Part shown: positions 1 to 64,000 of the stretch, in pieces
Layout of the letters: each line of letters opens with the position of its first letter
Position numbering within the stretch: the first letter of the stretch is position 1
DNA from: Corynebacterium sp. MSK297
Lineage (GTDB): Bacteria; Actinomycetota; Actinomycetes; Mycobacteriales; Mycobacteriaceae
Direction of reading: 5' to 3'
Assembly: GCF_030232885.1 (NCBI RefSeq)
Contig: NZ_JASPGD010000004.1
Location: 217,159 to 281,158, forward strand
Length of the DNA stretch: 64,000 bases
Made by a program: the position numbers and the translations under genes
Notes under the pieces: generated by a model
The model's database searches: none
Told to the model about the DNA's origin: nothing
What the model saw: only the letters and a program-made list of their open reading frames with translations

Positions 1-466
1 CGACGACGGCTTTACCCGCTTCCATCGGGCCACCGGATACAAAAACGGTGGGGATATTGAGGCGCATCGCCGCATTCAGCATGCCTGGTGTGATTTTGTC
101 GCAGTTGGAGATGCATACCATTGCATCAACGGTGTGGGCGTTGACCATGTATTCCACGGAATCGGAAATGATCTCACGTGAGGGGAGAGAATACAGCATG
201 CCCGAGTGTCCCATCGCGATGCCATCGTCGACCGCGATGGTGTTGAATTCCTTTGGTACACCGCCTGCTTCACGCACCTGCTCGGCGACGATATCCCCGA
301 CGTCTTTGAGGTGGACGTGCCCGGGAACAAACTGTGTGTATGAGTTCACGATCGCGACGATGGGCTTACCAAATTCATTGTCGCGGGTGCCGGTGGCACG
401 CCATAAAGCGCGCGCACCTGCTGCATTACGACCAACGGTCGTGACTTTTGAGCGAAGAGGATACAC
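1..466 (-). CDS. ilvD: Dihydroxy-acid dehydratase, N-terminal part (runs off the window)
   Basis: Dehydrates 2,3-dihydroxy-3-methylbutanoate and -pentanoate to the 2-oxo acids of valine and isoleucine synthesis. About 155 N-terminal residues are visible of a protein of roughly 610; the rest lies beyond base 1. The visible part has the family signatures [15 protein letters not shown] near the start, then [35 protein letters not shown], and [11 protein letters not shown], which carries a cysteine of the iron-sulfur site. The start is taken as GTG at 464-466: it begins [12 protein letters not shown], where relatives read [12 protein letters not shown], and an AGAAAGG ribosome site lies just upstream. 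It is transcribed away from the PH-domain gene and from ilvB, as in C. glutamicum. Confidence 0.93.
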
Positions 467-542
467 GTGTGCGCCTTTCTGATTGGATTGTGATTGGCGA
501 TACTGTAGGAAATAGCAGATATAGAGTCAGAAGCCAGATTTT

Positions 543-1127
543 TTAGCCGCTGTTATCGCGAGAGCTGCGTCGCGGTTGTGGCTGTTCGTGTTTTTGTGAT
601 GCCGGGTGCGATTCATAATGCTGGGCGGCAACACCATCGTATTTTTCAAATTCCTCACGCGTCATCATGATGCGTTGGCCATCGCGGTGCGTGATCACGA
701 CTTTGTCGTCGGCGGCTTCTTTGCCTTCGGTGAGAACGTCGCGGATGCGCCCGTGGGAAGCGGCTTCTAGTTGGGGAAGCGATTGGAAGGTCACTCCGGG
801 CAAGTTGTGTTGCTTGCCATCTTTGGTGCTGGCAAAAACGCGGGCGCGTTGAAATCCGATGCCCTGGAAATCATTCCAGTTAATGAAAATATCGGACTTA
901 AAAGCGTAGGTGATGGCAATACCTGCCGCAGTAACTGTGGTTTTCGCGCGCACGGTCCAGTAGATAAAAACTAGCGGGAATATTAATAACCAGCCGAGCA
1001 CGAGTGGAGCCCATGCGATGCCCATGATCGCGATACCAATGATGAGTACAGCGGCAATGATGTGGGTGCGCTCTGGGCGGAAACTTGTGCCCTGGGCAGG
1101 TTGTTCTGCAACACTCATGGCGACCAT
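543..1127 (-). CDS. Membrane-anchored bacterial PH-domain protein (CFP-6-like)
   Basis: A 194-residue protein of unknown biochemical role. Two adjacent hydrophobic segments (about residues 24-62, including AAVLIIGIAIMGIAWAPLVL) form a membrane hairpin. They are followed by a bacterial PH-like fold (about residues 62-130) with the family stretch INWNDFQGIGFQRARVF, and by a charged, probably unstructured tail. The architecture matches the mycobacterial CFP-6 family (PF10756), which sits beside the ilv genes in mycobacteria as well. An internal ATG at 1116-1118 is an alternative start; neither start has a clear ribosome site. It is 23 bases downstream of the MscCG-like gene on the same strand, so the two may be cotranscribed. 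Confidence 0.72.
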   Translation of the reverse strand: MVAMSVAEQPAQGTSFRPERTHIIAAVLIIGIAIMGIAWAPLVLGWLLIFPLVFIYWTVRAKTTVTAAGIAITYAFKSDIFINWNDFQGIGFQRARVFASTKDGKQHNLPGVTFQSLPQLEAASHGRIRDVLTEGKEAADDKVVITHRDGQRIMMTREEFEKYDGVAAQHYESHPASQKHEQPQPRRSSRDNSG

Positions 1128-1150
1128 GCTACGGGATGAATGAAAAATCT

Positions 1151-2389
1151 TTAATTCGTTGATACCTTCAACGTGGTTTCCGTGGCTGGTGGTGCTAGTG
1201 GGCCGTGGACTAATTCACCGTCGATCTCAATGCTTGAGCCAAGCACACGCACGACGAGCAAGGTAATAAACAATAGGGACAGCCCCGTCGTCGATGGGCG
1301 TAGGTTGCCGTTGAAGGAAAATAGCTTGCCGACGAGTGTGCGCGGGTCGAACCTGCGGTAGTGCTCGGAGTCTTGTGCGGTCAGCTCTGTGATTTCTTGG
1401 CTGTTTTCTTCCGGAGTGTTGGTTCCCAGCGAAATATCGACCCACGGGTTTTCTGCATAAGCACCGGAGGTATCGGTGTTGTCGTTGCTGGAGGGTTTTT
1501 CTCGCAGCGAGATTTCTCCTTGCAGGTCGCCGCTGATAGTGGGAGCTGAGCCGTATTCGCTCCAGAACTCTTCCATAACTGATAAGCGGATGGCGCGCTC
1601 AACCATCCATTGCATGCCTGCTTCGGTCAAAATCATGGCGCGGATATTGACCGTCCATGGCATCCCGACGACTGTCGGTGGGTTGACACCATTGCCGACG
1701 GCCGGGTGGATCTCTAATTCGCCTCGTAGCACTTCGGTAATTTCTGGCACTTCTAGTGCACGCTTGGTCGCTTTTTCGAATCTTTCGACGGCTTGCCACG
1801 GGCTTTTGACTTCCAGCAGTGGCACGGGCATGACGACGACAGCAGAGGACCAATAGTGCGAGTGGTTGATGCACACGCGTGCGGTCGAGTTGGGAATAAT
1901 GATGGTTTCTTCATTCAAGGTGCGAATGCGGGTTGCCCGCATCGTGACCTGGATGATGGTGCCTTCGACTTCAATCCCGTTGCCTTCGAATTTCACCCAG
2001 TCGCCGATGCCGTATTGTTTTTCCGAAAGAATGAAAAACCCGGCCAAGAAGTCGGCGATGATCGATTGTGCGCCCAGACCTACTGCAGCAGAAGCCGCGG
2101 TGGCCGGGATTGTGGCACCTACCAGAGAAAAGCCGAGTTGTTGTAGGAAAAAGACGAACAGCACGAAGTAGGCGATGAGTTGCACAATATAAATTGCTAC
2201 GCCTGCCACTGCCAAGGAAGATTTAGATTCATCAAAATCGGCGATGCGTTGTGAACGGTGTTGTGACCAGCGGTGGGCCAGGCGTCCCGCTCGTGGAACC
2301 AGCAGCGCGGCGATGAAAAGTAACGCGAAATCTACGCCCCGTTCGATCGACCAGCGCCAGATCTGTTCCAACACGAAATCTAGCGTCAT
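1151..2389 (-). CDS. mscCG: MscCG-type small-conductance mechanosensitive channel (glutamate exporter homologue)
   Basis: A 412-residue MscS-family channel. An N-terminal hydrophobic segment (about residues 18-35) is followed by a second around 60-95. Next comes the pore-helix/beta-domain region with AAVGLGAQSIIADFLAGFF and GIGDWVKFEGNGIEVEGTI, typical of MscS. The C-terminal extension (about residues 290-412) carries one more membrane segment near 365-385. That fourth segment distinguishes the Corynebacterium channel MscCG (YggB, NCgl1221), which exports glutamate and releases osmolytes in C. glutamicum. The position between ilvD and ilvB is the same as in that species. The C. glutamicum protein is 533 residues, so the extension here is shorter. 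The homology is strong; glutamate export by this protein is inferred. Confidence 0.85.
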   Translation of the reverse strand: MTLDFVLEQIWRWSIERGVDFALLFIAALLVPRAGRLAHRWSQHRSQRIADFDESKSSLAVAGVAIYIVQLIAYFVLFVFFLQQLGFSLVGATIPATAASAAVGLGAQSIIADFLAGFFILSEKQYGIGDWVKFEGNGIEVEGTIIQVTMRATRIRTLNEETIIIPNSTARVCINHSHYWSSAVVVMPVPLLEVKSPWQAVERFEKATKRALEVPEITEVLRGELEIHPAVGNGVNPPTVVGMPWTVNIRAMILTEAGMQWMVERAIRLSVMEEFWSEYGSAPTISGDLQGEISLREKPSSNDNTDTSGAYAENPWVDISLGTNTPEENSQEITELTAQDSEHYRRFDPRTLVGKLFSFNGNLRPSTTGLSLLFITLLVVRVLGSSIEIDGELVHGPLAPPATETTLKVSTN

Positions 2390-2480
2390 GTGGGGTTATT
2401 TTAGACTCCACGGAAGTGCTTTTGTGAGCCAGATGGGGGTGAAATCGAGTTTTCTCACACCGTTGTGTAATGTAGATCTC

Positions 2481-2519
2481 GTGATCAACGGAATTCGACT
2501 TCAAGTAGTAGTGCCCTAG
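2481..2519 (+). CDS. ilvBNC leader peptide (12 residues)
   Basis: GTG at 2481 opens a 12-codon frame, MINGIRLQVVVP, ending at TAG 2517-2519. Apart from the start it holds two Ile, one Leu and three consecutive Val codons, the three products of the pathway encoded downstream. In C. glutamicum the ilvBNC operon is preceded by a leader peptide with the same Ile/Leu/Val make-up that controls transcription attenuation. The spacing to the alternative RNA structures at 2519-2606 fits that mechanism: a ribosome at the stop codon would cover 2519-2528. There is no strong ribosome-binding site upstream, so expression level is uncertain. Confidence 0.8.
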   Translation: MINGIRLQVVVP

Positions 2520-2606
2520 GGGGCGTGTCCGAACGCGACACACTTGCAGCCGTATTACCGCACGCCTCCGACAGCACCCACCACAGTGCACATGTCGGGG
2601 GCTTTT
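2519..2606 (+). promoter_or_regulatory. Transcription attenuator of ilvBNC (antiterminator/terminator switch)
   Basis: The terminator is a 10-bp stem, 2564-2573 (GCCTCCGACA) with 2593-2602 (TGTCGGGGGC), one G:U pair, followed by TTTT at 2603-2606. An alternative stem pairs 2519-2528 (GGGGGCGTGT) with 2560-2569 (GCACGCCTCC), 10 bp with two wobble pairs. It uses the same bases as the 5' arm of the terminator, so the two exclude each other. A small upstream hairpin, 2525-2529 with 2537-2541 (GTGTC/GACAC), could act as a pause site. Ribosome stalling in the leader peptide would free 2519-2528 and favour readthrough; completion would mask it and favour termination. Confidence 0.83.
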
Positions 2607-2706
2607 GTCGTAAGAGGACCGCAGTAAAACACCGCAGCTTTGCGCCCTCGAACTGATCACCTGAGCGTCAAATAAAAATAATCTTGATGGAATGGAGACC
2701 CACAAC

Positions 2707-4578
2707 GTGTCGGCCACAAACCAGCCCAGCCCGTCGGCAGGTGCTTCCGCCGCCGGTTCGAATGCCGCAAGTGTGCGCATGATCGGTGCAGAAGCCATCG
2801 TGAAGACCTTGGAGGACCTCGGGACCGATATTGCTTTTGGTATTCCGGGTGGTGCGGTGCTTCCTCTCTATGATGCGCTGTACAACTCACAAAAGCTGCG
2901 CCACGTGCTGGCTCGTCACGAGCAGGGCGCTGGCCATGCCGCAGAAGGCTATGCACAAGCAACTGGAAAAGTCGGTGTCATGGTCGCAACCTCCGGCCCT
3001 GGCGCGACGAACCTGGTCACGCCACTGGCGGATGCCATGTTGGATTCCGTCCCTGTCGTGGCTATCACCGGACAGGTGGGGTCGAAAATGCTGGGTACAG
3101 ATGCTTTCCAGGAAGCTGATATCCGCGGTGTCACCATGCCGGTAACCAAACATAATTTCATGGTGACTCACGTCGAAGACATCCCAGAGGCGATCGTTGC
3201 CGCTTTTCACCTGGCTGCAACGGGACGGCCAGGCCCGGTTCTGGTGGACATCCCGAAGGATCTACAGGTCGCCGAGATGGATTATGTCTTCCCGACGACG
3301 GTGGACTTGCCAGGTTATAAGCCGGTGACTAATCCGCACCCACGCCAGTTGACAGCTGCGGCAGAACTGATCTCTCAATCAGACAAGCCAGTGCTGTATA
3401 TCGGTGGTGGTGTCATCAAGGCTGAAGCGCACCGTGAACTTCGTGAATTCGCAGAATATACCGGCATTCCGGTGGTTACCACGTTGATGGGCCTGGGGTC
3501 GTTCCCAGATTCGCATGAGCTGCACATGGGAATGCCTGGCATGCATGGTTCCGTGCCAGCCGTGGCAGCTTTGCAGCGTTCCGATTTGCTGATCACCGTT
3601 GGCGCGCGTTTTGACGACCGCGTGACAGGTGATACTTCTACCTTTGCCCCGGATGCCAAGGTGATTCATGCTGATGTGGATCCGGCAGAAATCGGGAAAA
3701 TCCGCGCGGTCGATGTGCCCATCGTGGGCGATGCTCGTGAGGTGTTGCTAGGGCTGCTGCGCGCATTCCAGAACAATTCTTCCCGAGCGGTCCGTGATTT
3801 CACCCCGTGGTTGACTTATCTTCGTGGCTTGCAAGAACGCTTCCCGCGTGGTTATGACGAACAAGAAGATGGATCGCTGTCGCCACAGTTTGTCATCGAG
3901 CAATTGTCGAAGGCGGCGGGCCCTGATGCGGTCTATGTTGCTGGTGTGGGGCAGCATCAGATGTGGTCGGCACAGTTCCTGGATTTCGAACAACCGCGGT
4001 CGTGGTTGAACTCGGGCGGTTTGGGAACCATGGGTTATTCGGTCCCGGCTGCAATGGGGGCGAAAGCTGGCTGCCCGGACAAGGAAGTTTGGTCGATTGA
4101 CGGTGATGGTTGTTTCCAGATGACCAACCAGGAGCTGACGACCTGCTTTATGGAAGGCTTCCCAATCAAGGTGGCGCTGATCAACAACGGCAACTTGGGT
4201 ATGGTGCGTCAATGGCAAACGCTGTTTTTCAATGAACACTATTCCAACACCAAATTGAAAAAAGAAAACAGTGATTACGTTCCGGATTTTGTCCGCCTAT
4301 CCGAAGCGATGGGGTGCGTTGCGCTGCGGGTGACCAAAAAAGAAGATGTGCCACCTGCTATTGCGCAGGCACGTGAGATTAACGATCGCCCTGTGGTCAT
4401 CGATTTTGTCGTCGGAGAAGACGCGCAGGTATGGCCGATGGTGTCCGCGGGCGCGTCCAACTCCGATATCCAGTATGCAAAGGATTTGCGTCCGCTTTTC
4501 GACGAAGATAACTCTGCAGGGGAATCACCAGCAGAAATCCACGAGACCGTGCAAGAGCACCCGGAACAGGAGAAGTAA
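2707..4578 (+). CDS. ilvB: Acetolactate synthase large subunit
   Basis: Catalytic, thiamine-diphosphate-dependent subunit of acetohydroxyacid synthase, the first common step to Ile, Val and Leu. The three domains are in the usual order: N-terminal ThDP domain with [20 protein letters not shown] and the catalytic-glutamate region [14 protein letters not shown]; a central domain; and a C-terminal ThDP domain with [14 protein letters not shown] and [12 protein letters not shown], the GDG-to-NN motif. The start is set at GTG 2707 (about 623 residues, [12 protein letters not shown]) because a GGAATGGAG ribosome site lies about 8 bases upstream; ATG 2692 in frame is the alternative. ilvN follows after 2 bases. 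Confidence 0.96.
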
Positions 4579-4580
4579 CC

Positions 4581-5096
4581 ATGGCTGCAAATGAGACCAC
4601 TCGCCACACGTTGTCTGTCCTGGTGCAGGACGTCGACGGTATTATCTCGCGCGTCGCGCAGCTGTTTACCCGTCGTGGTTATTCGCTCATTTCTCTAGTT
4701 TCCGGGCGCACCGAAAAATCAGGTATTAACCGACTGACCGTGGTTGTCGATGCAGATGATGTCGTGATCGAGCAGGTTACCAAACAGCTGAATAAGCTGA
4801 TTGAGGTTTTGAAGGTTGTTCGGCTGGAAGATGCGCAAGCGATTGCGCGCCAGATGATGCTTGTCAAGGTCTCTGCGGATGCCTCGAACCGCCCGCAGGT
4901 GGTAGATGCTGCGAACATCTTCCGTGCGCGGATCGTGGACGTGGCAAAAGAATCTGTGGTGATTGAAGTCACGGGTACTTCGGGCAAGCTTCGCGCGTTG
5001 CTCGATGTACTGGAACCGTTCGGGGTGCGCGAGCTGGTCATGGGTGGACGTATCGCCCTGGCGCGCGGACCAAAGACGATGGCACCAGGAAAATAA
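4581..5096 (+). CDS. ilvN: Acetolactate synthase regulatory (small) subunit
   Basis: 171-residue subunit that binds the catalytic subunit and confers feedback inhibition by branched-chain amino acids. An N-terminal ACT domain (about residues 8-80) begins SVLVQDVDGIISRVAQLFTR. A C-terminal ALS_ss_C domain includes ANIFRARIVDVAKES and LRALLDVLEPFGVREL. The Gly-Ile-Ile triplet near residues 20-22, the site altered in feedback-resistant C. glutamicum mutants, is intact, so normal inhibition is expected. It starts at ATG 4581, two bases after the ilvB stop, with GGAGAAG overlapping the ilvB end as the ribosome site. Confidence 0.96.
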   Translation: MAANETTRHTLSVLVQDVDGIISRVAQLFTRRGYSLISLVSGRTEKSGINRLTVVVDADDVVIEQVTKQLNKLIEVLKVVRLEDAQAIARQMMLVKVSADASNRPQVVDAANIFRARIVDVAKESVVIEVTGTSGKLRALLDVLEPFGVRELVMGGRIALARGPKTMAPGK

Positions 5097-5103
5097 CCTC
5101 TAA

Positions 5104-5137
5104 TCTCATATAGTGACTTGCCAGTCTCATATCGTGA
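5104..5137 (+). promoter_or_regulatory. Paired direct repeats upstream of ilvC (candidate operator)
   Basis: The 13-base element TCTCATATAGTGA (5104-5116) recurs as TCTCATATCGTGA (5125-5137), one mismatch, with a 21-bp start-to-start spacing, which is two helical turns. It lies in the 123-bp ilvN-ilvC gap, upstream of a plausible -10 (TAGAAT, about 5195-5200) and a ribosome site, AGAAAGGA. ilvC is known to have its own promoter in C. glutamicum. A regulator site is inferred; no specific protein is assigned. Confidence 0.45.
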
Positions 5138-5168
5138 TACGCAATGTGCTAAATTGAGGGTGGGCTAG

Positions 5169-7185
<2,017 letters not shown>

Positions 7186-7245
7186 CTCGGTACCTGATGA
7201 AAATTACAACGGGCGCTGTGCGGAGACCAATCCGCGAATTTTAAT

Positions 7246-7287
7246 CCCGGTAGAGCTCGCAGCACCGGGCCTACCGGGTTGTATAAT
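7246..7287 (+). promoter_or_regulatory. Inverted repeat and -10 element upstream of serA
   Basis: CCCGGTAG (7246-7253) is perfectly inverted as CTACCGGG (7271-7278), 17-base loop, immediately followed by TATAAT (7282-7287), a consensus -10, 66 bases before the serA start. The repeat may end the ilvC-lipoprotein transcript or act as a serA operator; it has no U-tract, which favours an operator. No convincing -35 is visible. Confidence 0.5.
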
Positions 7288-7353
7288 CCAAACCACATCC
7301 CAAGTTCATAGTAACTCTATGTAACCCAACATCTTTTGCAGGAGAGTATTTCA

Positions 7354-8934
7354 GTGACCAAGCCGGTGGTTTTAATTGCAGATAAGCTAGCCCAGTCCAC
7401 GGTTGACGCCTTGGGTGATGCCGTCGAGGTGCGTTGGGTCGACGGACCAAACCGCAAAGAGCTACTAGCTGCCGTGGGCGAAGCTAATGCACTGCTCGTG
7501 CGTTCGGCAACAACCGTTGACAAGGAAGTCCTTGCAGCTGCACCAAACCTCAGCATCGTCGGCCGCGCGGGCGTTGGCTTGGATAACGTCGATATTGACG
7601 CTGCCACCGAGCGCGGCGTGATGGTTGCAAACGCTCCAACCTCGAACATACACTCGGCTTGTGAGCAAGCGATTGCCCTTTTGATGGCCACTGCTCGCCA
7701 GATTCCTGCTGCTGATAAAACTCTGCGCGATGGCGAATGGAAGCGCTCCTCGTTCAAAGGTGTCGAAGTTTTCAATAAAACCATCGGTATCGTCGGCTTT
7801 GGCCACATAGGTCAGCTATTTGCCCAGCGTTTGGCAGCATTCGAAACCGAAATTATTGCCTATGACCCATACGCAAACCCGGCGCGCGCCGCGCAGCTGG
7901 GCGTGGAATTGGTGGGCTTGGATGAGCTGATGTCACGGTCTGATTTCGTGACTATCCACCTGCCAAAGACTAAAGAAACTGCCGGCATGTTTAATGCCGA
8001 GCTGTTGGCAAAGGCGAAAAAAGGGCAGATTATCATCAACGCAGCTCGTGGCGGTCTGGTTGATGAGGCTGCGCTGGCTGAATCCATCAAATCCGGCCAC
8101 CATCGTGGTGCCGGTTTCGATGTCTACGAATCTGAACCATGCACTGATTCGCCGCTGTTTGACTTGCCAGAAACCGTCGTTTCGCCGCACTTGGGTGCGT
8201 CCACCGTGGAAGCACAAGATCGTGCAGGCACCGATGTCGCTGCGTCTGTGTTGAAGGCTCTGCGTGGCGAATTCGTTGCTGATGCTGTCAATGTTTCTGG
8301 TGGACGTGTCGATGAAGAGGTCGCACTTTGGCTGGAGTTGTCACGCAAGCTGGGCATTGCTGCTTCCCGGTTACTCGATGGCGCGCCAGTGTCGCTGGAG
8401 GTTACCGGTTGCGGTGAGCTGTCGACAGAAAACCTTGATGTTCTAGGGCTGTCGGCTGTCCGAGGTCTGTTTAGTGGTGTTACCGATGAGGCAATCACCT
8501 TTGTGAACGCACCGCAGGTTGCTGAGCAACGCGGTCTGCAGATCAACGTGGATAGCCAGACCGAATCGGCATATCACCGCTCGTCGCTTCAGGTGAAAGT
8601 CGTGAACTCTAACGGCGAGTCGGCCACCGTGGTTGGTGCGCTGACTGGTACGGAACGCGTTGAAAAGATCGTGCGTATCGACGGCCGCGGCGTCGACATG
8701 CGGGCGGAGGGGCGCAACCTGTTTTTCCAGTACACCGACGTTCCTGGTGCCTTGGGAATTGTTGGTACCGAGCTGGGCAACGCCGGCATCAACATCGAGG
8801 CTGCTGCTTTGACGCAGGCAGCTAAGGGCGACGGCGCAATTCTGATTCTGCGTGTGGAAGCGGAAGTGCCGGCGGAGCTGGAGAAGACTATTGCAGACAA
8901 GCTGTCTGCAGAATCATTCCAGCTGGTTTTCTAA
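7354..8934 (+). CDS. serA: D-3-phosphoglycerate dehydrogenase
   Basis: First committed enzyme of serine synthesis: 3-phosphoglycerate to 3-phosphohydroxypyruvate with NAD. 526 residues, the long actinobacterial/mycobacterial form. The N-terminal catalytic domain is split around a Rossmann domain with GIVGFGHIGQLFAQRLAAF and the D-2-hydroxyacid signature (NAARGGLVDEAALAE). Then come an allosteric-substrate-binding domain (about 320-450) and a C-terminal ACT domain (about 455-526, QYTDVPGALGIVGTELGNAG). The start is GTG 7354 with AGGAG at 7340-7344; an upstream in-frame TTG lacks a ribosome site. It converges on bioF with a 14-bp gap. Confidence 0.96.
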   Translation: MTKPVVLIADKLAQSTVDALGDAVEVRWVDGPNRKELLAAVGEANALLVRSATTVDKEVLAAAPNLSIVGRAGVGLDNVDIDAATERGVMVANAPTSNIHSACEQAIALLMATARQIPAADKTLRDGEWKRSSFKGVEVFNKTIGIVGFGHIGQLFAQRLAAFETEIIAYDPYANPARAAQLGVELVGLDELMSRSDFVTIHLPKTKETAGMFNAELLAKAKKGQIIINAARGGLVDEAALAESIKSGHHRGAGFDVYESEPCTDSPLFDLPETVVSPHLGASTVEAQDRAGTDVAASVLKALRGEFVADAVNVSGGRVDEEVALWLELSRKLGIAASRLLDGAPVSLEVTGCGELSTENLDVLGLSAVRGLFSGVTDEAITFVNAPQVAEQRGLQINVDSQTESAYHRSSLQVKVVNSNGESATVVGALTGTERVEKIVRIDGRGVDMRAEGRNLFFQYTDVPGALGIVGTELGNAGINIEAAALTQAAKGDGAILILRVEAEVPAELEKTIADKLSAESFQLVF

Positions 8935-8948
8935 AACTGGTTTTAGGC

Positions 8949-10142
8949 TTAGTATCTGCGGTGCCATTCAAGTTTTTTGAGTGTTGCACCGAACTGGGCA
9001 ATATCGTCAAGCTCGAGCGTGGCCATCGCAGTAGCTCGCAGGATTGCTTGCCCGCGTGCCACGGTGGGATAGCGAATGGCGGGGACATGAAATCCGTGCT
9101 GGGCTAGAGCTGTTGCCAACTCCATCGCGGCAGATTCCGCGCCAACGGGCAGTGGGATAATCGGGGAGTACCCGGCGGCGCTGTCATTACCGTCACCCCG
9201 TCTGTCGGCGATCGTGCGTAGTGCAGCGACTCGTTGTTGCAGACGCACCACTGGGTGGTGGTCAGTCAGTGGCTGTTGAATGATGTGTAACGCCGCGGAG
9301 ATGGCAGCACAGTTGGGTGCGCTACACGCGGTGGAATAGACATAGCCGCGCGCCTGATTGCGTAACATGTGTGCCACCGCTGCTGAACAGGCGGCGAAGC
9401 CGCCTTCTGCGCCGAGTGCCTTGCTCGCGGTGACAATCAGGATATCGGGGCGCGTGGCGTATGCCTCGATGGCACCGATTCCATGTTTGCCGACGGTCCC
9501 GATGCCGTGCGCATCATCGATCATGAGCCATGCACCGTGGCGGTCGCAGATCTCACGCAGCACTGCGAGATCCGCGATGTCACCGTCCATGGAAAATACT
9601 CCGTCGCTGACCACCAGTTTGTACGGACTGGTGCATTGCGTTAGTTGTTGTTCTAATGTGGCGTAGTCTAGGTGCGGGTAGATGCTTTTCTGCGCGCCGG
9701 AGGCCCCGGCTAGGCGGATACCGTCGATCAGACTGGCGTGATTTAAAGAATCAGAAAAGATCTGTAGATCCGGCGTGGCTAGTGTCTGTAATACGGAAAT
9801 ATTGGCTTGATAGCCGGTGGTGAACAGCACGGCGTCGTCAAAGCCTACAAATCCAGCAAGTTCTTCTTCTACTCGGCGGTGCCAGGTGGTAGAACCCGTC
9901 GTCAAGCGGGATCCACCCGAGCCAGCACCGAAGGTCTCTAGCGCAGACCGGGCTGCGGCGATGACTTCTGGGTGGGTGGCTAGGCCAAGGTAATTCGACG
10001 ACGACAACAAGATACGTTTGTCGGAGTGTCCGTGTAGTCGTGCTCGTCGGTCTTGCGGGCCAGCAAATTCCACGGGGGTGCGTAACAACCCTTGGCGCTT
10101 CCAGCTTTCTAGCCGTTGGGAGGCGAGGTCTTCGAGTTTCAT
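8949..10142 (-). CDS. bioF: 8-amino-7-oxononanoate synthase
   Basis: PLP enzyme condensing pimeloyl-CoA with L-alanine, the first ring-forming step of biotin synthesis. 397 residues, normal length. Motifs of the alpha-oxoamine synthase family: SSSNYLGLATHPEVI near residue 47, GSGGSRLTTGSTTWHRRVEEEL, the substrate/PLP region DDAHGIGTVGKHGIG, and the PLP-lysine loop IVTASKALGAEGG. It overlaps bioW by 4 bases (ATGA), so the pair is translationally coupled. Most Corynebacterium genomes lack this step and need biotin; insertion between serA and leuB suggests acquisition or retention as a small module. Confidence 0.93.
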   Translation of the reverse strand: MKLEDLASQRLESWKRQGLLRTPVEFAGPQDRRARLHGHSDKRILLSSSNYLGLATHPEVIAAARSALETFGAGSGGSRLTTGSTTWHRRVEEELAGFVGFDDAVLFTTGYQANISVLQTLATPDLQIFSDSLNHASLIDGIRLAGASGAQKSIYPHLDYATLEQQLTQCTSPYKLVVSDGVFSMDGDIADLAVLREICDRHGAWLMIDDAHGIGTVGKHGIGAIEAYATRPDILIVTASKALGAEGGFAACSAAVAHMLRNQARGYVYSTACSAPNCAAISAALHIIQQPLTDHHPVVRLQQRVAALRTIADRRGDGNDSAAGYSPIIPLPVGAESAAMELATALAQHGFHVPAIRYPTVARGQAILRATAMATLELDDIAQFGATLKKLEWHRRY

Positions 10143-10864
10143 CCGACGATCACCGCTTGGTTTTCCAAGTACTCCGAAATTTCGGCGAGTGCTTGTTCGT
10201 CGGAGCGGTCAATAACGATCACGCGGGTGCCTTGGTTGGTGCCTGCAGCTTTCATATGCGGGATGCGGTAATACCGACCTTGCACACAGGCATAACCGGT
10301 GGTGTAGTCCGGGTCGTCGGAGATGCAGATTTCTGCCACTACGTGTGGGCATGAGGCAACCTTTGCGGCGAGCACGCGCGCCTCGTGGACATAATTCTTA
10401 TTGCCGGGTTGGGCTGTGGCGTCGAGGTCCAGCGAACTGCGGTGATCCATCGTGCTGGCGCGCACCCCGCGGTGCATATTCGGTTCCACACGGTGCCCGG
10501 TTGCGACATCGACCAGCATGGCTCCGCGCATTCCGGTCACGGTTTCCAAATAATTCCAGATGGTGTCGCCATGCGGGGTGATCTCTGCGAGGAAGTCCGT
10601 CACTAGCTCGCGCGCCTGGCTGGGGGTAACACACGGTAATTCGGTTACCATGAGTTCTGGCACATAGACAATGTCGTCTGCAGCAAGTGCAGTGGTGGTG
10701 ACCACGATGGAATCGGGGATCCCTTTCGGGTGACCCAGTGCGCGGGCGTGCAAGTTTTTGCTTACTTGGCTGACGAAGCGGGCAGGCACGATGCGTTCTG
10801 CCCCGGAAATATGGGCCCCGGCGCGGCTGGCTCGCATTTTGATCGAATACAGGGTCTCCGGCAT
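10139..10864 (-). CDS. bioW: 6-carboxyhexanoate-CoA ligase (pimeloyl-CoA synthetase)
   Basis: Activates pimelate with ATP and CoA to pimeloyl-CoA, the substrate of BioF. 241 residues, the usual BioW length. Recognised from YSIKMRASRAGAHISGAERIV-type N-terminal sequence, the central GVRASTMDH, and the C-terminal GYACVQGRYYRIPHMK and GTNQGTRVIVI. These are BioW-specific and unlike acyl-CoA ligases of the AMP-binding superfamily. It is first in a two-gene operon with bioF. The start ATG lies 6 bases after a TAAAAT box, so the transcript may be leaderless. A source of free pimelate must be assumed. Confidence 0.92.
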   Translation of the reverse strand: MPETLYSIKMRASRAGAHISGAERIVPARFVSQVSKNLHARALGHPKGIPDSIVVTTTALAADDIVYVPELMVTELPCVTPSQARELVTDFLAEITPHGDTIWNYLETVTGMRGAMLVDVATGHRVEPNMHRGVRASTMDHRSSLDLDATAQPGNKNYVHEARVLAAKVASCPHVVAEICISDDPDYTTGYACVQGRYYRIPHMKAAGTNQGTRVIVIDRSDEQALAEISEYLENQAVIVG

Positions 10865-10870
10865 GTGTGT

Positions 10871-10936
10871 ATTTTAAACCATCACAACGCTTGTTGCCTG
10901 CGTTTTAGTGCCGTGAACTGCATTAAACAGTGTTCA
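10871..10936 (-). promoter_or_regulatory. bioW promoter with BioQ-like box
   Basis: On the minus strand TAAAAT (10871-10876) ends 6 bases before the bioW ATG (10862-10864), the spacing expected for a leaderless transcript. Upstream, minus strand 10936-10924 reads TGAAC-ACT-GTTTA, which matches 8 of 10 fixed positions of the C. glutamicum BioQ operator (TGAAC-N3-GTTAC). A wider inverted repeat, TGAAC (10914-10918) with GTTCA (10932-10936), overlaps it. BioQ control is inference from this match. Confidence 0.5.
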
Positions 10937-10972
10937 AGGTTTCGTAGCGGTGGCAGCTATTAGGCTGGAGCT

Positions 10973-11890
10973 ATGGCTGAAGCGCGTAATGAGGATCAGA
11001 CAACCGGCGAACCTAACAATGGCACGCGTGACGACGTGGGTGTTGGAGACGTGCGTGATAAAGACGTGCGCAATGGTATTGGCAGTAGCGCAGGTGTGAA
11101 TGCGCGGCTGCTCGCGATTTTTGATCCCACCGTGATGCGCCCGGAGGACGTGCGTGCTGTCGACATGCCACCAGCGTCCATCACTGCTGCACATGCGGGG
11201 ATTGGCCAGCTCAATGATTCTCTGCAGACAGTCGTCGGCAAGCTCGGTGACATTACACCAGCGCCCGCAGTGATCGCCCTGCAGTCGTCTCTCGCACTGG
11301 TAGCGCTTGCCCCGGAGCAGGAACCGACGGCGATGACCAGTATCTTTCAGGCGATGATCCCGAATGCGCTGGGACTGGTGGATATAGACCGCGATACGGT
11401 TCTGGCCTATGGCGATGACCTGGTTCGTTACCCTATGACTACGGCGCAGTACACCTTGGGCTGGTCCTCTCCTTCAGGAATTAAAGATGTACTGGCGGCG
11501 ATTCAGCGGCAGCAGACTGACACCGCGTATTCGCGTACGGATTATGTGAAAATTATTGATCGCAAGCCTGCGTACACCGCGCACGCCGGAAATCAGCAAC
11601 AGACCGACGATTCCACGCAGGAAGCTGCAGCCAGTGCTAAAACGCACTCGCAGTGGGATACCCAGCATTATATCCAGAGTTTTTATTCCGCTACCTCGGG
11701 TTCGGTGGGCACGCAGGGCAATATCATGGCCGAAGAAGGCTTCTGGATTGAAGTGCGCAACGGTGCCGCAGAGCTGCATTTTGGCATCGGGGGATTGGAC
11801 TTGCCGACGGCTACCGATGTCTTTCGTCGCTGGTTGGATGGTGAACGGAAGTTCCCGGATATCGGGCAGTGGCAAAAGCTAATTATCTAG
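10973..11890 (+). CDS. Conserved hypothetical protein, cytoplasmic
   Basis: 305 residues, no signal peptide and no membrane segment. Not recognised. The first 35 residues are polar and rich in Asp, Gly and Asn (probably disordered). A folded region from about 40 to 200 contains the hydrophobic-acidic stretch [20 protein letters not shown] and [20 protein letters not shown]. After a Gln/Ser/Thr-rich linker (about 215-235), a C-terminal domain includes [19 protein letters not shown] and ends with a Trp/Phe-rich amphipathic segment. ATG 10973 is preceded by GGAG. The gene is divergent from bioW and 46 bases upstream of leuB, so it may share leuB transcription. No function is proposed. Confidence 0.6.
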
Positions 11891-11936
11891 CGGGTACGCT
11901 AAGAGAAAACCGCATTTTGAGAAAGGATACCATTGT

Positions 11937-12956
11937 ATGAGACTCGCTGTTATTGCTGGCGACGGTATCGGCCCGGAAGTGACTGCAGAAGCACTGAAGG
12001 TGCTGCAGGCCGTGCGTGACGACGTCGATGTGACCCGTTTTGACTTGGGCGCAGAGCGCTACCTGGAAACCGGCGACACGCTGACCGACGAAGATCTTGC
12101 TGCGTTGCGCGAGCACGACGCGATTTTGCTCGGTGCGATCGGAGATCCCCGCAAGGTTGCATCGGGAGTTTTGGAACGCGCGTTGTTGCTGAAGCTACGT
12201 TTTGCTTTGGATCATCACGTTAATCTGCGCCCGTCGAAGCTGTATCCGACCTCAACTACTCCGCTGGCTAATCCGGGCGAGATCGATTTTGTGGTGGTTC
12301 GCGAAGGTACTGAGGGCCTGTATTGCGGTAACGGTGGAGTTCTGCGTGAGGGAACACCGCACGAGGTGGCCAGCGAGGTTTCGCAAAACACCCGGTATGG
12401 CGTCGAGCGCGTCGTACGCGATGCTTTCGAGCGCGCCAATAATCGCCGCAAACACCTCACCCTGGTGCACAAGACAAATGTTCTGGTCAATGCTGGTGGT
12501 TTGTGGATGCGTACGGTACAGGAGGTGGGCCAGGAATATCCGGATGTCACCGTCGATTATCACCACATTGATGCTGCCACTATCTACATGGTGACCGATC
12601 CTGCGCGTTACGACGTCATCGTCACCGATAACCTGTTTGGCGATATCTTGACCGACTTGGCTGGTGCTGTCACTGGTGGTATTGGGCTGGCAGCCTCTGG
12701 CAATATTGATGCCTCGGGTGCCAACCCATCGATGTTTGAGCCGGTGCACGGCTCTGCACCTGATATTGCAGGCCAGGGTGTAGCCGATCCGACTGCGGCG
12801 ATTTTGTCGGTGGCGTTGATGCTGCGGCATCTTGGCGACGAAGATAACGCCAGCAAAGTGGAACAAGCCGTGGCTGCGGATATCAGTTCTCGTGGTAACC
12901 AGGCTATTTCGACCACTGAGGTGGGTGACCGCATCGCCGCAGCGGTGAATGCATAG
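11937..12956 (+). CDS. leuB: 3-isopropylmalate dehydrogenase
   Basis: Oxidative decarboxylation of 3-isopropylmalate to 2-oxoisocaproate (leucine synthesis), NAD and divalent metal dependent. 339 residues. Starts [20 protein letters not shown]. The substrate-binding arginine region [13 protein letters not shown], the catalytic [15 protein letters not shown], the lysine motif THKTNVL-like [15 protein letters not shown], and the metal-binding [16 protein letters not shown] are all present, as is the NAD site [17 protein letters not shown] 11937 follows GAAAGGA. The downstream lipoprotein begins 11 bases after its stop, as a likely operon. Confidence 0.96.
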
Positions 12957-12966
12957 GATAGTAAGC

Positions 12967-14757
12967 ATGAATCCTCGCTCAACGCTCTCGAAAGCATATC
13001 TGTCACGTTCGGTTTCCAGCTCCGCCGCGCCGCCGACGACTCCACGCTCTACGCCTTCTCGTGCAAAGAAGGCAGCCGGAATGAGTATTGCGGCTGTGAT
13101 GGCGTGTGCGTTAGTGGCGTGTGCGGACGCTGAGGAGGATTCCTCACCGCTCAGTTCTGCACATGAGCAGGACGCGGCCGGTGAAGGTGCAAGTGGTGAC
13201 AAAAAATCCGGCCCACCAGTGGCCACCGCATTATCGGATGGCAACCGCACCGGTGATGTCACCATTGATGATTTTTACGATGATTTTTCCACGGTTGTTG
13301 TCGCGGCTGAGGAAGAAGGTGCACAGCGCACCGCGGCCACGGTTGCGGTAGAAGAATCTGTGCCGATGATTGCCACCATGGCTGAGTTTGAGATGGATGT
13401 GGTGGAGTTTTTTGAGTCGCATGACATCGACAACATCATCACCGTCGGCAATCCAATCGCTCCCGCTGGCCACGAGTGGTCAGAGTGGTCGGATAGTGTA
13501 GAGGCGCACCCCGGCGACCGGCCCGGCGCAGCGCCTGATGAAGCAGCGTCCGATCAAACAGCATCCGATCAAGCAGCGTCCGATGAGGTTGCGGATGCTT
13601 CTGCTACCAACGACGCTGGCACTGCTGATGCCCCTGCGCAGACCGGTGAGAACACCACACCGATGCCGTGGGCCTACGAGGGCCCAAAGATCGCTGGGCT
13701 GTTGGAACACTTGGAAAACAACGGAAAGCTTCCCCAGAAAACTGGGAAAGATGCTACGCCGATTTATGTCAGTGAGCAGACCGCACTGGCTTCTGTTGCG
13801 TCAGTGTTGGCAGCAGGCAATGAAGTGACTGTCTTGGATGCGCCGGACATCCGCGCAACCCCGGAATCCATGGAAGCCGCACTCAACGGCGACATCATCA
13901 CCTTGGGCGCGGCATTCGGAGATCAGGATTATGTTGACCGCACGGTGGATTTGGCTGAAAACGGTGAGCTTCCTGGCGGCGGCGGGCTGGTATTCCCGGG
14001 CCGTCGCATGATTGCTTTGTACGGCCACCCTGCTGGTCCGGCATTGGGCGTGATGGGGGAGATGCCGCCAGAAGAAGCTATCCGGCATGCGCACGATCTG
14101 GTCGATCAATATCAGCACTTGGATGACCAGCCCGTGATCCCTGCCTTCGAGATCATCGCCACGATCGCAGCCGCACAGCCCGGCCCACACGGCTTGTACA
14201 CCAACTACACTGACGAAGCGGAACTGCAGCCGTATATTGATGCCGCGGTTGCGGATGGCGGTTACGCGTTCTTGGACTTGCAGCCGGGCCGCGAAAGCTT
14301 GCTGGAACAGGCGAAACATTACGAAGAGCTGCTAAAGCAGCCGTATGTGGGCCTTGCATTGGACCCAGAATGGAAATTGGGGCCTGATGAAGTGCCTCTG
14401 CAGCAAGTGGGTCACGTTGATGCCGCAGAGATCAATGAGGTTGCTGATTGGTTGGCAGAGTTGGTGCGCGAGAACAACTTGCCACAGAAAGGTCTGATGG
14501 TGCACCAGTTCCAGCACCAGATGATCCGCAACCGTGAAGCGGTAAATACTAACCACCCAGAACTGGGCTTTGTGCTGCATGCCGATGGTCATGGTCCGCC
14601 AGCGGAGAAGTTTGCTACCTGGGATATGGTCCGTAATGATCTTTCCGACGGTTGGTACATGGCGTGGAAGAACTTCATTGATGAAGACAATCCGACCTTT
14701 ACTCCGGATGAGACGTATCAGATTAATCCTCGTCCATGGTTTGTTTCTTATCAGTAG
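12967..14757 (+). CDS. Large surface lipoprotein, two-domain, function unknown
   Basis: 596 residues. The signal region contains a Ser/Thr/Pro-rich basic start, a hydrophobic core and the lipobox ALVAC (about residues 47-51). The mature N-terminal half (about 95-330) resembles the lipoprotein at 6220-7185: compare ASVLAAGNEVTVLDAPDI and IITLGAAFGDQDYVDRTVDL. It is interrupted by an Ala/Ser/Asp-rich linker (about 180-225). The C-terminal half (about 365-596) looks like a barrel with acidic and histidine clusters: GYAFLDLQPGRESLLEQA, GLALDPEWKLGP, GLMVHQFQHQMIRN, FVLHADGHGPP. A glycan-active or ligand-binding role is possible but not shown. ATG 12967 has AGGATAG upstream; an earlier in-frame ATG at 12949 overlaps leuB. 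Confidence 0.68.
   Translation: MNPRSTLSKAYLSRSVSSSAAPPTTPRSTPSRAKKAAGMSIAAVMACALVACADAEEDSSPLSSAHEQDAAGEGASGDKKSGPPVATALSDGNRTGDVTIDDFYDDFSTVVVAAEEEGAQRTAATVAVEESVPMIATMAEFEMDVVEFFESHDIDNIITVGNPIAPAGHEWSEWSDSVEAHPGDRPGAAPDEAASDQTASDQAASDEVADASATNDAGTADAPAQTGENTTPMPWAYEGPKIAGLLEHLENNGKLPQKTGKDATPIYVSEQTALASVASVLAAGNEVTVLDAPDIRATPESMEAALNGDIITLGAAFGDQDYVDRTVDLAENGELPGGGGLVFPGRRMIALYGHPAGPALGVMGEMPPEEAIRHAHDLVDQYQHLDDQPVIPAFEIIATIAAAQPGPHGLYTNYTDEAELQPYIDAAVADGGYAFLDLQPGRESLLEQAKHYEELLKQPYVGLALDPEWKLGPDEVPLQQVGHVDAAEINEVADWLAELVRENNLPQKGLMVHQFQHQMIRNREAVNTNHPELGFVLHADGHGPPAEKFATWDMVRNDLSDGWYMAWKNFIDEDNPTFTPDETYQINPRPWFVSYQ
13543..13587 (+). repeat. 15-bp in-frame tandem repeat (three copies)
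   Basis: GCAGCGTCCGATCAA at 13543-13557 is followed by ACAGCATCCGATCAA (13558-13572) and GCAGCGTCCGATGAG (13573-13587). They encode an ASDQ-type five-residue repeat in the linker of the lipoprotein. The 15-bp unit keeps frame, so copy-number change would lengthen or shorten the linker. Confidence 0.85.
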
Positions 14758-14846
14758 TCCGAGCTAACTAGTCTATGGCCTGGTTCACGCCGGTTTGCTT
14801 GTGTGGAAACCGCTACTTTTACGCTCTGCTCCAGTAATCTAGGGAC

Positions 14847-16712
14847 ATGAGCGTTGAAGTAGAGGAAGTCACCAGCTTTTTGGCTGAGCATGAGCCATTT
14901 TCGCATTTGCCGCCAGCTGATCTGGCGGCTATTTCTGCATCTATGACCATGCGCTATATCCGGCGTGGCACCACGATCATTACCGCGGGCCAACGTAATG
15001 ACATCTTGCATGTCATTCGTTCTGGAGCCGTGGATGTGCTAGATTCCGACGGCGGGCTGCTGGACCGCCGCGAGCCGGGCTTGAGCTTTGGCTATTCAAC
15101 GCTAGTGGCGAATCCGGGGGTTGCTGAATCACGCTATACCACCGTGGCGGTAGAAGACAGTCTGGTGCTCGAGTTATCGCGCGAAGATTTCCAACGCGCA
15201 AGTGCAGAGCATCCGGATATTGAGCGTTTTTACTCTTTGCAAACCCGGCAGATCCGCAGTGCGGCACAGGAGCTTGCCGACGACGCCGCTACGGGGGTGT
15301 TACGCACCCCTCTGCGCGATGTCATGATCGTGAACCCGCAGGCCACCAGGCCGGACACCAGCATTGCCACGGCCGCACAACAAATGCGGGAACAAGCAGT
15401 TTCATCCCTGCTGATTACTGCCGACGGAGCCCTGTGCGGCATTGTTACCGATCGCGACATGACCGGCCGCGTGGTTGCGCAGTCACTGGATACCTCCTTG
15501 CCGGTTCGCGAAGTGATGACGCGGGACCTGCGTACCGTCACTCCAGAGACACTGGCATTTGAAGCAATGTTGCTGATGGCCGAGCTGAAAATCCACCACT
15601 TACCAGTGTTGCAAGAAGGTAAAGCCGTCGGGGTAGTCGCTGGTGCCGATATTGCACGATTACTCCGAGTCAACCCTATCTACTTAACCGCAGACTTTTC
15701 TCGACGGACTTCCCGTGAGGAACTGCGTGATACTTATCGTGAGGCCTGCGCGGTGATTGCGCGTTTTCTCGATCGCAGCGGTGATTTTGCGGAAGCCGCG
15801 CAGATGATGACCATCGCCGCAGACAGTATCGCTCGCCGGCTATTGGAACTGGCAGAAGAACAATTCGGCGCGCCACCGGTTCCGTATGCCTTTGTGGTTT
15901 TGGGCTCGCAAGGCCGTCGCGAGATGGGGCTGTCCTCGGATCAAGACAACGCGATGGTGTTGTCTAATGATTATGACCCAGACCTCCATGGTGAATACTT
16001 TGCGAAGTTGGCGCGTTGGGTGTGCGAGGGTCTCGCCGAGGCCGGACAAGAGTGGTGCCCAGGCGATATGATGGCGACAAATCCGCAGTGGCGCCAGACG
16101 GCCCGTGGTTGGGAGGATACCTTCCACACGTGGATTACCGCACCAGATGCCGATGCTTTATTGCATGCGCAGACCTTCTTTGATTTCCGCCCGATCTATG
16201 GCGATCTTGCGCTTGCCGACGCCGTTCACCGCACAGCGGTGCGCATGGGCGGCGAGTCCAAGCGTTTGCACGCGCATCTGGCAAGCCTAGCTGCGCGTCG
16301 TGAGCCTCCGTTGACGTTTTTCAAAGGCTTGGTGGTGGAGCGTTCCGGTGATTACGCACGCACGCTAAATATTAAAACTGGCGGCACGTACAGCATCGTG
16401 CAGATGGCGCGGCTCTATGCCATCGCATCCGGGGTTGATGCCGTTGACACTGCAACCCGGCTAGAACATGCAGCTGGTTCTGGTGTATCCAGAGAGGGGG
16501 CACGCGATCTTGCCGACGCTTTCTATTTCCTGCGCACACTCACCTTGCGCCATCAGGCGCGGCAACTTCGTCATGGTGAGCAGCCGGATTACCACGTGGA
16601 TCCGAAGCGGCTGTCGAAAATGGATCGCGAGCATCTCCGAGATTCTTTCCAGGTGATCAAGCGTATGCAATCCGCGCTTGGTAATAAATACCCTGTGCGC
16701 ACTATTTCTTAA
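14847..16712 (+). CDS. Cyclic-nucleotide-binding/CBS/DUF294 nucleotidyltransferase-like protein
   Basis: 621 residues of predicted cytoplasmic signalling protein. The order is: an N-terminal cNMP-binding-type domain (about 15-135, ITAGQRNDILHVIRSGAVDV); two CBS motifs (about 155-280, including LRDVMIVNPQATRPDTSIA and VREVMTRDLRTVTPETLAF); then a DUF294 nucleotidyltransferase-like domain with LGSQGRREMGLSSDQDNAMV, the GS-x-DxD-type signature near residue 355; and a C-terminal helical substrate-binding domain. Corynebacteria make cAMP, so cAMP is a possible ligand. No substrate is known. ATG 14847 fits. The exonuclease gene 28 bases downstream is a recurrent partner of this family. Confidence 0.82.
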   Translation: MSVEVEEVTSFLAEHEPFSHLPPADLAAISASMTMRYIRRGTTIITAGQRNDILHVIRSGAVDVLDSDGGLLDRREPGLSFGYSTLVANPGVAESRYTTVAVEDSLVLELSREDFQRASAEHPDIERFYSLQTRQIRSAAQELADDAATGVLRTPLRDVMIVNPQATRPDTSIATAAQQMREQAVSSLLITADGALCGIVTDRDMTGRVVAQSLDTSLPVREVMTRDLRTVTPETLAFEAMLLMAELKIHHLPVLQEGKAVGVVAGADIARLLRVNPIYLTADFSRRTSREELRDTYREACAVIARFLDRSGDFAEAAQMMTIAADSIARRLLELAEEQFGAPPVPYAFVVLGSQGRREMGLSSDQDNAMVLSNDYDPDLHGEYFAKLARWVCEGLAEAGQEWCPGDMMATNPQWRQTARGWEDTFHTWITAPDADALLHAQTFFDFRPIYGDLALADAVHRTAVRMGGESKRLHAHLASLAARREPPLTFFKGLVVERSGDYARTLNIKTGGTYSIVQMARLYAIASGVDAVDTATRLEHAAGSGVSREGARDLADAFYFLRTLTLRHQARQLRHGEQPDYHVDPKRLSKMDREHLRDSFQVIKRMQSALGNKYPVRTIS

Positions 16713-16740
16713 ATTATAGGTGAAACAATAGGTGGTGCTT

Positions 16741-17391
16741 GTGAGTTTTCGTTCTGCTATTTCTGCCATCTCCGGGGGGTTGTGGGGCCAAAAGACCTTC
16801 GATATTGCTGCGCCTGCGGGTCATATTGCGTTGGATGAGCTGCCGATGCTCGCGGTGGATATGGAAACCACCGGGATTAAGCCTGCCCGCGATGCGATGC
16901 TCTCGATCGGATGGGTGCCGCTCAATGGTCGCAGCATTGATCTATCTGGTGCAGGCTATGTGGTGGTTGCTGGGGCTGAGGTAGGCGAGTCTGCCACTAT
17001 CCATGGTCTTACTGACGACGAGGTCGCCACGGGTGTCTCACCGGAAGAAGCGATCGAGCAGCTGCTGCAGGCACTGCAGGGCCGTGTGCTGTTGGCACAC
17101 TTTGCAGCGTTAGAGACGGGCTTTGTGCACAAACATTGTCGGCAACTGTATGACGGCGCGGTCCCAGATCTCACGGTCGTCGACACGTTTAGCCTCGAAC
17201 GACGCCACATGGAGCGCATGGCAACCTACCCGCGCGGGGAAGATCTGCGTTTACCGCGGGTTCGTGAGCGTTATCGTTTACCGTATTACACCAGCCACAA
17301 CGCTTTAAACGATGCGTTGGCCTGCGCGGAAGCGTATCTTGCGATTACCTCGGCGAGCAATGTGCGCACCTTAAAAGATATTAGGGAATAG
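16741..17391 (+). CDS. DEDDh-family 3'-5' exonuclease (DnaQ-like)
   Basis: About 216 residues. The Exo I motif AVDMETTGIKPARDAMLSIG provides the Asp-x-Glu pair. Exo II lies around LAHFAALETGFVHKH, and the C-terminal HNALNDALACAEAYL gives the His and Asp of the DEDDh type. Single-domain and too short for a polymerase, so it is a stand-alone nuclease. The start is GTG 16741 with AGGTGG about 7 bases upstream (GTG 16732 is an alternative). It is probably cotranscribed with the cNMP/CBS/DUF294 gene. Confidence 0.82.
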   Translation: MSFRSAISAISGGLWGQKTFDIAAPAGHIALDELPMLAVDMETTGIKPARDAMLSIGWVPLNGRSIDLSGAGYVVVAGAEVGESATIHGLTDDEVATGVSPEEAIEQLLQALQGRVLLAHFAALETGFVHKHCRQLYDGAVPDLTVVDTFSLERRHMERMATYPRGEDLRLPRVRERYRLPYYTSHNALNDALACAEAYLAITSASNVRTLKDIRE

Positions 17392-17410
17392 GCCTTGTAC
17401 AGTAGAAAGC

Positions 17411-18205
17411 ATGCGTTTTGGACGAATTGCTCACCCAGAGGGTATGGCTTTTGTCGTCATCGAAGGTGATGATGAGCTGGTTGCCCGCGAAATTTCTTCC
17501 ACCCCATTCACTGAGCCGGAATTTACTGGCAAGGAATGGAAGTTGGATGACGTAAAACTCTTGGCTCCGATGCTGCCATCGAAAATTGTGGCACTCGGAC
17601 GCAATTATGCAGACCACGTTGCGGAGGTGTTCAAAGAATCTGCAGAATCGCTGCCTCCGACACTGTTTTTGAAGCCTCCAACAGCGATTACCGGCCCGGG
17701 GGCCCCGATTAAGATTCCGGATTTTGCCACCCGCGTAGAATTCGAAGGCGAGTTGGCATTGGTGATTTCTCGCCCGTGCAAAAACCTGAAGGCCGAGCAG
17801 TGGAAAGATGTCACGCTGGGCTTTACCATCATTAACGATGTTTCCTCACGTGACCTGCAGTTTTCAGATGGCCAGTGGGCTCGTGCTAAAGGCATCGACA
17901 CCTTCGCTCCGTTGGGTCCGTGGATTGAGACGGATGTCGATAAATTCGATCTATCGGATCATCCGATCAAGGCGTATCTCACCCATGACGGCGAAACTAA
18001 TATCAAGCAAGATTCTTCTACCGGCCAGATGATCAATACCGTGGGCCAGATTTTGGAAAAGATCACGGCGTCGATGACGCTGTTGCCAGGCGACGTTGTG
18101 TGCACCGGTTCGCCAGCTGGCACGGAGGAAATGGTGCCAGGTGATTTCATTGAAATTGAAATCCCAGGTTTGGGCAAGCTCGGCAACCCAGTAGAGCGTG
18201 CTTAA
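17411..18205 (+). CDS. odx: FAH-superfamily oxaloacetate decarboxylase
   Basis: 264 residues. The C-terminal FAH fold shows FATRVEFEGELALVISRP, with the metal-binding Glu pair, and VTLGFTIINDVSSRDLQ with the Asp ligand; the end has DVVCTGSPAGTEEMVPGD. In C. glutamicum the gene in this position (cg1458, between leuB and gltX) encodes a soluble Mn/Mg-dependent oxaloacetate decarboxylase. The family also contains acylpyruvases and isomerases, so the substrate is inferred from synteny and length. ATG 17411 fits. It converges on the isochorismate synthase gene with 4 bases between them. Confidence 0.82.
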   Translation: MRFGRIAHPEGMAFVVIEGDDELVAREISSTPFTEPEFTGKEWKLDDVKLLAPMLPSKIVALGRNYADHVAEVFKESAESLPPTLFLKPPTAITGPGAPIKIPDFATRVEFEGELALVISRPCKNLKAEQWKDVTLGFTIINDVSSRDLQFSDGQWARAKGIDTFAPLGPWIETDVDKFDLSDHPIKAYLTHDGETNIKQDSSTGQMINTVGQILEKITASMTLLPGDVVCTGSPAGTEEMVPGDFIEIEIPGLGKLGNPVERA

Positions 18206-18209
18206 TTTT

Positions 18210-19307
18210 TTATAAACCCAGCGAACGCAGAATCGTCTGTAGCTTCGCTGTGGTTTCTGCCAATTCTTGTTCGGGGTCGGAATCAGCCACGATACCGCCA
18301 CCGGCCCAGGTACGTCCCTGGCGGCCCCAGATTTCTGCGCAGCGGATGGCCACCAAATACTCGCCGTCGCCGGTGTTATCGCACCAGCCAACCGCACCGG
18401 CATAAAACCCGCGGGCAGATTCCGCGGTATGGATCAAATGATCGGCCGCTGCGGTTGGGGTGCCGCAAATTGCGGGGGTGGGGTGGATGTGAGCGGCAAG
18501 CTCCAGCGCGCTTAATTGCGGCTGTTTCAGCTGCCCGCTAATCGGGGTTGCCAGGTGCCACATTTCATTGGTTTTGATCAACCGTGGCTTCGTCGGAATG
18601 CTCAGCTGCTCGCACAGTGGGGATAGCGCCGCACGCAGATGATCCACCACGAATGCGTGTTCGTGCAGGTCTTTTACAGAATTCTGGAGCTGAAACCGTG
18701 CGTTTTCGTCTGTGACAGGATCTGTCGAACGTGCAGCCGACCCGGCCATGGGGATGGCGCTGACAGTAGAGCCCTGTCGTTTCACCAATACCTCTGGTGA
18801 TGAGCCCACCAGCATGTGGCCTTCGCGTCCAGCAGGCGAGAGGTCAGCGATGAAACCGTCGTGGTGAGCAGAGTTATCAATTAATCGGGCAGCAACTAAC
18901 CGGGGGTCGACGTCGGCAAGAAATTCGAAATCGACTGCCCGGGCGAGCACGACTTTTTCTAAGCGTGACGAGATGATCGTGTCGATGGCGGCTTCCACCC
19001 GCCGCAGGTGTTCTTGTGGTTCTGGATCCACCGAGGTGATCCGCGCGCGCAAGTCACCCTGGCGATAATAGGCGGGCGGTTCCAGTGGGCCGTCTTCCCG
19101 AATGATGGATTCTGGCACCGTGAGCGCAGCCCGGTCATTGGGATTGAAGGGCAAGGCACCGACGATCATTTCGTGCTGGCCGTCGGCAAGCGCCTGGGTG
19201 GCTTGGTTGATGTCGGTGTAGGTGTCCACACAACCTTGGGTACGCACAGATCCGTGTGCTCGAGAGAGCAAAAAATCCGGTGCGGTGGTAGGGCGGGACG
19301 ATTGCAT
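18210..19307 (-). CDS. menF: Isochorismate synthase
   Basis: Chorismate-utilising enzyme of about 365 residues. The C-terminal chorismate-binding domain shows [34 protein letters not shown] core, [15 protein letters not shown] [37 protein letters not shown] and the closing [17 protein letters not shown], where a Glu binds Mg. The group with ICGTP is typical of isochorismate synthases (MenF/EntC/DhbC). No siderophore genes are nearby, so the menaquinone pathway is more likely. The start is uncertain: ATG 19305-19307 is chosen; longer starts would run into gltX on the other strand. Confidence 0.83.
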
Positions 19308-19356
19308 AACTGTCGATAATACCGCCCCTACAATACGGTGCGATAACTGGGCTACC

Positions 19357-20862
19357 ATGGCTGCTATGAGTGATGTACGCGTACGATTTTGCCCTTCGCC
19401 CACTGGAACTCCGCACGTCGGACTGGTGCGCACGGCCTTGTTCAACTGGGCCTACGCCCGGCACACCGGTGGCAAACTGATTTTCCGCATTGAAGATACC
19501 GACGCCAAGCGCGATTCGGAAGAATCCTATCAGGCCATTATCGACGGCCTGGATTGGTTGGGCCTAGCTTGGGATGAAGGCATCAACATCGGCGGCCCGC
19601 ATGAACCATACCGGCAGTCACAGCGCAAGGACATCTATGCAGAGGTGTTGAACAAGCTGATTGACGCCGGCGAGGTCTACCCGGCTTATTCGACTGCCGA
19701 CGAGGTAGAAGATCGCCACCGCGCCGCTGGGCGGGACCCGAAGCTGGGATACGACAACTATGACCGCGACTTGACTGAGGATCAGATCGCCCAGTTTGAG
19801 GCGGAAGGCCGTAAGCCAGTGTGGCGCTTGCGTATGCCGGATCAGGACTGGGCCTGGACCGACCTGGTGCGCGGCGAGGTGGAATTCAAATCTGCGACGC
19901 AGCCGGATTTCGTCGTCGCCCGGTCCAATGGCGAGCCCCTGTATACCTTGGTTAATCCTGTCGACGATGCGCTGATGGGGATTACTCACGTGTTGCGTGG
20001 TGAAGACCTGCTTTCTTCTACACCGCGACAGTTGGCGCTGTACGGCGCGCTGCAGCGCATTGGCGTGGCCGAAGCCACGCCGGAATTTGGCCACTTGCCG
20101 TTCGTGATGGGTGAGGGGAACAAGAAGCTGTCGAAGCGTGATCCACAGTCGGACCTGTTCAACCACCGCCGCAACGGCATCATCCCCGAAGGCATGTTGA
20201 ACTACCTGGCTTTGCTGGGATGGTCATTGTCCAGTGATCAGGATATCTTCAGCGTTGATGAGTTGATCGCGGCTTTTGACGTTAAGGATGTGCTGGGGAA
20301 TCCTGCACGCTTTGACCAGAAGAAGCTCGAAGCAATCAACGCAGATCAGATCCGCCGCTTAGATACTGCGGAATTCACCCGGCGTTTGCGGGTTTTCCTG
20401 AGCGAATTTACGGATTTCCCAGCAGATTATCCAGAAGACAAATTCGCTATCGCTGCTGATTTGGTGCAAACCCGCATCAAGGTGCTTTCGGATGCCTACG
20501 ACCTGCTGCAATTCTTGGTTACCGACGATGCTGATTTGCAGCTGGATGAGAAATCGGCGCGTAAGAACCTGAAAGAAGAAGCCATCCAGCCTTTGGATGA
20601 GGCCATTGCTGCGCTTGAGGCCGTGGCAGGTGAGGAGTGGAAAACCGAGAAGCTGGAAACGGTGTTGTCCAAGGCTCTGATCGAGGACCTCGGACTGAAA
20701 CCACGCAAGGCTTATGGCGCACTGCGTGTGGGAATCTCCGGTGCCGCGGTTTCGCCTCCACTGTTCGAATCCGTGGAGCTATTGGGGCGCGAATCGACGT
20801 TGACGCGGCTGCGTGCTGCTCGTGCGCAGACCCCATGGGAGCAGAACACAGGGCGTGGTTAA
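19357..20862 (+). CDS. gltX: Glutamyl-tRNA synthetase
   Basis: Class I synthetase of about 501 residues. It has the HIGH-like [20 protein letters not shown], the signature [15 protein letters not shown], and KMSKS-like [12 protein letters not shown], followed by the helical anticodon-binding domain. ATG 19357 ([11 protein letters not shown]) or ATG 19366 (MSDVRVRF) is the start; neither has a clear ribosome site, and C. glutamicum GltX begins at the second position. A tRNA-Glu gene lies just downstream. Most corynebacteria load tRNA-Gln through a mischarging route that also uses this enzyme. Confidence 0.94.
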
Positions 20863-20924
20863 GCCGCCGAAAAAGTCGCAAAAACTGTAGCTGCGCTGCT
20901 GATTTGGTGGAATATTAGAGTGAT

Positions 20925-20941
20925 GGTTATAGTATATAACC
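20925..20941. promoter_or_regulatory. Perfect inverted repeat GGTTATA-GTA-TATAACC in the gltX-tRNA gap
   Basis: Seven-base arms around a three-base centre in an AT-rich 160-bp gap upstream of the tRNA genes. A second palindrome (ATCAATATTGAT, near 20986-20997) follows. The TATA-rich centre could be a tRNA promoter or an operator. Function not established. Confidence 0.35.
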
Positions 20942-21025
20942 GTTGCACAGAGCGACACGGAAGAAAACAATATACGATAAGTATTATCAATATTGATCAT
21001 TTTCCTCCGTAAGTTTTTGCGGCAA

Positions 21026-21097
21026 TGGCCTATGGTGTAATTGGCAACACAGCGGTTTCTGGTACCGTCGTTCTAGGTTCGAGTCCTGGTAGGCCAG
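21026..21097 (+). tRNA. tRNA-Gln (anticodon CTG)
   Basis: 72 nt cloverleaf. Acceptor TGGCCTA (21026-21032) pairs with TAGGCCA (21090-21096); discriminator G. The anticodon loop TTCTGGT between CGGT and ACCG gives CTG, reading CAG. The T-arm has GTTCGAGTC. CCA is not encoded. Confidence 0.93.
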
Positions 21098-21130
21098 CAG
21101 TGAGACTGCTGAATGGTTTCACTAGTTCTA

Positions 21131-21203
21131 GCCCCGTTCGTCTAGAGGCCTAGGACGCCGGCCTCTCACGCCGGTAACACGGGTTCGAATCCCGTACGGG
21201 GTA
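21131..21203 (+). tRNA. tRNA-Glu (anticodon CTC)
   Basis: 73 nt. Acceptor GCCCCGT (21131-21137) pairs with ACGGGGT (21196-21202) with one G:U; discriminator A. Anticodon stem CCGGC/GCCGG encloses CTCTCAC, giving CTC. The T-loop is GTTCGAATC. It follows tRNA-Gln by 33 bases, the usual Gln-Glu pair downstream of gltX. Confidence 0.94.
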
Positions 21204-21208
21204 CAAGT

Positions 21209-21246
21209 AGCGCGCAGGATGATTCATTACGGATCGCCTGCGCGCT
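21209..21246 (+). terminator. Terminator after the tRNA pair
   Basis: AGCGCGCAGG (21209-21218) pairs perfectly with CCTGCGCGCT (21237-21246), 10 bp with an 18-base loop, followed by TGCTTTAT. The weak T-run makes strength uncertain. Confidence 0.6.
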
Positions 21247-21274
21247 TGCTTTATGCCATCTAGACTTGGAGCTT

Positions 21275-21583
21275 ATGGGTAGTAAGAAGCAACTGCAGAA
21301 GTATTGGTCGAGGTATCTGGAGCTTAGCGACGAGCTCAGACAGGCTAAGGGCTGGAATAGCCTGAGCCCCCAGGCCAAGCGTTTGGTGCTCGGCTTGGTT
21401 GGTTATGTTGTTTTCGAAAAGGTGTTTACGTGGCACCATGTGTACCACACACCGGACAAGCGGCTGCGGGGTAACCGGAAAGCGTGGTTTGTTGTCACTT
21501 GGTTAGCGGACGTCGTGGGCCCACTTGCATTCTTTCTGTTCGGGCGGAAGCCTAAAGATAAGAAACGGAATCCTAAAAACTAG
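21275..21583 (+). CDS. Small membrane protein with PLDc_N-like segment
   Basis: 102 residues. A basic N-terminal part (KKQLQKYWSRYLELSDELRQ) is followed by one amphipathic/hydrophobic stretch and a C-terminal membrane segment, RKAWFVVTWLADVVGPLAFF, ending in LFGRKPKDKKRNPKN. The pattern of hydrophobic residues, a Gly-Pro and LFGRK resembles the PLDc_N membrane-anchor domain. Function unknown. ATG 21275 is used (TTG 21266 is an in-frame alternative); GGAG lies upstream. Confidence 0.6.
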   Translation: MGSKKQLQKYWSRYLELSDELRQAKGWNSLSPQAKRLVLGLVGYVVFEKVFTWHHVYHTPDKRLRGNRKAWFVVTWLADVVGPLAFFLFGRKPKDKKRNPKN

Positions 21584-21738
21584 AAGTAGTGGATTGATCC
21601 TGCAAAAACCGAGCGGAATGAAACGGGGGCTGCTAAATTAACGAAGCATAGATGTGGCTAGAGTGATTCTAGTGGCTGCTAGCGTAGTCACGTACTTAAG
21701 AGTCACACAAGAATGCAGAAAATCGTTAAAGGGGTTCT

Positions 21739-22578
21739 ATGAAGTTCCGTAAAGTACTCGCTGCCGTGGCGGCGGCAGTGGTGGGAGCAACCGGTGTCGT
21801 AGCAAATACGCCTGCGGCGGAAGCACAGCAGCGTAACGTGGTGCTGTTCGGCGACTCTTTGTTGGCCAACCCACCGCACGGTTTTGTGGACTTCGTTAAC
21901 CCAGGGTTTACCACGGGCGTCACGCTCGCAGAGCACAGCAGCTGCCCGAAGGGTATTGACCGCATCGGCGTGGAATTGGAGCGTCGACACGGTGCTCATG
22001 TGTCTGATTTTTCGTGCTCGGGTGCGGCTACCTATGGAATGTTGAATAATCACAGCCCGTTGGCGATGCAGGTTGATGAGGCGTTGCAGTCCCAGCAACT
22101 AAATCCAGAAACCACCAATGTACACATGCAGATTGGCCTGAACGACAACTTCAAGGGCTTTGGAATTTATGCTCACCAAAAGCAGTCGTACCGTGACTAC
22201 GTCGGTCATCAGATCGATCGTATCCGCCACGCCGCACCGAACGCGCGAATTCAGATTTTGGGGTACCCAGAAATGTTGGGTATGAATGACTTTGTCTGCC
22301 CAGTCCACTTCAACCAGGTAGAACTGAGCTTCCCGTTTGCGCCGTTGGGTAATTCTTTACGTGCGGTGACAGACTGGCAGAAGACTGTTGCCGCGGACAA
22401 GGATGTCGAATACTTCGACCTCAACCGTGCGACTCATGGCCATGGCCAGTGTGCCCCGAAGGAACAGCGCTGGGTAGCTGGATTCCTGGACAACCAGTCT
22501 GATCCGTACAACATGACCTTCCACTACACGCATGAAGGAAACCGCCATATCGCCGATATCATCGCTGGTACCTGGTAA
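21739..22578 (+). CDS. Secreted SGNH/GDSL-family hydrolase
   Basis: 279 residues with a Sec signal peptide (MKFRKVLAAVAAAVVGATGV, cleavage near AEA-QQ at about 30). Block I has NVVLFGDSLLANPPHGF with the nucleophile Ser, block III IGLNDNFKGFG carries the Asn of the oxyanion hole, and the C-terminal block V MTFHYTHEGNRHIAD supplies the His. Four cysteines occur in the mature part. The fold class cleaves esters or lipids outside the cell; the substrate is unknown. ATG 21739 is preceded by AAAGGGG. It is the first gene of the accessory region. Confidence 0.85.
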   Translation: MKFRKVLAAVAAAVVGATGVVANTPAAEAQQRNVVLFGDSLLANPPHGFVDFVNPGFTTGVTLAEHSSCPKGIDRIGVELERRHGAHVSDFSCSGAATYGMLNNHSPLAMQVDEALQSQQLNPETTNVHMQIGLNDNFKGFGIYAHQKQSYRDYVGHQIDRIRHAAPNARIQILGYPEMLGMNDFVCPVHFNQVELSFPFAPLGNSLRAVTDWQKTVAADKDVEYFDLNRATHGHGQCAPKEQRWVAGFLDNQSDPYNMTFHYTHEGNRHIADIIAGTW

Positions 22579-22611
22579 AATGCAAGCGGTTTTTGATGTG
22601 CTGCTCGGGCT

Positions 22612-23837
22612 TTAGTTCGTTTCTGCGTTGTTAAGCCAGTGCGATAACTCGAGTGCAAGGCGCACTTCGGCGCCGTTGATATCACGTGTGCCGAGCGCGT
22701 CACGGAACTTGTCGACGCGATATTTGACGGTGTTGCGGTGAATCACCATATCTTTCGCCGCGCCGGAAATACCGTTTTTTAAGAAGCTTCGTGCCGTTTC
22801 GCGGATGGCGAAGGAGTATTCATCGCTGGCGGAAAGTTCACCCAGCACTGACCAGATCAGATTGTGGGCTAGGGGGATCCGGTCAATAAAAGCCGCGGCA
22901 GTCAGTGCACCCTCGTCGGCGCTGCTTAAGACCGAGCGTTCTTTATTTGTCTGGGCTTCGGCTACTCGCCGTAGACGGTCTGCTTGGGTGTGTGCGTCCT
23001 TGAATCCACTGGCGCCAGTGAAACCAGCAGCGATGGTGAGGTGACATTCTGTGGGCACAATAGACAGGAATTCGTCGTTCGTCACCGGTAAGTGCTGCCC
23101 GTGTAGCTGTTCGGTGCCTAATGCACACCAACCCCACACTAAAGAAGGACTGGAATGCACGATGAGCGAGGGGCGATTGGCGCGAGTTTTTCCGTTATTT
23201 CTTTAGCTGTGCGAAACAGCTCTTCGTGTTCTAATTGCTTAGTTGGGTTGGCCCAGAGATGAAAAGCGGTGTGGCAGGTGTCGAGTGAATAATCCATAAT
23301 CACAGGTACGTCTTCCGGGGCACGCAAAGCCTTACGGACTTCGTTGAGCAATGCGGGGTCGCCTGGAACACGCAGCCGGGCCGCTTCTTCGGCATAAATA
23401 GCGGGAAATGAGTTTGTTCGAATACGCACGAAGTTGTTCGCTAGTACTCGAAGCTGCTCAAGGATCTGAATAATATCGGTCACATCGTATTCATGGAATA
23501 ACTCATGGGTTAGCCGGAGTAATTTATGCTCTAAGACGTTGTGCGTGCCATGAAATAGCATAATCAAGGTTGACAGCGGCATCCCTCGTGCTGCGAGCGT
23601 GTGTGCCATTCGTCTCAAGGGTTGTCCCGGTTGGATAGTTCGGGGGTCGCCATCGGAGGCAACGAAGTCTTTGAAGAGCATGAGATTGGTATAGATGCTC
23701 TGCCGCATAGTTTCGGTGAAATCGGAATTGAAGATTTCCTGAAACTCTTTGCTGACTTGTTCGCAAATTGAGTCAGTAAGAGATTGACTATTTTTGTTCA
23801 AGTGTTGGGTGACTACTACTCGGATTTGTTTATCCAT
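22612..23837 (-). pseudogene. PucR-type transcriptional regulator split by a frameshift
   Basis: Two minus-strand frames together make one regulator of about 405 residues. The upstream part (23837 down to 23139, 232 codons) is a helical sensory domain. The downstream part (readable from about 23160 to 22612) ends in the PucR helix-turn-helix, MVIHRNTVKYRVDKFRDALG. The two overlap by about 20 bases and read smoothly as one protein only if the frame shifts by one between about 23190 and 23155; the second part has LIVHSSPSLVWGWCALG across the junction. Neither half alone would be a complete regulator. A sequencing error, a real inactivation or rare frameshifting are all possible. It sits beside the accessory catabolic genes it may have controlled. 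Confidence 0.72.
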
Positions 23838-24012
23838 GGGCTGGACGTTCCTTCCTTATTTGTGAGTGTGTGCTTGACGTTCGTCAGTGTGTACTTGGCG
23901 GTGCTTGGCTCGTGTATGCGAAGTAGCGACAAGCACACGCTCCAGATCTGGTTATGGTTACCTAATTAATAAGTGAGCCAATTAACATTCTCGTAGGAAA
24001 AATATAGCGTGA

Positions 24013-24022
24013 ATTGTGCAAT
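24013..24022 (+). promoter_or_regulatory. ATTGTGCAAT motif upstream of the DUF6230 gene
   Basis: The same ten bases form both arms of the inverted repeat at 42046-42077, upstream of the Lcp-like gene. Here a single copy lies 103 bases before the DUF6230 start, in the 287-bp gap divergent from the PucR-type gene. Operator function is inferred from recurrence only. Nothing else is recognised in that gap. Confidence 0.4.
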
Positions 24023-24124
24023 GTGACCAAAACTGCTTATCACCATTCGGAGTGTCTTGCCCGAAAATGTACTGTGAGCTGAAGCACCGCAGACAGTGGT
24101 GGCGAGTTCACAGAAGGAGTAGGC

Positions 24125-24709
24125 ATGGGACACACACGGGCACGACGACTCGTCGCAGCTCTCACCGCAGGCATGATCGGCGCGGCCGGCGCGGGTGTAG
24201 CCATGGCACAAGGTGGTTTGAACGCTGGTTTGGCACTGTCCGGAACCATATTCAAAGTCACTATGGGAGAAGCGAACGGAACAGATTTTTCACTGTTCGT
24301 TGACTCCGACACCTTGGGTGAAAATGGCGATATTCCAGTTTCTCGCCTGCGCTTCGGTGAAGTAACAGCCTCCGATCTTTGCCTTTCCGCCAAACTGGGT
24401 GCGATTCCCGGTGTTGGTGACGTTAGCTTTAAACTAACTTCCGACGGTGAGAACACTGTGGCAGGTAACAATCTGATTGTTGGAGCGAAAGTTCTGCAAG
24501 GTGACCTGACACTGCAACGCCCTCGTCTAGGTGCGGATGTCAGCCAACGGAACCCGGATGCTCCTCCAGGGTCGTGGGGATTGATTTCGGACCACATTAA
24601 CGTCCATGCCCGCAATATCGATGCAACGTCGCTGGCCTCGGACGACCTCACGGTGAATAACGTCTCAGTTACCATCGAAAGGGGCGATGGCAATGTCTGT
24701 GCCACCTAA
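24125..24709 (+). CDS. Secreted DUF6230-family protein
   Basis: 194 residues. An N-terminal signal with basic start and hydrophobic core (RRLVAALTAGMIGAAGAGVA, cleavage near AMAQ) is followed by a beta-rich extracellular domain (ISDHINVHARNIDATSLASD, ending in SVTIERGDGNVCAT). Members in Streptomyces are often labelled cholesterol esterase, but no lipase signature is visible here, so that label is not used. The family is typically encoded immediately before a DUF6114 membrane protein, as here. ATG 24125 is preceded by GAAGGAG. The end overlaps the next gene, indicating coupled translation. Confidence 0.7.
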   Translation: MGHTRARRLVAALTAGMIGAAGAGVAMAQGGLNAGLALSGTIFKVTMGEANGTDFSLFVDSDTLGENGDIPVSRLRFGEVTASDLCLSAKLGAIPGVGDVSFKLTSDGENTVAGNNLIVGAKVLQGDLTLQRPRLGADVSQRNPDAPPGSWGLISDHINVHARNIDATSLASDDLTVNNVSVTIERGDGNVCAT

Positions 24710-25931
24710 CGGAAAATCCGCAGGTGAAAACTCGCTTAGCGGAGCGTCTCCGGAGCTGGTTACCGAACAATTCGCCAAAGCCAGCGCCGCAGAAGCACCA
24801 CAGTCTATGACCGGGCGTTTTCGTCGATGGCGCCGTGGGCGTCCGTTTATGGGCGGGCTGTTTATGATCCTCGCTGGAGTAATTATTCTGGCGCCGGCAT
24901 ATTTGTCTTTTCAAATACAGGATTTGCTCGTAGTCGTCTCCGCTATGTCGGGAGTATCGACTTTGCTGATTGGGATCATGCTCATTATGTCCGGTATTGG
25001 TGTATGGGTACGCCCGGATCTGACAGTTTTTGCTGGCATCCTCGCATTGGTTCTCGCCGTGGTTTCACTCCCGGCCTCAAATTTCGGTGGATTCATCATT
25101 GGGGCATTGTTCGGCATCATTGGTGGTTCCCTCGCTATCGCGTGGGATGAAAGAGACCGCGAAAGCGTCAAAAAAGACAGGCGCAAGAAAAAAGCGGACA
25201 AAACCAACCAAAAGCGTCGGCAAGCATCCACAAATGCAGAACCACACGCTCAGGACTCTTCCGCCGCGCATAACACTACCTCCGCGGATAATCAGAAGAA
25301 GAAACCCACAGACCTGACACTAGATGAGCTACTTGGTAACTCTTCAACCACCAAGTCAGTCCTAGCGGTGGCATTGGCACTGGCTGCCAGTATCGCCGTT
25401 GTCAGCGCTCCACAACCGTATGCCGAAGCGCAAGTTGACCCGGTTGCTCCGAGCATTGTGGGAGTGACGCAACCGGTGACAGCTGACGAAGTGACGGTGA
25501 GTGGCAACGCCAAGATTGCGATCGTCATCGTGGAAACTCAGCAAGGACCACAAAAAATGATCGAACTTAGCGGCAACGCTGTGTCTGTTGACAATATTGC
25601 ATTCGATCTCCCTGGACGTGATGGTGCAGTGAGCGCATTGACTTCAGGTCCAGGAACCACAGCGACGTTGAAAGGTAATCCTGCGGTGCTGCGTACGCGC
25701 ATCTTGAACGCCACCCCGGCTATAGCTGGGGTAGAGACGATTCCTCTCAGGCTCGACGCTGCGGGCAATATTGACGAACTGACAGATCAACTCGTTGCTG
25801 CTGGACTCACGGAGCTTGCAGTTCCGGATGCAGTCATGAATCACATCTCGTTGCGTGATGTTTCGCTGGAAGCATTGTCCGTCGACGGCGATGTACTGGA
25901 TGCGCCAAACCTGAGCGTGCATGCCAGGTAG
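24693..25931 (+). CDS. DUF6114-family membrane protein with extra secreted-like domain
   Basis: 412 residues. After a polar 45-residue start, about four membrane segments (about 50-150: GLFMILAGVIILAPAYLSFQ, LLVVVSAMSGVSTLLIGIML, FAGILALVLAVVSLPASNFG, FGGFIIGALFGIIGGSLAIA) match the DUF6114 pattern. A Lys-rich cytoplasmic stretch (about 155-225) follows. A second hydrophobic segment, VLAVALALAASIAVVSAPQP, is followed by an Ala-Gln cleavage-like site and about 180 residues of beta-rich sequence resembling the DUF6230 partner. ATG 24693 is favoured because GGGG is 8 bases upstream, whereas ATG 24687 is too close. Function unknown; an envelope or lipid-related role is likely from family context. 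Confidence 0.68.
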   Translation: MSVPPNGKSAGENSLSGASPELVTEQFAKASAAEAPQSMTGRFRRWRRGRPFMGGLFMILAGVIILAPAYLSFQIQDLLVVVSAMSGVSTLLIGIMLIMSGIGVWVRPDLTVFAGILALVLAVVSLPASNFGGFIIGALFGIIGGSLAIAWDERDRESVKKDRRKKKADKTNQKRRQASTNAEPHAQDSSAAHNTTSADNQKKKPTDLTLDELLGNSSTTKSVLAVALALAASIAVVSAPQPYAEAQVDPVAPSIVGVTQPVTADEVTVSGNAKIAIVIVETQQGPQKMIELSGNAVSVDNIAFDLPGRDGAVSALTSGPGTTATLKGNPAVLRTRILNATPAIAGVETIPLRLDAAGNIDELTDQLVAAGLTELAVPDAVMNHISLRDVSLEALSVDGDVLDAPNLSVHAR

Positions 25932-25991
25932 CCAGATCAAACAAACCATAACACTTCGACTACCCAATCCCGCCAGATTAAGGAGCCAATT

Positions 25992-26750
25992 ATGGCGATG
26001 AAGCCCTATCGCAAACCAACGGTATGCGTGGTCGGCGCAGGTGCAGCTGGTGTCGCTGCCGCTGCGGAATGCGCATTGATCGGTTTCGACACAGTAGTTG
26101 TCGAGGAAAAAGATACCGTCGGTGGTAAATACGCCGGGCCGCGTCCTGCTGACCGCCCTAAGAAATTCGGTTTCCGGAAAGGTAACCTTAAGCACGCCGG
26201 TTATGACGGCTCGGCGGAGTCTGCTTGTGCTCATATCAAAGCGGCCTTGGATTTTTCGCCAGCGCAGCTGCGCCTGGAGACCCACGCTGATACCGCGGCG
26301 TTCGATAAAGACTCTGCACAATGGCACATCACCGTTACCGATGTGAATACCGGCGAAGCTGATGACGAGGTTATTAAAGCTGACGTTTTGATTCTTGCTA
26401 CCGGCACAAGCAGCCTGGACGAAATTCGGGGGCCACACGGCCGTGAAATTGATGTCCCAGGCTTGCATCGACACCTCGATATCGTTCCTATTGGGGCGCC
26501 GAACCTGTTACTCATGGATGCCCCAGAGCCCGCGGTGCAGGGGCTGTTTAGCTACCCGCTTGATCTCATTGAAGCTAAAGCTAATCACGCACAGCATTGG
26601 GTCCGTCGCCTTGAGGTGAAAGGGCCTGGTCAGCTGGCGGCCAATCGGTCTTATTGGAAGACGGCCGCACCGGAACGGAAAAAGCTGATCTCTCAGTTGC
26701 GCGATTTCATGGAAGCTGCACACACGCACACCCCACTCACAGAAAGCTAG
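25992..26750 (+). CDS. Short FMO-like/Rossmann flavoprotein
   Basis: 252 residues. Starts with a dinucleotide-binding fold: VCVVGAGAAGVAAAAECALI with GxGxxG, an acidic end to the second strand (VVVEEKDTVGG), and the later ATG motif (VLILATGTSSLDEI) of flavin-containing monooxygenases and related oxidoreductases. It is about half the length of a normal FMO: the FMO hallmark FxGxxxHxxxY and the second NADP motif are missing. It could be a truncated monooxygenase or a compact flavin-binding partner. A good ribosome site, AAGGAG, precedes ATG 25992, and the frame is intact. The MpaB-family gene starts 6 bases later, so the two are probably one unit. Confidence 0.6.
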   Translation: MAMKPYRKPTVCVVGAGAAGVAAAAECALIGFDTVVVEEKDTVGGKYAGPRPADRPKKFGFRKGNLKHAGYDGSAESACAHIKAALDFSPAQLRLETHADTAAFDKDSAQWHITVTDVNTGEADDEVIKADVLILATGTSSLDEIRGPHGREIDVPGLHRHLDIVPIGAPNLLLMDAPEPAVQGLFSYPLDLIEAKANHAQHWVRRLEVKGPGQLAANRSYWKTAAPERKKLISQLRDFMEAAHTHTPLTES

Positions 26751-26756
26751 ATACGT

Positions 26757-27650
26757 ATGACTACCAGCATGAGTTCTCGTGATCACATGACCGACAGTGA
26801 ATCCAACCAATATCTGGCCTCTGGTGCGCCCGCAGTCGAGCTACCAGAGCTCGGACCCGATTCCATTTTGTGGCAGCGCTTCGGTGATTGGCGCTCTCTG
26901 TTTGCAGCGTTGTATGCCGGTGTGCTGCAAACTACACACAAAGATATCAGCCGCTCCTTGGTCGAACACTCCAACTTCTTTGACAATGAAGTCGCCCGTC
27001 TGGTCCGTTCGGCTTTCCCCATTATTCGCACCGTCTATGAAGGCGAGGAATATGGTGCGATGATTCGCGATTTCCACCGCAACGTGAAAGGTACTCATGA
27101 GGACGGTACTCGCTACCACTCCATGAACCCCGATGCCTATTACTGGGCGCACGCCACGTTCGCAATGATGCCGTATGTTTTGGCTGGTAATTTTTCACCG
27201 AAGCTGAGCAAGCAAGAAAAAGAACAGCTTTTTCAAGAATGCCGCAAGTGGTATTCTTACTACGGTGTCGCTGAACCGAAGGATGCTCCAACCAATTACG
27301 AAGAGTTCGACGCCTACGTCAACGATTTCATCGACAACAAGCTGCGGAAGACAGAGACCATTGAACGGTCTCGTATTGTCCGGGTTCTCGATATCGATCC
27401 ACCGCACCCAGCAATTCCTGCGAAGCTATGGGCGCCGCTTTCTCCGATCGTTGCGCGCTTGCTCATTTGGGTTTCTACAGGTCTAGTTCCAGAAAATCTG
27501 CGGGAAAAACTGGGGTGGAGCTGGACGAAGAAAGACCAGCGTCGTTTCTTCTTGTTCTCTCGTACCGTACGGGGCATCTTTGCAGTACTGCCACGCAAAA
27601 TGCGCATGGTGCCGATCGCTGACAACGCGTTCAAACGTGCCGGAGCATAA
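26757..27650 (+). CDS. MpaB-family (DUF2236) heme oxygenase-like protein, copy 1
   Basis: 297 residues, the common actinobacterial length for this superfamily, which includes fungal MpaB and latex-clearing protein Lcp. The family core is clear: WRSLFAALYAGVLQTTHKDI, then IRDFHRNVKGTHEDGTRYHS and NPDAYYWAHATFAMMPYVL, where conserved Arg/His residues position heme b in related proteins. No signal peptide. Lcp and MpaB cleave C=C bonds of isoprenoid chains oxidatively; the substrate here is unknown. The start is ATG 26757 (AGAAAG upstream); ATG 26769 is an alternative. It follows the short flavoprotein gene directly. Confidence 0.82.
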   Translation: MTTSMSSRDHMTDSESNQYLASGAPAVELPELGPDSILWQRFGDWRSLFAALYAGVLQTTHKDISRSLVEHSNFFDNEVARLVRSAFPIIRTVYEGEEYGAMIRDFHRNVKGTHEDGTRYHSMNPDAYYWAHATFAMMPYVLAGNFSPKLSKQEKEQLFQECRKWYSYYGVAEPKDAPTNYEEFDAYVNDFIDNKLRKTETIERSRIVRVLDIDPPHPAIPAKLWAPLSPIVARLLIWVSTGLVPENLREKLGWSWTKKDQRRFFLFSRTVRGIFAVLPRKMRMVPIADNAFKRAGA

Positions 27651-27681
27651 GCTTTAAAACTAACGATTGTTCGTTGGTTAT

Positions 27682-27711
27682 AGCCACGGTGTTTTCACAA
27701 ACATCGTGGCT
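27682..27711. terminator. Terminator after the first MpaB-family gene
   Basis: AGCCACGGTGTTT (27682-27694) pairs with AAACATCGTGGCT (27699-27711): 13 bp, one G:U, 4-base loop TCAC, then TTTCGT. It lies between two convergent genes. Confidence 0.75.
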
Positions 27712-27882
27712 TTCGTATGTTTCCTACCGCTGTGTGCAGGTGGTCGCGTGCCTCTGTGATTCAGTGCGTAGGGAATATGCGCACAGGCAAAGTCCCCGGC
27801 TGTATGTCGGACGTGCGGGGCACGTCATCATAATACAACCGGGGTAGCAGGCCCTTGCACCCTTATAAGGGAATGCTTCTAA

Positions 27883-29463
27883 TTAGGGCAGTAGTTTCAG
27901 CTTTTTGCCCCACAGCATTGCCTGTGCCATCAAGGTGCCGTACGTCTTGCGTGGTAGCGAAGCTGGCCCGCGCATAGAAATACCGCGTTGTTCCGCGACG
28001 TTGCGTGGCTCCGTGTATTTCAGTAATCCCTCGTCGCCATGGCGGCGGGCAACGCCGGAATCTTTCATGCCGCCTAGAGGGCTCGCAACGGTGGCCCAAG
28101 TTGCGGTGTAACCGTCGTTAATGCCCACGCCGCCGGCTTGTAGTTGTCCAGCGGCCTTCCAACCAGTTTCGGAAGCAGCAAAGACTGCAGCATTCAAACC
28201 ATAAGACGTGTCGTTGGCCTTGGCGATGGCCTCGTCCAGGTTCGCAGCTTTTTCGATGAAGACGACGGGACCGAAAACTTCGTCGTGGTATAAGTCTGCG
28301 TCGGTGGGAACGTCGACAAGCACAGTAGGTTCGTAGAAATATCGTCCCAGCTCAGGGCGGGCGCGTCCGCCAGCGATGACGCGGGCACCTTTGTCCTTGG
28401 CATTTTCTACAAACGTCGAGACGGTTTCAAGCTGGTCAGCGTTCACCAGCGAGCCCATGTCAGCATCCCAATCAAATCCGGAAGCCAGGCGCATTTGTTT
28501 GACAGCTTTGCTGAAGCGTGAGACAAATTCGTCGTACACAGCTTCTTCTACGTAGATACGCTCAATGGATACACACAGCTGACCGCTGTTGGAAAAGCAT
28601 GCCGAGATTGCTTCGCGGAGTGCGCGGTCCAGATTGGCATCGGCGGAGATGAGCAAAGGGTTTTTGCCACCCAGTTCAGCAGAAAAGCCAATGAGCCGTT
28701 CACCTGCAGTACGACCTAAGATGCGTCCGGTGGCAGTCGAGCCGGTAAACATCAGGTAGTCACATTTATTCGCGATTGCGCTTCCGACCACACGGCCAGA
28801 ACCTGTGACGACCTGCATGAGGTCGCGTGGCAAGCCGGATTCATAGAGCAACCGTAGGACGGAAAGCAGAGAGAATGGAGTTTGTGAGTCTGGTTTTGCC
28901 ACAACACCATTGCCTGCCAACAGTGCAGGAATCGCGTCAGACATACCCAAGGCAAGTGGGTAATTCCATGGGCTGATCTGTCCGACGATGCCTTTCGGAG
29001 TCCGTTGCAACTTCGAGCGGGTGAGGCCAGGAATGGCTCCAGGCATGGATTTTTCTTCCAACAGGCGTGGGGCAGCGTTGGCATAAAAGCGAGCGTTACT
29101 GACTACGTCGAGGACTTCGTCAAGAGCGGATAAACGGTTTTTCCCGGTTTCCATTTGCACGATGTCGACGAGGAGTTCGCGGTGTGCGATTACTCGGTCG
29201 TGAAAATCGCGGAAAATTTGTTGCCGCTGTTTGATTGGAGTGTCTGCCCAACGTTGCTGAGCCTGACGAGCGCGACCGAAAGCGTAGTCCACGACTTCTT
29301 CATCGCCAACATAAACGTGTGCGAATGGTTCATCCAAAAATGGTGATTCAATGTCTTGCCGGTCAGATTCGTTGTGGAATCGGCCAGTCACGTTGGCTGT
29401 GAGCAGGAGATATCCATTCACAAGATCATCGGGCAGTGGTGCAACCTTGATGCGTGGTGCCAT
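27883..29463 (-). CDS. Succinate-semialdehyde dehydrogenase-type aldehyde dehydrogenase (GabD2-like)
   Basis: 526 residues. Oxidises an aldehyde to the acid with NAD(P). It has the catalytic Glu motif SAELGGKNPLLISAD and the catalytic Cys region SACFSNSGQLCVSIERIYV. The cofactor-fold motif GQISPWNYPLALGMSDAIPA, FTGSTATGRILG and the C-terminal EVFGPVVFIEKA are present. Length and motif spelling match mycobacterial GabD2-type enzymes, but substrate choice among semialdehydes and long aldehydes cannot be read from sequence. It is on the minus strand downstream of the second MpaB-family gene (151-bp gap), so aldehydes made by that oxygenase are a plausible substrate. Confidence 0.85.
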   Translation of the reverse strand: MAPRIKVAPLPDDLVNGYLLLTANVTGRFHNESDRQDIESPFLDEPFAHVYVGDEEVVDYAFGRARQAQQRWADTPIKQRQQIFRDFHDRVIAHRELLVDIVQMETGKNRLSALDEVLDVVSNARFYANAAPRLLEEKSMPGAIPGLTRSKLQRTPKGIVGQISPWNYPLALGMSDAIPALLAGNGVVAKPDSQTPFSLLSVLRLLYESGLPRDLMQVVTGSGRVVGSAIANKCDYLMFTGSTATGRILGRTAGERLIGFSAELGGKNPLLISADANLDRALREAISACFSNSGQLCVSIERIYVEEAVYDEFVSRFSKAVKQMRLASGFDWDADMGSLVNADQLETVSTFVENAKDKGARVIAGGRARPELGRYFYEPTVLVDVPTDADLYHDEVFGPVVFIEKAANLDEAIAKANDTSYGLNAAVFAASETGWKAAGQLQAGGVGINDGYTATWATVASPLGGMKDSGVARRHGDEGLLKYTEPRNVAEQRGISMRGPASLPRKTYGTLMAQAMLWGKKLKLLP

Positions 29464-29614
29464 GGTGTAACTTTCTGGGTTCGTTGTGGAAGGAGTATTA
29501 AAGGGGTATTAAAAACGAAACGCGGCCCGGGCAGTTTTATCACTACGATCGGGCCGCCACAGCTGAATGTGTCAGCTTACGGTGCCATAAGCGGATTGCT
29601 CGTAAGCAGGCACC

Positions 29615-30589
29615 TTAGTCGAAAGAGCCGATAGGCTTGAGCTGATCGTTTTCGTCAAACATTTCGTGTTTGATCATCTCGTCGCGGCCAGGGTTCATGT
29701 AGCGCTTCGACAATGGCAGTTTCGGGTAAACCTTACGGATGAAGCTGGCCAAGCGGTCAAACCGCTTTTGATCCTTCTTTGTCCAAGGAACCTGCAGGAT
29801 ATCGCGTTGCGATTGCTCCAGGGTGCCGATAGTCAACCAGATCATGCTGCGCATGATTGGCTTCCAGATGATCTTCCATACTCGCTCTGAAACCCCATCT
29901 GGTGCCTTGATGGGCTCAACGCGGGCGGTGCGCAGGGCGAAATCGACGGTGTCGTTGCGCTCGAGCACGGTTTCGGTCATTTCAGCGATGTAGTCGACCA
30001 GTTCCTGGTAGGTGTCGAAGACCGGACGGTTGGATACGCCGTATTTTTCCCACCAAGTGACACCTTCTTGGACGATTTGTTCACGCTCTTCGCGGGTGAA
30101 CGGGGTACCGAACAAGTCCTGGGTACGGATCACGCGGTAGACGAAAGTTGCGTGAGCCCACCAGTAGGTATCGGGATTCAGGGAGTGGTAGCGCTGGCCA
30201 TCGCGCAATTTGCCGCGAATGTTGACGTGGTAATCGCGAATCTTTTTCGACAGTTCATCGGATGGGGTGTACATCGATTCGATGATCTGTGGTGTGGAAC
30301 GCTCCAAGCGGGCGAAAGGCTCTTCGAAGAACTTCGAGTGATCCAGCAGCGCTTGGCCGATCGATGGGTGCATGTTTTGCAGGATGCCGGTGTAACCGCG
30401 CATCAGCTGCAGGCGGCTGTCAGCACCGTAGCGCCACAGCAGTGAATCTTCGTCTAACGGTGCACGCTTGAGTTCGCGGTCTTGTTCTGGGCGTGGTTCG
30501 CCGTGGGTGCCGGTTGCGCGCTGTTCGTCAGAATCTGGGGGAAACTGCTCTTGGGTGGCGGCTTTGTGGTCAACTGGTGAAGATGTCAT
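29615..30589 (-). CDS. MpaB-family (DUF2236) heme oxygenase-like protein, copy 2
   Basis: 324 residues. Clear relative of copy 1: LLWRYGADSRLQLMRGYTGI, IRDYHVNIRGKLRDGQRYHS, NPDTYWWAHATFVYRVIRTQ, and ITRLTIGTLE-like IWLTIGTLEQSQRDILQVPW match segments of the 26757-27650 protein throughout. The N-terminal 40 residues are polar and differ. No signal peptide. ATG 30587-30589 has AAAGGATG upstream. It is separated from the aldehyde dehydrogenase gene on the same strand by 151 bp that include a GC-rich palindromic stretch (GGCCC ... GGGCC, about 29523-29562). The function is as for copy 1: oxidative cleavage or oxygenation, substrate unknown. Confidence 0.82.
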   Translation of the reverse strand: MTSSPVDHKAATQEQFPPDSDEQRATGTHGEPRPEQDRELKRAPLDEDSLLWRYGADSRLQLMRGYTGILQNMHPSIGQALLDHSKFFEEPFARLERSTPQIIESMYTPSDELSKKIRDYHVNIRGKLRDGQRYHSLNPDTYWWAHATFVYRVIRTQDLFGTPFTREEREQIVQEGVTWWEKYGVSNRPVFDTYQELVDYIAEMTETVLERNDTVDFALRTARVEPIKAPDGVSERVWKIIWKPIMRSMIWLTIGTLEQSQRDILQVPWTKKDQKRFDRLASFIRKVYPKLPLSKRYMNPGRDEMIKHEMFDENDQLKPIGSFD

Positions 30590-30772
30590 GGGTCATCCTT
30601 TCTTTCTTTAGCGGTCATGCTAGTGATGCAGATTACTGTGCACAATTTTTGCGGTGTTATTTCACAGATGATTGTGCGTAGGTTACAACTCGGTGCGTCA
30701 GGCCCGGCGGTTGGTGACAAAATGGGGACGAATCGAGCACAAATACTTTATGAAGCAGAAAGAATAAGCACG

Positions 30773-31694
30773 ATGTTGTCACTTCCTGGAGCCATCGGTG
30801 TGGGTGCAATTGTGCCTGTACAAACCGCTATTAATACCCGTTTACGTGCTGATGTTCGTGATCCTGTCGTCACCGCGTTGTATTCGTTCCTTATCGGTGT
30901 CAGCTCGCTTTTACCGGTGGCGTGGTTGCTCACTGGTCAGCCTGTGCCGGATTTTTCTTCGCTTGCCGACGCCCCCCCTGTGGTTATTTCTCGGTGGTCC
31001 ACTTGGGGTGCTATTTATTGTCGGCAATATCTTGTTGTTCCCACAGATAGGGAGCGTGCATACCGTCATCATGCCCATTGTCGGCCAGATGTTGATGGGC
31101 CTGCTTGTCGATCACTTTGGGCTTTTCGGCTATGACGTGCTGCCGGTTTCGCCGTTGCGTCTGCTGGGTGCGCTCATTGTCCTGGGGGCCACCGCGGTGG
31201 TGCTGGATATCGGCCGTGGCCGTCTCTGGGAGGGAAACGCTCAGGGGCTAGCCGCCTGGGCTTGGCGTGGTTTTGGTATTGCGATTGGCATGGGCTCAGC
31301 CACCCAGACTGCCGTCAACGGGCGTTTGGGGGCAGTTATTGGATCGCCAATTCATGCAGGTCTGCTCTCGCTCGTGGTTGGCGTCGCTGTGCTGTTTATC
31401 TTGAGTCTCGTTTTGCCCGGGTGCTCGCGGGTATTCCGCCCCATTCCGGCAGGTCCGTGGTGGAAATGGCTCGGCGGTGTTCTGGGCGCGTTTTTCGTCG
31501 TCGGGGGAGCGCTGTTTGCCCCGATTCTGGGTACCGGGTTGATGGTAATTGCGGCGTTATCTGGAACCATTACGGCAGGACAACTTCTGGAAACGCGGGG
31601 TTGGATTGGGGCAACACAACGCCCACTGACTGCCCGTCGAGTCAGTGGGCTGGTTGGGATCTTCCTCGGCGTTGTGCTGGTGCGGATGGTCTAG
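30773..31694 (+). pseudogene. YdcZ/DUF606-type DMT permease, frameshifted at a seven-C tract
   Basis: The first 65 or so codons (start ATG 30773, LPGAIGVGAIVPVQTAINTR, ALYSFLIGVSSLLPVAWLLT) and the remainder in another frame (FLGGPLGVLFIVGNILLFPQ onward to 31694) together make a permease of about 306 residues with two repeated five-helix halves; each half has an IPVQTAIN/ATQTAVNGRLG signature. The join falls on CCCCCCC at 30972-30978. Six C instead of seven restores one continuous frame. The change could be a sequencing error, a mutation or slipped-strand phase variation. Substrate unknown. Confidence 0.75.
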
Positions 31695-31715
31695 CCGCAG
31701 CAGAAAAGACTTGAC

Positions 31716-32957
31716 TTAGACTTTTTCGATGATGGCTGCCAGGCCTTGGCCGCCCCCGATGCACATCGTGACTAGTCCGCGTTGTGCGTCGGTGCGGTGC
31801 ATATAGTGCGCTGCGGTGACCATCATGCGTGCACCCGTGGCACCAACCGGGTGTCCCAGAGAGATGCCGGAGCCGGAAGGGTTTAAGCGGGGATCGTCGG
31901 CGTCGATGCCCCATTCCTGCAAACAAGCCAGCGCTTGTGCAGCAAACGCTTCGTTGAGTTCAATCAGGTCGATATCGTCAAAGCTGAGCTGCAGGCGTTG
32001 AAACAGCTTGTCGACGGCTGCTACTGGGCCGATCCCCATAGTTTCTGGAGCTACTCCGGCTACGGCCCAGCCCACGAGTTTGACGGCTGGTTGTAAGCCC
32101 AGCTTTTCGGCGTTGTCCGCAGTGGTGACGATCATCGCCGCCGCACCATCGTTTTGTCCGGAGGCGTTGCCTGCTGTCACCGTGGCCTCGTTGTCCAACT
32201 TGGATCGAACCGCACGCAGTTTTTGTAATGAGTCCAAGCTGGTTTCTGGTCGGATGTGTTCATCCTTGTCGACGATGATGTCGTCGCCTTTACGCTGTGG
32301 AATACGGACTGGCACGATTTCCGCGTCGAAGAATCCTTGCTTTTGCGCATTCGCTGCACGCTGGTGTGAGCTGACAGCTAGCTCGTCTTGTGGTTTCCGC
32401 GGAAGGGAATACTCCCGGCGTAGGTTTTCTGCGGTTTCGATCATTCCACCAGGAATCGGGTGGTTTTTTCCACCGGCTTTTTCGCGGCCTTGTGCGAGCC
32501 GGTCGTGCAATTCCATTGAGCCGCCTTTAACTCCCCAGCGGATCGACCCATCCACGGCATATTCCGTCTGTGACATGGATTCTGCACCGCCGGCGATGAT
32601 GAGATCAGCTGCACCAGCAACAATATGTGCAGCGGCGGTAGCGATTGCCTGCAAGCCAGAACCACACCGGCGGTCCAGTTGCATGCCGGGAACGTGTTGG
32701 CCGAGCCCAGAATCCAAGGCAACGATGCGACCGAGTGCTGGTGCAGCGCTGCTTGGAGAGGCTTGTCCCAGGATGAGGTCATCTACTTCAGCGGGATCCA
32801 GGCCGGAATCGTTCATTACTGCCGTTACCACCGTGCTGGCGAGATCTTGTACGGGAACGGTTTTCAGAGCACCACCGTAGCGGCCTACTGGTGTGCGCTT
32901 TGGGTGGCAGATGACGATGGTAGGGATGGTTTGGTTGTCGTGGGCTGTGGAAGCCAT
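31716..32957 (-). CDS. Acetyl-CoA acetyltransferase/3-oxoacyl-CoA thiolase
   Basis: 413 residues with all thiolase motifs: the nucleophilic Cys in LDRRCGSGLQAIATAAAHI (about residue 90), NEAFAAQALACLQEWG with the His/Asn pair, GHPVGATGARMMVTAAHYM, and the C-terminal GGGQGLAAIIEKV region, where the general-base Cys falls in TMCIGGGQG. The start is ATG 32955-32957 with AAGGAAA upstream. The divergent neighbours are an IclR regulator and a CoA-transferase, so acetoacetyl-CoA or 3-oxoadipyl-CoA are both reasonable substrates. It converges on the permease gene with a 21-bp gap. Confidence 0.9.
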   Translation of the reverse strand: MASTAHDNQTIPTIVICHPKRTPVGRYGGALKTVPVQDLASTVVTAVMNDSGLDPAEVDDLILGQASPSSAAPALGRIVALDSGLGQHVPGMQLDRRCGSGLQAIATAAAHIVAGAADLIIAGGAESMSQTEYAVDGSIRWGVKGGSMELHDRLAQGREKAGGKNHPIPGGMIETAENLRREYSLPRKPQDELAVSSHQRAANAQKQGFFDAEIVPVRIPQRKGDDIIVDKDEHIRPETSLDSLQKLRAVRSKLDNEATVTAGNASGQNDGAAAMIVTTADNAEKLGLQPAVKLVGWAVAGVAPETMGIGPVAAVDKLFQRLQLSFDDIDLIELNEAFAAQALACLQEWGIDADDPRLNPSGSGISLGHPVGATGARMMVTAAHYMHRTDAQRGLVTMCIGGGQGLAAIIEKV

Positions 32958-33013
32958 GAGAATTTCCTTTTTGCTTGGGGTGAAGTGGAGAGCTGACGGG
33001 CTGCGTGATGGGT

Positions 33014-33784
33014 CTAAAAGTTTTGGGATGCTTCTAGGTCCGACGAGATATCTTCGCAACAGTCCAGGAGAGCTGGCAACAGGTTTTCGTGTAAAGAGTG
33101 CTCGTCGTGGTTAGCGATTTGGGTGGAAATGTTGACTGCCCCGATGACGGTGCCGTGGGCGTCGTAGATCGGTGCTGCCATTGACCGTAACCCCACGTCG
33201 AGTTCTTGGTTGACGATGCACCAGCCTTCTTCTCGGATGGTTTTGAGCTCTTTTCGCAATAGCGCTGGATCGGTGATGGTGCGCTCGGTAATTGCGGTAA
33301 GCGGTGTGTCTCGCAGATAAGCATCGAGCTGGGTGCGGGGTAAATGCGCGAGCAGTACTCGCCCCATGGACGTGGCGTATGCCGGAAACCGCGTTCCGAT
33401 GGTGATATTGGCACTCATGATGCGGCGCACTGCTGTGCGGGCAATGTAGACGATGTCCGCACCTTCTAAAACACTGAGGGAGCATGACTCATCGATTCTG
33501 CGTGACAATGCCTCCAGATGGGGCTGGGCTAGCGCAGGCAGGCCTAGGCTGGAAAGGTAGGCGTAACCGAGCTCCAGAATTTTTGGTGTTAGCCAAAATT
33601 CGACGCCATCGGTACTTGCGTAGCCGCACGAGATCAGCGTGTGTAGCGAGCGCCGAACCGTGGCACGTGCAAGCCCGGTGTGCGTGGCTACCTGCGACAA
33701 CGTTTGTCGTGGCCGTTCTCCGCTGAAGGACTTGATCACAGCAAGCCCGCGCGTGAGTGATTGCACGATTTGAGTATCCGACAC
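33014..33784 (-). CDS. IclR-family regulator, PcaR-like
   Basis: 256 residues. N-terminal winged HTH: VQSLTRGLAVIKSFSGERPR, then QVATHTGLARATVRRSLHTL. The effector-binding domain (about 80-250) has DIVYIARTAVRRIMSANITI, FPAYATSMGRVLLAHLP and NVELDVGLRS-like QELDVGLRSMAAPIYD. The spelling is that of the PcaR/PobR group that controls protocatechuate and 3-oxoadipate genes. GTG 33784 is chosen because AAAGGA lies 8 bases upstream; ATG 33817 is possible. It lies upstream of the thiolase on the same strand and divergent from the CoA-transferase genes, so it probably controls both. Confidence 0.85.
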   Translation of the reverse strand: MSDTQIVQSLTRGLAVIKSFSGERPRQTLSQVATHTGLARATVRRSLHTLISCGYASTDGVEFWLTPKILELGYAYLSSLGLPALAQPHLEALSRRIDESCSLSVLEGADIVYIARTAVRRIMSANITIGTRFPAYATSMGRVLLAHLPRTQLDAYLRDTPLTAITERTITDPALLRKELKTIREEGWCIVNQELDVGLRSMAAPIYDAHGTVIGAVNISTQIANHDEHSLHENLLPALLDCCEDISSDLEASQNF

Positions 33785-33860
33785 TGCTGAGTCCTTTCCG
33801 TCTTGGTGTTTTAGCAATTTTTGGCAACTGTGCTCGTAAGTGTAATGCTCGAACAGCGAT

Positions 33861-33894
33861 GTTCACAGTGCGAACAGTTGTGCACAAAGTGAAC
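33861..33894. promoter_or_regulatory. Candidate IclR operator between the regulator and CoA-transferase genes
   Basis: GTTC-N7-GAAC at 33861-33875 (GTTCACAGTGCGAAC), nested in a wider inverted repeat GTTCAC (33861-33866) / GTGAAC (33889-33894). It sits in the 130-bp divergent promoter region. A second GTTC-N7-GAAC starting with the same seven bases, GTTCACA, is at 37063-37077. Confidence 0.55.
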
Positions 33895-33914
33895 TCTAGT
33901 TAGACTATCGAAGT

Positions 33915-34658
33915 ATGTTAGATAAGTCATATAAATCTGCTGCCGACGCAGTGGCCGATATCCCCGACAGCGCATCGATTGCCGTCGGTGGTTTCGGGCT
34001 AGTGGGTATTCCCGCAGTCCTTATCGAGTCACTACGTGAGCAAGGCGCTACAGACCTGACCATCATTTCCAACAATCTCGGCACTGACGGCTTCGGGCTC
34101 GGCTTGTTGCTTTCCAACGGCCGTATCTCCCGCTCCATTGGTTCGTATCTAGGAACCAATAAGGAATACGCACGGCAATACCTCGCAGGCGAGCTCACCG
34201 TAGAGTTCACCCCACAAGGAACATTGGCCGAAAGGCTGCGCGCCGGGGGAGCCGGAATTCCTGCGTTTTATACCAAAGCTGGTGTCGGAACTCAGCTTGC
34301 ATCGGGTGGGATCCCTGCTCGTTACAACTCGGATGGCACTGTGGCGGAATATTCGCCGGAAAAAGAAGTCCGGGAGTTTGATGGCGAAGAATATGTGCTT
34401 GAAAAAGGTATTCGTGCCGATTACGCGTTAGTACACGCAGCAGTGGCGGATCGGTTTGGCAATGTTGTGTTCCGAAAAACTGCACAAAACTTCAATCCCG
34501 ATGCCGCGATGTCCGGGAAAGTCACCATTGTGCAAGCAGAAAAGGTGGTTGACGCTATTGCACCTGCTGAGGTCACTCTGCCAGGCATCTATGTTGACCG
34601 GGTCGTGGGGGTTGGCCCACAAGAAACTGGGATTGAATTTAGGACGGTGAGCAAATAA
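33915..34658 (+). CDS. 3-oxoacid CoA-transferase subunit A
   Basis: 247 residues. Transfers CoA from succinyl-CoA to a 3-oxo acid (acetoacetate or 3-oxoadipate) together with subunit B. It carries the CoA-binding glycine motif [20 protein letters not shown] and the SCOT-A signature [20 protein letters not shown] with YTKAGVGT following. Two-subunit bacterial length is normal. The next gene overlaps by one base (TAATG), so subunits are made in equal amounts. ATG 33915 lies just downstream of the candidate IclR operator. Confidence 0.9.
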
Positions 34659-35296
34659 TGGCGTGGACCAAACACGAAATGGCTGCACGCGCGGCACAGG
34701 AGCTGCGTGATGGCGATTACGTCAATCTCGGTATTGGTATGCCGACGTTGATCCCTGGATATCTCCCGGAGGGTCGTCAAGTGGTCCTGCATTCTGAAAA
34801 CGGAATTCTTGGCGTTGGGCCGTATCCGGCTGAGGACGACGTTGATCCGGAATTGATTAACGCCGGGAAAGAAACCATCACGGTAGCTGAAGGTGGTTCA
34901 TTCTTTTCCTCCTCGCAATCTTTTGGGATGATTCGTTCTCGTTCCGTTGATGTGGCGGTATTGGGCGCGATGGAGATTTCCCAATATGGTGATCTGGCGA
35001 ACTGGATGATTCCGGGCAAGATGGTGAAAGGAATGGGGGGTGCAATGGATTTGGTCCACGGCGCCAAAGAAATCATTGTTTTGACCTCACACCAGACCAA
35101 AGACGGTAGCTCAAAAATCCGCTCAGAATGCAGCTTGCCGCTGACTGGTGCCAAATGCGTCGATTTGATTGTCACGGATCTTGCGGTCTTCCGAGTCGAT
35201 TCGGAGAAGGGTCTAACTCTCGTGGAAATCGCTGACGGAGAAACTTTAGATACAGTTCGTGCAGCGACAGAAGCTCCTTTTGAGGTTGCCCAATAA
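34658..35296 (+). CDS. 3-oxoacid CoA-transferase subunit B
   Basis: 212 residues. It contains the catalytic-glutamate motif [13 protein letters not shown] of family I CoA-transferases, preceded by [18 protein letters not shown], and followed by [19 protein letters not shown] and [15 protein letters not shown]. Spelling is shared by SCOT (ScoB/AtoA) and PcaJ; without a pca ring-cleavage cluster nearby the choice is open. It ends before a strong bidirectional terminator. Confidence 0.9.
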
Positions 35297-35425
35297 CGTC
35301 AAACAAATTTTCAGCTTTGTTGGGTGGCGCGGGTCGTACCATAGTTTCTCCTGCTCAAATAACGCAGCGGGCCCCACATTTTTCGTTAGTTTATCTTTGA
35401 ATGTCATCGCGTATGGCAGCAATAA

Positions 35426-35453
35426 CGCCCGTGCAGTAAAAACCGCACGGGCG
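35426..35453. terminator. Bidirectional terminator between CoA-transferase and permease genes
   Basis: CGCCCGTGC (35426-35434) pairs perfectly with GCACGGGCG (35445-35453), loop AGTAAAAACC, followed by TTGTTT on the plus strand and by TTATT on the minus strand. Both flanking genes end here. Confidence 0.85.
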
Positions 35454-35474
35454 TTGTTTGTACGTTTACTTGTA

Positions 35475-36833
35475 CTACACGTGGTGCAGGTTGACACCCT
35501 TGGTTTCTGGCAACAGTTTCATGCTGATCAGCGTCAGCAGCGCCATCGCAATGACATAGACACTAGATGCCCAGGCCATGTCGTGTGCCACGAACAATTG
35601 GAAGATGTATGGGGCACTACCGCCGAATACTGCCACTGACAGGGAATATGCCAGGCCAATGCCTTTGGTGCGGTGTTCGGTGGGGAAGACCTCGGCCATA
35701 ATTGGAGCGAGCAAAGCGCCACCGGCGGCAACGATGATCAACGAAGCTCCGGATGCGACCAACAATGTCCACGGTTGGTTATTGATGAGATTCATCATTG
35801 GTAGCTGCGTGACTGCTAGAGCTGCTCCAAAGATGTAGATGACTGGCTTGCGTCCAATCTTGTCAGACAGCTTGCCCCATAGGGGCAAGGCGATGAGTCC
35901 CAAAGATTGAGCGATGACTGTGACCCAGTAAGCGCTTTGTGGTGCCATGCCTTCGTGCGAAATTGCGTAGGTCGAGATATATGAGGACCAGGTGTAGTGC
36001 GATGCTGTGACGCCCGAGACCATACCGATGACCAACAAGATCGATACCCATACTGGTCGTTTAATGCGTGGTTTAGTGATAATTTCACCGTCCGCATCGT
36101 GGGGCCGCGAGGCGGAGGTGGTCGCGTTGGCTGTCGGAAGTTTCGCAGTAGGGTTGTCGACTGCTTGGAAAGCCTCTGATTCTTGCATGCTGCGACGCAT
36201 AATTAATGCAACAAGCGCAGCTACTGCGCCAAGCAAGAAAGGAATGCGCCAACCCCAGCTGGAGACCTGCTCGTCGGTCAGTATGGTGGTGATGAGACCA
36301 CCAATTGTGTAGGCAATGACTGAACCACCGAAGATTGCTGCGTAGACTAGCGAACCCCACATGCCACGCTTATCCGGCGGTGCGATTTCGGGGATATATG
36401 AGTTCGCAGTTGCGGACTCACCACCATGGGCGAAGCCTTGGATCACGCGGATGAACAACAGACCTAATGATGCCCAGACCCCGATGGATTCGTAAGTAGG
36501 CATGACTCCGATCACGATTGAGGCGGTTGCCATAAGCAAAATTGTCGTCATCAGAACATTCTTGCGGCCTTTTTTATCGGCAATGATTCCGAAGACAATT
36601 CCGCCAAGTGGCCGAGCCAAAAAGCCGATCGCAAAAACACCGAATGTTGCAAGCAATGCAGAGGCAGGGTCTGTTTGGTCGAACATGGCGGCTGCGATGA
36701 ACGGTGCGAATACGGCATACGAGCTCCATTCAAACCATTCGAGCAATTGTCCTACGACACTGGCTGCGAGTGACTTTCTATCCGCTGGCTGATGCTGTTC
36801 AGTGCCGTAATCTCCGGCAACTTTGGATGTCAT
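35475..36833 (-). CDS. MFS permease of the metabolite:H+ symporter (MHS) group
   Basis: 452 residues, 12 predicted membrane segments. MHS signatures: VVGQLLEWFEWSSYAVFAPF at the start of TM1, FLARPLGGIVFGIIADKKGR with the loop 2-3 motif, and the repeat GRKPVIYIFG after TM8. The relatives (ProP, KgtP, ShiA, citrate permeases) carry organic acids or betaines, so an organic-acid substrate for the neighbouring catabolic enzymes is reasonable. ATG 36831-36833 has AAGGAGGGG upstream. A 30-residue cytoplasmic insertion around 220-255 (TASRPHDADGEIITKP region) is unremarkable for the group. Confidence 0.85.
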   Translation of the reverse strand: MTSKVAGDYGTEQHQPADRKSLAASVVGQLLEWFEWSSYAVFAPFIAAAMFDQTDPASALLATFGVFAIGFLARPLGGIVFGIIADKKGRKNVLMTTILLMATASIVIGVMPTYESIGVWASLGLLFIRVIQGFAHGGESATANSYIPEIAPPDKRGMWGSLVYAAIFGGSVIAYTIGGLITTILTDEQVSSWGWRIPFLLGAVAALVALIMRRSMQESEAFQAVDNPTAKLPTANATTSASRPHDADGEIITKPRIKRPVWVSILLVIGMVSGVTASHYTWSSYISTYAISHEGMAPQSAYWVTVIAQSLGLIALPLWGKLSDKIGRKPVIYIFGAALAVTQLPMMNLINNQPWTLLVASGASLIIVAAGGALLAPIMAEVFPTEHRTKGIGLAYSLSVAVFGGSAPYIFQLFVAHDMAWASSVYVIAMALLTLISMKLLPETKGVNLHHV

Positions 36834-37365
36834 TACCCCTCCTTGGTTCGCGGTGGTGCTCGTGATAGTCGCTGGATATTGTGATCCAAATCGCTCATAA
36901 AGCTAGCATGCGTCGAACCGGCCTGAGGCTGATAAAACTGGGGGACACCTCGTTATTTTGGTTCGTTATTTCGATTTTTATCCTATCTAAAACCGTCATA
37001 TCCAGGATGTTTATTGCTGGTTGTGTTGTATTGCGCGATTCAGGTCGGGAAAAGCTTGTGGTGTTCACATAGAGAACGTTCGTTCACTAGGCGCCCCGAA
37101 TGGGGGTGAGGGGTAGGTTTTGGCCGTCTGATAATCAGGAGGTCGGGTGGTTGATTTGTGAAGTGAAATTGCTGCTTAAACTGTGTGGCTGTGCAAAGTA
37201 CACAAAACTCGTGAGATCTTTTTGCAGATTTTTACTGCGGTATTTTTTCGTGTGCTGGGTAGCATGAAGACATCAAATAAGTGAATCCCATCACTAAATT
37301 GAGTTTCGTCGTTGGCTTCTCGCTCAATCAATCCGCGAGCCGAGAATTATCCTGTAGGAGGACAC
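36834..37365. promoter_or_regulatory. 532-bp divergent promoter region (permease / carboxylase operon)
   Basis: No gene is supported here; the only open frame is short with no ribosome site. It holds the GTTC-N7-GAAC element GTTCACATAGAGAAC (37063-37077), followed by GTTCGTTCAC, which extends the symmetry. A TGTGCAAAGTACACA stretch near 37191-37205 and a TAGCAT box near 37260 could belong to the carboxylase promoter. A GTAGGAGGA ribosome site precedes the carboxyltransferase start. Start sites are not established. Confidence 0.5.
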
Positions 37366-38913
37366 ATGAATGGTTTGAGTCCGGAAGAACTCAGCACAGA
37401 GACCATTGCAGAAATCCTGGCTGCTGGTGGACGTGAAGAGGGGTGCCGTGGCGAAATCAAAATCGTTGATACCACGCTGCGTGACGCCCACCAGTCCATT
37501 TGGGCAACCCGTATGACCACCGAGCATATTATGTCCATGATCGAAGATCTCGACCAAGCAGGTTTCGAGCACATCGATTTGGTTGCACCAATTCAATTCG
37601 ATGTTTCTGTGCGGTACCTACAGCAAGATCCGTGGGAGCGTGTGCGTAAAGTCCACCAGGCCGCTCCGAATTCCAAGTTCCGAGCGTTAATTCGCTCCAA
37701 GAACTTGGCATCATTCGACTTTCTTCCCGACGACGTAATTCGTGGCTGGGTTGAACGTCTCTATGCCAATGGCTTCCGTGTCATTGGAGCTTTTGATGGC
37801 TTGAACGACGTCGATAACATTGTCGACGGTTTGGTATTGGCAAAAGAGCTGGGAGCTGAGACTTTCGGTTGCTTGTCATACTGCTTATCCCCAGTGCACA
37901 CCGACGAACTCTACGTCGAAAAGGCTAAAGAGCTTGTCGAACGCGCAGACGTCGACCGCATCATGCTCAAAGACGCCGGCGGTTTGCTCACCCCAGATCG
38001 CATCAAGACCATCATTCCGGCGATTCGTGAGGCCATCGGCGATCGTATTTTGGAAGTCCACACGCACAGCTTGACCGGTTTGTCCCCATTGGTCTACCTG
38101 TTTGCGGCAGAACTCGGTGTTGACGCTATTCATACATCCACCGAGCCGCTGTCAGACGGTCCTGGACAACCGTCGACACAGCGCCTGGTACGCGACCTTC
38201 GCGCGCTAGGGTATACGGTCAACATTGACGACGAACGTCTTGAGCGTGTGAGTGAGCGCCTACAGGAAATCGCTGACAATGAAGATAAACCATTGGGCGA
38301 GCCACGTGCGTATGGCGGTCTGCATTACATGCATCAGCTTCCTGGAGGCATGCTGACGAACTTCCAGTCGCAGCTAGAAACTGCGGGTCTGGGCGATCGC
38401 TTCGAAGAATTGCTGTATGAGGTTGCTCGGGTACGTGAAGAACTCGCGTATCCAATCATGATTACGCCGTTTGCACAGTTTGTTGGTACACAAGCCGTGA
38501 TGAACGTGATGTCGGGTGACCGTTACAGCGTGGTTCCGAATGAGGTGAAGAAATACGCCTTGGAATACTACGGCGAACTTTTGGCTCCTATCGAGCCGAA
38601 TGCGCGCGAAAAGATTTTGGCCAACGGGTCTTCGGAAATTTCCGAAGAACGTCCTGAACTCGAACCAATGCTGCCGGGATTACAAGAGCGCCACCCAGAT
38701 GAAGACCTGGATACGATCTTGCTGCGCGCCATGTTTGCCGGTGGCCAAGTCGATGCGATGCACAAAGCTGTCGCTGAAGGCACTAGTGGTGATGCAGAAG
38801 CAGCCGGTGCACTGACAGCGTTAATCAAGGCTGTTTACGATTCTGCGGATTCTGGTCAATTCCACATTTCTGCCCCAGATCTCGACATCAACCTGACAAA
38901 GAAAGCGAAGTAA
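37366..38913 (+). CDS. Carboxyltransferase subunit (pyruvate carboxylase/transcarboxylase 5S type)
   Basis: 515 residues. TIM-barrel carboxyltransferase with [18 protein letters not shown] (metal-binding Asp), the barrel strand [16 protein letters not shown], where the Lys is expected to be carboxylated, and [20 protein letters not shown] with the His metal ligands. The C-terminal third matches the PYC_OADA tail ([26 protein letters not shown] region). It is therefore of the pyruvate/oxaloacetate or methylmalonyl-CoA:pyruvate type, not the acyl-CoA (crotonase-fold) type. The start is ATG 37366 with AGGAGG upstream; an upstream in-frame start at 37312 lacks one. BCCP and biotin carboxylase genes follow. 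Confidence 0.88.
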
Positions 38914-38921
38914 TTCACGCT

Positions 38922-39470
38922 ATGACTGACAACACCAGCCTCAAAGAACTCAAGTCCCTGTTGAAGTGGGTCAACCTCAACGAAGACATTGAAGAACTCT
39001 CTGTAAGCTACGGTGATATCCAGATTGCGATGTCACGGACCCCAGGCGGGCTGAATGCAGCCCCCGCCGCCCCGGCGCAAGCTCCATCGCAGCCTTCGAA
39101 TAACGCTCCTACCTCAGCTCCTGCTGCCCAGCAGGCGCCTGCGGAAAAGCCAGCGGAAGCCGACTCAGCTAGCCAGAAACCAACTGAGGAATCAACCCCT
39201 GCAGCTAGCGGTAACGCCGGACAGGCGAGTGGAGAAACCGTCACCTCGCCGATGGTGGGTACTTTCTATGCTGCTCCAAAGCCTGGCGCACCGGCGTTTG
39301 TTGAGGTCGGGGATGAAGTCGAAGAAGGACAGGTTCTGTGCATCGTCGAAGTGATGAAGCTGATGAACAACATTGAATCCAAGGTCGCTGGAACCGTCAA
39401 AGAAATTCTTGTTGACAACGAAGATCCAGTCGAACACGGTCAGCCATTGATGGTTATCGAGCCGAAGTAA
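38922..39470 (+). CDS. Biotin carboxyl carrier protein
   Basis: 182 residues. The N-terminal 40 residues form a helical docking region, followed by an Ala/Pro/Gln-rich linker (about 45-105) and a C-terminal biotinyl domain with [20 protein letters not shown] and the biotinylation motif [11 protein letters not shown] (Lys146). The architecture is AccB-like. It begins 8 bases after the carboxyltransferase stop and is followed 19 bases later by the biotin carboxylase gene, so all three form one enzyme. Confidence 0.92.
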
Positions 39471-39489
39471 GCTGCGAGGTTTGTTCCCT

Positions 39490-40842
39490 ATGAGCACATT
39501 ATTAAACAGCGTGCTGATCGCTAACCGCGGTGAAATCGCCCTGCGCATCATTCGCGCGTGCCGTGAGCTCGGCATCAAATCGATCCTTGCATATTCCGAA
39601 GGTGACAAAGATTCGTTGCCGGTGAAGCTGGCAGATCAAGCCGTATGCATTGGCCCTGCTAACGCTGCAAAAAGCTACAACAATCCGGAATTGATTATGT
39701 CTGCAGCAATGGCCTTTGGTGCAGATGCGATTCACCCGGGTTACGGATTCCTTTCGGAAAAAGCAGACTTTGTCGACATGGTCGAGGAAGAAGAAATTGG
39801 TTTCGTCGGCCCGAAGGCAGACCACATTCGCTTGATGGGCGATAAGATTGCCGCGAAGAAAGTGGCACGCAAGGCCGGCGTACCGACTGTGCCAGGTTCC
39901 GATGGCTTGGTGAGTGATGTTGATGAGGCTTTCAAAATTGCCAAAGAAGCAGGATTCCCGTTGTTGATTAAGGCAGCTGCCGGTGGTGGAGGCCGTGGTA
40001 TGCGTGTGGTGGAATCGGAAGACACGCTAGCCAAAGACTTGGACGAAATTATGTCCGAGGCAGAAACTGCGTTTAACGATCCATCTGTCTACATCGAGCG
40101 CTATCTGACGGACATCCGCCACATCGAAATTCAGATGCTGGCTGATGGCGAAAACGCTGTTGCATTGGGCGAGCGCGATTGCACTTCGCAGCGACGTAAT
40201 CAAAAGCTGATTGAAGAGGCGCCTTCGCCGGCTATCGACGAGGAATTGCGTGCCGGGCTAGAACAGGCGGCTATTAACCTCTGTAAAGAAGTTGGATACA
40301 AAAATGCCGGTACCGTGGAGTTTGTTTTCGATAACACGGAGAACAAGTACTATTTCATCGAGATGAATACCCGTATCCAGGTGGAGCACCCTGTCACCGA
40401 GATGGTCACCGGCGTCGACCTGATTAAAGAGCAGCTGCGTATTGCTTCTGGCTTGCCGCTGTCGATCACCCAAGACGATGTGCACATCAAAGGCCATGCC
40501 ATTGAGTGCCGCATCAACGCGGAGGATCCTAACGAGAACTTCGCACCGCGTCCAGGAAAAATCACCGAATTCCGTGCCCCAGGCGGTTTTGGTGTGCGTA
40601 TGGATACCCACATTGAAACTGGCTATACGATTCCGCCGTTTTATGATTCGATGGTCGGAAAGCTTATTGTCTGGGCGGAAGACCGCGATGAAGCGATTTC
40701 TCGGATGTTGCGCTCGATTGATGAGTTAGTGACGGAAGGTGTGGTTACCACTGCACCATTCCAAGCAATGCTGTTGGACAGCGAGAAATTCCGTTCGGGA
40801 GATTTCAATACAGGCTATGTAGCGAAACTTCTCGAAGGTTAA
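39490..40842 (+). CDS. Biotin carboxylase subunit
   Basis: About 450 residues, AccC-like length. The N-terminal domain begins VLIANRGEIALRIIRACREL. The ATP-grasp domain includes the glycine loop KAAAGGGGRGMRVV and ERDCTSQRRNQKLIEEAPS. The catalytic region is EMNTRIQVEHPVTEMVTGVD, and the C-terminal domain has GHAIECRINAEDP. It lacks a fused BCCP or carboxyltransferase, unlike the one-chain pyruvate carboxylase typical of Corynebacterium. ATG 39490 is chosen (TTG 39481 is in frame). A 25-base gap separates it from the reductase gene. Confidence 0.92.
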   Translation: MSTLLNSVLIANRGEIALRIIRACRELGIKSILAYSEGDKDSLPVKLADQAVCIGPANAAKSYNNPELIMSAAMAFGADAIHPGYGFLSEKADFVDMVEEEEIGFVGPKADHIRLMGDKIAAKKVARKAGVPTVPGSDGLVSDVDEAFKIAKEAGFPLLIKAAAGGGGRGMRVVESEDTLAKDLDEIMSEAETAFNDPSVYIERYLTDIRHIEIQMLADGENAVALGERDCTSQRRNQKLIEEAPSPAIDEELRAGLEQAAINLCKEVGYKNAGTVEFVFDNTENKYYFIEMNTRIQVEHPVTEMVTGVDLIKEQLRIASGLPLSITQDDVHIKGHAIECRINAEDPNENFAPRPGKITEFRAPGGFGVRMDTHIETGYTIPPFYDSMVGKLIVWAEDRDEAISRMLRSIDELVTEGVVTTAPFQAMLLDSEKFRSGDFNTGYVAKLLEG

Positions 40843-40867
40843 TCGTCGGTATGAGAGGGTAGACACA

Positions 40868-41977
40868 ATGTATGTTCGCGTAGATGAGATCACTCGATGC
40901 ACTCCATCGATCAGTGCATTCAAGTTGGTGCCCGAAGGTGAAGAAGTATTGCCGAACTTTACGTCGGGAGCGCATATCGATGTGCACTTGCCTGGTGGTT
41001 TCATGCGGCAGTATTCGTTGTACCGTTTACCCTCTGATGAACAATCTTCTGGAGGTAATTCCGCGGACAATTTTGACACTCACGGAGACCGGAAAGAGGC
41101 TAGCAACGGTGGAGATGCCCCTAGTTGTTACCGGATCGCGGTAAAGCGCGAGCCTGATTCACGTGGTGGTTCAATTGCTGCGCATGAATTAGAAGAAGGC
41201 GCGCGGTTAGAAATCTCCGAACCGCGGAATAACTTTCCTATGATTAGAGGTGCACAACGCCACGTTTTTCTTGCTGCTGGAGTAGGCATTACACCCATTT
41301 TCGAGCACGCTCGCAGGCTGCACGAAAAAGGCGCAAATTTTCAAGTTTTGTACGTGGCGAAATCTGCAGAGGAAGCGGCACTGTCCGAAGAACTCAAGCA
41401 GATGTGTCCCGATAACGTGGAATTTGTCTTTGGTGAAAACCGCAGGGCAGACCACACTGCTATGGTTCGAGAGGTTATTGAAGGACCGGAACCAGAACAA
41501 CGCAGTGGTGGCTTTTTGAAGCGTGCTACCCGGAAAGTGTTGGGGAAAGACGATCCAGCTCGTTTCCATGGTGTGCATGTATATATGTGTGGTCCTGCCG
41601 GGTTCATGGATTCCGCCCGTGCGGTGGCTCGTGAGTTTTTGCCGGATACTCGTATTCATAATGAGAATTTTCATCCTCGGACTTCGGCGCACCAAGAAGG
41701 AGACGAACCTTTTGTCGTAGAGGTCGATGGCGAAAAGTTCACTATCGGCGTCAGGGAAACGATCGCCGAGGTTCTCGATAGGCATGATGTTCCGGTATAT
41801 ACCTCCTGTGAGGAAGGTACGTGTGGCACCTGTCAGATGATGGTGGTGGAAGGAGCTGCTGATCATCGTGATTCGGTGTTTAGTACTGAACAGCACCAAG
41901 CAGGGCGTATTGCTACGTGTGTATCTCGTGCTGAGGGAGAAAAACTCGTCTTGCGCCGTTGTGACCAAGACGACTAA
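40868..41977 (+). CDS. Phthalate-dioxygenase-reductase-like flavoprotein with C-terminal 2Fe-2S domain
   Basis: 369 residues. The N-terminal FAD/FMN-binding barrel has RQYSLYRL (flavin motif), followed by the nucleotide-binding domain (HVFLAAGVGITPIFEHARRL; YMCGPAGFMDSA) and a plant-type ferredoxin domain with YTSCEEGTCGTCQMM plus a distal IATCV cysteine. This order defines the PDR/VanB group, which feeds electrons to oxygenases. About 30 extra polar residues (Gly/Asn/Asp-rich) interrupt the flavin domain after RLPSD, and another insertion lies near residue 200 (EQRSGGFLKRATRKVLGKDD). It starts 25 bases after biotin carboxylase and precedes the Lcp-like gene. Confidence 0.87.
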   Translation: MYVRVDEITRCTPSISAFKLVPEGEEVLPNFTSGAHIDVHLPGGFMRQYSLYRLPSDEQSSGGNSADNFDTHGDRKEASNGGDAPSCYRIAVKREPDSRGGSIAAHELEEGARLEISEPRNNFPMIRGAQRHVFLAAGVGITPIFEHARRLHEKGANFQVLYVAKSAEEAALSEELKQMCPDNVEFVFGENRRADHTAMVREVIEGPEPEQRSGGFLKRATRKVLGKDDPARFHGVHVYMCGPAGFMDSARAVAREFLPDTRIHNENFHPRTSAHQEGDEPFVVEVDGEKFTIGVRETIAEVLDRHDVPVYTSCEEGTCGTCQMMVVEGAADHRDSVFSTEQHQAGRIATCVSRAEGEKLVLRRCDQDD

Positions 41978-42045
41978 TCTAGCGACCAGCGTTTTTTGTC
42001 GCAGGGTGCGACATCATTCTTAGCTACTTCGCAGTTTCTATTCTG

Positions 42046-42077
42046 ATTGCACAATCCGATGATTTTGATTGTGCAAT
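42046..42077. promoter_or_regulatory. Perfect 11-bp inverted repeat upstream of the Lcp-like gene
   Basis: ATTGCACAATC (42046-42056) and GATTGTGCAAT (42067-42077) around CGATGATTTT. There is no T-tract, so an operator fits better than a terminator. The arms contain the motif ATTGTGCAAT also seen at 24013-24022. Confidence 0.6.
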
Positions 42078-42148
42078 TGTGCCATATATAAACATTACGT
42101 CGCCAACAATGCAAGATTTTGTGAATGGCGCTATATACTCAATTCATT

Positions 42149-42164
42149 AATGATGTAGATCACA
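42149..42164. promoter_or_regulatory. GlxR/CRP-like half-matched site before the Lcp-like gene
   Basis: AATGATGTAGATCACA matches 10 of 12 fixed positions of TGTGA-N2-TA-N2-TCACA, the GlxR (CRP-family) consensus of corynebacteria. It lies 39 bases before the ATG, so it would overlap or follow the promoter. Inference from the consensus only. Confidence 0.4.
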
Positions 42165-42202
42165 ATTGTTGCTCGAGGGCTATCGAGATTACGGAGATTA
42201 CA

Positions 42203-43594
42203 ATGTCTAGTCCCACCACAAACCATCACGAGAAACAGAAGACGGCTCACGTTTCCCACGCGCTTGGGGAATTGGAGATTTTGCCTCGTTCGGAAAATCC
42301 TTACGAGGACTACCGCTATTTTTACCGAGATGGTATGCCTCTTCGCCCGGCACCAGAACGTCGTACTGCGAAACCATCATGGTCAACACTGCGCCACAAT
42401 ATTTTCGATAAGTGGCATCACGTTCGTGATCAATGGACCTATGATTCGCTGCAAACGCGTTTGTTGGATGACCACATGTGGCAGACTGATGAACAAGGCA
42501 ACGCGCTGGCTGAGATGTTCAAGCGCGTCGGTGCGAAAAAGGGCCGTTCCGATTTCGAAGTCGCGTTGAATCAGGGAATTGAGGCGGTAAACAACCCGGA
42601 GCCGGAATTGCTGGCGTTTTTCGACCACGTCGACCACTTGCCGGAATGGCTGGACCTGGAAGCAGCTGAGCGTGGGCGAGTTGCATATTATAACGTCACG
42701 CCTTCTTCAGAGCTGTTGGCCATCGCCTTTGCCTATTGGGCAACTGCAATGGAAGACCGTACGTCTGCCGCAACTGCACAAACGGCCATGTTTGAAAATA
42801 AAGCCATGCAACGAGTTAAAGAAACTGTGCAGTTCTTCGTTGATCTCGGGCGCCATGGCGTTTTTGATCGCTATAGCGATGGTTTTAAAGCCGCAGTTCG
42901 GGTACGTGTTGCACATGCGCAAGCTAATCGCGGACTGGAACGTCTCTGGGGTAAAGACCACTACAACACCTTTGGACGCCCAATCGGCTCGAGCTTCTTG
43001 GTTTCTGGTGAGGGATGGTTTGCGCTCATGCCGTTGGCTATTGATGAATTCTTCGGTCGGCCACATTCTGGACGAGACTGGGACGATGTAGCGATGTATT
43101 GGGCCTACGTTCTTTATGTCATGGGGGCCGAAGACCGCATTATCCCGAAAACCGGTGATGAAATGCGCAAAATGACGGATTACATCTACGCCAATGGTGG
43201 CATGTCGAGCGACTACCGCGTACAGATTTCTACAGCGTTAATGAGCGCTCTCGAGGAAATTGATAAGAAGATTCCAGCTGTCGTCTTGGGTGCGCTCACC
43301 CTCATCGTCGGAGAAGACGACGTTCGATTCATGGTGAAAGATACTAAGTGGGAAAACGCCACTCTCAAGCCCATTGCAGCGGCTTTTGCTGCGAAAGCTC
43401 GGGCTGAGGCGGCTTTCTACCGCGCAAAAGATCACCTTCCAGGGGCGAACAAGCGGAAACAAAAACGTGCCCAGGATGGGCGGCCGCCATGGTTGGATAA
43501 TTTCGAATTGGTGCAAAAACACCTTGAGAAAAACAACCTTGACGTCAAGACCGATTACGCGCTGCACGATACATCTGCAGAAGCTATGCGCTAA
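42203..43594 (+). CDS. Lcp-like large MpaB/DUF2236 oxygenase
   Basis: 463 residues, in the size range of latex-clearing protein (Lcp) rather than the 300-residue MpaB copies. Family features: ELLAIAFAYWATAMEDRTSA, DRYSDGFKAAVRVRVAHAQA (the Arg...His segment matching the heme region of Lcp), and FGRPIGSSFLVSGEGWFALM. No Sec or Tat signal, unlike secreted Lcp, so it would act in the cytoplasm. The C-terminal 60 residues are Lys-rich. The start is ATG 42203 with CGGAG upstream; a longer frame begins at 42125 but has no ribosome site. The 11-bp inverted repeat and the GlxR-like site lie upstream. Confidence 0.78.
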   Translation: MSSPTTNHHEKQKTAHVSHALGELEILPRSENPYEDYRYFYRDGMPLRPAPERRTAKPSWSTLRHNIFDKWHHVRDQWTYDSLQTRLLDDHMWQTDEQGNALAEMFKRVGAKKGRSDFEVALNQGIEAVNNPEPELLAFFDHVDHLPEWLDLEAAERGRVAYYNVTPSSELLAIAFAYWATAMEDRTSAATAQTAMFENKAMQRVKETVQFFVDLGRHGVFDRYSDGFKAAVRVRVAHAQANRGLERLWGKDHYNTFGRPIGSSFLVSGEGWFALMPLAIDEFFGRPHSGRDWDDVAMYWAYVLYVMGAEDRIIPKTGDEMRKMTDYIYANGGMSSDYRVQISTALMSALEEIDKKIPAVVLGALTLIVGEDDVRFMVKDTKWENATLKPIAAAFAAKARAEAAFYRAKDHLPGANKRKQKRAQDGRPPWLDNFELVQKHLEKNNLDVKTDYALHDTSAEAMR

Positions 43595-43600
43595 TCCCAG

Positions 43601-44016
43601 GCGCACTCCCTACTGGACGTACTCTTTGTATCTGCCGGACGGCTTGCAACCTGGAGGAGAAGGCTTCTTCCATACTGGCATGGTGCGGGCAATGCATGCG
43701 CATGTGCGTCGTGTACATACTGCTCTGGGGTTATACCTGGACCAAGGAAGAACAGCAGGACATTTACTACCTGTGGAAGGTCGCAGGCCGCATGGTGGGG
43801 GTTCCGGAGACGTACGGAATTGCGTGCCAACGAATGCAACAGATTCTCGAGTTTTCGACACCAACTGTGGCCGAAAGATTCGATCTGTTGCGTAAGAACC
43901 CGGGAGCTTTAGAGGAGGAGATTGCAAGAAACGAGCAGCTAATCATAGGTATTCTCGATCCAGAAGCAGCGTATCTGAAGCAGGACGACGGCGTCGTCGT
44001 CAAAGACGCTGCATAA
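43601..44016 (+). pseudogene. Remnant of a second Lcp-like gene (broken)
   Basis: Two reading frames carry family-like pieces. From about 43610, YWTYSLYLPDGLQPGGEGFF and MVRAMHAHVRRVH correspond to the region before the heme-site helix. Then, in another frame from about 43730, WTKEEQQDIYYLWKVAGRMV and VPETYGIACQRMQQILEF resemble the C-terminal part of the family. The two pieces sit closer than in an intact protein, so there is an internal deletion plus a frame change between about 43700 and 43740. No start or ribosome site is present. It lies directly downstream of the intact Lcp-like gene, suggesting an old tandem duplication or a decayed partner. Confidence 0.62.
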
Positions 44017-44162
44017 TGGTAACAACTACCAACGCCAAAATCTGCGTGTTATGCCCTGTGTATTTCGCGCGGTGTGAAAATCACATGGTGTTCGGTAGTC
44101 TCTAATCAAACTGAACATTAACTGCAAACGATTCTCTGATCTTGCAAAGGAAGTTTTTTATC

Positions 44163-45536
44163 ATGTCCATTCCATATCGCGTACAAAACCCGGCCACGAA
44201 CGAGGTCGTCGAATCATTTGATACGGCGACAGACCAGGAAATCCAGGATGTTTTGAGCAAGGCTCATGAGGCATTCCAGACTTGGCGGAACACCACTTTC
44301 GCAGAGCGCGCCAAGATTGTTAACAAGGCTGCGGATTTGCTGCGTGAGCGTAAAACCGAGCTAGCAAAGATCGCTGCAGAAGAAATGGGTAAGCAGATCC
44401 CAGAGCTGGAAGGAGAGGTTGAGTTCTCCGCTAATATTCTGGCGTTTTACGCGGATCGTGCAGAAGAATACTCCGCTGATATGCCAATTGAGGTTCCTGG
44501 CGGTAAGGCAGTGATGCGTCGTTTGCCACTCGGTGTTCTGCTGGGCATCATGCCGTGGAACTACCCTTACTACCAGGTTGCCCGCTTTGCTGGCCCGAAC
44601 TTGATGAACGGCAACGGCATTATTTTGAAGCACGCCGAGATCTGCCCGAAGTCGTCGGCAGCGTTCGAGAAGATCTTCCTCGAGGCAGGTCTACCAGAAG
44701 GCGTTTTCAACAACGTTTATGCTAATCACGGCCAGATCTCCACTATCATTGCTGATAAGCGCATTCAGGGCGTTTCCCTGACTGGTTCCGAGCGCGCAGG
44801 TGCCGCGGTTGCTTCACAGGCAGGTAAAGCACTGAAGAAGTGCGTGCTTGAGTTGGGCGGTACTGACCCATACATCGTGCTGGATACGAACGATGTCAAG
44901 GACGCAGCAAAGGTCGCTTGGGAAAAGCGCATCGACAACACTGGTCAGGCGTGCACCTCGAACAAACGCATCATTGTCATGGAGGATATCTACGACGAGT
45001 TCGTTGATGAGATGGTGCGTATCGCAGAATCCTACAAGCCTGGCGATCCACTCAACCCGAACGAGGGCGAGTTCTACCCACTGTCTTCCCGCGATGCTGC
45101 GGAGAAGCTTAACGACCAGGTACAGCGTGCGGTGCAAGAAGGTGCCAAGCTGCACACCGGCGGTGAACTGCACGAGTCCGCTGCGTACTACAGCCCAGCT
45201 GTGCTGACCGACGTGCCAGTTGGTTCCGAGTCCTACTACGACGAATTCTTCGGCCCAGTTGCTGAGATCTACTCCGTGAGCTCGGAAGAAGAAGCCATCG
45301 AGCTGGCAAACAACTCGAACTACGGCTTGGGCGGCGCAGTTTTCTCGGAAGACAAAGAACGTGCCAAGAAGGTTGCCGACAAGATCGAGTCCGGCATGAT
45401 CCACGTCAACCTGCCACAGGCCATGACGCCAGTGCTGCCATTCGGTGGCGTGAAGAACTCCGGCTTCGGCCGTGAGCTTTCCGTGCTGGCGCTTGATGAG
45501 TTCGTGAACAAGCAGTCCTTCTACGTCAACGACTAA
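44163..45536 (+). CDS. Succinate-semialdehyde dehydrogenase-like aldehyde dehydrogenase (GabD1-type)
   Basis: 457 residues. It has PWNYPYYQVARFAGPNLMNG, SLTGSERAGAAVASQAGKAL, the catalytic Glu in CVLELGGTDPYIVLDTNDV, the catalytic Cys in NNTGQACTSNKRIIV-like DNTGQACTSNKRII, and FFGPVAEIYSVSSEEEAI. The spelling ELGGTDP and the short length mark the GabD1 (Rv0234c-like) group of NAD(P)-dependent semialdehyde dehydrogenases. ATG 44163 follows AAGGAAG; a longer frame from 44142 is less likely. It differs clearly from the 526-residue dehydrogenase at 27883-29463. A strong terminator follows. Confidence 0.9.
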   Translation: MSIPYRVQNPATNEVVESFDTATDQEIQDVLSKAHEAFQTWRNTTFAERAKIVNKAADLLRERKTELAKIAAEEMGKQIPELEGEVEFSANILAFYADRAEEYSADMPIEVPGGKAVMRRLPLGVLLGIMPWNYPYYQVARFAGPNLMNGNGIILKHAEICPKSSAAFEKIFLEAGLPEGVFNNVYANHGQISTIIADKRIQGVSLTGSERAGAAVASQAGKALKKCVLELGGTDPYIVLDTNDVKDAAKVAWEKRIDNTGQACTSNKRIIVMEDIYDEFVDEMVRIAESYKPGDPLNPNEGEFYPLSSRDAAEKLNDQVQRAVQEGAKLHTGGELHESAAYYSPAVLTDVPVGSESYYDEFFGPVAEIYSVSSEEEAIELANNSNYGLGGAVFSEDKERAKKVADKIESGMIHVNLPQAMTPVLPFGGVKNSGFGRELSVLALDEFVNKQSFYVND

Positions 45537-45581
45537 GAAGCGATTGACAAAAGCGACTGACTAATAAGCTCAGTTGGCTTT

Positions 45582-45613
45582 CACCCGCGGTCCGTGTATT
45601 CGGGCCGCGGGTG
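45582..45613. terminator. Terminator between aldehyde dehydrogenase and photolyase genes
   Basis: CACCCGCGGTCCG (45582-45594) pairs with CGGGCCGCGGGTG (45601-45613): 13 bp with one G:U, 6-base loop, then TTAGTTTTT. The photolyase stop codon begins one base further on. Confidence 0.85.
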
Positions 45614-47155
45614 TTAGTTTTTGATCTCGTCGTAAGACGCTAAGGCTTGGCGACGGGATTCTTTCAGATCTACCACCGGCTGCGGATACATCGGAGTCGC
45701 GTACTCTGGAACCCAGTGCTGGATATAACGGTAATCGGGGTCGAAACGCTTGGCCTGAGTATCAGGGTTGAAAATCCGGAAATATGGTGCAGCGTCATCG
45801 CCACAACCAGCAGCCCACTGCCAATTGAAAGGGTTCGATGCTGGGTCAGCATCCACCAGGGTGTCCCAGAACCACGCTTCACCGTGGCGCCAATGGATAC
45901 CGAGGTTCTTCGTCAAAAAACTCGCAACCACCATGCGCACCCGGTTGTGCATAGTGCCGGTTTCCCACAATTCGCGCATCCCGGCATCAACCACCGCAAT
46001 GCCCGTTTTCCCAGCCCGCCATGCCGAGAAGACGTCGCGAAAATCGTCGGCTGTGGCGACCTCCGGAATGTCTTTCTCGGTTTCTGGCCAACGCGGATCT
46101 CGGCGCGTGTTCGCTAGGCGTCGGGCTTCTTCTTCATCCCAGTGCCAATCGAAATGATCGAATTGCTCCCGCACATTGCGCCGGTGCAGCTCTGGCAAAT
46201 GATAGAGACGGTGCCACGCAAAATCGCGCCACAATAATTCACGTAGGAATGCAGAGGCGTCCTCGCCAGCAATGCGCCCAGTATCACTCGCTTCGGTAAC
46301 CAGAGCCCACAGGCGGTGGATGCTGATCTCGCCGAAGCGTAAATACGGTGATAGCCGGGAAGTTGCCTGCTTATCTAAACGGTCACGATCAGCAACATAG
46401 TGTGGCGCTTGTTTCCGTGCAGCCGCCGCTAATTGGTCTAGAAACCCTTCGGCGACCTGCCAGGCCGGGTTTTCTCCGGGGCTCCAGTGTTGGGCTAGGG
46501 AATGCGTCCAGTCGGGCTCGTTCCAGTCAGGCAGCGGGGGCGGGGCGGGAAAATCTATGCCGGGGCCTGCGATCCCAGTTGGACCTAGTTCATCATGACT
46601 TGTCGGCGAACGGGCTTGATCATTGACATTGTTGAGGTAGCTGGCAACATTATCTTCTGCAATAGTGCGGGCGGTTTTCGCAAACGGAGTGTAGACCTTA
46701 TATTGCTTGCCCTGTTGTGTCTGCACTTCCCAGGGCTCGGTTAATAAGTGTCCGGGAAAACTTTTCGCAGCTACGCCGCGCTCATGCAGCACCTGTTTAA
46801 TTTCTGCATCCAGCTCGCGCAAAGGCTTGTGATAGCGCCGTGACCAGCCCACCGCGGATACCCCGAATTTCTCGACGACGGTAGGAATGATCTCGCGCGG
46901 ATCGCCCTGGTAATACAGCAGCGGAACACCGTGGGTAGCCAAACGCTTGTTCAGTTGGTGCACGCTGCGTTGCCACCACCAACGCGCGGCTGCGCCTAGT
47001 GCCCGGGCCCCTGTTACAGCTGCATCTTCATCGATAACAACGGCAATTACTGGTCCTTGCTTCGCAGCCCAAGCGAGTGCCGCGTTATCTTGCAAGCGGA
47101 GATCATCCCGAAACCACATCAGTGCCGGCTGTGGAGTGTCTTTTTCACTTGGCAT
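45614..47155 (-). CDS. phr: Deoxyribodipyrimidine photolyase
   Basis: 513 residues. Light-driven repair of cyclobutane pyrimidine dimers. The N-terminal antenna domain starts ALMWFRDDLRLQDNAALAWA. The C-terminal FAD domain has LSPYLRFGEISIHRLWALV, RELLWRDFAWHRLYH, GMRELWETGTMHNRVRMVVA, LTKNLGIHWRHGEAWFWDTL and DADPASNPFNWQWAAGCG, all class I photolyase signatures; the tryptophans of the electron chain are visible. It converges on the aldehyde dehydrogenase through a shared terminator. Confidence 0.95.
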   Translation of the reverse strand: MPSEKDTPQPALMWFRDDLRLQDNAALAWAAKQGPVIAVVIDEDAAVTGARALGAAARWWWQRSVHQLNKRLATHGVPLLYYQGDPREIIPTVVEKFGVSAVGWSRRYHKPLRELDAEIKQVLHERGVAAKSFPGHLLTEPWEVQTQQGKQYKVYTPFAKTARTIAEDNVASYLNNVNDQARSPTSHDELGPTGIAGPGIDFPAPPPLPDWNEPDWTHSLAQHWSPGENPAWQVAEGFLDQLAAAARKQAPHYVADRDRLDKQATSRLSPYLRFGEISIHRLWALVTEASDTGRIAGEDASAFLRELLWRDFAWHRLYHLPELHRRNVREQFDHFDWHWDEEEARRLANTRRDPRWPETEKDIPEVATADDFRDVFSAWRAGKTGIAVVDAGMRELWETGTMHNRVRMVVASFLTKNLGIHWRHGEAWFWDTLVDADPASNPFNWQWAAGCGDDAAPYFRIFNPDTQAKRFDPDYRYIQHWVPEYATPMYPQPVVDLKESRRQALASYDEIKN

Positions 47156-47236
47156 GCATGCAACACCGAACCTTTCAGCGTTGTGTCTGTGTACGGGAGG
47201 GGGCCTGCTGTGCTGGCGGGGCAGTGCCTAGGCTGG

Positions 47237-47911
47237 TTAGCGCAGCACCACAAGCGCATCATTGCCGCCGGTGCAGCGGATGATTTTCGTGGGCTCGTTG
47301 ATGCAGCGCATATCGTATTTGTGCTCGGTTACCGGGGAACTAACGGAAACCGTGCGCGGTAAAGTTGCGCGCAGTCCGTCGTCGAAAGAAACACCGTCTA
47401 TCAGGGCATGTGCGACGTTTGCGGCAAACTCGCATGAGGTATTGCCTTTATTCGCATCGACGGCGGTGATCGAGATCCCCAGGCCATCGCCATACACGCA
47501 TACCTCGAGGTTCATGCCATCAAGGTGGATATGGGATCCGACTTTGAGCCCGGAAACTTGGCTTTTCAATTCGTTGTAGACCCGTTGTTCTGCTTCGCTA
47601 GCGCTCTCCGATGAGCCGGTCCGGCTTTCCGACGGCGTGTGCGGTTCGCGAGCATCGCTGCTGCTTGTGGATCCTTGTGCTGAGTCGTCGTTTGTAGAAG
47701 CGCTCGCATTCTTGCTGCTGTTCGCGTCTGCGGACGCAGTTTCGACTACCGTGGAAGTCCGTGTCGTCGTCGCGCCATCACCAAAGACATTTGCGGCCAT
47801 ATTCGATGCAGCAGAACAACCAGCACAACTCGCAATAGTCACACAGCCGACGAGCGAGACCGTAGCCTTGTAGAGGGGGCGGTAACCGCGCAAAGCAGAG
47901 AACAAACGCAT
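47237..47911 (-). CDS. Putative lipoprotein, function unknown
   Basis: 224 residues from ATG 47909-47911. A basic start and hydrophobic core lead to a Cys-rich lipobox region (TIASCAGCSAAS, about residues 24-35). A Thr/Ser/Ala-rich linker (about 40-100) follows, then a compact C-terminal domain of about 115 residues including KVGSHIHLDGMNLEVCVYGD and YDMRCINEPTKIIRCTGGND. Cysteines in that domain could form disulfides. Not recognised. The longer in-frame start at 47992 is rejected because it would place the signal internally. Downstream of ltbR on the same strand. Confidence 0.6.
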   Translation of the reverse strand: MRLFSALRGYRPLYKATVSLVGCVTIASCAGCSAASNMAANVFGDGATTTRTSTVVETASADANSSKNASASTNDDSAQGSTSSSDAREPHTPSESRTGSSESASEAEQRVYNELKSQVSGLKVGSHIHLDGMNLEVCVYGDGLGISITAVDANKGNTSCEFAANVAHALIDGVSFDDGLRATLPRTVSVSSPVTEHKYDMRCINEPTKIIRCTGGNDALVVLR

Positions 47912-47937
47912 AAAGCTAATCTTAAACCATTGCACAT

Positions 47938-48636
47938 CTATAGTTGTGCGCTCAACTCCCGCGCGGTTTGTTGGATAATTCCTGCGTAGCACTCGCTAGG
48001 GCTGGGGTGCATGCGCTCGGTGGACCCGGAAACGGAGAGCACTGCGACTAGAGAATTACTGGCATCAAATATCGGTGCCGAGATGCTGGCCAGGCCTGGT
48101 TCGCGTTCGCCGATGGATTCCGACCAACCGCGTTCGGCGGCCTCGGTGACGTCGGCAAGCGAATAGGAGGCGGTGGCAAGGATTCGGTCGCGCTCATCAG
48201 GGGTGACGTCGGCAAGTAAAACCCGGGCAGCTGACCCTGAGTTCAAAGTCAGCGTCGAACCTACCGGCACCACGTTGTGTAAACCTGAAGTTGGTTCGCA
48301 GGCGGCGATACAGATGCGCTCGTCGCCGCGGCGCTGGTAAAGCTGCACGGATTCGCCAGTTGATTCCATCAGATTTTCCATAAATGGGGTAGCTGTGGCC
48401 ACCAGTTTATCCTGGGATCCGGGAAGTTCTGGTCCGGCACCCCAGCGTCCGTCGCCGTGGCGTGCCAAGATCTGGTGCATCTCCAATGCGCTGGCAATCC
48501 GGTGTGCGGTGGCGCGGGGTATGCCGGTGTCGGCGCACAGCTCGGAGAGGTTCATGGGGGTTGTCGCGGTGGCTTTCATAATCGCAATTGCACGATCGAG
48601 CACCTTGATTCCCGAGATTTCACTATACCGTCCCAT
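47938..48636 (-). CDS. ltbR: IclR-family regulator LtbR (leucine and tryptophan biosynthesis)
   Basis: 232 residues. N-terminal winged [23 protein letters not shown], then [20 protein letters not shown]. The C-terminal effector domain contains [40 protein letters not shown] and [20 protein letters not shown]. In C. glutamicum LtbR is encoded divergently from leuCD and represses leuB, leuCD and trp genes; the same arrangement occurs here with a 50-bp divergent gap. The gap has TGATACTATCTT and TAACATGTGGGATAAC elements that may include the operator. Confidence 0.9.
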
Positions 48637-48686
48637 ACCATGATACTATCTTCCTAACATGTGGGATAACAAGTGAGGTGGAAACC

Positions 48687-50099
48687 ATGACAGAAAAACT
48701 CACTCTGGCCGAAAAAGTATGGCGCGATCACGTCGTCGTCGAAGGAGAAGACGGCAAACCAGACCTGATCTACATCGACTTTCAGCTGCTACACGAAGTC
48801 ACCAGCCCGCAGGCTTTTGACGGGCTGCGGATGAATGGTCGTGCGATGCGGCACCCGGAGCTACACCTGGCCACCGAGGACCACAATGTGCCAACGCAAG
48901 GTATTACCAAAGGTAACCTGCTGGAGATCAAAGAAGAAACCTCCCGCACGCAGGTGGGCACGCTGCGCAAAAACTGCGAAGAATTCGGCATCCGCCTGCA
49001 TTCCATGGGGGATAAGCAACAGGGCATTGTCCACACCGTCGGCCCACAGCTCGGGATCACGCAGCCAGGCATGACCATCGTTTGCGGTGATTCGCATACT
49101 TCCACCCACGGGGCATTCGGCTCGATTGCCATGGGCATTGGCACCTCTGAGGTGGAGCACGTTATGGCCACGCAGACGCTGTCGCTGAAGCCTTTCAAAA
49201 CCATGGCCATTGAGGTCAGCGGTGAACTGCAGCCAGACGTAACGGCTAAGGACCTAATCCTGGCGATCATCGCGAAGATCGGCACCGGCGGCGGGCAAGG
49301 CCACATCATTGAATATCGCGGCGAGGCTATCGAGAAGCTTTCGATGGAAGCGCGCATGACCATCTGCAATATGTCTATCGAAGCCGGTGCGCGTGCCGGA
49401 ATGGTCGCGCCTGATGAAAAGACCTTTGATTACGTGCGCGGGCGCGAATTCGCCCCGGAAAATTTTGACGAGGCTGTTGCATATTGGAAGACCTTGCCGA
49501 CGGATGACGGTGCCGAGTTCGACACTGTGGTGGAGATCGATGGCTCTGCGCTGCGCCCATTCGTCACCTGGGGAACTAACCCAGGTCAAGGATTGCCGCT
49601 AGACGCAGTGGTGCCGAACCCGGAAGACTGCACTGATGATAGCGACCGCGCTGCTACAGAGAAAGCCCTGGCCTACATGGACCTGCAGCCAGGTACTCCA
49701 CTACGTGATATCAAGATCGACACTGTTTTCTTGGGCTCGTGCACCAATGCGCGCATTGAGGATCTGCGAGCTGCCGCCGAGGTCGTCCGCGGACACAAGC
49801 TGGCTCCGGATACCCGCATGATGGTGGTGCCGTCCTCGGCGTGGGTCAAACAGCAAGCCGAAGAAGAAGGCTTGGACAAGATCTTTACCGACTTTGGTGC
49901 GGAATGGCGCACCGCGGGTTGTTCAATGTGCTTGGGCATGAACCCGGATCAACTGCGCCCAGGTGAGCGCTCGGCATCGACGTCAAACCGCAACTTCGAA
50001 GGCCGTCAAGGCCCCGGCGGACGCACTCACTTGGTCTCGCCAGCTGTAGCCGCTGCTACCGCAATCAAAGGCACCCTGGCCAGCCCGGCGGATTTATAA
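48687..50099 (+). CDS. leuC: 3-isopropylmalate dehydratase large subunit
   Basis: 470 residues. Isomerises 2- to 3-isopropylmalate with LeuD. The [4Fe-4S] cysteines are in [20 protein letters not shown] (one) and [14 protein letters not shown] (two). The aconitase-fold motif [20 protein letters not shown] and the C-terminal [20 protein letters not shown] are present. ATG 48687 follows GAGGTGG; GTG 48678 in frame is too close to it. Divergent from ltbR and 29 bp upstream of leuD. Confidence 0.96.
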
Positions 50100-50128
50100 A
50101 GTAGCGAGGACAAAGAGGAGCACAACCC

Positions 50129-50719
50129 ATGGAAAAATTCACCACACACACCGGCGTTGGTGTGCCGATGCCGTACTCCAACGTTGATACCGATCAGATC
50201 ATTCCTGCGGTCTACCTCAAGCGCGTCTCGCGCACTGGTTTCGAGGACGGTCTGTTTGCCAACTGGCGCAAAAATGATGATTTCGTGCTCAACCGCGAAG
50301 AATTCCGTAATGGCTCCGTGCTGTTCGTCGGCCCGGATTTCGGCACCGGTTCCTCTCGTGAACACGCAGTCTGGGCACTGGGAGACTACGGCTTCCGTGC
50401 GGTATTTTCGCCGCGTTTCGCCGATATTTTCCGCGGTAACGCTGGAAAAGCCGGTTTGCTGGCGGGCATTATGGAACAAACCGATATCGAGCTGATTTGG
50501 AAGCAGCTGGAAGCAGAACCCGGCACTGAGGCGACGGTCGACTTGGAATCGCGTTCCGTGAAGATCGGCGGGAATGTCTACCCATTTGAAATCGACGATT
50601 ACACGGCCTGGCGCCTGCGCGAAGGCTTGGATGATATCGGGCTGACATTAAAAAATGACGACGCGATTAGTGATTTCGAATCGCGCCGCCCGGGCTTCAA
50701 GCCACAGGTTCGTAGCTAG
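50129..50719 (+). CDS. leuD: 3-isopropylmalate dehydratase small subunit
   Basis: 196 residues, partner of LeuC. It has [20 protein letters not shown] and the swivel-domain motif [20 protein letters not shown], then [23 protein letters not shown] 50129 follows AAGAGGAG. Its stop codon overlaps that of the convergent mutT1 by 3 to 4 bases. Confidence 0.96.
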
Positions 50720-51711
50720 CGCACTGGCAGTGGCGAGGCCAGATAGTCGGCACCGACGAGCGTGCCTTCGCGCAGCGCGAGCACCCAGGTGCCGGCTTTT
50801 TTAAATTCCCGCGGTTCGATGTCAAAGTCGGTCTCGGCCGCTAAAGTCTCGATGATCTCCGGCATCATCCCACCTTGTGAGACGATGACCGGGACTCCAC
50901 CGCCGGTAGCAATCTCCCGGAATCGCGCGGTGGCTGCGGCAAGGTCATCCAGTCCGGCATCCCCCACAATCTGCTCGGTAGTGACTGGCAGGCTTAGTGC
51001 GTCGGACAACGGGGCAATGGTGGATTGACAGCGTGCCGGTTCTGCGGAATACAGTGCGGTCGGCTTGTACGCACTTAGCATGGGCACCAGAAATTCTGCT
51101 TGCCGACGCCCTTTTTTATGCAGCGGGCGCAGATTGTCATCGCCGCTCCAGGTTTTGCGGTCATGTGCTTTTGCGTGGCGCACATACAGTACGCGCGTGT
51201 CGACGGCGTCGTCATGCCGGGTGGCTGCCTGTTCCAAGACTCGCCGGTCGGTGTCGTAGGTCAGCTTGTCGCATGCCTCGTTTACGCTGAGCCAGCGGAG
51301 TTTGTTGACCTCATCATTTTTCCGAAATTTCCCGCCGGTGACCTCCGCGTTCCAGTAAAACACCACCTTGGTGCGGCCTTGCACTGGGTAGTTGACTGAT
51401 CCCAGCAGCGAGCCGAGCTGCACCTGGTAGCCGGTCTCCTCGGCGATTTCGCGCACACAACAGCTTGCCAACGACTCACCGGGATCAACTTTGCCTTTGG
51501 CCAGTGACCAATCGTCGTAACGCGGGCGGTGAATGACCGCGACCTCTGCAGTGCCGTTGTCCCCGCGGCGCCACAAGACGGCACCGGCGGCCAGCGTCGG
51601 CTTGGGGTAGTCGGCGCCGGGGTTTTTGGCGATCTGGTGGTAGCGGGCGGACAGACTAAATCCGCTCTGGTTATCTTTATCAGCTTCGCTCATCTGGGAT
51701 TTTTTCACCAT
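50716..51711 (-). CDS. mutT1: MutT1-type Nudix hydrolase fused to a histidine phosphatase domain
   Basis: About 331 residues. The N-terminal Nudix domain has the box [20 protein letters not shown] (G-x5-E-x7-RE-x2-EE). The C-terminal histidine-phosphatase domain has the RH motif [20 protein letters not shown] and a second His in [15 protein letters not shown] position; the usual second catalytic His there appears as Gln (VSQGG instead of VSHGG), which may lower activity. The two-domain layout is that of mycobacterial MutT1 (Rv2985), which removes 8-oxo-dGTP and processes diadenosine polyphosphates. ATG 51709-51711 is used, with GGAAAG upstream. Confidence 0.87.
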
Positions 51712-51872
51712 GATGACTATCTTTCCGAAAACTATCGCATTTTGCATAACCAGCACGTGCCCAACCCGAGCCTAACCCCCCTGTTCAATTTGTGCCTAAT
51801 TTTGTGCCTATCGTCTGGTGGTGGCACCTGCCCACCCGGTAGGCTGGTGGGGATGTATTTCAAGGAGGCGCA

Positions 51873-52865
51873 ATGAGGGTCGCGGTCATGGGAGCTGGTT
51901 CGTGGGGGACCACGCTGGCAAAAGTTTTCGCCGATGCCGGAAATAACGTCTGCTTGTGGGCGCGGCGTCAAGAGCTGGCAGAAGCCATCAGCAACACCCG
52001 GGAAAACCCGGATTATTTGCCGGGTATTACGCTTCCCGACGCCCTGGAAGTCACCACGGATATCGCGGCCGCGCTGGGCGGTTCGGAAATCGTGGTGTGT
52101 GGCGTGCCCTCGCAAACTCTCCGCGATAACGTCAGTGCCTGGGCGCCGCTGATTCCCAACGATGCCACGGTGCTGTCGATTTCGAAGGGCATTGAGCGCG
52201 GCACCTTGAAGCGCATGACGGAAGTCATCGTGGAAGCCGGCATTGAAGAAGACCGCGTCGCTGTTTTATCGGGGCCGAACCTGGCGCGCGAGGTTGCTTT
52301 GGAACAGCCCGCGGCTACCGTGATCGCTTGCGTGGATGAAAACCGCGCGAAGCTGGTGCAGGCCGCGGTGGCGAATCACTATATCCGCCCGTATACCAAT
52401 ACCGACGTCATCGGCTGCGAGCTCGGCGGGGCTTGTAAAAACGTCATTGCGCTGGCCTGCGGCATGGCCACCGGGTTGAGTCTGGGGGAAAATACCCAGG
52501 CCACGCTGATCACCCGCGGGTTGGCAGAAATTACCCGCTTAGGCAACGCCCTGGGCGCCGACGAGCGCACCTTCGCAGGCCTGGCCGGTTTGGGTGATCT
52601 GGTGGCTACGTGTAACTCGGAGTTGTCCCGCAACCGTACTTTTGGCAAGCGTTTGGGGCTGGGAGATAGCTTGGCGCAAGCGAAAGCCGCAACGAAAGGC
52701 CAGGTGGCGGAAGGCGTGATTTCGTCGAATTCGATTTTCCAGCTTGCCCAGGACCATAACGTCGATATGCCGCTGACCCAGGCGGTGTATTCGGTGTGCC
52801 ATAAAGATCTCGCGGTGGCCGATATGATGGTTTCGCTGATGGGGCGATCGAAAAAGTCGGAGTAG
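51873..52865 (+). CDS. gpsA: NAD(P)-dependent glycerol-3-phosphate dehydrogenase
   Basis: 330 residues. Makes sn-glycerol-3-phosphate for phospholipids. Starts [20 protein letters not shown] (GxGxxG) and has the family motifs [39 protein letters not shown] with the catalytic Lys, and [23 protein letters not shown] 51873 follows AAGGAGGCG. Confidence 0.96.
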
Positions 52866-52913
52866 CCCGGATAAGCCGCAGAAACGCGGTGTGCCGGTGG
52901 TAGCATGACGCGC

Positions 52914-53975
52914 ATGACAAACAAGACGCGCGTGGCAGTATTTTATGGTGGTCGGAGCACCGAGCATTCGGTTTCTTGCGTATCCGCTTCGGCGGTCATG
53001 GCTCACTTGGACCCGGACCGTTATGAGGTTATTCCTGTCGGCATCACTAAAGACGGTGTGTTCACGGTAGGCGAGCAGGGCTTAAAAATTGTTGCTGGCC
53101 AGTTGCCGGAAGTTACGCTGCGTGACGAGCTTGCATTATCGCTGAACCCGCAGCGTAGGGTGCTGCACGATCTCACCACCGGTAAAGTGCATGCAGAGTT
53201 CGATGTGGTCTTCCCCGTCCTCCATGGACCGTTTGGTGAGGACGGCACCATTCAGGGCATGCTGGAATTAGCCGATATTCCGTATGTGGGCACCGGTGTG
53301 TTGTCTTCGGCGGCGAGCATGGACAAGGAGTACACGAAAAAGCTGCTGGTTGCTGAGCAGCTGCCGGTCACCCCGGAGGCAGTCGTCGGGGCAGGTGAAG
53401 TGCTTGCCGACGACGACAAGCAGCGTTTAGGCCTGCCGGTGTTTGTGAAACCGGCCCGCGGTGGCTCCTCGATTGGGGTTTCCAAGGTCACTGATTGGCA
53501 GGATTTCCCGGCTGCGCTGGATGCTGCGCGTGATGCGGATGTGGCAGGCAAGGCGATCGTGGAAACCGAGATCGTCGGCGATGAGGTCGAGGTTGGTGTT
53601 TTGCAGTATCCAGATGGCCGCATCGTGGCTTCCGTGCCAGCGAAGCTGAACAATATTGCTGCCAGCGAAGAGGGCTTTTATGGTTTTGAAACTAAGTATC
53701 TTGCCGACGTTGTCACCCCGACCATTCCGGCCCCGTATGATGACGAGCTTACCGGCCAGCTGCAGGACATGGCGCAGGCCGCATTCCGGGCACTTGATTG
53801 CCAGGGACTGGCACGGGTGGATTTCTTCGTTACCGCATCCGGCCCGGTGATCAATGAGATCAACACCATGCCAGGTTTTACGCCGATTTCGATGTACCCG
53901 CAGGTATTCCAGGCCAGTGGTGTTGCCTACCCGGAGCTGTTGGATACCATGATCCAGACGGCGCTGTCGCGCTAG
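52914..53975 (+). CDS. ddl: D-alanine-D-alanine ligase
   Basis: 353 residues; ATP-grasp enzyme making the peptidoglycan dipeptide. It has VFYGGRSTEHSVSCVSASAV, LHGPFGEDGTIQGMLELADI, VKPARGGSSIGVSKV, and RVDFFVTASGPVINEINTMP with the Mg-binding residues, then FTPISMYPQVFQASG. ATG 52914 is preferred over ATG 52905, which is 9 bases earlier in frame. The last 26 bases are the first unit of a tandem repeat that continues past the stop. Confidence 0.95.
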   Translation: MTNKTRVAVFYGGRSTEHSVSCVSASAVMAHLDPDRYEVIPVGITKDGVFTVGEQGLKIVAGQLPEVTLRDELALSLNPQRRVLHDLTTGKVHAEFDVVFPVLHGPFGEDGTIQGMLELADIPYVGTGVLSSAASMDKEYTKKLLVAEQLPVTPEAVVGAGEVLADDDKQRLGLPVFVKPARGGSSIGVSKVTDWQDFPAALDAARDADVAGKAIVETEIVGDEVEVGVLQYPDGRIVASVPAKLNNIAASEEGFYGFETKYLADVVTPTIPAPYDDELTGQLQDMAQAAFRALDCQGLARVDFFVTASGPVINEINTMPGFTPISMYPQVFQASGVAYPELLDTMIQTALSR

Positions 53976-54082
53976 CGACCCAGACGGCGCTGTCGCGCTA
54001 GCGACCCAGACCGCGCCGGAGTGCTAGCGACTCAGACCGCGCTGGCGCGCTAGCAGCTAGCTAGGTCGGCCCGGCGCGCTAG
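53950..54082 (+). repeat. 26-bp tandem repeats derived from the 3' end of ddl
   Basis: Units of 26 bases ending CGCTAG or TGCTAG. Unit 1, 53950-53975, is the ddl end including its stop. Unit 2, 53976-54001, differs from it only in its first bases. Units 3 (54002-54027) and 4 (54028-54053) are diverged, and a partial degenerate copy runs to about 54082. Each copy recreates a TAG in the ddl frame context, and the array reaches the stop codon of the convergent DUF3515 gene. Confidence 0.88.
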
Positions 54083-55254
54083 CCGGCATTGGGGGCGGCC
54101 GCAGTGTGTTGCTTCAGCAGCTCAGTGATGCGTGAGAGCGATTCTTGCGCAGCAGCTTGCGGCGTCGATACTGCTACCGCAACTTCCCGACCCAACGGGT
54201 ACCAGGTGGAGGCAGTAGTGCCGTCGGCAAGCACGGTGTCTTCGAACCACGGCACTTCGTTGATTTGTTGCAAACGCTCACCCAGGGGAACGTCGGGGTC
54301 CGCGATGCCGCAGCGCAGCACGATCGGCTCGTAGCCCGGGTGTGTCCAGGCGATGGTGTCTTTGGCGGTGTCGTCGTACAGTTCGTAGCCTTCGGCCGGG
54401 GTGAAACCATCTTGGGCGGCGCTGATCAGTGGCTGGCAGGCGGCGAGGTCGTCGGAGCTGCCGGAGGCGAGTTCAGATAACGGGGCCGGGTGCGGTTGGT
54501 GCTTACGAAGTTCTAAGGCCTCTGTTGCCCCAGTCAATTGTGCGATGGCTTTGTGGGCCTCGCGGGAAGTGGCGGCAGCGCTATCCTGCTCTGTATTTTC
54601 TCCGGCAGCGCCAGTGCCTGCACCGTCATTTTCTGCAGCGTTGCCGCCTGCGCGGTCCACGGTGACCGCGACCGTCGGAAAGCGGTTGGTGGAATACCAG
54701 GTGGTTAGCGTTGAACCTGGGGTTTGGTCTTGTACCTCGAGCCATTCGGTTGCTGTATTACCGTCACTTGAGCTGCCGCTAGAGTTCTCACTAGAACTAG
54801 CACCGTCGGCTGCAACCACTTGCGTGTGTGAATATTCGCTGTATTGGAACGGAGTGTCCACGCCACATCGCAGGCTCACTTGGTCTCGGTAGTTTCCGCC
54901 AGCACCAGAGCTTCCGGCGGCCCAGGCGGCCACACCGGCGGGGGCGGGCTCGGCGATTTCTGCGCGTGGGAGGTCAGCGACTTCGTCGGGAAGCGAGTCG
55001 ATAAGCTGTTGGCATTCGGCAGAATCTGCGTGTTCGGCGGGCAAATCCGATAGTGTCACCGTCGGGGCACCACCACCAATGATGCGCGCACCCGCTAATA
55101 CCACCGCGACCAGGCCTAGTGATAAGCCCAGCGAGGTGTAAATCGGGGCGCGGCCGATGCCTTCCACCGGGTCGGTAGCTGCCAGCTCGTTGTCTGGTGA
55201 AGCGCCATCTGCGCTATCTGCATTTTCTGCACTGTTGGTGGGATCTGCAGTCAT
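54079..55254 (-). CDS. DUF3515-family membrane protein with duplicated domain
   Basis: 391 residues from ATG 55252-55254. A polar Asp/Ala-rich start, one membrane segment (SLGLSLGLVAVVLAGARIIG, about 45-65), then an extracytoplasmic DUF3515 domain (about 75-215; VSLRCGVDTPFQYSEYSHTQ). After a Gly/Asn/Glu-rich linker there is a second copy (about 275-380; IVLRCGIADPDVPLGERLQQ, TTASTWYPLGREVAVAVSTP). Mycobacterial relatives next to thiL have a single domain. Function unknown; envelope location inferred. Confidence 0.78.
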   Translation of the reverse strand: MTADPTNSAENADSADGASPDNELAATDPVEGIGRAPIYTSLGLSLGLVAVVLAGARIIGGGAPTVTLSDLPAEHADSAECQQLIDSLPDEVADLPRAEIAEPAPAGVAAWAAGSSGAGGNYRDQVSLRCGVDTPFQYSEYSHTQVVAADGASSSENSSGSSSDGNTATEWLEVQDQTPGSTLTTWYSTNRFPTVAVTVDRAGGNAAENDGAGTGAAGENTEQDSAAATSREAHKAIAQLTGATEALELRKHQPHPAPLSELASGSSDDLAACQPLISAAQDGFTPAEGYELYDDTAKDTIAWTHPGYEPIVLRCGIADPDVPLGERLQQINEVPWFEDTVLADGTTASTWYPLGREVAVAVSTPQAAAQESLSRITELLKQHTAAAPNAG

Positions 55255-55295
55255 AATCGAAAGTCTAACGAACAGCATCGAATGAAAGGCTATGA

Positions 55296-56309
55296 GTGAG
55301 CGATAAGCCAACCCAGCCAGCCAAGACAGTCCAGCCAACTCGCCGTACCCTCGGTGAAGTCAGTGAGCGTGAGGTCATCCAGGCCATTACCGAAGCTGCG
55401 CCGTCAGTGATTAACGGTGACGATGCCGCGGTACTATTTCCGGGCCAACCCAACTCGCGCACGGTAGTCGCCACGGACACTTTGGTGGAAGGCCGACATT
55501 TCCGCCTGGATTGGTCTAGCCCAGAAGAGGTGGGACAGAAAGCCATCCTGCAAAATTTCGCCGATATTGAGGCCATGGGTGCGCGCCCGACTGCGGTGTT
55601 GTTGTCGCTGTCCGCCCCGCCGGAGACCCCGCTGGAGGTCGTGCGCGGTATTGCTGCAGGCATTGGCACCCGGGCCCGCCGGTACACCGCTGAGTTGGTC
55701 GGCGGTGATGTCACCAAGTCGAACCAGCTCATCGTCACGATTACCGCTGTGGGTTCGTTGGGCGGTTCCCGTAGCCCGCTGACTTTGGACCGGGCGCGCG
55801 CCGGGCAGCAGCTGGTTGCCCATGGTCGTCTGGGGTGGTCGGCCGCCGGGCTGGCGTTGTTGGAGCGGTTTGGCCGGGCGGGTATTCCCCGGGAGCTGAC
55901 TTCGCTTGTCGACGCCCACTGCGCTCCGTGGCTCAGCCCCAACCGTGGGATGATCGCCCGTGCCGCAGGGGCTTCGGCGATGACGGATAACTCGGATGGG
56001 TTGCTGCGCGAACTGCAGTTGTTGTGCCAACGTTCTGGGGTAGGCGTCGATCTGGACTCTGCCGCGCTCGCCCCGGATGACTTGCTCGTCCACGCTGGCG
56101 AGGTGCTCGGCATTGACCCCTGGGATTGGGTACTCGGTGGGGGAGAAGACCACACCCTGCTTGCAACCACGGCCAAATCCGCGCCGTCCGGCTTCCGGCG
56201 CATCGGTGATATCACCGCCGGGACGAAATCCGCGCAGCACAATGTCTGTATGGATGCCACACCAATCCAACACAGCGCAGCCAACCAAGGATGGGAGTCT
56301 TTCCAATGA
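55296..56309 (+). CDS. thiL: Thiamine-monophosphate kinase
   Basis: 337 residues, starting at GTG 55296. Phosphorylates TMP to TPP. It has [20 protein letters not shown] (Mg-binding Asp pair), [19 protein letters not shown], and [20 protein letters not shown], then [19 protein letters not shown] and [12 protein letters not shown]. Its stop overlaps the ung start (ATGA). Confidence 0.95.
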
Positions 56310-56989
56310 CCGATACTGAGCTTGCCCAGAAACTCTCCGCCTGGCCCGGCCTGCTCAATCGCGTCGACAAGTCCTGGTACCCAGCACTGTCCACTGTGAG
56401 CGACGAGATCATCGCGGCCATGAGCTACGCCAGCCAAGGAGACTACCTGCCAGCAGAGGACGACGTTTTCCGCGCGCTGTCCCTACCTCTGGAGAAGGTC
56501 CGCGTGCTCATCGTCGGCCAAGACCCCTACCCAACACCCGGGCACGCGATGGGACTGTCGTTTTCCACCCACCCGGCAGCCACCGGGGCACCGCCACGTT
56601 CACTGGCGAATATCTACCAAGAACTCGCCGCCGATACTGGCCACGCCGTGACCGCCGACGGCGACCTACGCCCCTGGCACGAACAAGGCGTGCTGCTACT
56701 CAACCGGGTGCTCACCGTCGCGCCGGGCCAAGCAGGCTCACACCGCAAACAAGGCTGGGAGGCCGTGACTGAAGCCATCCTGCGCGCCCTACCGGCAGAA
56801 AACTTGGTGGCCATTCTGTGGGGCAAACAAGCCCAGGAATGCGAGAAATTCCTCGACTGTCCAGTGATTACCAGCCCACACCCGTCACCACTTTCGGCAC
56901 GCCGCGGCTTTTTCGGCTCCCGCCCGTTTAGCCGCGCCAACCAGTACCTGACAGACCAGGGCTGCCAGCCAATTGATTGGCAATTATAA
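56306..56989 (+). CDS. ung: Uracil-DNA glycosylase (family 1)
   Basis: 227 residues. The water-activating loop is [20 protein letters not shown]; the Leu-intercalation/His motif is [23 protein letters not shown] 56306 overlaps the thiL stop by 4 bases; an upstream frame from 56291 is inside thiL. Confidence 0.96.
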
Positions 56990-57008
56990 GATTGTAAGCT
57001 AGAACATC

Positions 57009-58637
57009 ATGTCTTTGCGCCCAGATACTCTTGCCGACGCCACCGCACCTGCCACCCGCCTCGACGGGGCAGGTCTGCGTCGTTGGGCGCAGCGCGCCGC
57101 TACAGAGCTGCAGCGTCGGCACAGCGAAATCAACGGGCTGAATGTGTACCCGGTACCGGATTCCGATACTGGCTCGAATATGTCGTTCACCATGGATTCG
57201 GCCCTGGCCCAAGCCACCGAAACCCCAGATAACCACGTTGCTACTGCACTAGCCATGGGCGCTGCGCGCGGAGCACGTGGCAACTCCGGGGTGATCCTCT
57301 CACAGGTACTACGCGGCATTGCCGATTCTTGCCCAGATAGCTGCCTGCAAGCCCCACAGTTGCGCTTAGCGTTGCACAGCGCAGTGGAATTATCAGAAAA
57401 AGCCATTGCCGCGCCGGTAGAAGGCACCATCATCAGTGTGTTGCGCGCCTGCGCACAGGCAGCGGATCCCACGGCAGCGACCGAAGCTACAGAAACAGAC
57501 TTACTTACCACCGCCTGCGACGCCCTCCACGCCGGTGAACAAGCACTCGCCGCCACGCCCTCGCAGCTGCCAGAACTCCGCGAAGCCGGCGTCGTCGATG
57601 CCGGGGGAGTAGGCCTACTAGTGCTGCTGCAAACGCTGGTGGACGAACTCGAAGGCCGCACAGAACCACACGCCAGTGCGCTGGCCACCGATACCTTCGT
57701 CTCCCACGCCGACCAGAACCGCAGCCACCACCTGGAAGTGATGTTCTTTTTCACCGGCGACGTCGACCAGCTCGAAGCCGGCATCGCACCATTGGGCGAC
57801 AGCCTGATCATCGCCCGCGTCAACGACACCGAGGCCACCGTGCACATTCACAGTCACCGCGCAGGGGCAGTGATTGAAGAAAGCCTGGCGCATGGCCGCC
57901 CGAGCGATATTCGCCTGGAGGTGCTACCCGATGGCCAGGCAGCGGAAGCAGATGGGGACGGCGACAACCAGGAAGCTGGCGTTGGTGCTGAGGATGCGAC
58001 CGGGACTGGTTCTGGAGCTGGGGAAGTAGGCAATGACAAAGTTATCCGGCCTGTGAGTAAACACCGGCAACTGGTGGCTTTGGTGGATGATGCGAAGATC
58101 GCCGAGCTCTTCGCTCAAGCAGGTGCGCATGTGCTCGCGCCACAGGACTTTGTGCAGCAGCATCGCGGTGGTGCATTCACCGACGCCAGTGGCTCTCATC
58201 CCGGTGCAGTGACAGCTGCCAGCATGGCGGAGATGTCACAGTTAACTGTGCTCAGCAACGGCTACACCAACGCCCAGCAGCACCAGCAGTGGCGTTCCCA
58301 GGGCGCAGAGGTCATCGAAACCGTCTCACTGTGCGCGGGCATTGCCGCGATTTCGGTGTACGACAAAACCCTGCCCCCAGCCGAAGCCACCGAAATCATG
58401 TGTGAGGCCGCGAATGCCATGCGCACAGCAATAATCGAAAACCCAACCGAGTTCGGTGATCAGCTCGGCCCCGAAGTACTACGCATAGCATCTCAGCTGG
58501 TGGGAGACGATGCGGAACAGATCACCGTGCTCACCCCGATTCCGGCCGCTATTGACGCCGAGGCACTGGCTAAGTTGGGCGTAGAAGTCATCGTATTTGC
58601 CACGGAAACAGGGCCAATTGAACTAGGGGTGGAATGA
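57009..58637 (+). CDS. DAK2/FakA-like kinase-domain protein
   Basis: 542 residues. The N-terminal DhaL (DAK2) domain has NGLNVYPVPDSDTGSNMSFT, with Mg/ATP-binding Asps, and GAARGARGNSGVILSQVLRG. A middle domain and a long Asp/Gly/Ala-rich linker (about 310-345) follow, then a C-terminal DegV-like domain (AEMSQLTVLSNGYTNAQQHQ). Gram-positive homologues (FakA, formerly YloV) phosphorylate fatty acids bound to FakB; no FakB gene is in the window. It precedes recG by one base, and the two are commonly adjacent in actinobacteria. Confidence 0.88.
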   Translation: MSLRPDTLADATAPATRLDGAGLRRWAQRAATELQRRHSEINGLNVYPVPDSDTGSNMSFTMDSALAQATETPDNHVATALAMGAARGARGNSGVILSQVLRGIADSCPDSCLQAPQLRLALHSAVELSEKAIAAPVEGTIISVLRACAQAADPTAATEATETDLLTTACDALHAGEQALAATPSQLPELREAGVVDAGGVGLLVLLQTLVDELEGRTEPHASALATDTFVSHADQNRSHHLEVMFFFTGDVDQLEAGIAPLGDSLIIARVNDTEATVHIHSHRAGAVIEESLAHGRPSDIRLEVLPDGQAAEADGDGDNQEAGVGAEDATGTGSGAGEVGNDKVIRPVSKHRQLVALVDDAKIAELFAQAGAHVLAPQDFVQQHRGGAFTDASGSHPGAVTAASMAEMSQLTVLSNGYTNAQQHQQWRSQGAEVIETVSLCAGIAAISVYDKTLPPAEATEIMCEAANAMRTAIIENPTEFGDQLGPEVLRIASQLVGDDAEQITVLTPIPAAIDAEALAKLGVEVIVFATETGPIELGVE

Positions 58638-58638
58638 C

Positions 58639-60879
58639 GTGCTGGGCTGGCGTGATGACCGGGACCTTGCCGACGTCGTCGGTGAGAAAGAAGCCAAGGC
58701 AATTGCCAAGGCCCTGGAGATCAACACGTGCGGCGAGTTAATCACGTATTTCCCCCGCGTTTTCTCGCGCCGCGATGACATCATCACGGATGAGGATCTT
58801 AATTCTGCCGACCCGATTACTTTTATCTCGACGGTGGTGAAAGCAGACAAGATTGATACGGGTAAAAAACGCACCGAGATTTCTCTCAGCAACGGTGTGA
58901 CTTTGGTGTTTTTCCACCACCAGGTTTTTGGGGTGTGGAAAGGTGCGACGATCATGGTCACCGGTAAGGTGCGGGTTTTTCAGAAGCATCTGACTGTTAC
59001 GCACCCGCAATGCTTGGTGTTTAGTAATTCTTCTACAGGCCCTGATAGTAAGCCGAAGAAAGCTTTCAGCAGTGGGGCGATGAAAAAGCTGGAGCGCTAT
59101 GAGGGGCTGACCGGCTATCTTGCGGCCCAGCCTTTCATTCCGATTTACCGGCAAAAAGGTGGGCTGGAATCTGCGCGGATTTTAGGCGCGATTTATGAAT
59201 CTTTGCGCACGATGCCGCTGTTGCCAGATCCTGCCAATGGCGGTATGACGCTGAATGAGGCTTTGTGGGATCTGCATTTTCCACCTTTTCTTGGCAATGG
59301 CCCGGCTGTGGAAACACTGAAGGACAAAGAAGCGCTCACCCTCGCGTTGGTGATGGCGCTGCGCCGGTTGGATGCGCAAAAGGCTAGTGCCAACCCCTTG
59401 CCGCCGGGGGACAAATATCGCCAGCTTGTCGACGGTTTGCCCTACCGGCTCACCGAAGATCAGGAATCGGCGTTATCTGAGATCAGCGGGGAAATGCAGC
59501 GTAATTTCCCGATGTCGCGCATGCTGCAGGGCGAGGTGGGCTCCGGCAAAACGGTGGTTGCTCTCGCGGCGATGTTGCAGGCGGCGGATAACGATAAGCA
59601 GGCGGCGTTGTTGGCTCCGACGGAGGTCTTGGCGACGCAGCACGCCCGCAGCATCACCGCTACCTTGCGCGCGGCAGGGGTAGAGGCAAACGTCGTGTTG
59701 CTGACTGGTTCCATGCCGGTGAAAGCCAAGCGTGAGGCGCTGTTGCAGATTGTTTCTGGTCAGGCGGATATTGTCATCGGTACGCATGCTTTGTTGGAAG
59801 ATACGGTGGAGTTTTGCGAGCTCAGTTTGGTGATTGTCGACGAGCAGCACCGGTTTGGTGTGGAGCAACGCGATAAGCTGCGCGCGAAGACCTACCCGGT
59901 GGCGCACCTGTTGGTGATGACGGCAACGCCAATTCCGCGCACGATTGCGATGACGGTGTTTGGTGATCTGGCGGAATCGACGATCAAGCAGCTCCCGCGT
60001 GGGCGCCAGCCGATTAGTTCTTCGGTGGTGCAGCATGAGCAGCAGGGGTGGACCGATCGCATGTGGCACCGGCTGGAAGAAGAACTCGCGGCCGGACGCC
60101 AGGCGTATGTGGTCACCCCACGCATTGATGGTGCGGGTGGGGTGATTGAGCTCGCCCTGAAGCTGGGTGCGGAGATCCCGCCGGTGGCTATGCCGAATTC
60201 CGCCCCGGAGGATCTGGCAGAGGTGGACCCGTGTGCGCGTTATGGCGAGGATGAGCGCCCGCTGCCGCAGGACAGTTTGTTTGCTGCTTTCGAGCCACCC
60301 AAGCGTGAGGTTCTGGACGACGTACCCACGGAGATTGCAGGCGCGCGCATTGGTGTGTTGTTCGGCCGGATGAGCGGGCCGGATAAAGAAGAGGTGATGC
60401 AGAAGTTCGCTGCTGGTGAGATCAACGTGTTGATTTCCACCACCGTTATTGAGGTGGGGGTGGATGTGCCTAATGCCACCATGATGATCGTGCGCGAATC
60501 GGAGCGCTTTGGTCTTTCGCAGTTGCACCAATTGCGTGGCCGTATTGGCCGTGGCACCCAGCCTTCGGTGTGTTTGTTTCACACTTTGGCTCCGGAGGGC
60601 CACCCGGCGAATGCACGCTTGCAGCAGGTGGCGGGTACTAATGATGGTTTCATTGTTGCCCAGATTGATCTTGCGCACCGCAGGGAAGGCAACGTTTTGG
60701 GTACTGAGCAGTCTGGTGTGCATTCGCAGTTGAGGTTGTTGGATGTGCAGAATGATTCCGCGCTGATCGAGCAGGCGAAGGTGCAAGCCGCAAGCATCAT
60801 CGAACACGATGTGGCGATGGCACGCGCGATGGTCGCAGGCATTGACGATGATGGCTACGAGTATTTAGCTAAGACCTAG
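58639..60879 (+). CDS. recG: ATP-dependent DNA helicase RecG
   Basis: 746 residues, starting at GTG 58639. The wedge OB-fold lies at about 60-200. Helicase motifs: Walker A MLQGEVGSGKTVVALAAMLQ, motif II IVDEQHRFGVEQRDKL, motif III MTATPIPRTIAMTVFGDLAE, and C-terminal INVLISTTVIEVGVDVPNAT with HQLRGRIGRGTQ. RecG rescues stalled forks and processes branched DNA. A non-conserved insertion rich in acidic residues lies between motifs III and V (about 520-560). Confidence 0.96.
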   Translation: MLGWRDDRDLADVVGEKEAKAIAKALEINTCGELITYFPRVFSRRDDIITDEDLNSADPITFISTVVKADKIDTGKKRTEISLSNGVTLVFFHHQVFGVWKGATIMVTGKVRVFQKHLTVTHPQCLVFSNSSTGPDSKPKKAFSSGAMKKLERYEGLTGYLAAQPFIPIYRQKGGLESARILGAIYESLRTMPLLPDPANGGMTLNEALWDLHFPPFLGNGPAVETLKDKEALTLALVMALRRLDAQKASANPLPPGDKYRQLVDGLPYRLTEDQESALSEISGEMQRNFPMSRMLQGEVGSGKTVVALAAMLQAADNDKQAALLAPTEVLATQHARSITATLRAAGVEANVVLLTGSMPVKAKREALLQIVSGQADIVIGTHALLEDTVEFCELSLVIVDEQHRFGVEQRDKLRAKTYPVAHLLVMTATPIPRTIAMTVFGDLAESTIKQLPRGRQPISSSVVQHEQQGWTDRMWHRLEEELAAGRQAYVVTPRIDGAGGVIELALKLGAEIPPVAMPNSAPEDLAEVDPCARYGEDERPLPQDSLFAAFEPPKREVLDDVPTEIAGARIGVLFGRMSGPDKEEVMQKFAAGEINVLISTTVIEVGVDVPNATMMIVRESERFGLSQLHQLRGRIGRGTQPSVCLFHTLAPEGHPANARLQQVAGTNDGFIVAQIDLAHRREGNVLGTEQSGVHSQLRLLDVQNDSALIEQAKVQAASIIEHDVAMARAMVAGIDDDGYEYLAKT

Positions 60880-60926
60880 CTAGGCTAGCGCGGTTTGCCA
60901 GGTTTTCGCCGGTTACACTGGTGGGC

Positions 60927-61508
60927 ATGACTCGGATTATTGCAGGCAGTGCCCGTGGCAGGAAGATTGCGGTGCCCGCAGAAGGCACTCGCCCGACTAG
61001 TGACCGCGCCCGGGAGGGGCTGTTTTCTGCGTTGAATGCGCGTTTGGAGTTTCCCGGCGCGCGGGTGTTGGATTTGTTTGCTGGTTCCGGCGCACTGGGT
61101 TTGGAGGCTGCCAGTAGGGGAGCAGACCGGGTGGTGCTTGTCGACGCCAGCCAGGAGGCCTGCGAAATCATCCGTGGCAATGCTGCCGTGTTGGCTGATA
61201 TAGACGCCCAGATTGATGTGGTTGCCGCACCCGCGCTGGATTATGTTGCGCGCACTGGTGAGCGCTTTGATCTGGTGTTAGCAGACCCGCCCTATGCGGT
61301 AGGCAACGACGAGCTGGCAGAGCTGTTGGATCAGCTACCACGAGTGCTGAACCCGGATGCCATGGTGGTGATCGAGCGGGAAGTGCGCTCAGCGGAAGCT
61401 CCGTGGCCAGAAGGCTTTGTTCCGACCACGCAGAAATTGAAACGCCGCACCTACGGCAAAGCGCGGATGGATATGGCCAATTACCGTGGAACTGAGAACG
61501 ACGGCTGA
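60927..61508 (+). CDS. rsmD: 16S rRNA (guanine-N2)-methyltransferase RsmD
   Basis: 193 residues. The SAM site is LDLFAGSGALGLEAASRGAD and the catalytic motif is LVLADPPYAVGNDELAELLD (DPPY). It begins RIIAGSARGRKIAVPAEGTR PTSDR-like, with the typical T-RP-T-x-D-R family motif. ATG 60927 is used; GTG 60921 in frame is an alternative. It precedes coaD, the usual order in actinobacteria. Confidence 0.94.
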   Translation: MTRIIAGSARGRKIAVPAEGTRPTSDRAREGLFSALNARLEFPGARVLDLFAGSGALGLEAASRGADRVVLVDASQEACEIIRGNAAVLADIDAQIDVVAAPALDYVARTGERFDLVLADPPYAVGNDELAELLDQLPRVLNPDAMVVIEREVRSAEAPWPEGFVPTTQKLKRRTYGKARMDMANYRGTENDG

Positions 61509-61531
61509 TATCTATAAGCCTGCTACTAACA

Positions 61532-61551
61532 CCCCGAAATTGAAATTTCGG
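61532..61551. promoter_or_regulatory. Hairpin in the rsmD-coaD gap
   Basis: CCGAAATT (61534-61541) and AATTTCGG (61544-61551) form a perfect 8-bp arm with a two-base centre. The flanking CCCC and a later CCGGGG allow an alternative longer stem, so the RNA may have two shapes. Terminator or coaD leader element; not resolved. Confidence 0.4.
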
Positions 61552-61606
61552 ACTGAAAATTCCGGGGCCTTGGCTTTCCGACTACCCAGCAACACAAGGA
61601 GAAGCA

Positions 61607-62104
61607 ATGAGCGATAATACCCAGCAGAATAAACGCACCACCGCAGTGTGTCCGGGATCGTTTGATCCGGTGACCATGGGGCACGTGGATATCATCACCC
61701 GTGCTGCGCGGTCTTTTGATCACGTCACGGTGCTGGTGACAGCTAACCCGAATAAGAAGGGGTTGTTTAGCGTCGAAGAGCGTATGGAGTTGATCCGGCG
61801 TTCCGTCGATTGCGATAACGTCAGTGTCGATGCCTGGAGCGATCTACTGGTGAAATACACCGATGAGCACAACATTGATTGTTTGGTCAAAGGCCTGCGC
61901 AGCTCGTTGGATTATGAATATGAGCTGCCGATGGCGCAGATGAACAAGCGGCTATCTGGCATTGATACTTATTTCTTGCTCACCGATGAAAAATACGGTT
62001 ATACCTCTTCGTCGTTGGTCAAAGAGGTGGTCCGCTTTGGCGGCGATGTTTCGGACCTGTTGCCGGAGCCGGTTTCCAAAGCCATCGCCGAAAAATTTGG
62101 TTAA
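61607..62104 (+). CDS. coaD: Phosphopantetheine adenylyltransferase
   Basis: 165 residues. Penultimate CoA synthesis step. Nucleotidyl transferase motif CPGSFDPVTMGHVDIITRAA, then RSSLDYEYELPMAQMNKRLS and the C-terminal YTSSSLVKEVVRFGGDVSDL. ATG 61607 has AAGGAGAAG upstream. It overlaps the convergent DUF368 gene by 4 bases. Confidence 0.96.
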   Translation: MSDNTQQNKRTTAVCPGSFDPVTMGHVDIITRAARSFDHVTVLVTANPNKKGLFSVEERMELIRRSVDCDNVSVDAWSDLLVKYTDEHNIDCLVKGLRSSLDYEYELPMAQMNKRLSGIDTYFLLTDEKYGYTSSSLVKEVVRFGGDVSDLLPEPVSKAIAEKFG

Positions 62105-62931
62105 ACCTGTGCCTTCTTTTTCATTTGTGTGCGGTCGGCGATAACGAAGGCCGCCACGATGGCCGCGCCAAGCAGCATCATCAGGATGAGCGTCAGGAAG
62201 TTTGCATCACCGTCGCCCTGCCAGGGCCAAATCGCGCGCAGTGAGCCGACCATCAGGCCAGCCATGGCTACTAGGGTCAGGGTGCGGTGCTGGTCCAGCA
62301 AGTAGTTGATGATCTTCACGAAGGCCACCAGGCCGGTCAGTGCACCCGCGGCGAAGACAGCCAGCACGGTGAGGTCGCGGTCGGAGACCGAGCCGATGAC
62401 GAAGTTGTACAGGCCCAGGGTCAGCAGGATCAGCGAGCCGGACACACCCGGCAGCACTAGGGCGCAGACCGCAATAGCTGCGGCGAAGAAGACCGCGATC
62501 AGTGACGGGTCCCGGTTCGGTTCGGAGGTAAACCCGGTAACGAATGCGACGAGCCCGGCGGCGATCAGGAACGTGATGATCGCCGGGCCTTTCTTTTTGC
62601 TCAGGTCCTCGTCAATCATCATCAGCGGCACGATGATGGAGACCGCCACCATGCCGAAGAATAGGGCGCGGGCAACATCTGGGGTGCCTTCCACGAAAGA
62701 GCTCAGGATGCCGGATAGGCCGAATACGGCGGCGAACATGCCGACGCCGATGGTGAGCAGGAAGATCCATTCGACTTCGCGGAATTTTGCTTTCAGCAGC
62801 AGGTTGGCGTTGTGGAGGGCGCGTTCATAGATGCCCACGATCAACGCGACGGTTCCGCCGGATACGCCGGGAACCAGTTCTGCGGAACCGATCAGCGCAC
62901 CGCGCAGAATGTTGAGGAGATGAGTAACCAT
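62101..62931 (-). CDS. DUF368 polytopic membrane protein
   Basis: About 276 residues, eight or so membrane segments. Family signature near the start: RGALIGSAELVPGVSGGTVA, with the repeated half further on as ALVLPGVSGSLILLTLGLYN. DUF368 proteins are inner-membrane proteins; some members transport polyprenyl phosphate carriers (the PopT/UptA discussions concern DUF368 and DedA families), so a lipid-carrier role is possible here. The start is taken at ATG 62929-62931, only 7 bases from a consensus TATAAT; longer starts are in frame. Confidence 0.85.
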   Translation of the reverse strand: MVTHLLNILRGALIGSAELVPGVSGGTVALIVGIYERALHNANLLLKAKFREVEWIFLLTIGVGMFAAVFGLSGILSSFVEGTPDVARALFFGMVAVSIIVPLMMIDEDLSKKKGPAIITFLIAAGLVAFVTGFTSEPNRDPSLIAVFFAAAIAVCALVLPGVSGSLILLTLGLYNFVIGSVSDRDLTVLAVFAAGALTGLVAFVKIINYLLDQHRTLTLVAMAGLMVGSLRAIWPWQGDGDANFLTLILMMLLGAAIVAAFVIADRTQMKKKAQV

Positions 62932-62938
62932 GCGCGCT

Positions 62939-62944
62939 ATTATA
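62939..62944 (-). promoter_or_regulatory. -10 element for a leaderless DUF368 transcript
   Basis: Minus-strand TATAAT at 62944-62939, 7 bases before the ATG at 62929-62931. Transcription would begin at or next to the start codon, and no ribosome site is present. Confidence 0.55.
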
Positions 62945-63086
62945 TGCATCGCGTGGCGCCAGTAATGGCCAAACCGGGAAGTGTCGGTAATTGGTGGCTG
63001 CTGCCATTCTCTAAAGGTCACGAAAATAGCTTATGAGCAGCTGATTAGTTAATTACGGTAATGGTGTTATAGGCTATTTAGCGCAC

Positions 63087-63163
63087 GCCCCAGTAGCCCA
63101 ATTGGCAGAGGCAACGGATTCAAAACCCGTCCAGTGTGAGTTCGAGTCTCACCTGGGGCACCA
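63087..63163 (+). tRNA. tRNA with Leu anticodon CAA (class I shape), CCA encoded
   Basis: 77 nt including CCA. Acceptor GCCCCAG (63087-63093) pairs perfectly with CTGGGGC (63153-63159); T-stem GTGAG/CTCAC with TTCGAGT. The anticodon loop TTCAAAA gives CAA (reads UUG). Two oddities: the variable loop is only five bases (CCAGT), whereas tRNA-Leu is normally class II with a long arm, and the top anticodon-stem pair is A-C. Similar short Leu-anticodon tRNAs occur in other actinobacteria. Downstream sequence is element-like. Confidence 0.8.
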
Positions 63164-63317
63164 TCTTTAACCCTAGCTATCAGGACAAATGCCAGGTAGT
63201 TTGGGTATTTTTGTTTTTAGACTCAGTTTGGTTTGGTCTGATTTAGGTCGGTTCTGGGTCAAAAGTGGGACTCAACGACAAAAGCGTGTCCGGCCGGGGC
63301 CTCGACCAGCATATTGT

Positions 63318-63379
63318 GTCTTTTTTACAAATAGTGAACGGAAAAGGCCGTTTTCGGCGGGCTTATTTGTAAAAAAGAC
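63318..63379. repeat. Long inverted repeat, 16-bp perfect arms
   Basis: GTCTTTTTTACAAATA (63318-63333) and TATTTGTAAAAAAGAC (63364-63379) around 30 bases that themselves hold AACGG/CCGTT. Base composition (A/T-rich arms) differs from the surroundings. It may be a transposon or phage remnant end, or a strong bidirectional terminator. The 242 bp from the tRNA to 63405 hold nothing else recognised. Confidence 0.65.
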
Positions 63380-63405
63380 CCCAAAAACAGGGTTAAACGA
63401 CCTAA

Positions 63406-63888
63406 ACGAAAAAAAGTGGTGCGGATTATTCTCGTGAGACTGTGGTGAAAACTGGTAGGGGCAGGGAGTATCACGATAATTGCCGATGTTTGGGTATTGA
63501 GGTTGCTCGCCCAGAGGATTTGCCGCAGATTAACCGCGACTTGTGGGATCTTTGGGTCGATGCGACGTTTGCTGAGCCATCAACTAAGGGGCAGTTTGCT
63601 GCATGGAAGGCGGCATTGGCCGCGAGATCTGGCGAGGCGAAATTCTTAGTAGAGCTACCTGTAGTGCCGGGTATTCGGGTACCGGAGTACCGTAACGGCG
63701 GCAAGCGCTTGGTAAATGGGGTGGAAGAATATTTGCCGGACTTAGATTCCATGCCTGGCCATGTGCTTTATGGATGGAGAAGCGAAAATATCCCGCAAGA
63801 ATTTGTGCTAGATAAAACGCTGGGTGGGCATACTGCGCAGTCGTTGCAGCAGGGAAAACAAGATTTCACAGTCGGTTGCGTCCTTTAG
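63406..63888 (+). pseudogene. Truncated phage minor head protein-like fragment
   Basis: The frame is open from 63406 after a TAA at 63403-63405, without a ribosome-site-supported start, and runs to a TAG at 63888 (about 160 residues). It begins SGADYSRETVVKTGRGREYH followed by DNCRCLGIEV, which resembles the zinc-like H-x2-C-x-C end of MuF/minor head proteins of tailed phages. The remainder (VPEYRNGGKRLVNGVEEYLP, then GHVLYGWRSENIPQEFVLDK) is not recognised and could be a fused effector. The N-terminal capsid part is missing, so it is a remnant. No other phage gene is visible. Confidence 0.5.
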
Positions 63889-64000
63889 TGTGGTGTATCT
63901 GTAACTGACGGTGGGCCCTCATGAATGATGCCGACGGCCACCGTAGTACCTTTCGATTCCATAACCACACTTCCTCGAAAGGGATAACCACGATGGCCGC
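63889..64000. other. Window edge, possible start of another gene
   Basis: 112 bases with no complete gene. CGAAAGGGATAACCACGATGGCC near 63974-63996 offers an AAAGGG ribosome-like site followed by ATG at 63992, where a gene may begin and leave the window. It could be a mobile-element gene given the neighbouring remnant, but only three codons are visible. Confidence 0.25.

Follow-up and report, generated by a model that had tools for sequence, protein, structure and literature searches.

Which bonds do the oxygenases of this locus cleave, and where do the products go? An earlier note on the 64,000-nucleotide stretch analyzed here (the window) had described a single island for oxidative lipid or isoprenoid catabolism built around MpaB/Lcp oxygenases. 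Its gene content was confirmed: three intact oxygenases and a remnant, a short flavoprotein, a reductase, two aldehyde dehydrogenases (ALDH1 and ALDH2), a thiolase, a 3-oxoacid CoA-transferase, permeases and a biotin carboxylase complex. The whole 2.36-Mb Corynebacterium genome contains three intact PF09995 (MPAB_Lcp) genes, all in the island with none elsewhere, and the decayed fourth gene lies there too. Since the gene order is kept in relatives, the assembly of these genes is more than chance. Our tentative reading, to which we give somewhat less than an even chance, is that the locus encodes a catabolic route from isoprenoids via levulinate to β-ketoadipate; the substrate, the products, the direction and the joint action of its parts are what we infer.

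Two modules and the oxygenases of module 1

The single island of the earlier note proved to be two modules, which are separated in the other mapped carriers except C. pelargi. Module 1 consists of DUF6230, DUF6114, the short flavoprotein, oxygenase A1, ALDH1 and oxygenase A2, and module 2 of an MFS permease, the split biotin carboxylase, the reductase, oxygenases B and C and ALDH2, in an order kept in 10/10 other carriers. The GDSL gene at 21739, where the range of the earlier note begins, is matched in none of the module-1 loci that were searched, and the PucR-type regulator is split into two overlapping frames on the minus strand (22612–23837; 22612–23160 and 23139–23837, with HTH_30 in the C-terminal piece), both matching at 45% what is a single 1242-base frame in C. 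pelargi.

The DUF6230 protein (24125–24709, plus strand; PF19741, E 2.7e-22) has an N-terminal hydrophobic stretch by hydropathy, and its gene lies within 4.3 kb of A1 in 19/19 loci. The DUF6114 membrane protein (24687–25931, plus strand; PF19609, E 1.4e-32) is likewise present in all 19 A1 loci, and the short flavoprotein with its FAD-binding Rossmann domain (25992–26750, plus strand; Pyr_redox_2, E 1.9e-8) is encoded immediately 5' of A1 on the same strand in every one of them. A1 (26757–27650, plus strand; PF09995, E 1.6e-57, 195.6 bits against a cut-off of 23) and A2 (29615–30589, minus strand; E 4.7e-53, 181 bits against the same cut-off) are of the MpaB type. Between them lies ALDH1 of the succinate semialdehyde dehydrogenase (SSADH) family (27883–29463, minus strand; NF006916, 744.6 bits, cut-off 521), which adjoins A2 on the same strand in 17/19 loci. 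The structure model of A1 (pLDDT 91) has t-anethole oxygenase (8s1j) as its best match and also resembles Lcp, suggesting that the fold of the solved members is present. As candidate heme ligands of A1 and A2, H132 and H107 show no variation across 71 sequences. A1 and A2 share PF09995 membership with t-anethole oxygenase, the nitrile rubber oxygenase Nro1 and fungal MpaB, and are similar in length to Nro1 as given in the accessible part of PMC12724181, but differ from MpaB-type oxygenases in their conserved partners: the short flavoprotein, DUF6230, DUF6114 and ALDH1.

Do the two modules belong together? Our survey covered 151 genomes, 11 carrying module 2 (including this one) and 140 others. 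A2 occurs in 11/11 carriers and 7/140 other genomes. Profile p-values exaggerate such associations, because the sampled carriers cluster in the cassette tree, where one ring-degrader is nested among them, and may be a single clade. A1 occurs in 9/11 carriers and is absent from G009 and G129, which have module 2 and A2. The alternative is that the modules are unrelated neighbors, with module 1 modifying or degrading an envelope or host lipid, module 2 using an imported keto acid, and B and C acting on something else. Their separation in most mapped carriers agrees with it, as do the two carriers without A1, four genomes with module 1 alone (G015, G054, G104 and G127) and the presence of DUF6230 in 60/151 genomes, many lacking PF09995. 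The distribution of A2 and A1 among carriers argues against it, and so do two phylogenetically close lineages in which the modules are adjacent but differently arranged, although shared ancestry could account for part of both the co-occurrence and the adjacency. We regard unrelated neighbors as rather unlikely, and continue with a joint isoprenoid route.

Module 1 is found in C. pelargi, C. kefirresidentii, C. yonathiae, C. mucifaciens, C. haemomassiliense and C. terpenotabidum, the last without module 2. C. terpenotabidum is reported to cleave squalene, with geranylacetone as the product reported in the accessible part of the source, and the accessible text of its genome paper names no gene for squalene cleavage and does not contain the word 'oxygenase'. 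This species also has a longer PF09995 gene, which could be the squalene cleaver instead of module 1.

Lcp-type oxygenases in module 2

The MFS permease (35475–36833, minus strand; TIGR00883, 350 bits, under the cut-off of 443) adjoins the carboxylase in 10/10 other carriers and, at 65%, on an Arthrobacter plasmid. Downstream of the carboxylase, a reductase of the phthalate dioxygenase reductase type (40868–41977, plus strand; 2pia, E 5.1e-40) is 35–41% identical in other carriers, where it has the opposite orientation. Oxygenase B follows (42203–43594, plus strand, the longest frame running from 42125; PF09995, E 3.5e-5, 24.4 bits, cut-off 23). The start given earlier for this third oxygenase, 42203, is Met27 of the longest frame and is supported by the resulting length of 463 residues, the closest homologs having 462 and 463. 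Oxygenase C is decayed (43605–44013, plus strand), with three pieces in two reading frames matching residues 147–195, 222–247 and 319–390 of its C. pelargi counterpart, a protein of 391 residues. ALDH2 (44142–45536, plus strand; PF00171, E 6.4e-132), whose best NCBIfam match is the SSADH family NF006915 at 442 bits, under the cut-off of 730, follows C in 10/10 other carriers.

The B profile matches Lcp (E 3.1e-15), and the only three PDB matches of the B model (pLDDT 87) with E ≤ 0.001 are Lcp chains. Alignment to 5o1m equates R230, T234 and H264 with Arg164, Thr168 and His198 of Lcp; these residues are kept in 41/41, 38/41 (Ser in three) and 41/41 B/C sequences, respectively. Heme in the oxygenases, as the earlier note expected, is thus predicted for B and C from their residues. 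Its idea of oxidative lipid or isoprenoid catabolism gains from this Lcp homology, from the modeled fold of A1 and from module 1 in a squalene degrader, but the substrate would still be a matter of interpretation.

The Lcp homology, predicted fold and shared heme residues (5o1l, 5o1m) could also mean that the oxygenases are Lcp-like polyisoprene enzymes for rubber degradation. However, B is only 15–16% identical to Lcp in the structural match, the Lys167 position is Glu in 36/41 B/C sequences, and B and C are encoded beside the reductase, the carboxylase and ALDH2. Moreover, a simple hydropathy scan finds no N-terminal hydrophobic segment in A1, A2 or B and does find one in the secreted GDSL control, unlike Lcp, which works outside the cell and cleaves rubber extracellularly according to the accessible part of PMC5522427. 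We consider rubber degradation highly improbable and retain cleavage of smaller, squalene-type isoprenoids.

A divergent carboxylase beside a pca cassette

The earlier note had treated the carboxylase, CoA-transferase and thiolase as a supporting cast, but they form a unit of their own, which, in the neighborhoods examined, occurs without the oxygenases both on a plasmid of Cnuibacter and in a different family of this order. This unit suggests the fate of the cleavage products. The carboxylase consists of a 5S-type carboxyltransferase subunit (PYCB; 37312–38913, plus strand; PYC_OADA and HMGL-like), a biotin carboxyl carrier protein (38922–39470, plus strand; TIGR00531, 145.3 bits, cut-off 115.2; EVMKLM motif) and a biotin carboxylase (39481–40842, plus strand; TIGR00514, 683.5 bits, cut-off 626.5). 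The carboxyltransferase is homologous to 2nx9 (E 5.7e-80), and shares with pyruvate carboxylase, oxaloacetate decarboxylase and transcarboxylase 5S the residues D58, K220, H250 and H252, which we take to be the metal-binding and carbamate-lysine residues. It differs from these enzymes in its company, the CoA-transferase and thiolase, and in its pocket. In a comparison of 121 family members with only five pyruvate-type sequences, the pyruvate-pocket motif GGAT is replaced by APIQ (API in 121/121, Q in 120/121), the FRVFD arginine (Arg159) is Gly in 121/121, and Met222 is Ala across the family. Arg128, presumably the binder of the pyruvate carboxylate, is retained.

Upstream lie a YdcZ-type permease in two frames (30617–31694, plus strand; DMT_YdcZ in 30617–31135), to whose segment 30798–31694 the module 2 of relatives carries matches, and a cassette of four genes: a thiolase at the PcaF position (31716–33059, minus strand), a PcaR-type IclR regulator (33014–33817, minus strand; TIGR02431, 327.2 bits, cut-off 284.75), and PcaI and PcaJ (33915–34658 and 34658–35296, plus strand), which are above the cut-offs of TIGR02429 and TIGR02428, families that do not tell PcaIJ from acetoacetate transferases. 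The cassette order is that of the lower β-ketoadipate pathway (PcaIJ, PcaF, PcaR) in nine ring-degrader loci, where PcaI is 77–82% identical and the thiolase beside PcaR 67–78% identical in 9/9; these comparisons make it an ortholog of the ring-degrader cassette. The thiolase scores best as acetyl-CoA C-acetyltransferase (NF004853, 643.7 bits, cut-off 551), and as 3-oxoadipyl-CoA thiolase it reaches 396.6 bits, under the cut-off of 605. Independent thiolases score nearest 3-oxoadipyl-CoA thiolase.

Another account would be ordinary aromatic catabolism plus anaplerosis, with PcaIJ and the thiolase serving ring-derived β-ketoadipate and the carboxylase being a split pyruvate carboxylase. PcaR and PcaIJ above family cut-offs, the database name pyruvate carboxylase subunit B and PcaD-like genes in 6/11 carriers (one above cut-off) speak for it. 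Unlike the ring-degraders, however, this genome has no PF00775 intradiol dioxygenase, no PF02426 CatC and no full-length PcaD match (best 44.7 bits, partial); the other ten carriers have no strong dioxygenase, and CatC is absent from 10/11 carriers, being present in G025. A full-length pyruvate carboxylase is encoded elsewhere in the genome, and the pyruvate motif is replaced in all 121 family members compared. We judge this account improbable, and turn to β-ketoadipate made without a ring.

A proposed route from isoprenoids to β-ketoadipate

In the route we propose, heme oxygenases would cleave C=C bonds of squalene-type isoprenoids to 4-oxopentanal (levulinaldehyde), SSADH-like dehydrogenases would oxidize it to levulinate, β-ketoadipate would arise from levulinate through the unusual biotin-dependent carboxylase, and PcaIJ with the PcaF-position thiolase would yield succinyl-CoA and acetyl-CoA. 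We propose it for two reasons. First, levulinate carboxylated at its methyl group is exactly 3-oxoadipate. Second, cutting all six C=C bonds of squalene gives four levulinaldehyde, one succinaldehyde and two acetone (20+4+6=30 carbons); such small aldehydes might be acceptable to SSADH-type enzymes. To our knowledge, neither the levulinate (lva) nor the acetone (Acx) pathway, which would consume the same small ketones, uses a 5S-type carboxyltransferase; the former proceeds through levulinyl-CoA and the latter is biotin-independent.

The same architecture could instead handle another ketone, the carboxylase acting on acetone or a methyl ketone from C=C cleavage to give acetoacetate or a longer 3-oxoacid, finished by the CoA-transferase and thiolase. 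The acetyltransferase score of the thiolase and the breadth of the CoA-transferase families fit this, as do the geranylacetone reported for C. terpenotabidum and the acetone released by MpaB cleavage in the accessible part of PMC12724181. Against it stand the orthology of the cassette with its PcaR-type regulator, the scores of the independent thiolases, and the permease, which stays with the carboxylase even on the Arthrobacter plasmid; acetone would need no permease. We find another ketone unlikely and keep levulinate.

Several observations run counter to the levulinate route, namely the thiolase score, the retained Arg128, the PcaD-like and CatC genes of some carriers, the two carriers without A1, and G087, which has B without the carboxylase. 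The decay of C and the splitting of PucR and YdcZ mean that the system may be failing in this genome.

Squalene is a major human sebum lipid. With a chance clearly below even, skin- and animal-associated corynebacteria may have an undescribed pathway from squalene to central metabolism, in which heme oxygenases would produce levulinaldehyde and β-ketoadipate would be made from levulinate, without an aromatic ring, by a new biotin-dependent carboxylase from an unnoticed 5S/pyruvate carboxyltransferase branch also present on soil-bacterial plasmids. An isoprenoid-to-β-ketoadipate route would be new if confirmed. It offers candidate squalene-cleavage genes in named Corynebacterium species and a testable reason why β-ketoadipate end genes persist without ring cleavage. 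It would also give a new substrate class to a biotin carboxylase branch named pyruvate carboxylase in databases, and, if levulinate carboxylation is true, a single enzyme would link a biomass chemical to central metabolism.

Oxygenases and gene content of the window

The host is a Corynebacterium with a 2.36-Mb genome, and PF09995 (MPAB_Lcp_cat) gave three matches across the whole genome, every one of them inside the window: two MpaB-type oxygenases, A1 (26757-27650) and A2 (29615-30589), and one Lcp-type oxygenase, B (42125-43594, start probably at 42203). A fourth, Lcp-type oxygenase, C, lies in pieces at 43605-44013. Family-profile searches located in the window all the genes that the earlier note had listed. 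The region is bordered on one side by a glutamyl/glutaminyl-tRNA synthetase gene accompanied by tRNA-Gln and tRNA-Glu, and on the opposite side by IclR and aconitase-family genes, in that order. Besides C, the PucR gene (22612-23837) and the YdcZ-type permease gene (30617-31694) are broken or split; some parts of the system may therefore be in decay in the MSK297 strain, unless the three breaks are assembly errors.

When A1 and B/C were compared as profiles, the probability was 28.9%, without a usable residue match for the heme ligands. Searched against the PDB, A1 had zero matches up to E 1 as a single sequence and, as a profile, retrieved nothing but unrelated chains; Foldseek with A1 returned zero matches below E 0.001.

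Two modules in related genomes

PF09995 was present in 28 of the 151 Corynebacterium genomes that form our survey set. The window genes were mapped by tblastn onto 43 loci, picked mostly for PF09995, and these maps were preferred to ORF calls because the latter give antisense artefacts in high-GC loci. The earlier note had taken the region for a single island; we gave up this reading since the maps in relatives show two separate modules, and on the same maps we no longer count the GDSL gene as a member.

Module 1 consists of DUF6230 and DUF6114 genes, a short flavoprotein gene, A1, an aldehyde dehydrogenase gene (ALDH1) and A2. In all 19 non-duplicate A1 loci, which include several near-identical strains, the short flavoprotein gene lies immediately 5’ of A1 on the same strand, a DUF6230 gene lies at most 4.3 kb from A1 and the locus includes a DUF6114 gene; in 17 of them, A2 and ALDH1 stand side by side on one strand. 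In one group (L041) the module is located close to pnp and dapA/thyX/dapB genes; in a second (L033) it adjoins two ABC-transporter genes. DUF6230 itself is commoner than the oxygenases, occurring in 60 of the 151 Corynebacterium genomes and, across the order, in 36 of 200.

Module 2 has the order MFS, PYCB (carboxyltransferase), BCCP, BC, reductase, B, C and a second aldehyde dehydrogenase (ALDH2), which tblastn recovered in 10/10 other genomes carrying the module, with a YdcZ-type permease gene between BC and the reductase in nine. The reductase is oriented away from B in all ten; the window is the exception. Of the 151 genomes, 11 have a close PYCB ortholog (E below 1e-240), and both B and C accompany it in 11/11, the window’s C being decayed. 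B is split into two pieces in G009 and duplicated in G105; G087 has B but no PYCB, and G007 has an extra copy of B. These last two genomes have a second type of B locus (L053 8921-10249 and L054 9173-10501), 65% identical to B and neighbored by rpoB, a PorA porin gene and a 3-hydroxyisobutyrate-dehydrogenase-like gene. C. terpenotabidum and a number of the larger Corynebacterium genomes have a class of longer PF09995 genes (L069-L073, about 122-140 bits), which stand in other neighborhoods.

The two modules adjoin each other in the window and in C. pelargi. In C. pelargi (L050/L051) ALDH2 adjoins PucR, whereas in the window A2 adjoins the YdcZ-type permease gene; this opposite joining indicates that the modules have stayed together while their junction was formed anew.

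The biotin carboxylase and the β-ketoadipate cassette

PYCB is similar to carboxyltransferases of the pyruvate type (2nx9, E 5.7e-80). The genome has a second PYC_OADA gene at another place; its 1171-residue frame matches BC as well, which identifies it, as judged from sequence, as an ordinary pyruvate carboxylase. We aligned the window PYCB and its best 120 of 1226 homologs with five pyruvate-type sequences. Within this family, the GGA of the pyruvate-type GGAT motif is replaced by API in 121/121 members and its T by Q in 120/121, and the Arg of FRVFD is replaced by Gly and KDM by KDA in all 121, whereas D58, K220, H250, H252, Q61 and R128 are retained as in the pyruvate-type sequences.

PYCB matched six plasmid records, four of which supplied neighborhoods, and five relatives with at least 43% identity were compared outside Corynebacterium. 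The Cnuibacter plasmid encodes IclR, PYCB, BCCP, BC, BioY, CoA-transferase A and B, and thiolase; G272, from another family of the order, encodes CoA-transferase B and A, thiolase, PYCB, BCCP and BC; G452 has CoA-transferase, BCCP, BC and PYCB; the Arthrobacter plasmid has MFS (65%), PYCB, BCCP, BC and biotin uptake; and the Caballeronia plasmid has PYCB, BCCP, BC, a sodium:solute symporter, carbonic anhydrase, a biotin-synthesis transaminase and an aldehyde dehydrogenase frame. A CoA-transferase thus stands beside PYCB in 3/5 neighborhoods, joined in two by a thiolase that best matches the NCBIfam 3-oxoadipyl-CoA thiolase (442 and 460 bits, below the cut-off of 605). G452, the sole match besides the window’s own genome in a class-wide PYCB search of 394 genomes, keeps CoA-transferase and carboxylase together and has a thiolase of another subfamily. 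None of the A, B and C oxygenases was found in the five neighborhoods; Leucobacter luti has homologs of both B and the carboxyltransferase among the matches listed. An acetoacetate decarboxylase near the Caballeronia carboxylase exists in the record annotation only, had no Pfam match at E 0.001 and was not used. Among 32-39% relatives of PYCB, mapped for window genes only, two (L098 and L100) have a thiolase-like gene nearby. A Rhodococcus pyridinivorans plasmid (L115 10255-16998) carries a 39% PYCB relative and a biotin carboxylase, along with pyruvate-phosphate-dikinase-like, AMP-binding, OB-fold and thiolase genes, and is perhaps another type of ketone carboxylase system.

The order pcaJ/pcaI-pcaR-thiolase in the window is that of 9/9 ring-degrader loci fetched and of G040, with identities to the ring-degrader cassettes of 77-82% for PcaI, 67-78% for the thiolase and 54-63% for PcaR; the window thiolase scores best as an acetyl-CoA C-acetyltransferase. 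Acetone was the earliest idea for the carboxylase substrate. This orthology of the cassette, together with the independent thiolases scoring nearest to 3-oxoadipyl-CoA thiolase, demoted acetone, which we keep as a rival to levulinate, the favored candidate.

The cassette lies at most 8.2 kb from module 2 in 8/11 carriers of that module; PcaI is hundreds of kb away in G009 and G129 and on a separate contig in G025. Strong intradiol dioxygenase matches (best E at most 1e-46) occur in 33/151 genomes, and weaker ones (E 1e-12 or worse) in 24 more, including carriers G049 and G129 (partial). With closeness set at E at most 1.3e-97 and 65% identity or more, 43/151 have a close PcaI; 31 of these have a strong dioxygenase, and the other 12 are the 11 carriers and G040. 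The association of carriers with close PcaI among 118 genomes has a Fisher p of 1e-14, uncorrected for relatedness, and the PcaI cut-off is a close one, as E 1e-80 would add eleven dioxygenase-free genomes with proteins 58-63% identical. Six of the 11 carriers have a PcaD-like gene, which scores over cut-off in just one of them, G007, and G025 has a CatC gene; profile searches of the window genome found neither. In the cassette tree, the eight sampled carriers group with one ring-degrader (G060) nested within, which suggests that the dioxygenase-free PcaI pattern may be a single event.

A proposed route and C. terpenotabidum

Complete cutting of squalene would yield 4-oxopentanal, succinaldehyde and acetone. 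In the proposed route, intracellular heme oxygenases would cut isoprenoid double bonds into an aldehyde and a ketone, the reductase perhaps serving heme reduction, and ALDH1, a succinate-semialdehyde dehydrogenase (SSADH) by NCBIfam over cut-off, would act with ALDH2 to give levulinate and succinate. The next step would be the addition of CO2 to the levulinate methyl group by the biotin carboxylase, and the resulting 3-oxoadipate would be finished by PcaIJ and the thiolase under PcaR control.

C. terpenotabidum (G127), which is reported to cleave squalene with geranylacetone as a product, carries module 1; ALDH1 had no match in that locus, and A2 lies elsewhere. Between this module and PucR are genes for an acyl-CoA synthetase, a DUF3556 protein and a flavin oxidoreductase. 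PYCB was not found in this genome in the search of the 151 Corynebacterium genomes, and module 1 without PYCB is compatible with a ketone being left over there. The longer PF09995 gene of C. terpenotabidum is another candidate for the cleaver.

Searches of the open-licence literature on these oxygenase and DUF families, on acetone carboxylases and on squalene cleavage listed no paper recognisable as dealing with the locus. The combination is real and conserved, and those searches brought up no description of it; the classes of its enzymes are familiar ones, while the pathway that would join them is inferred.
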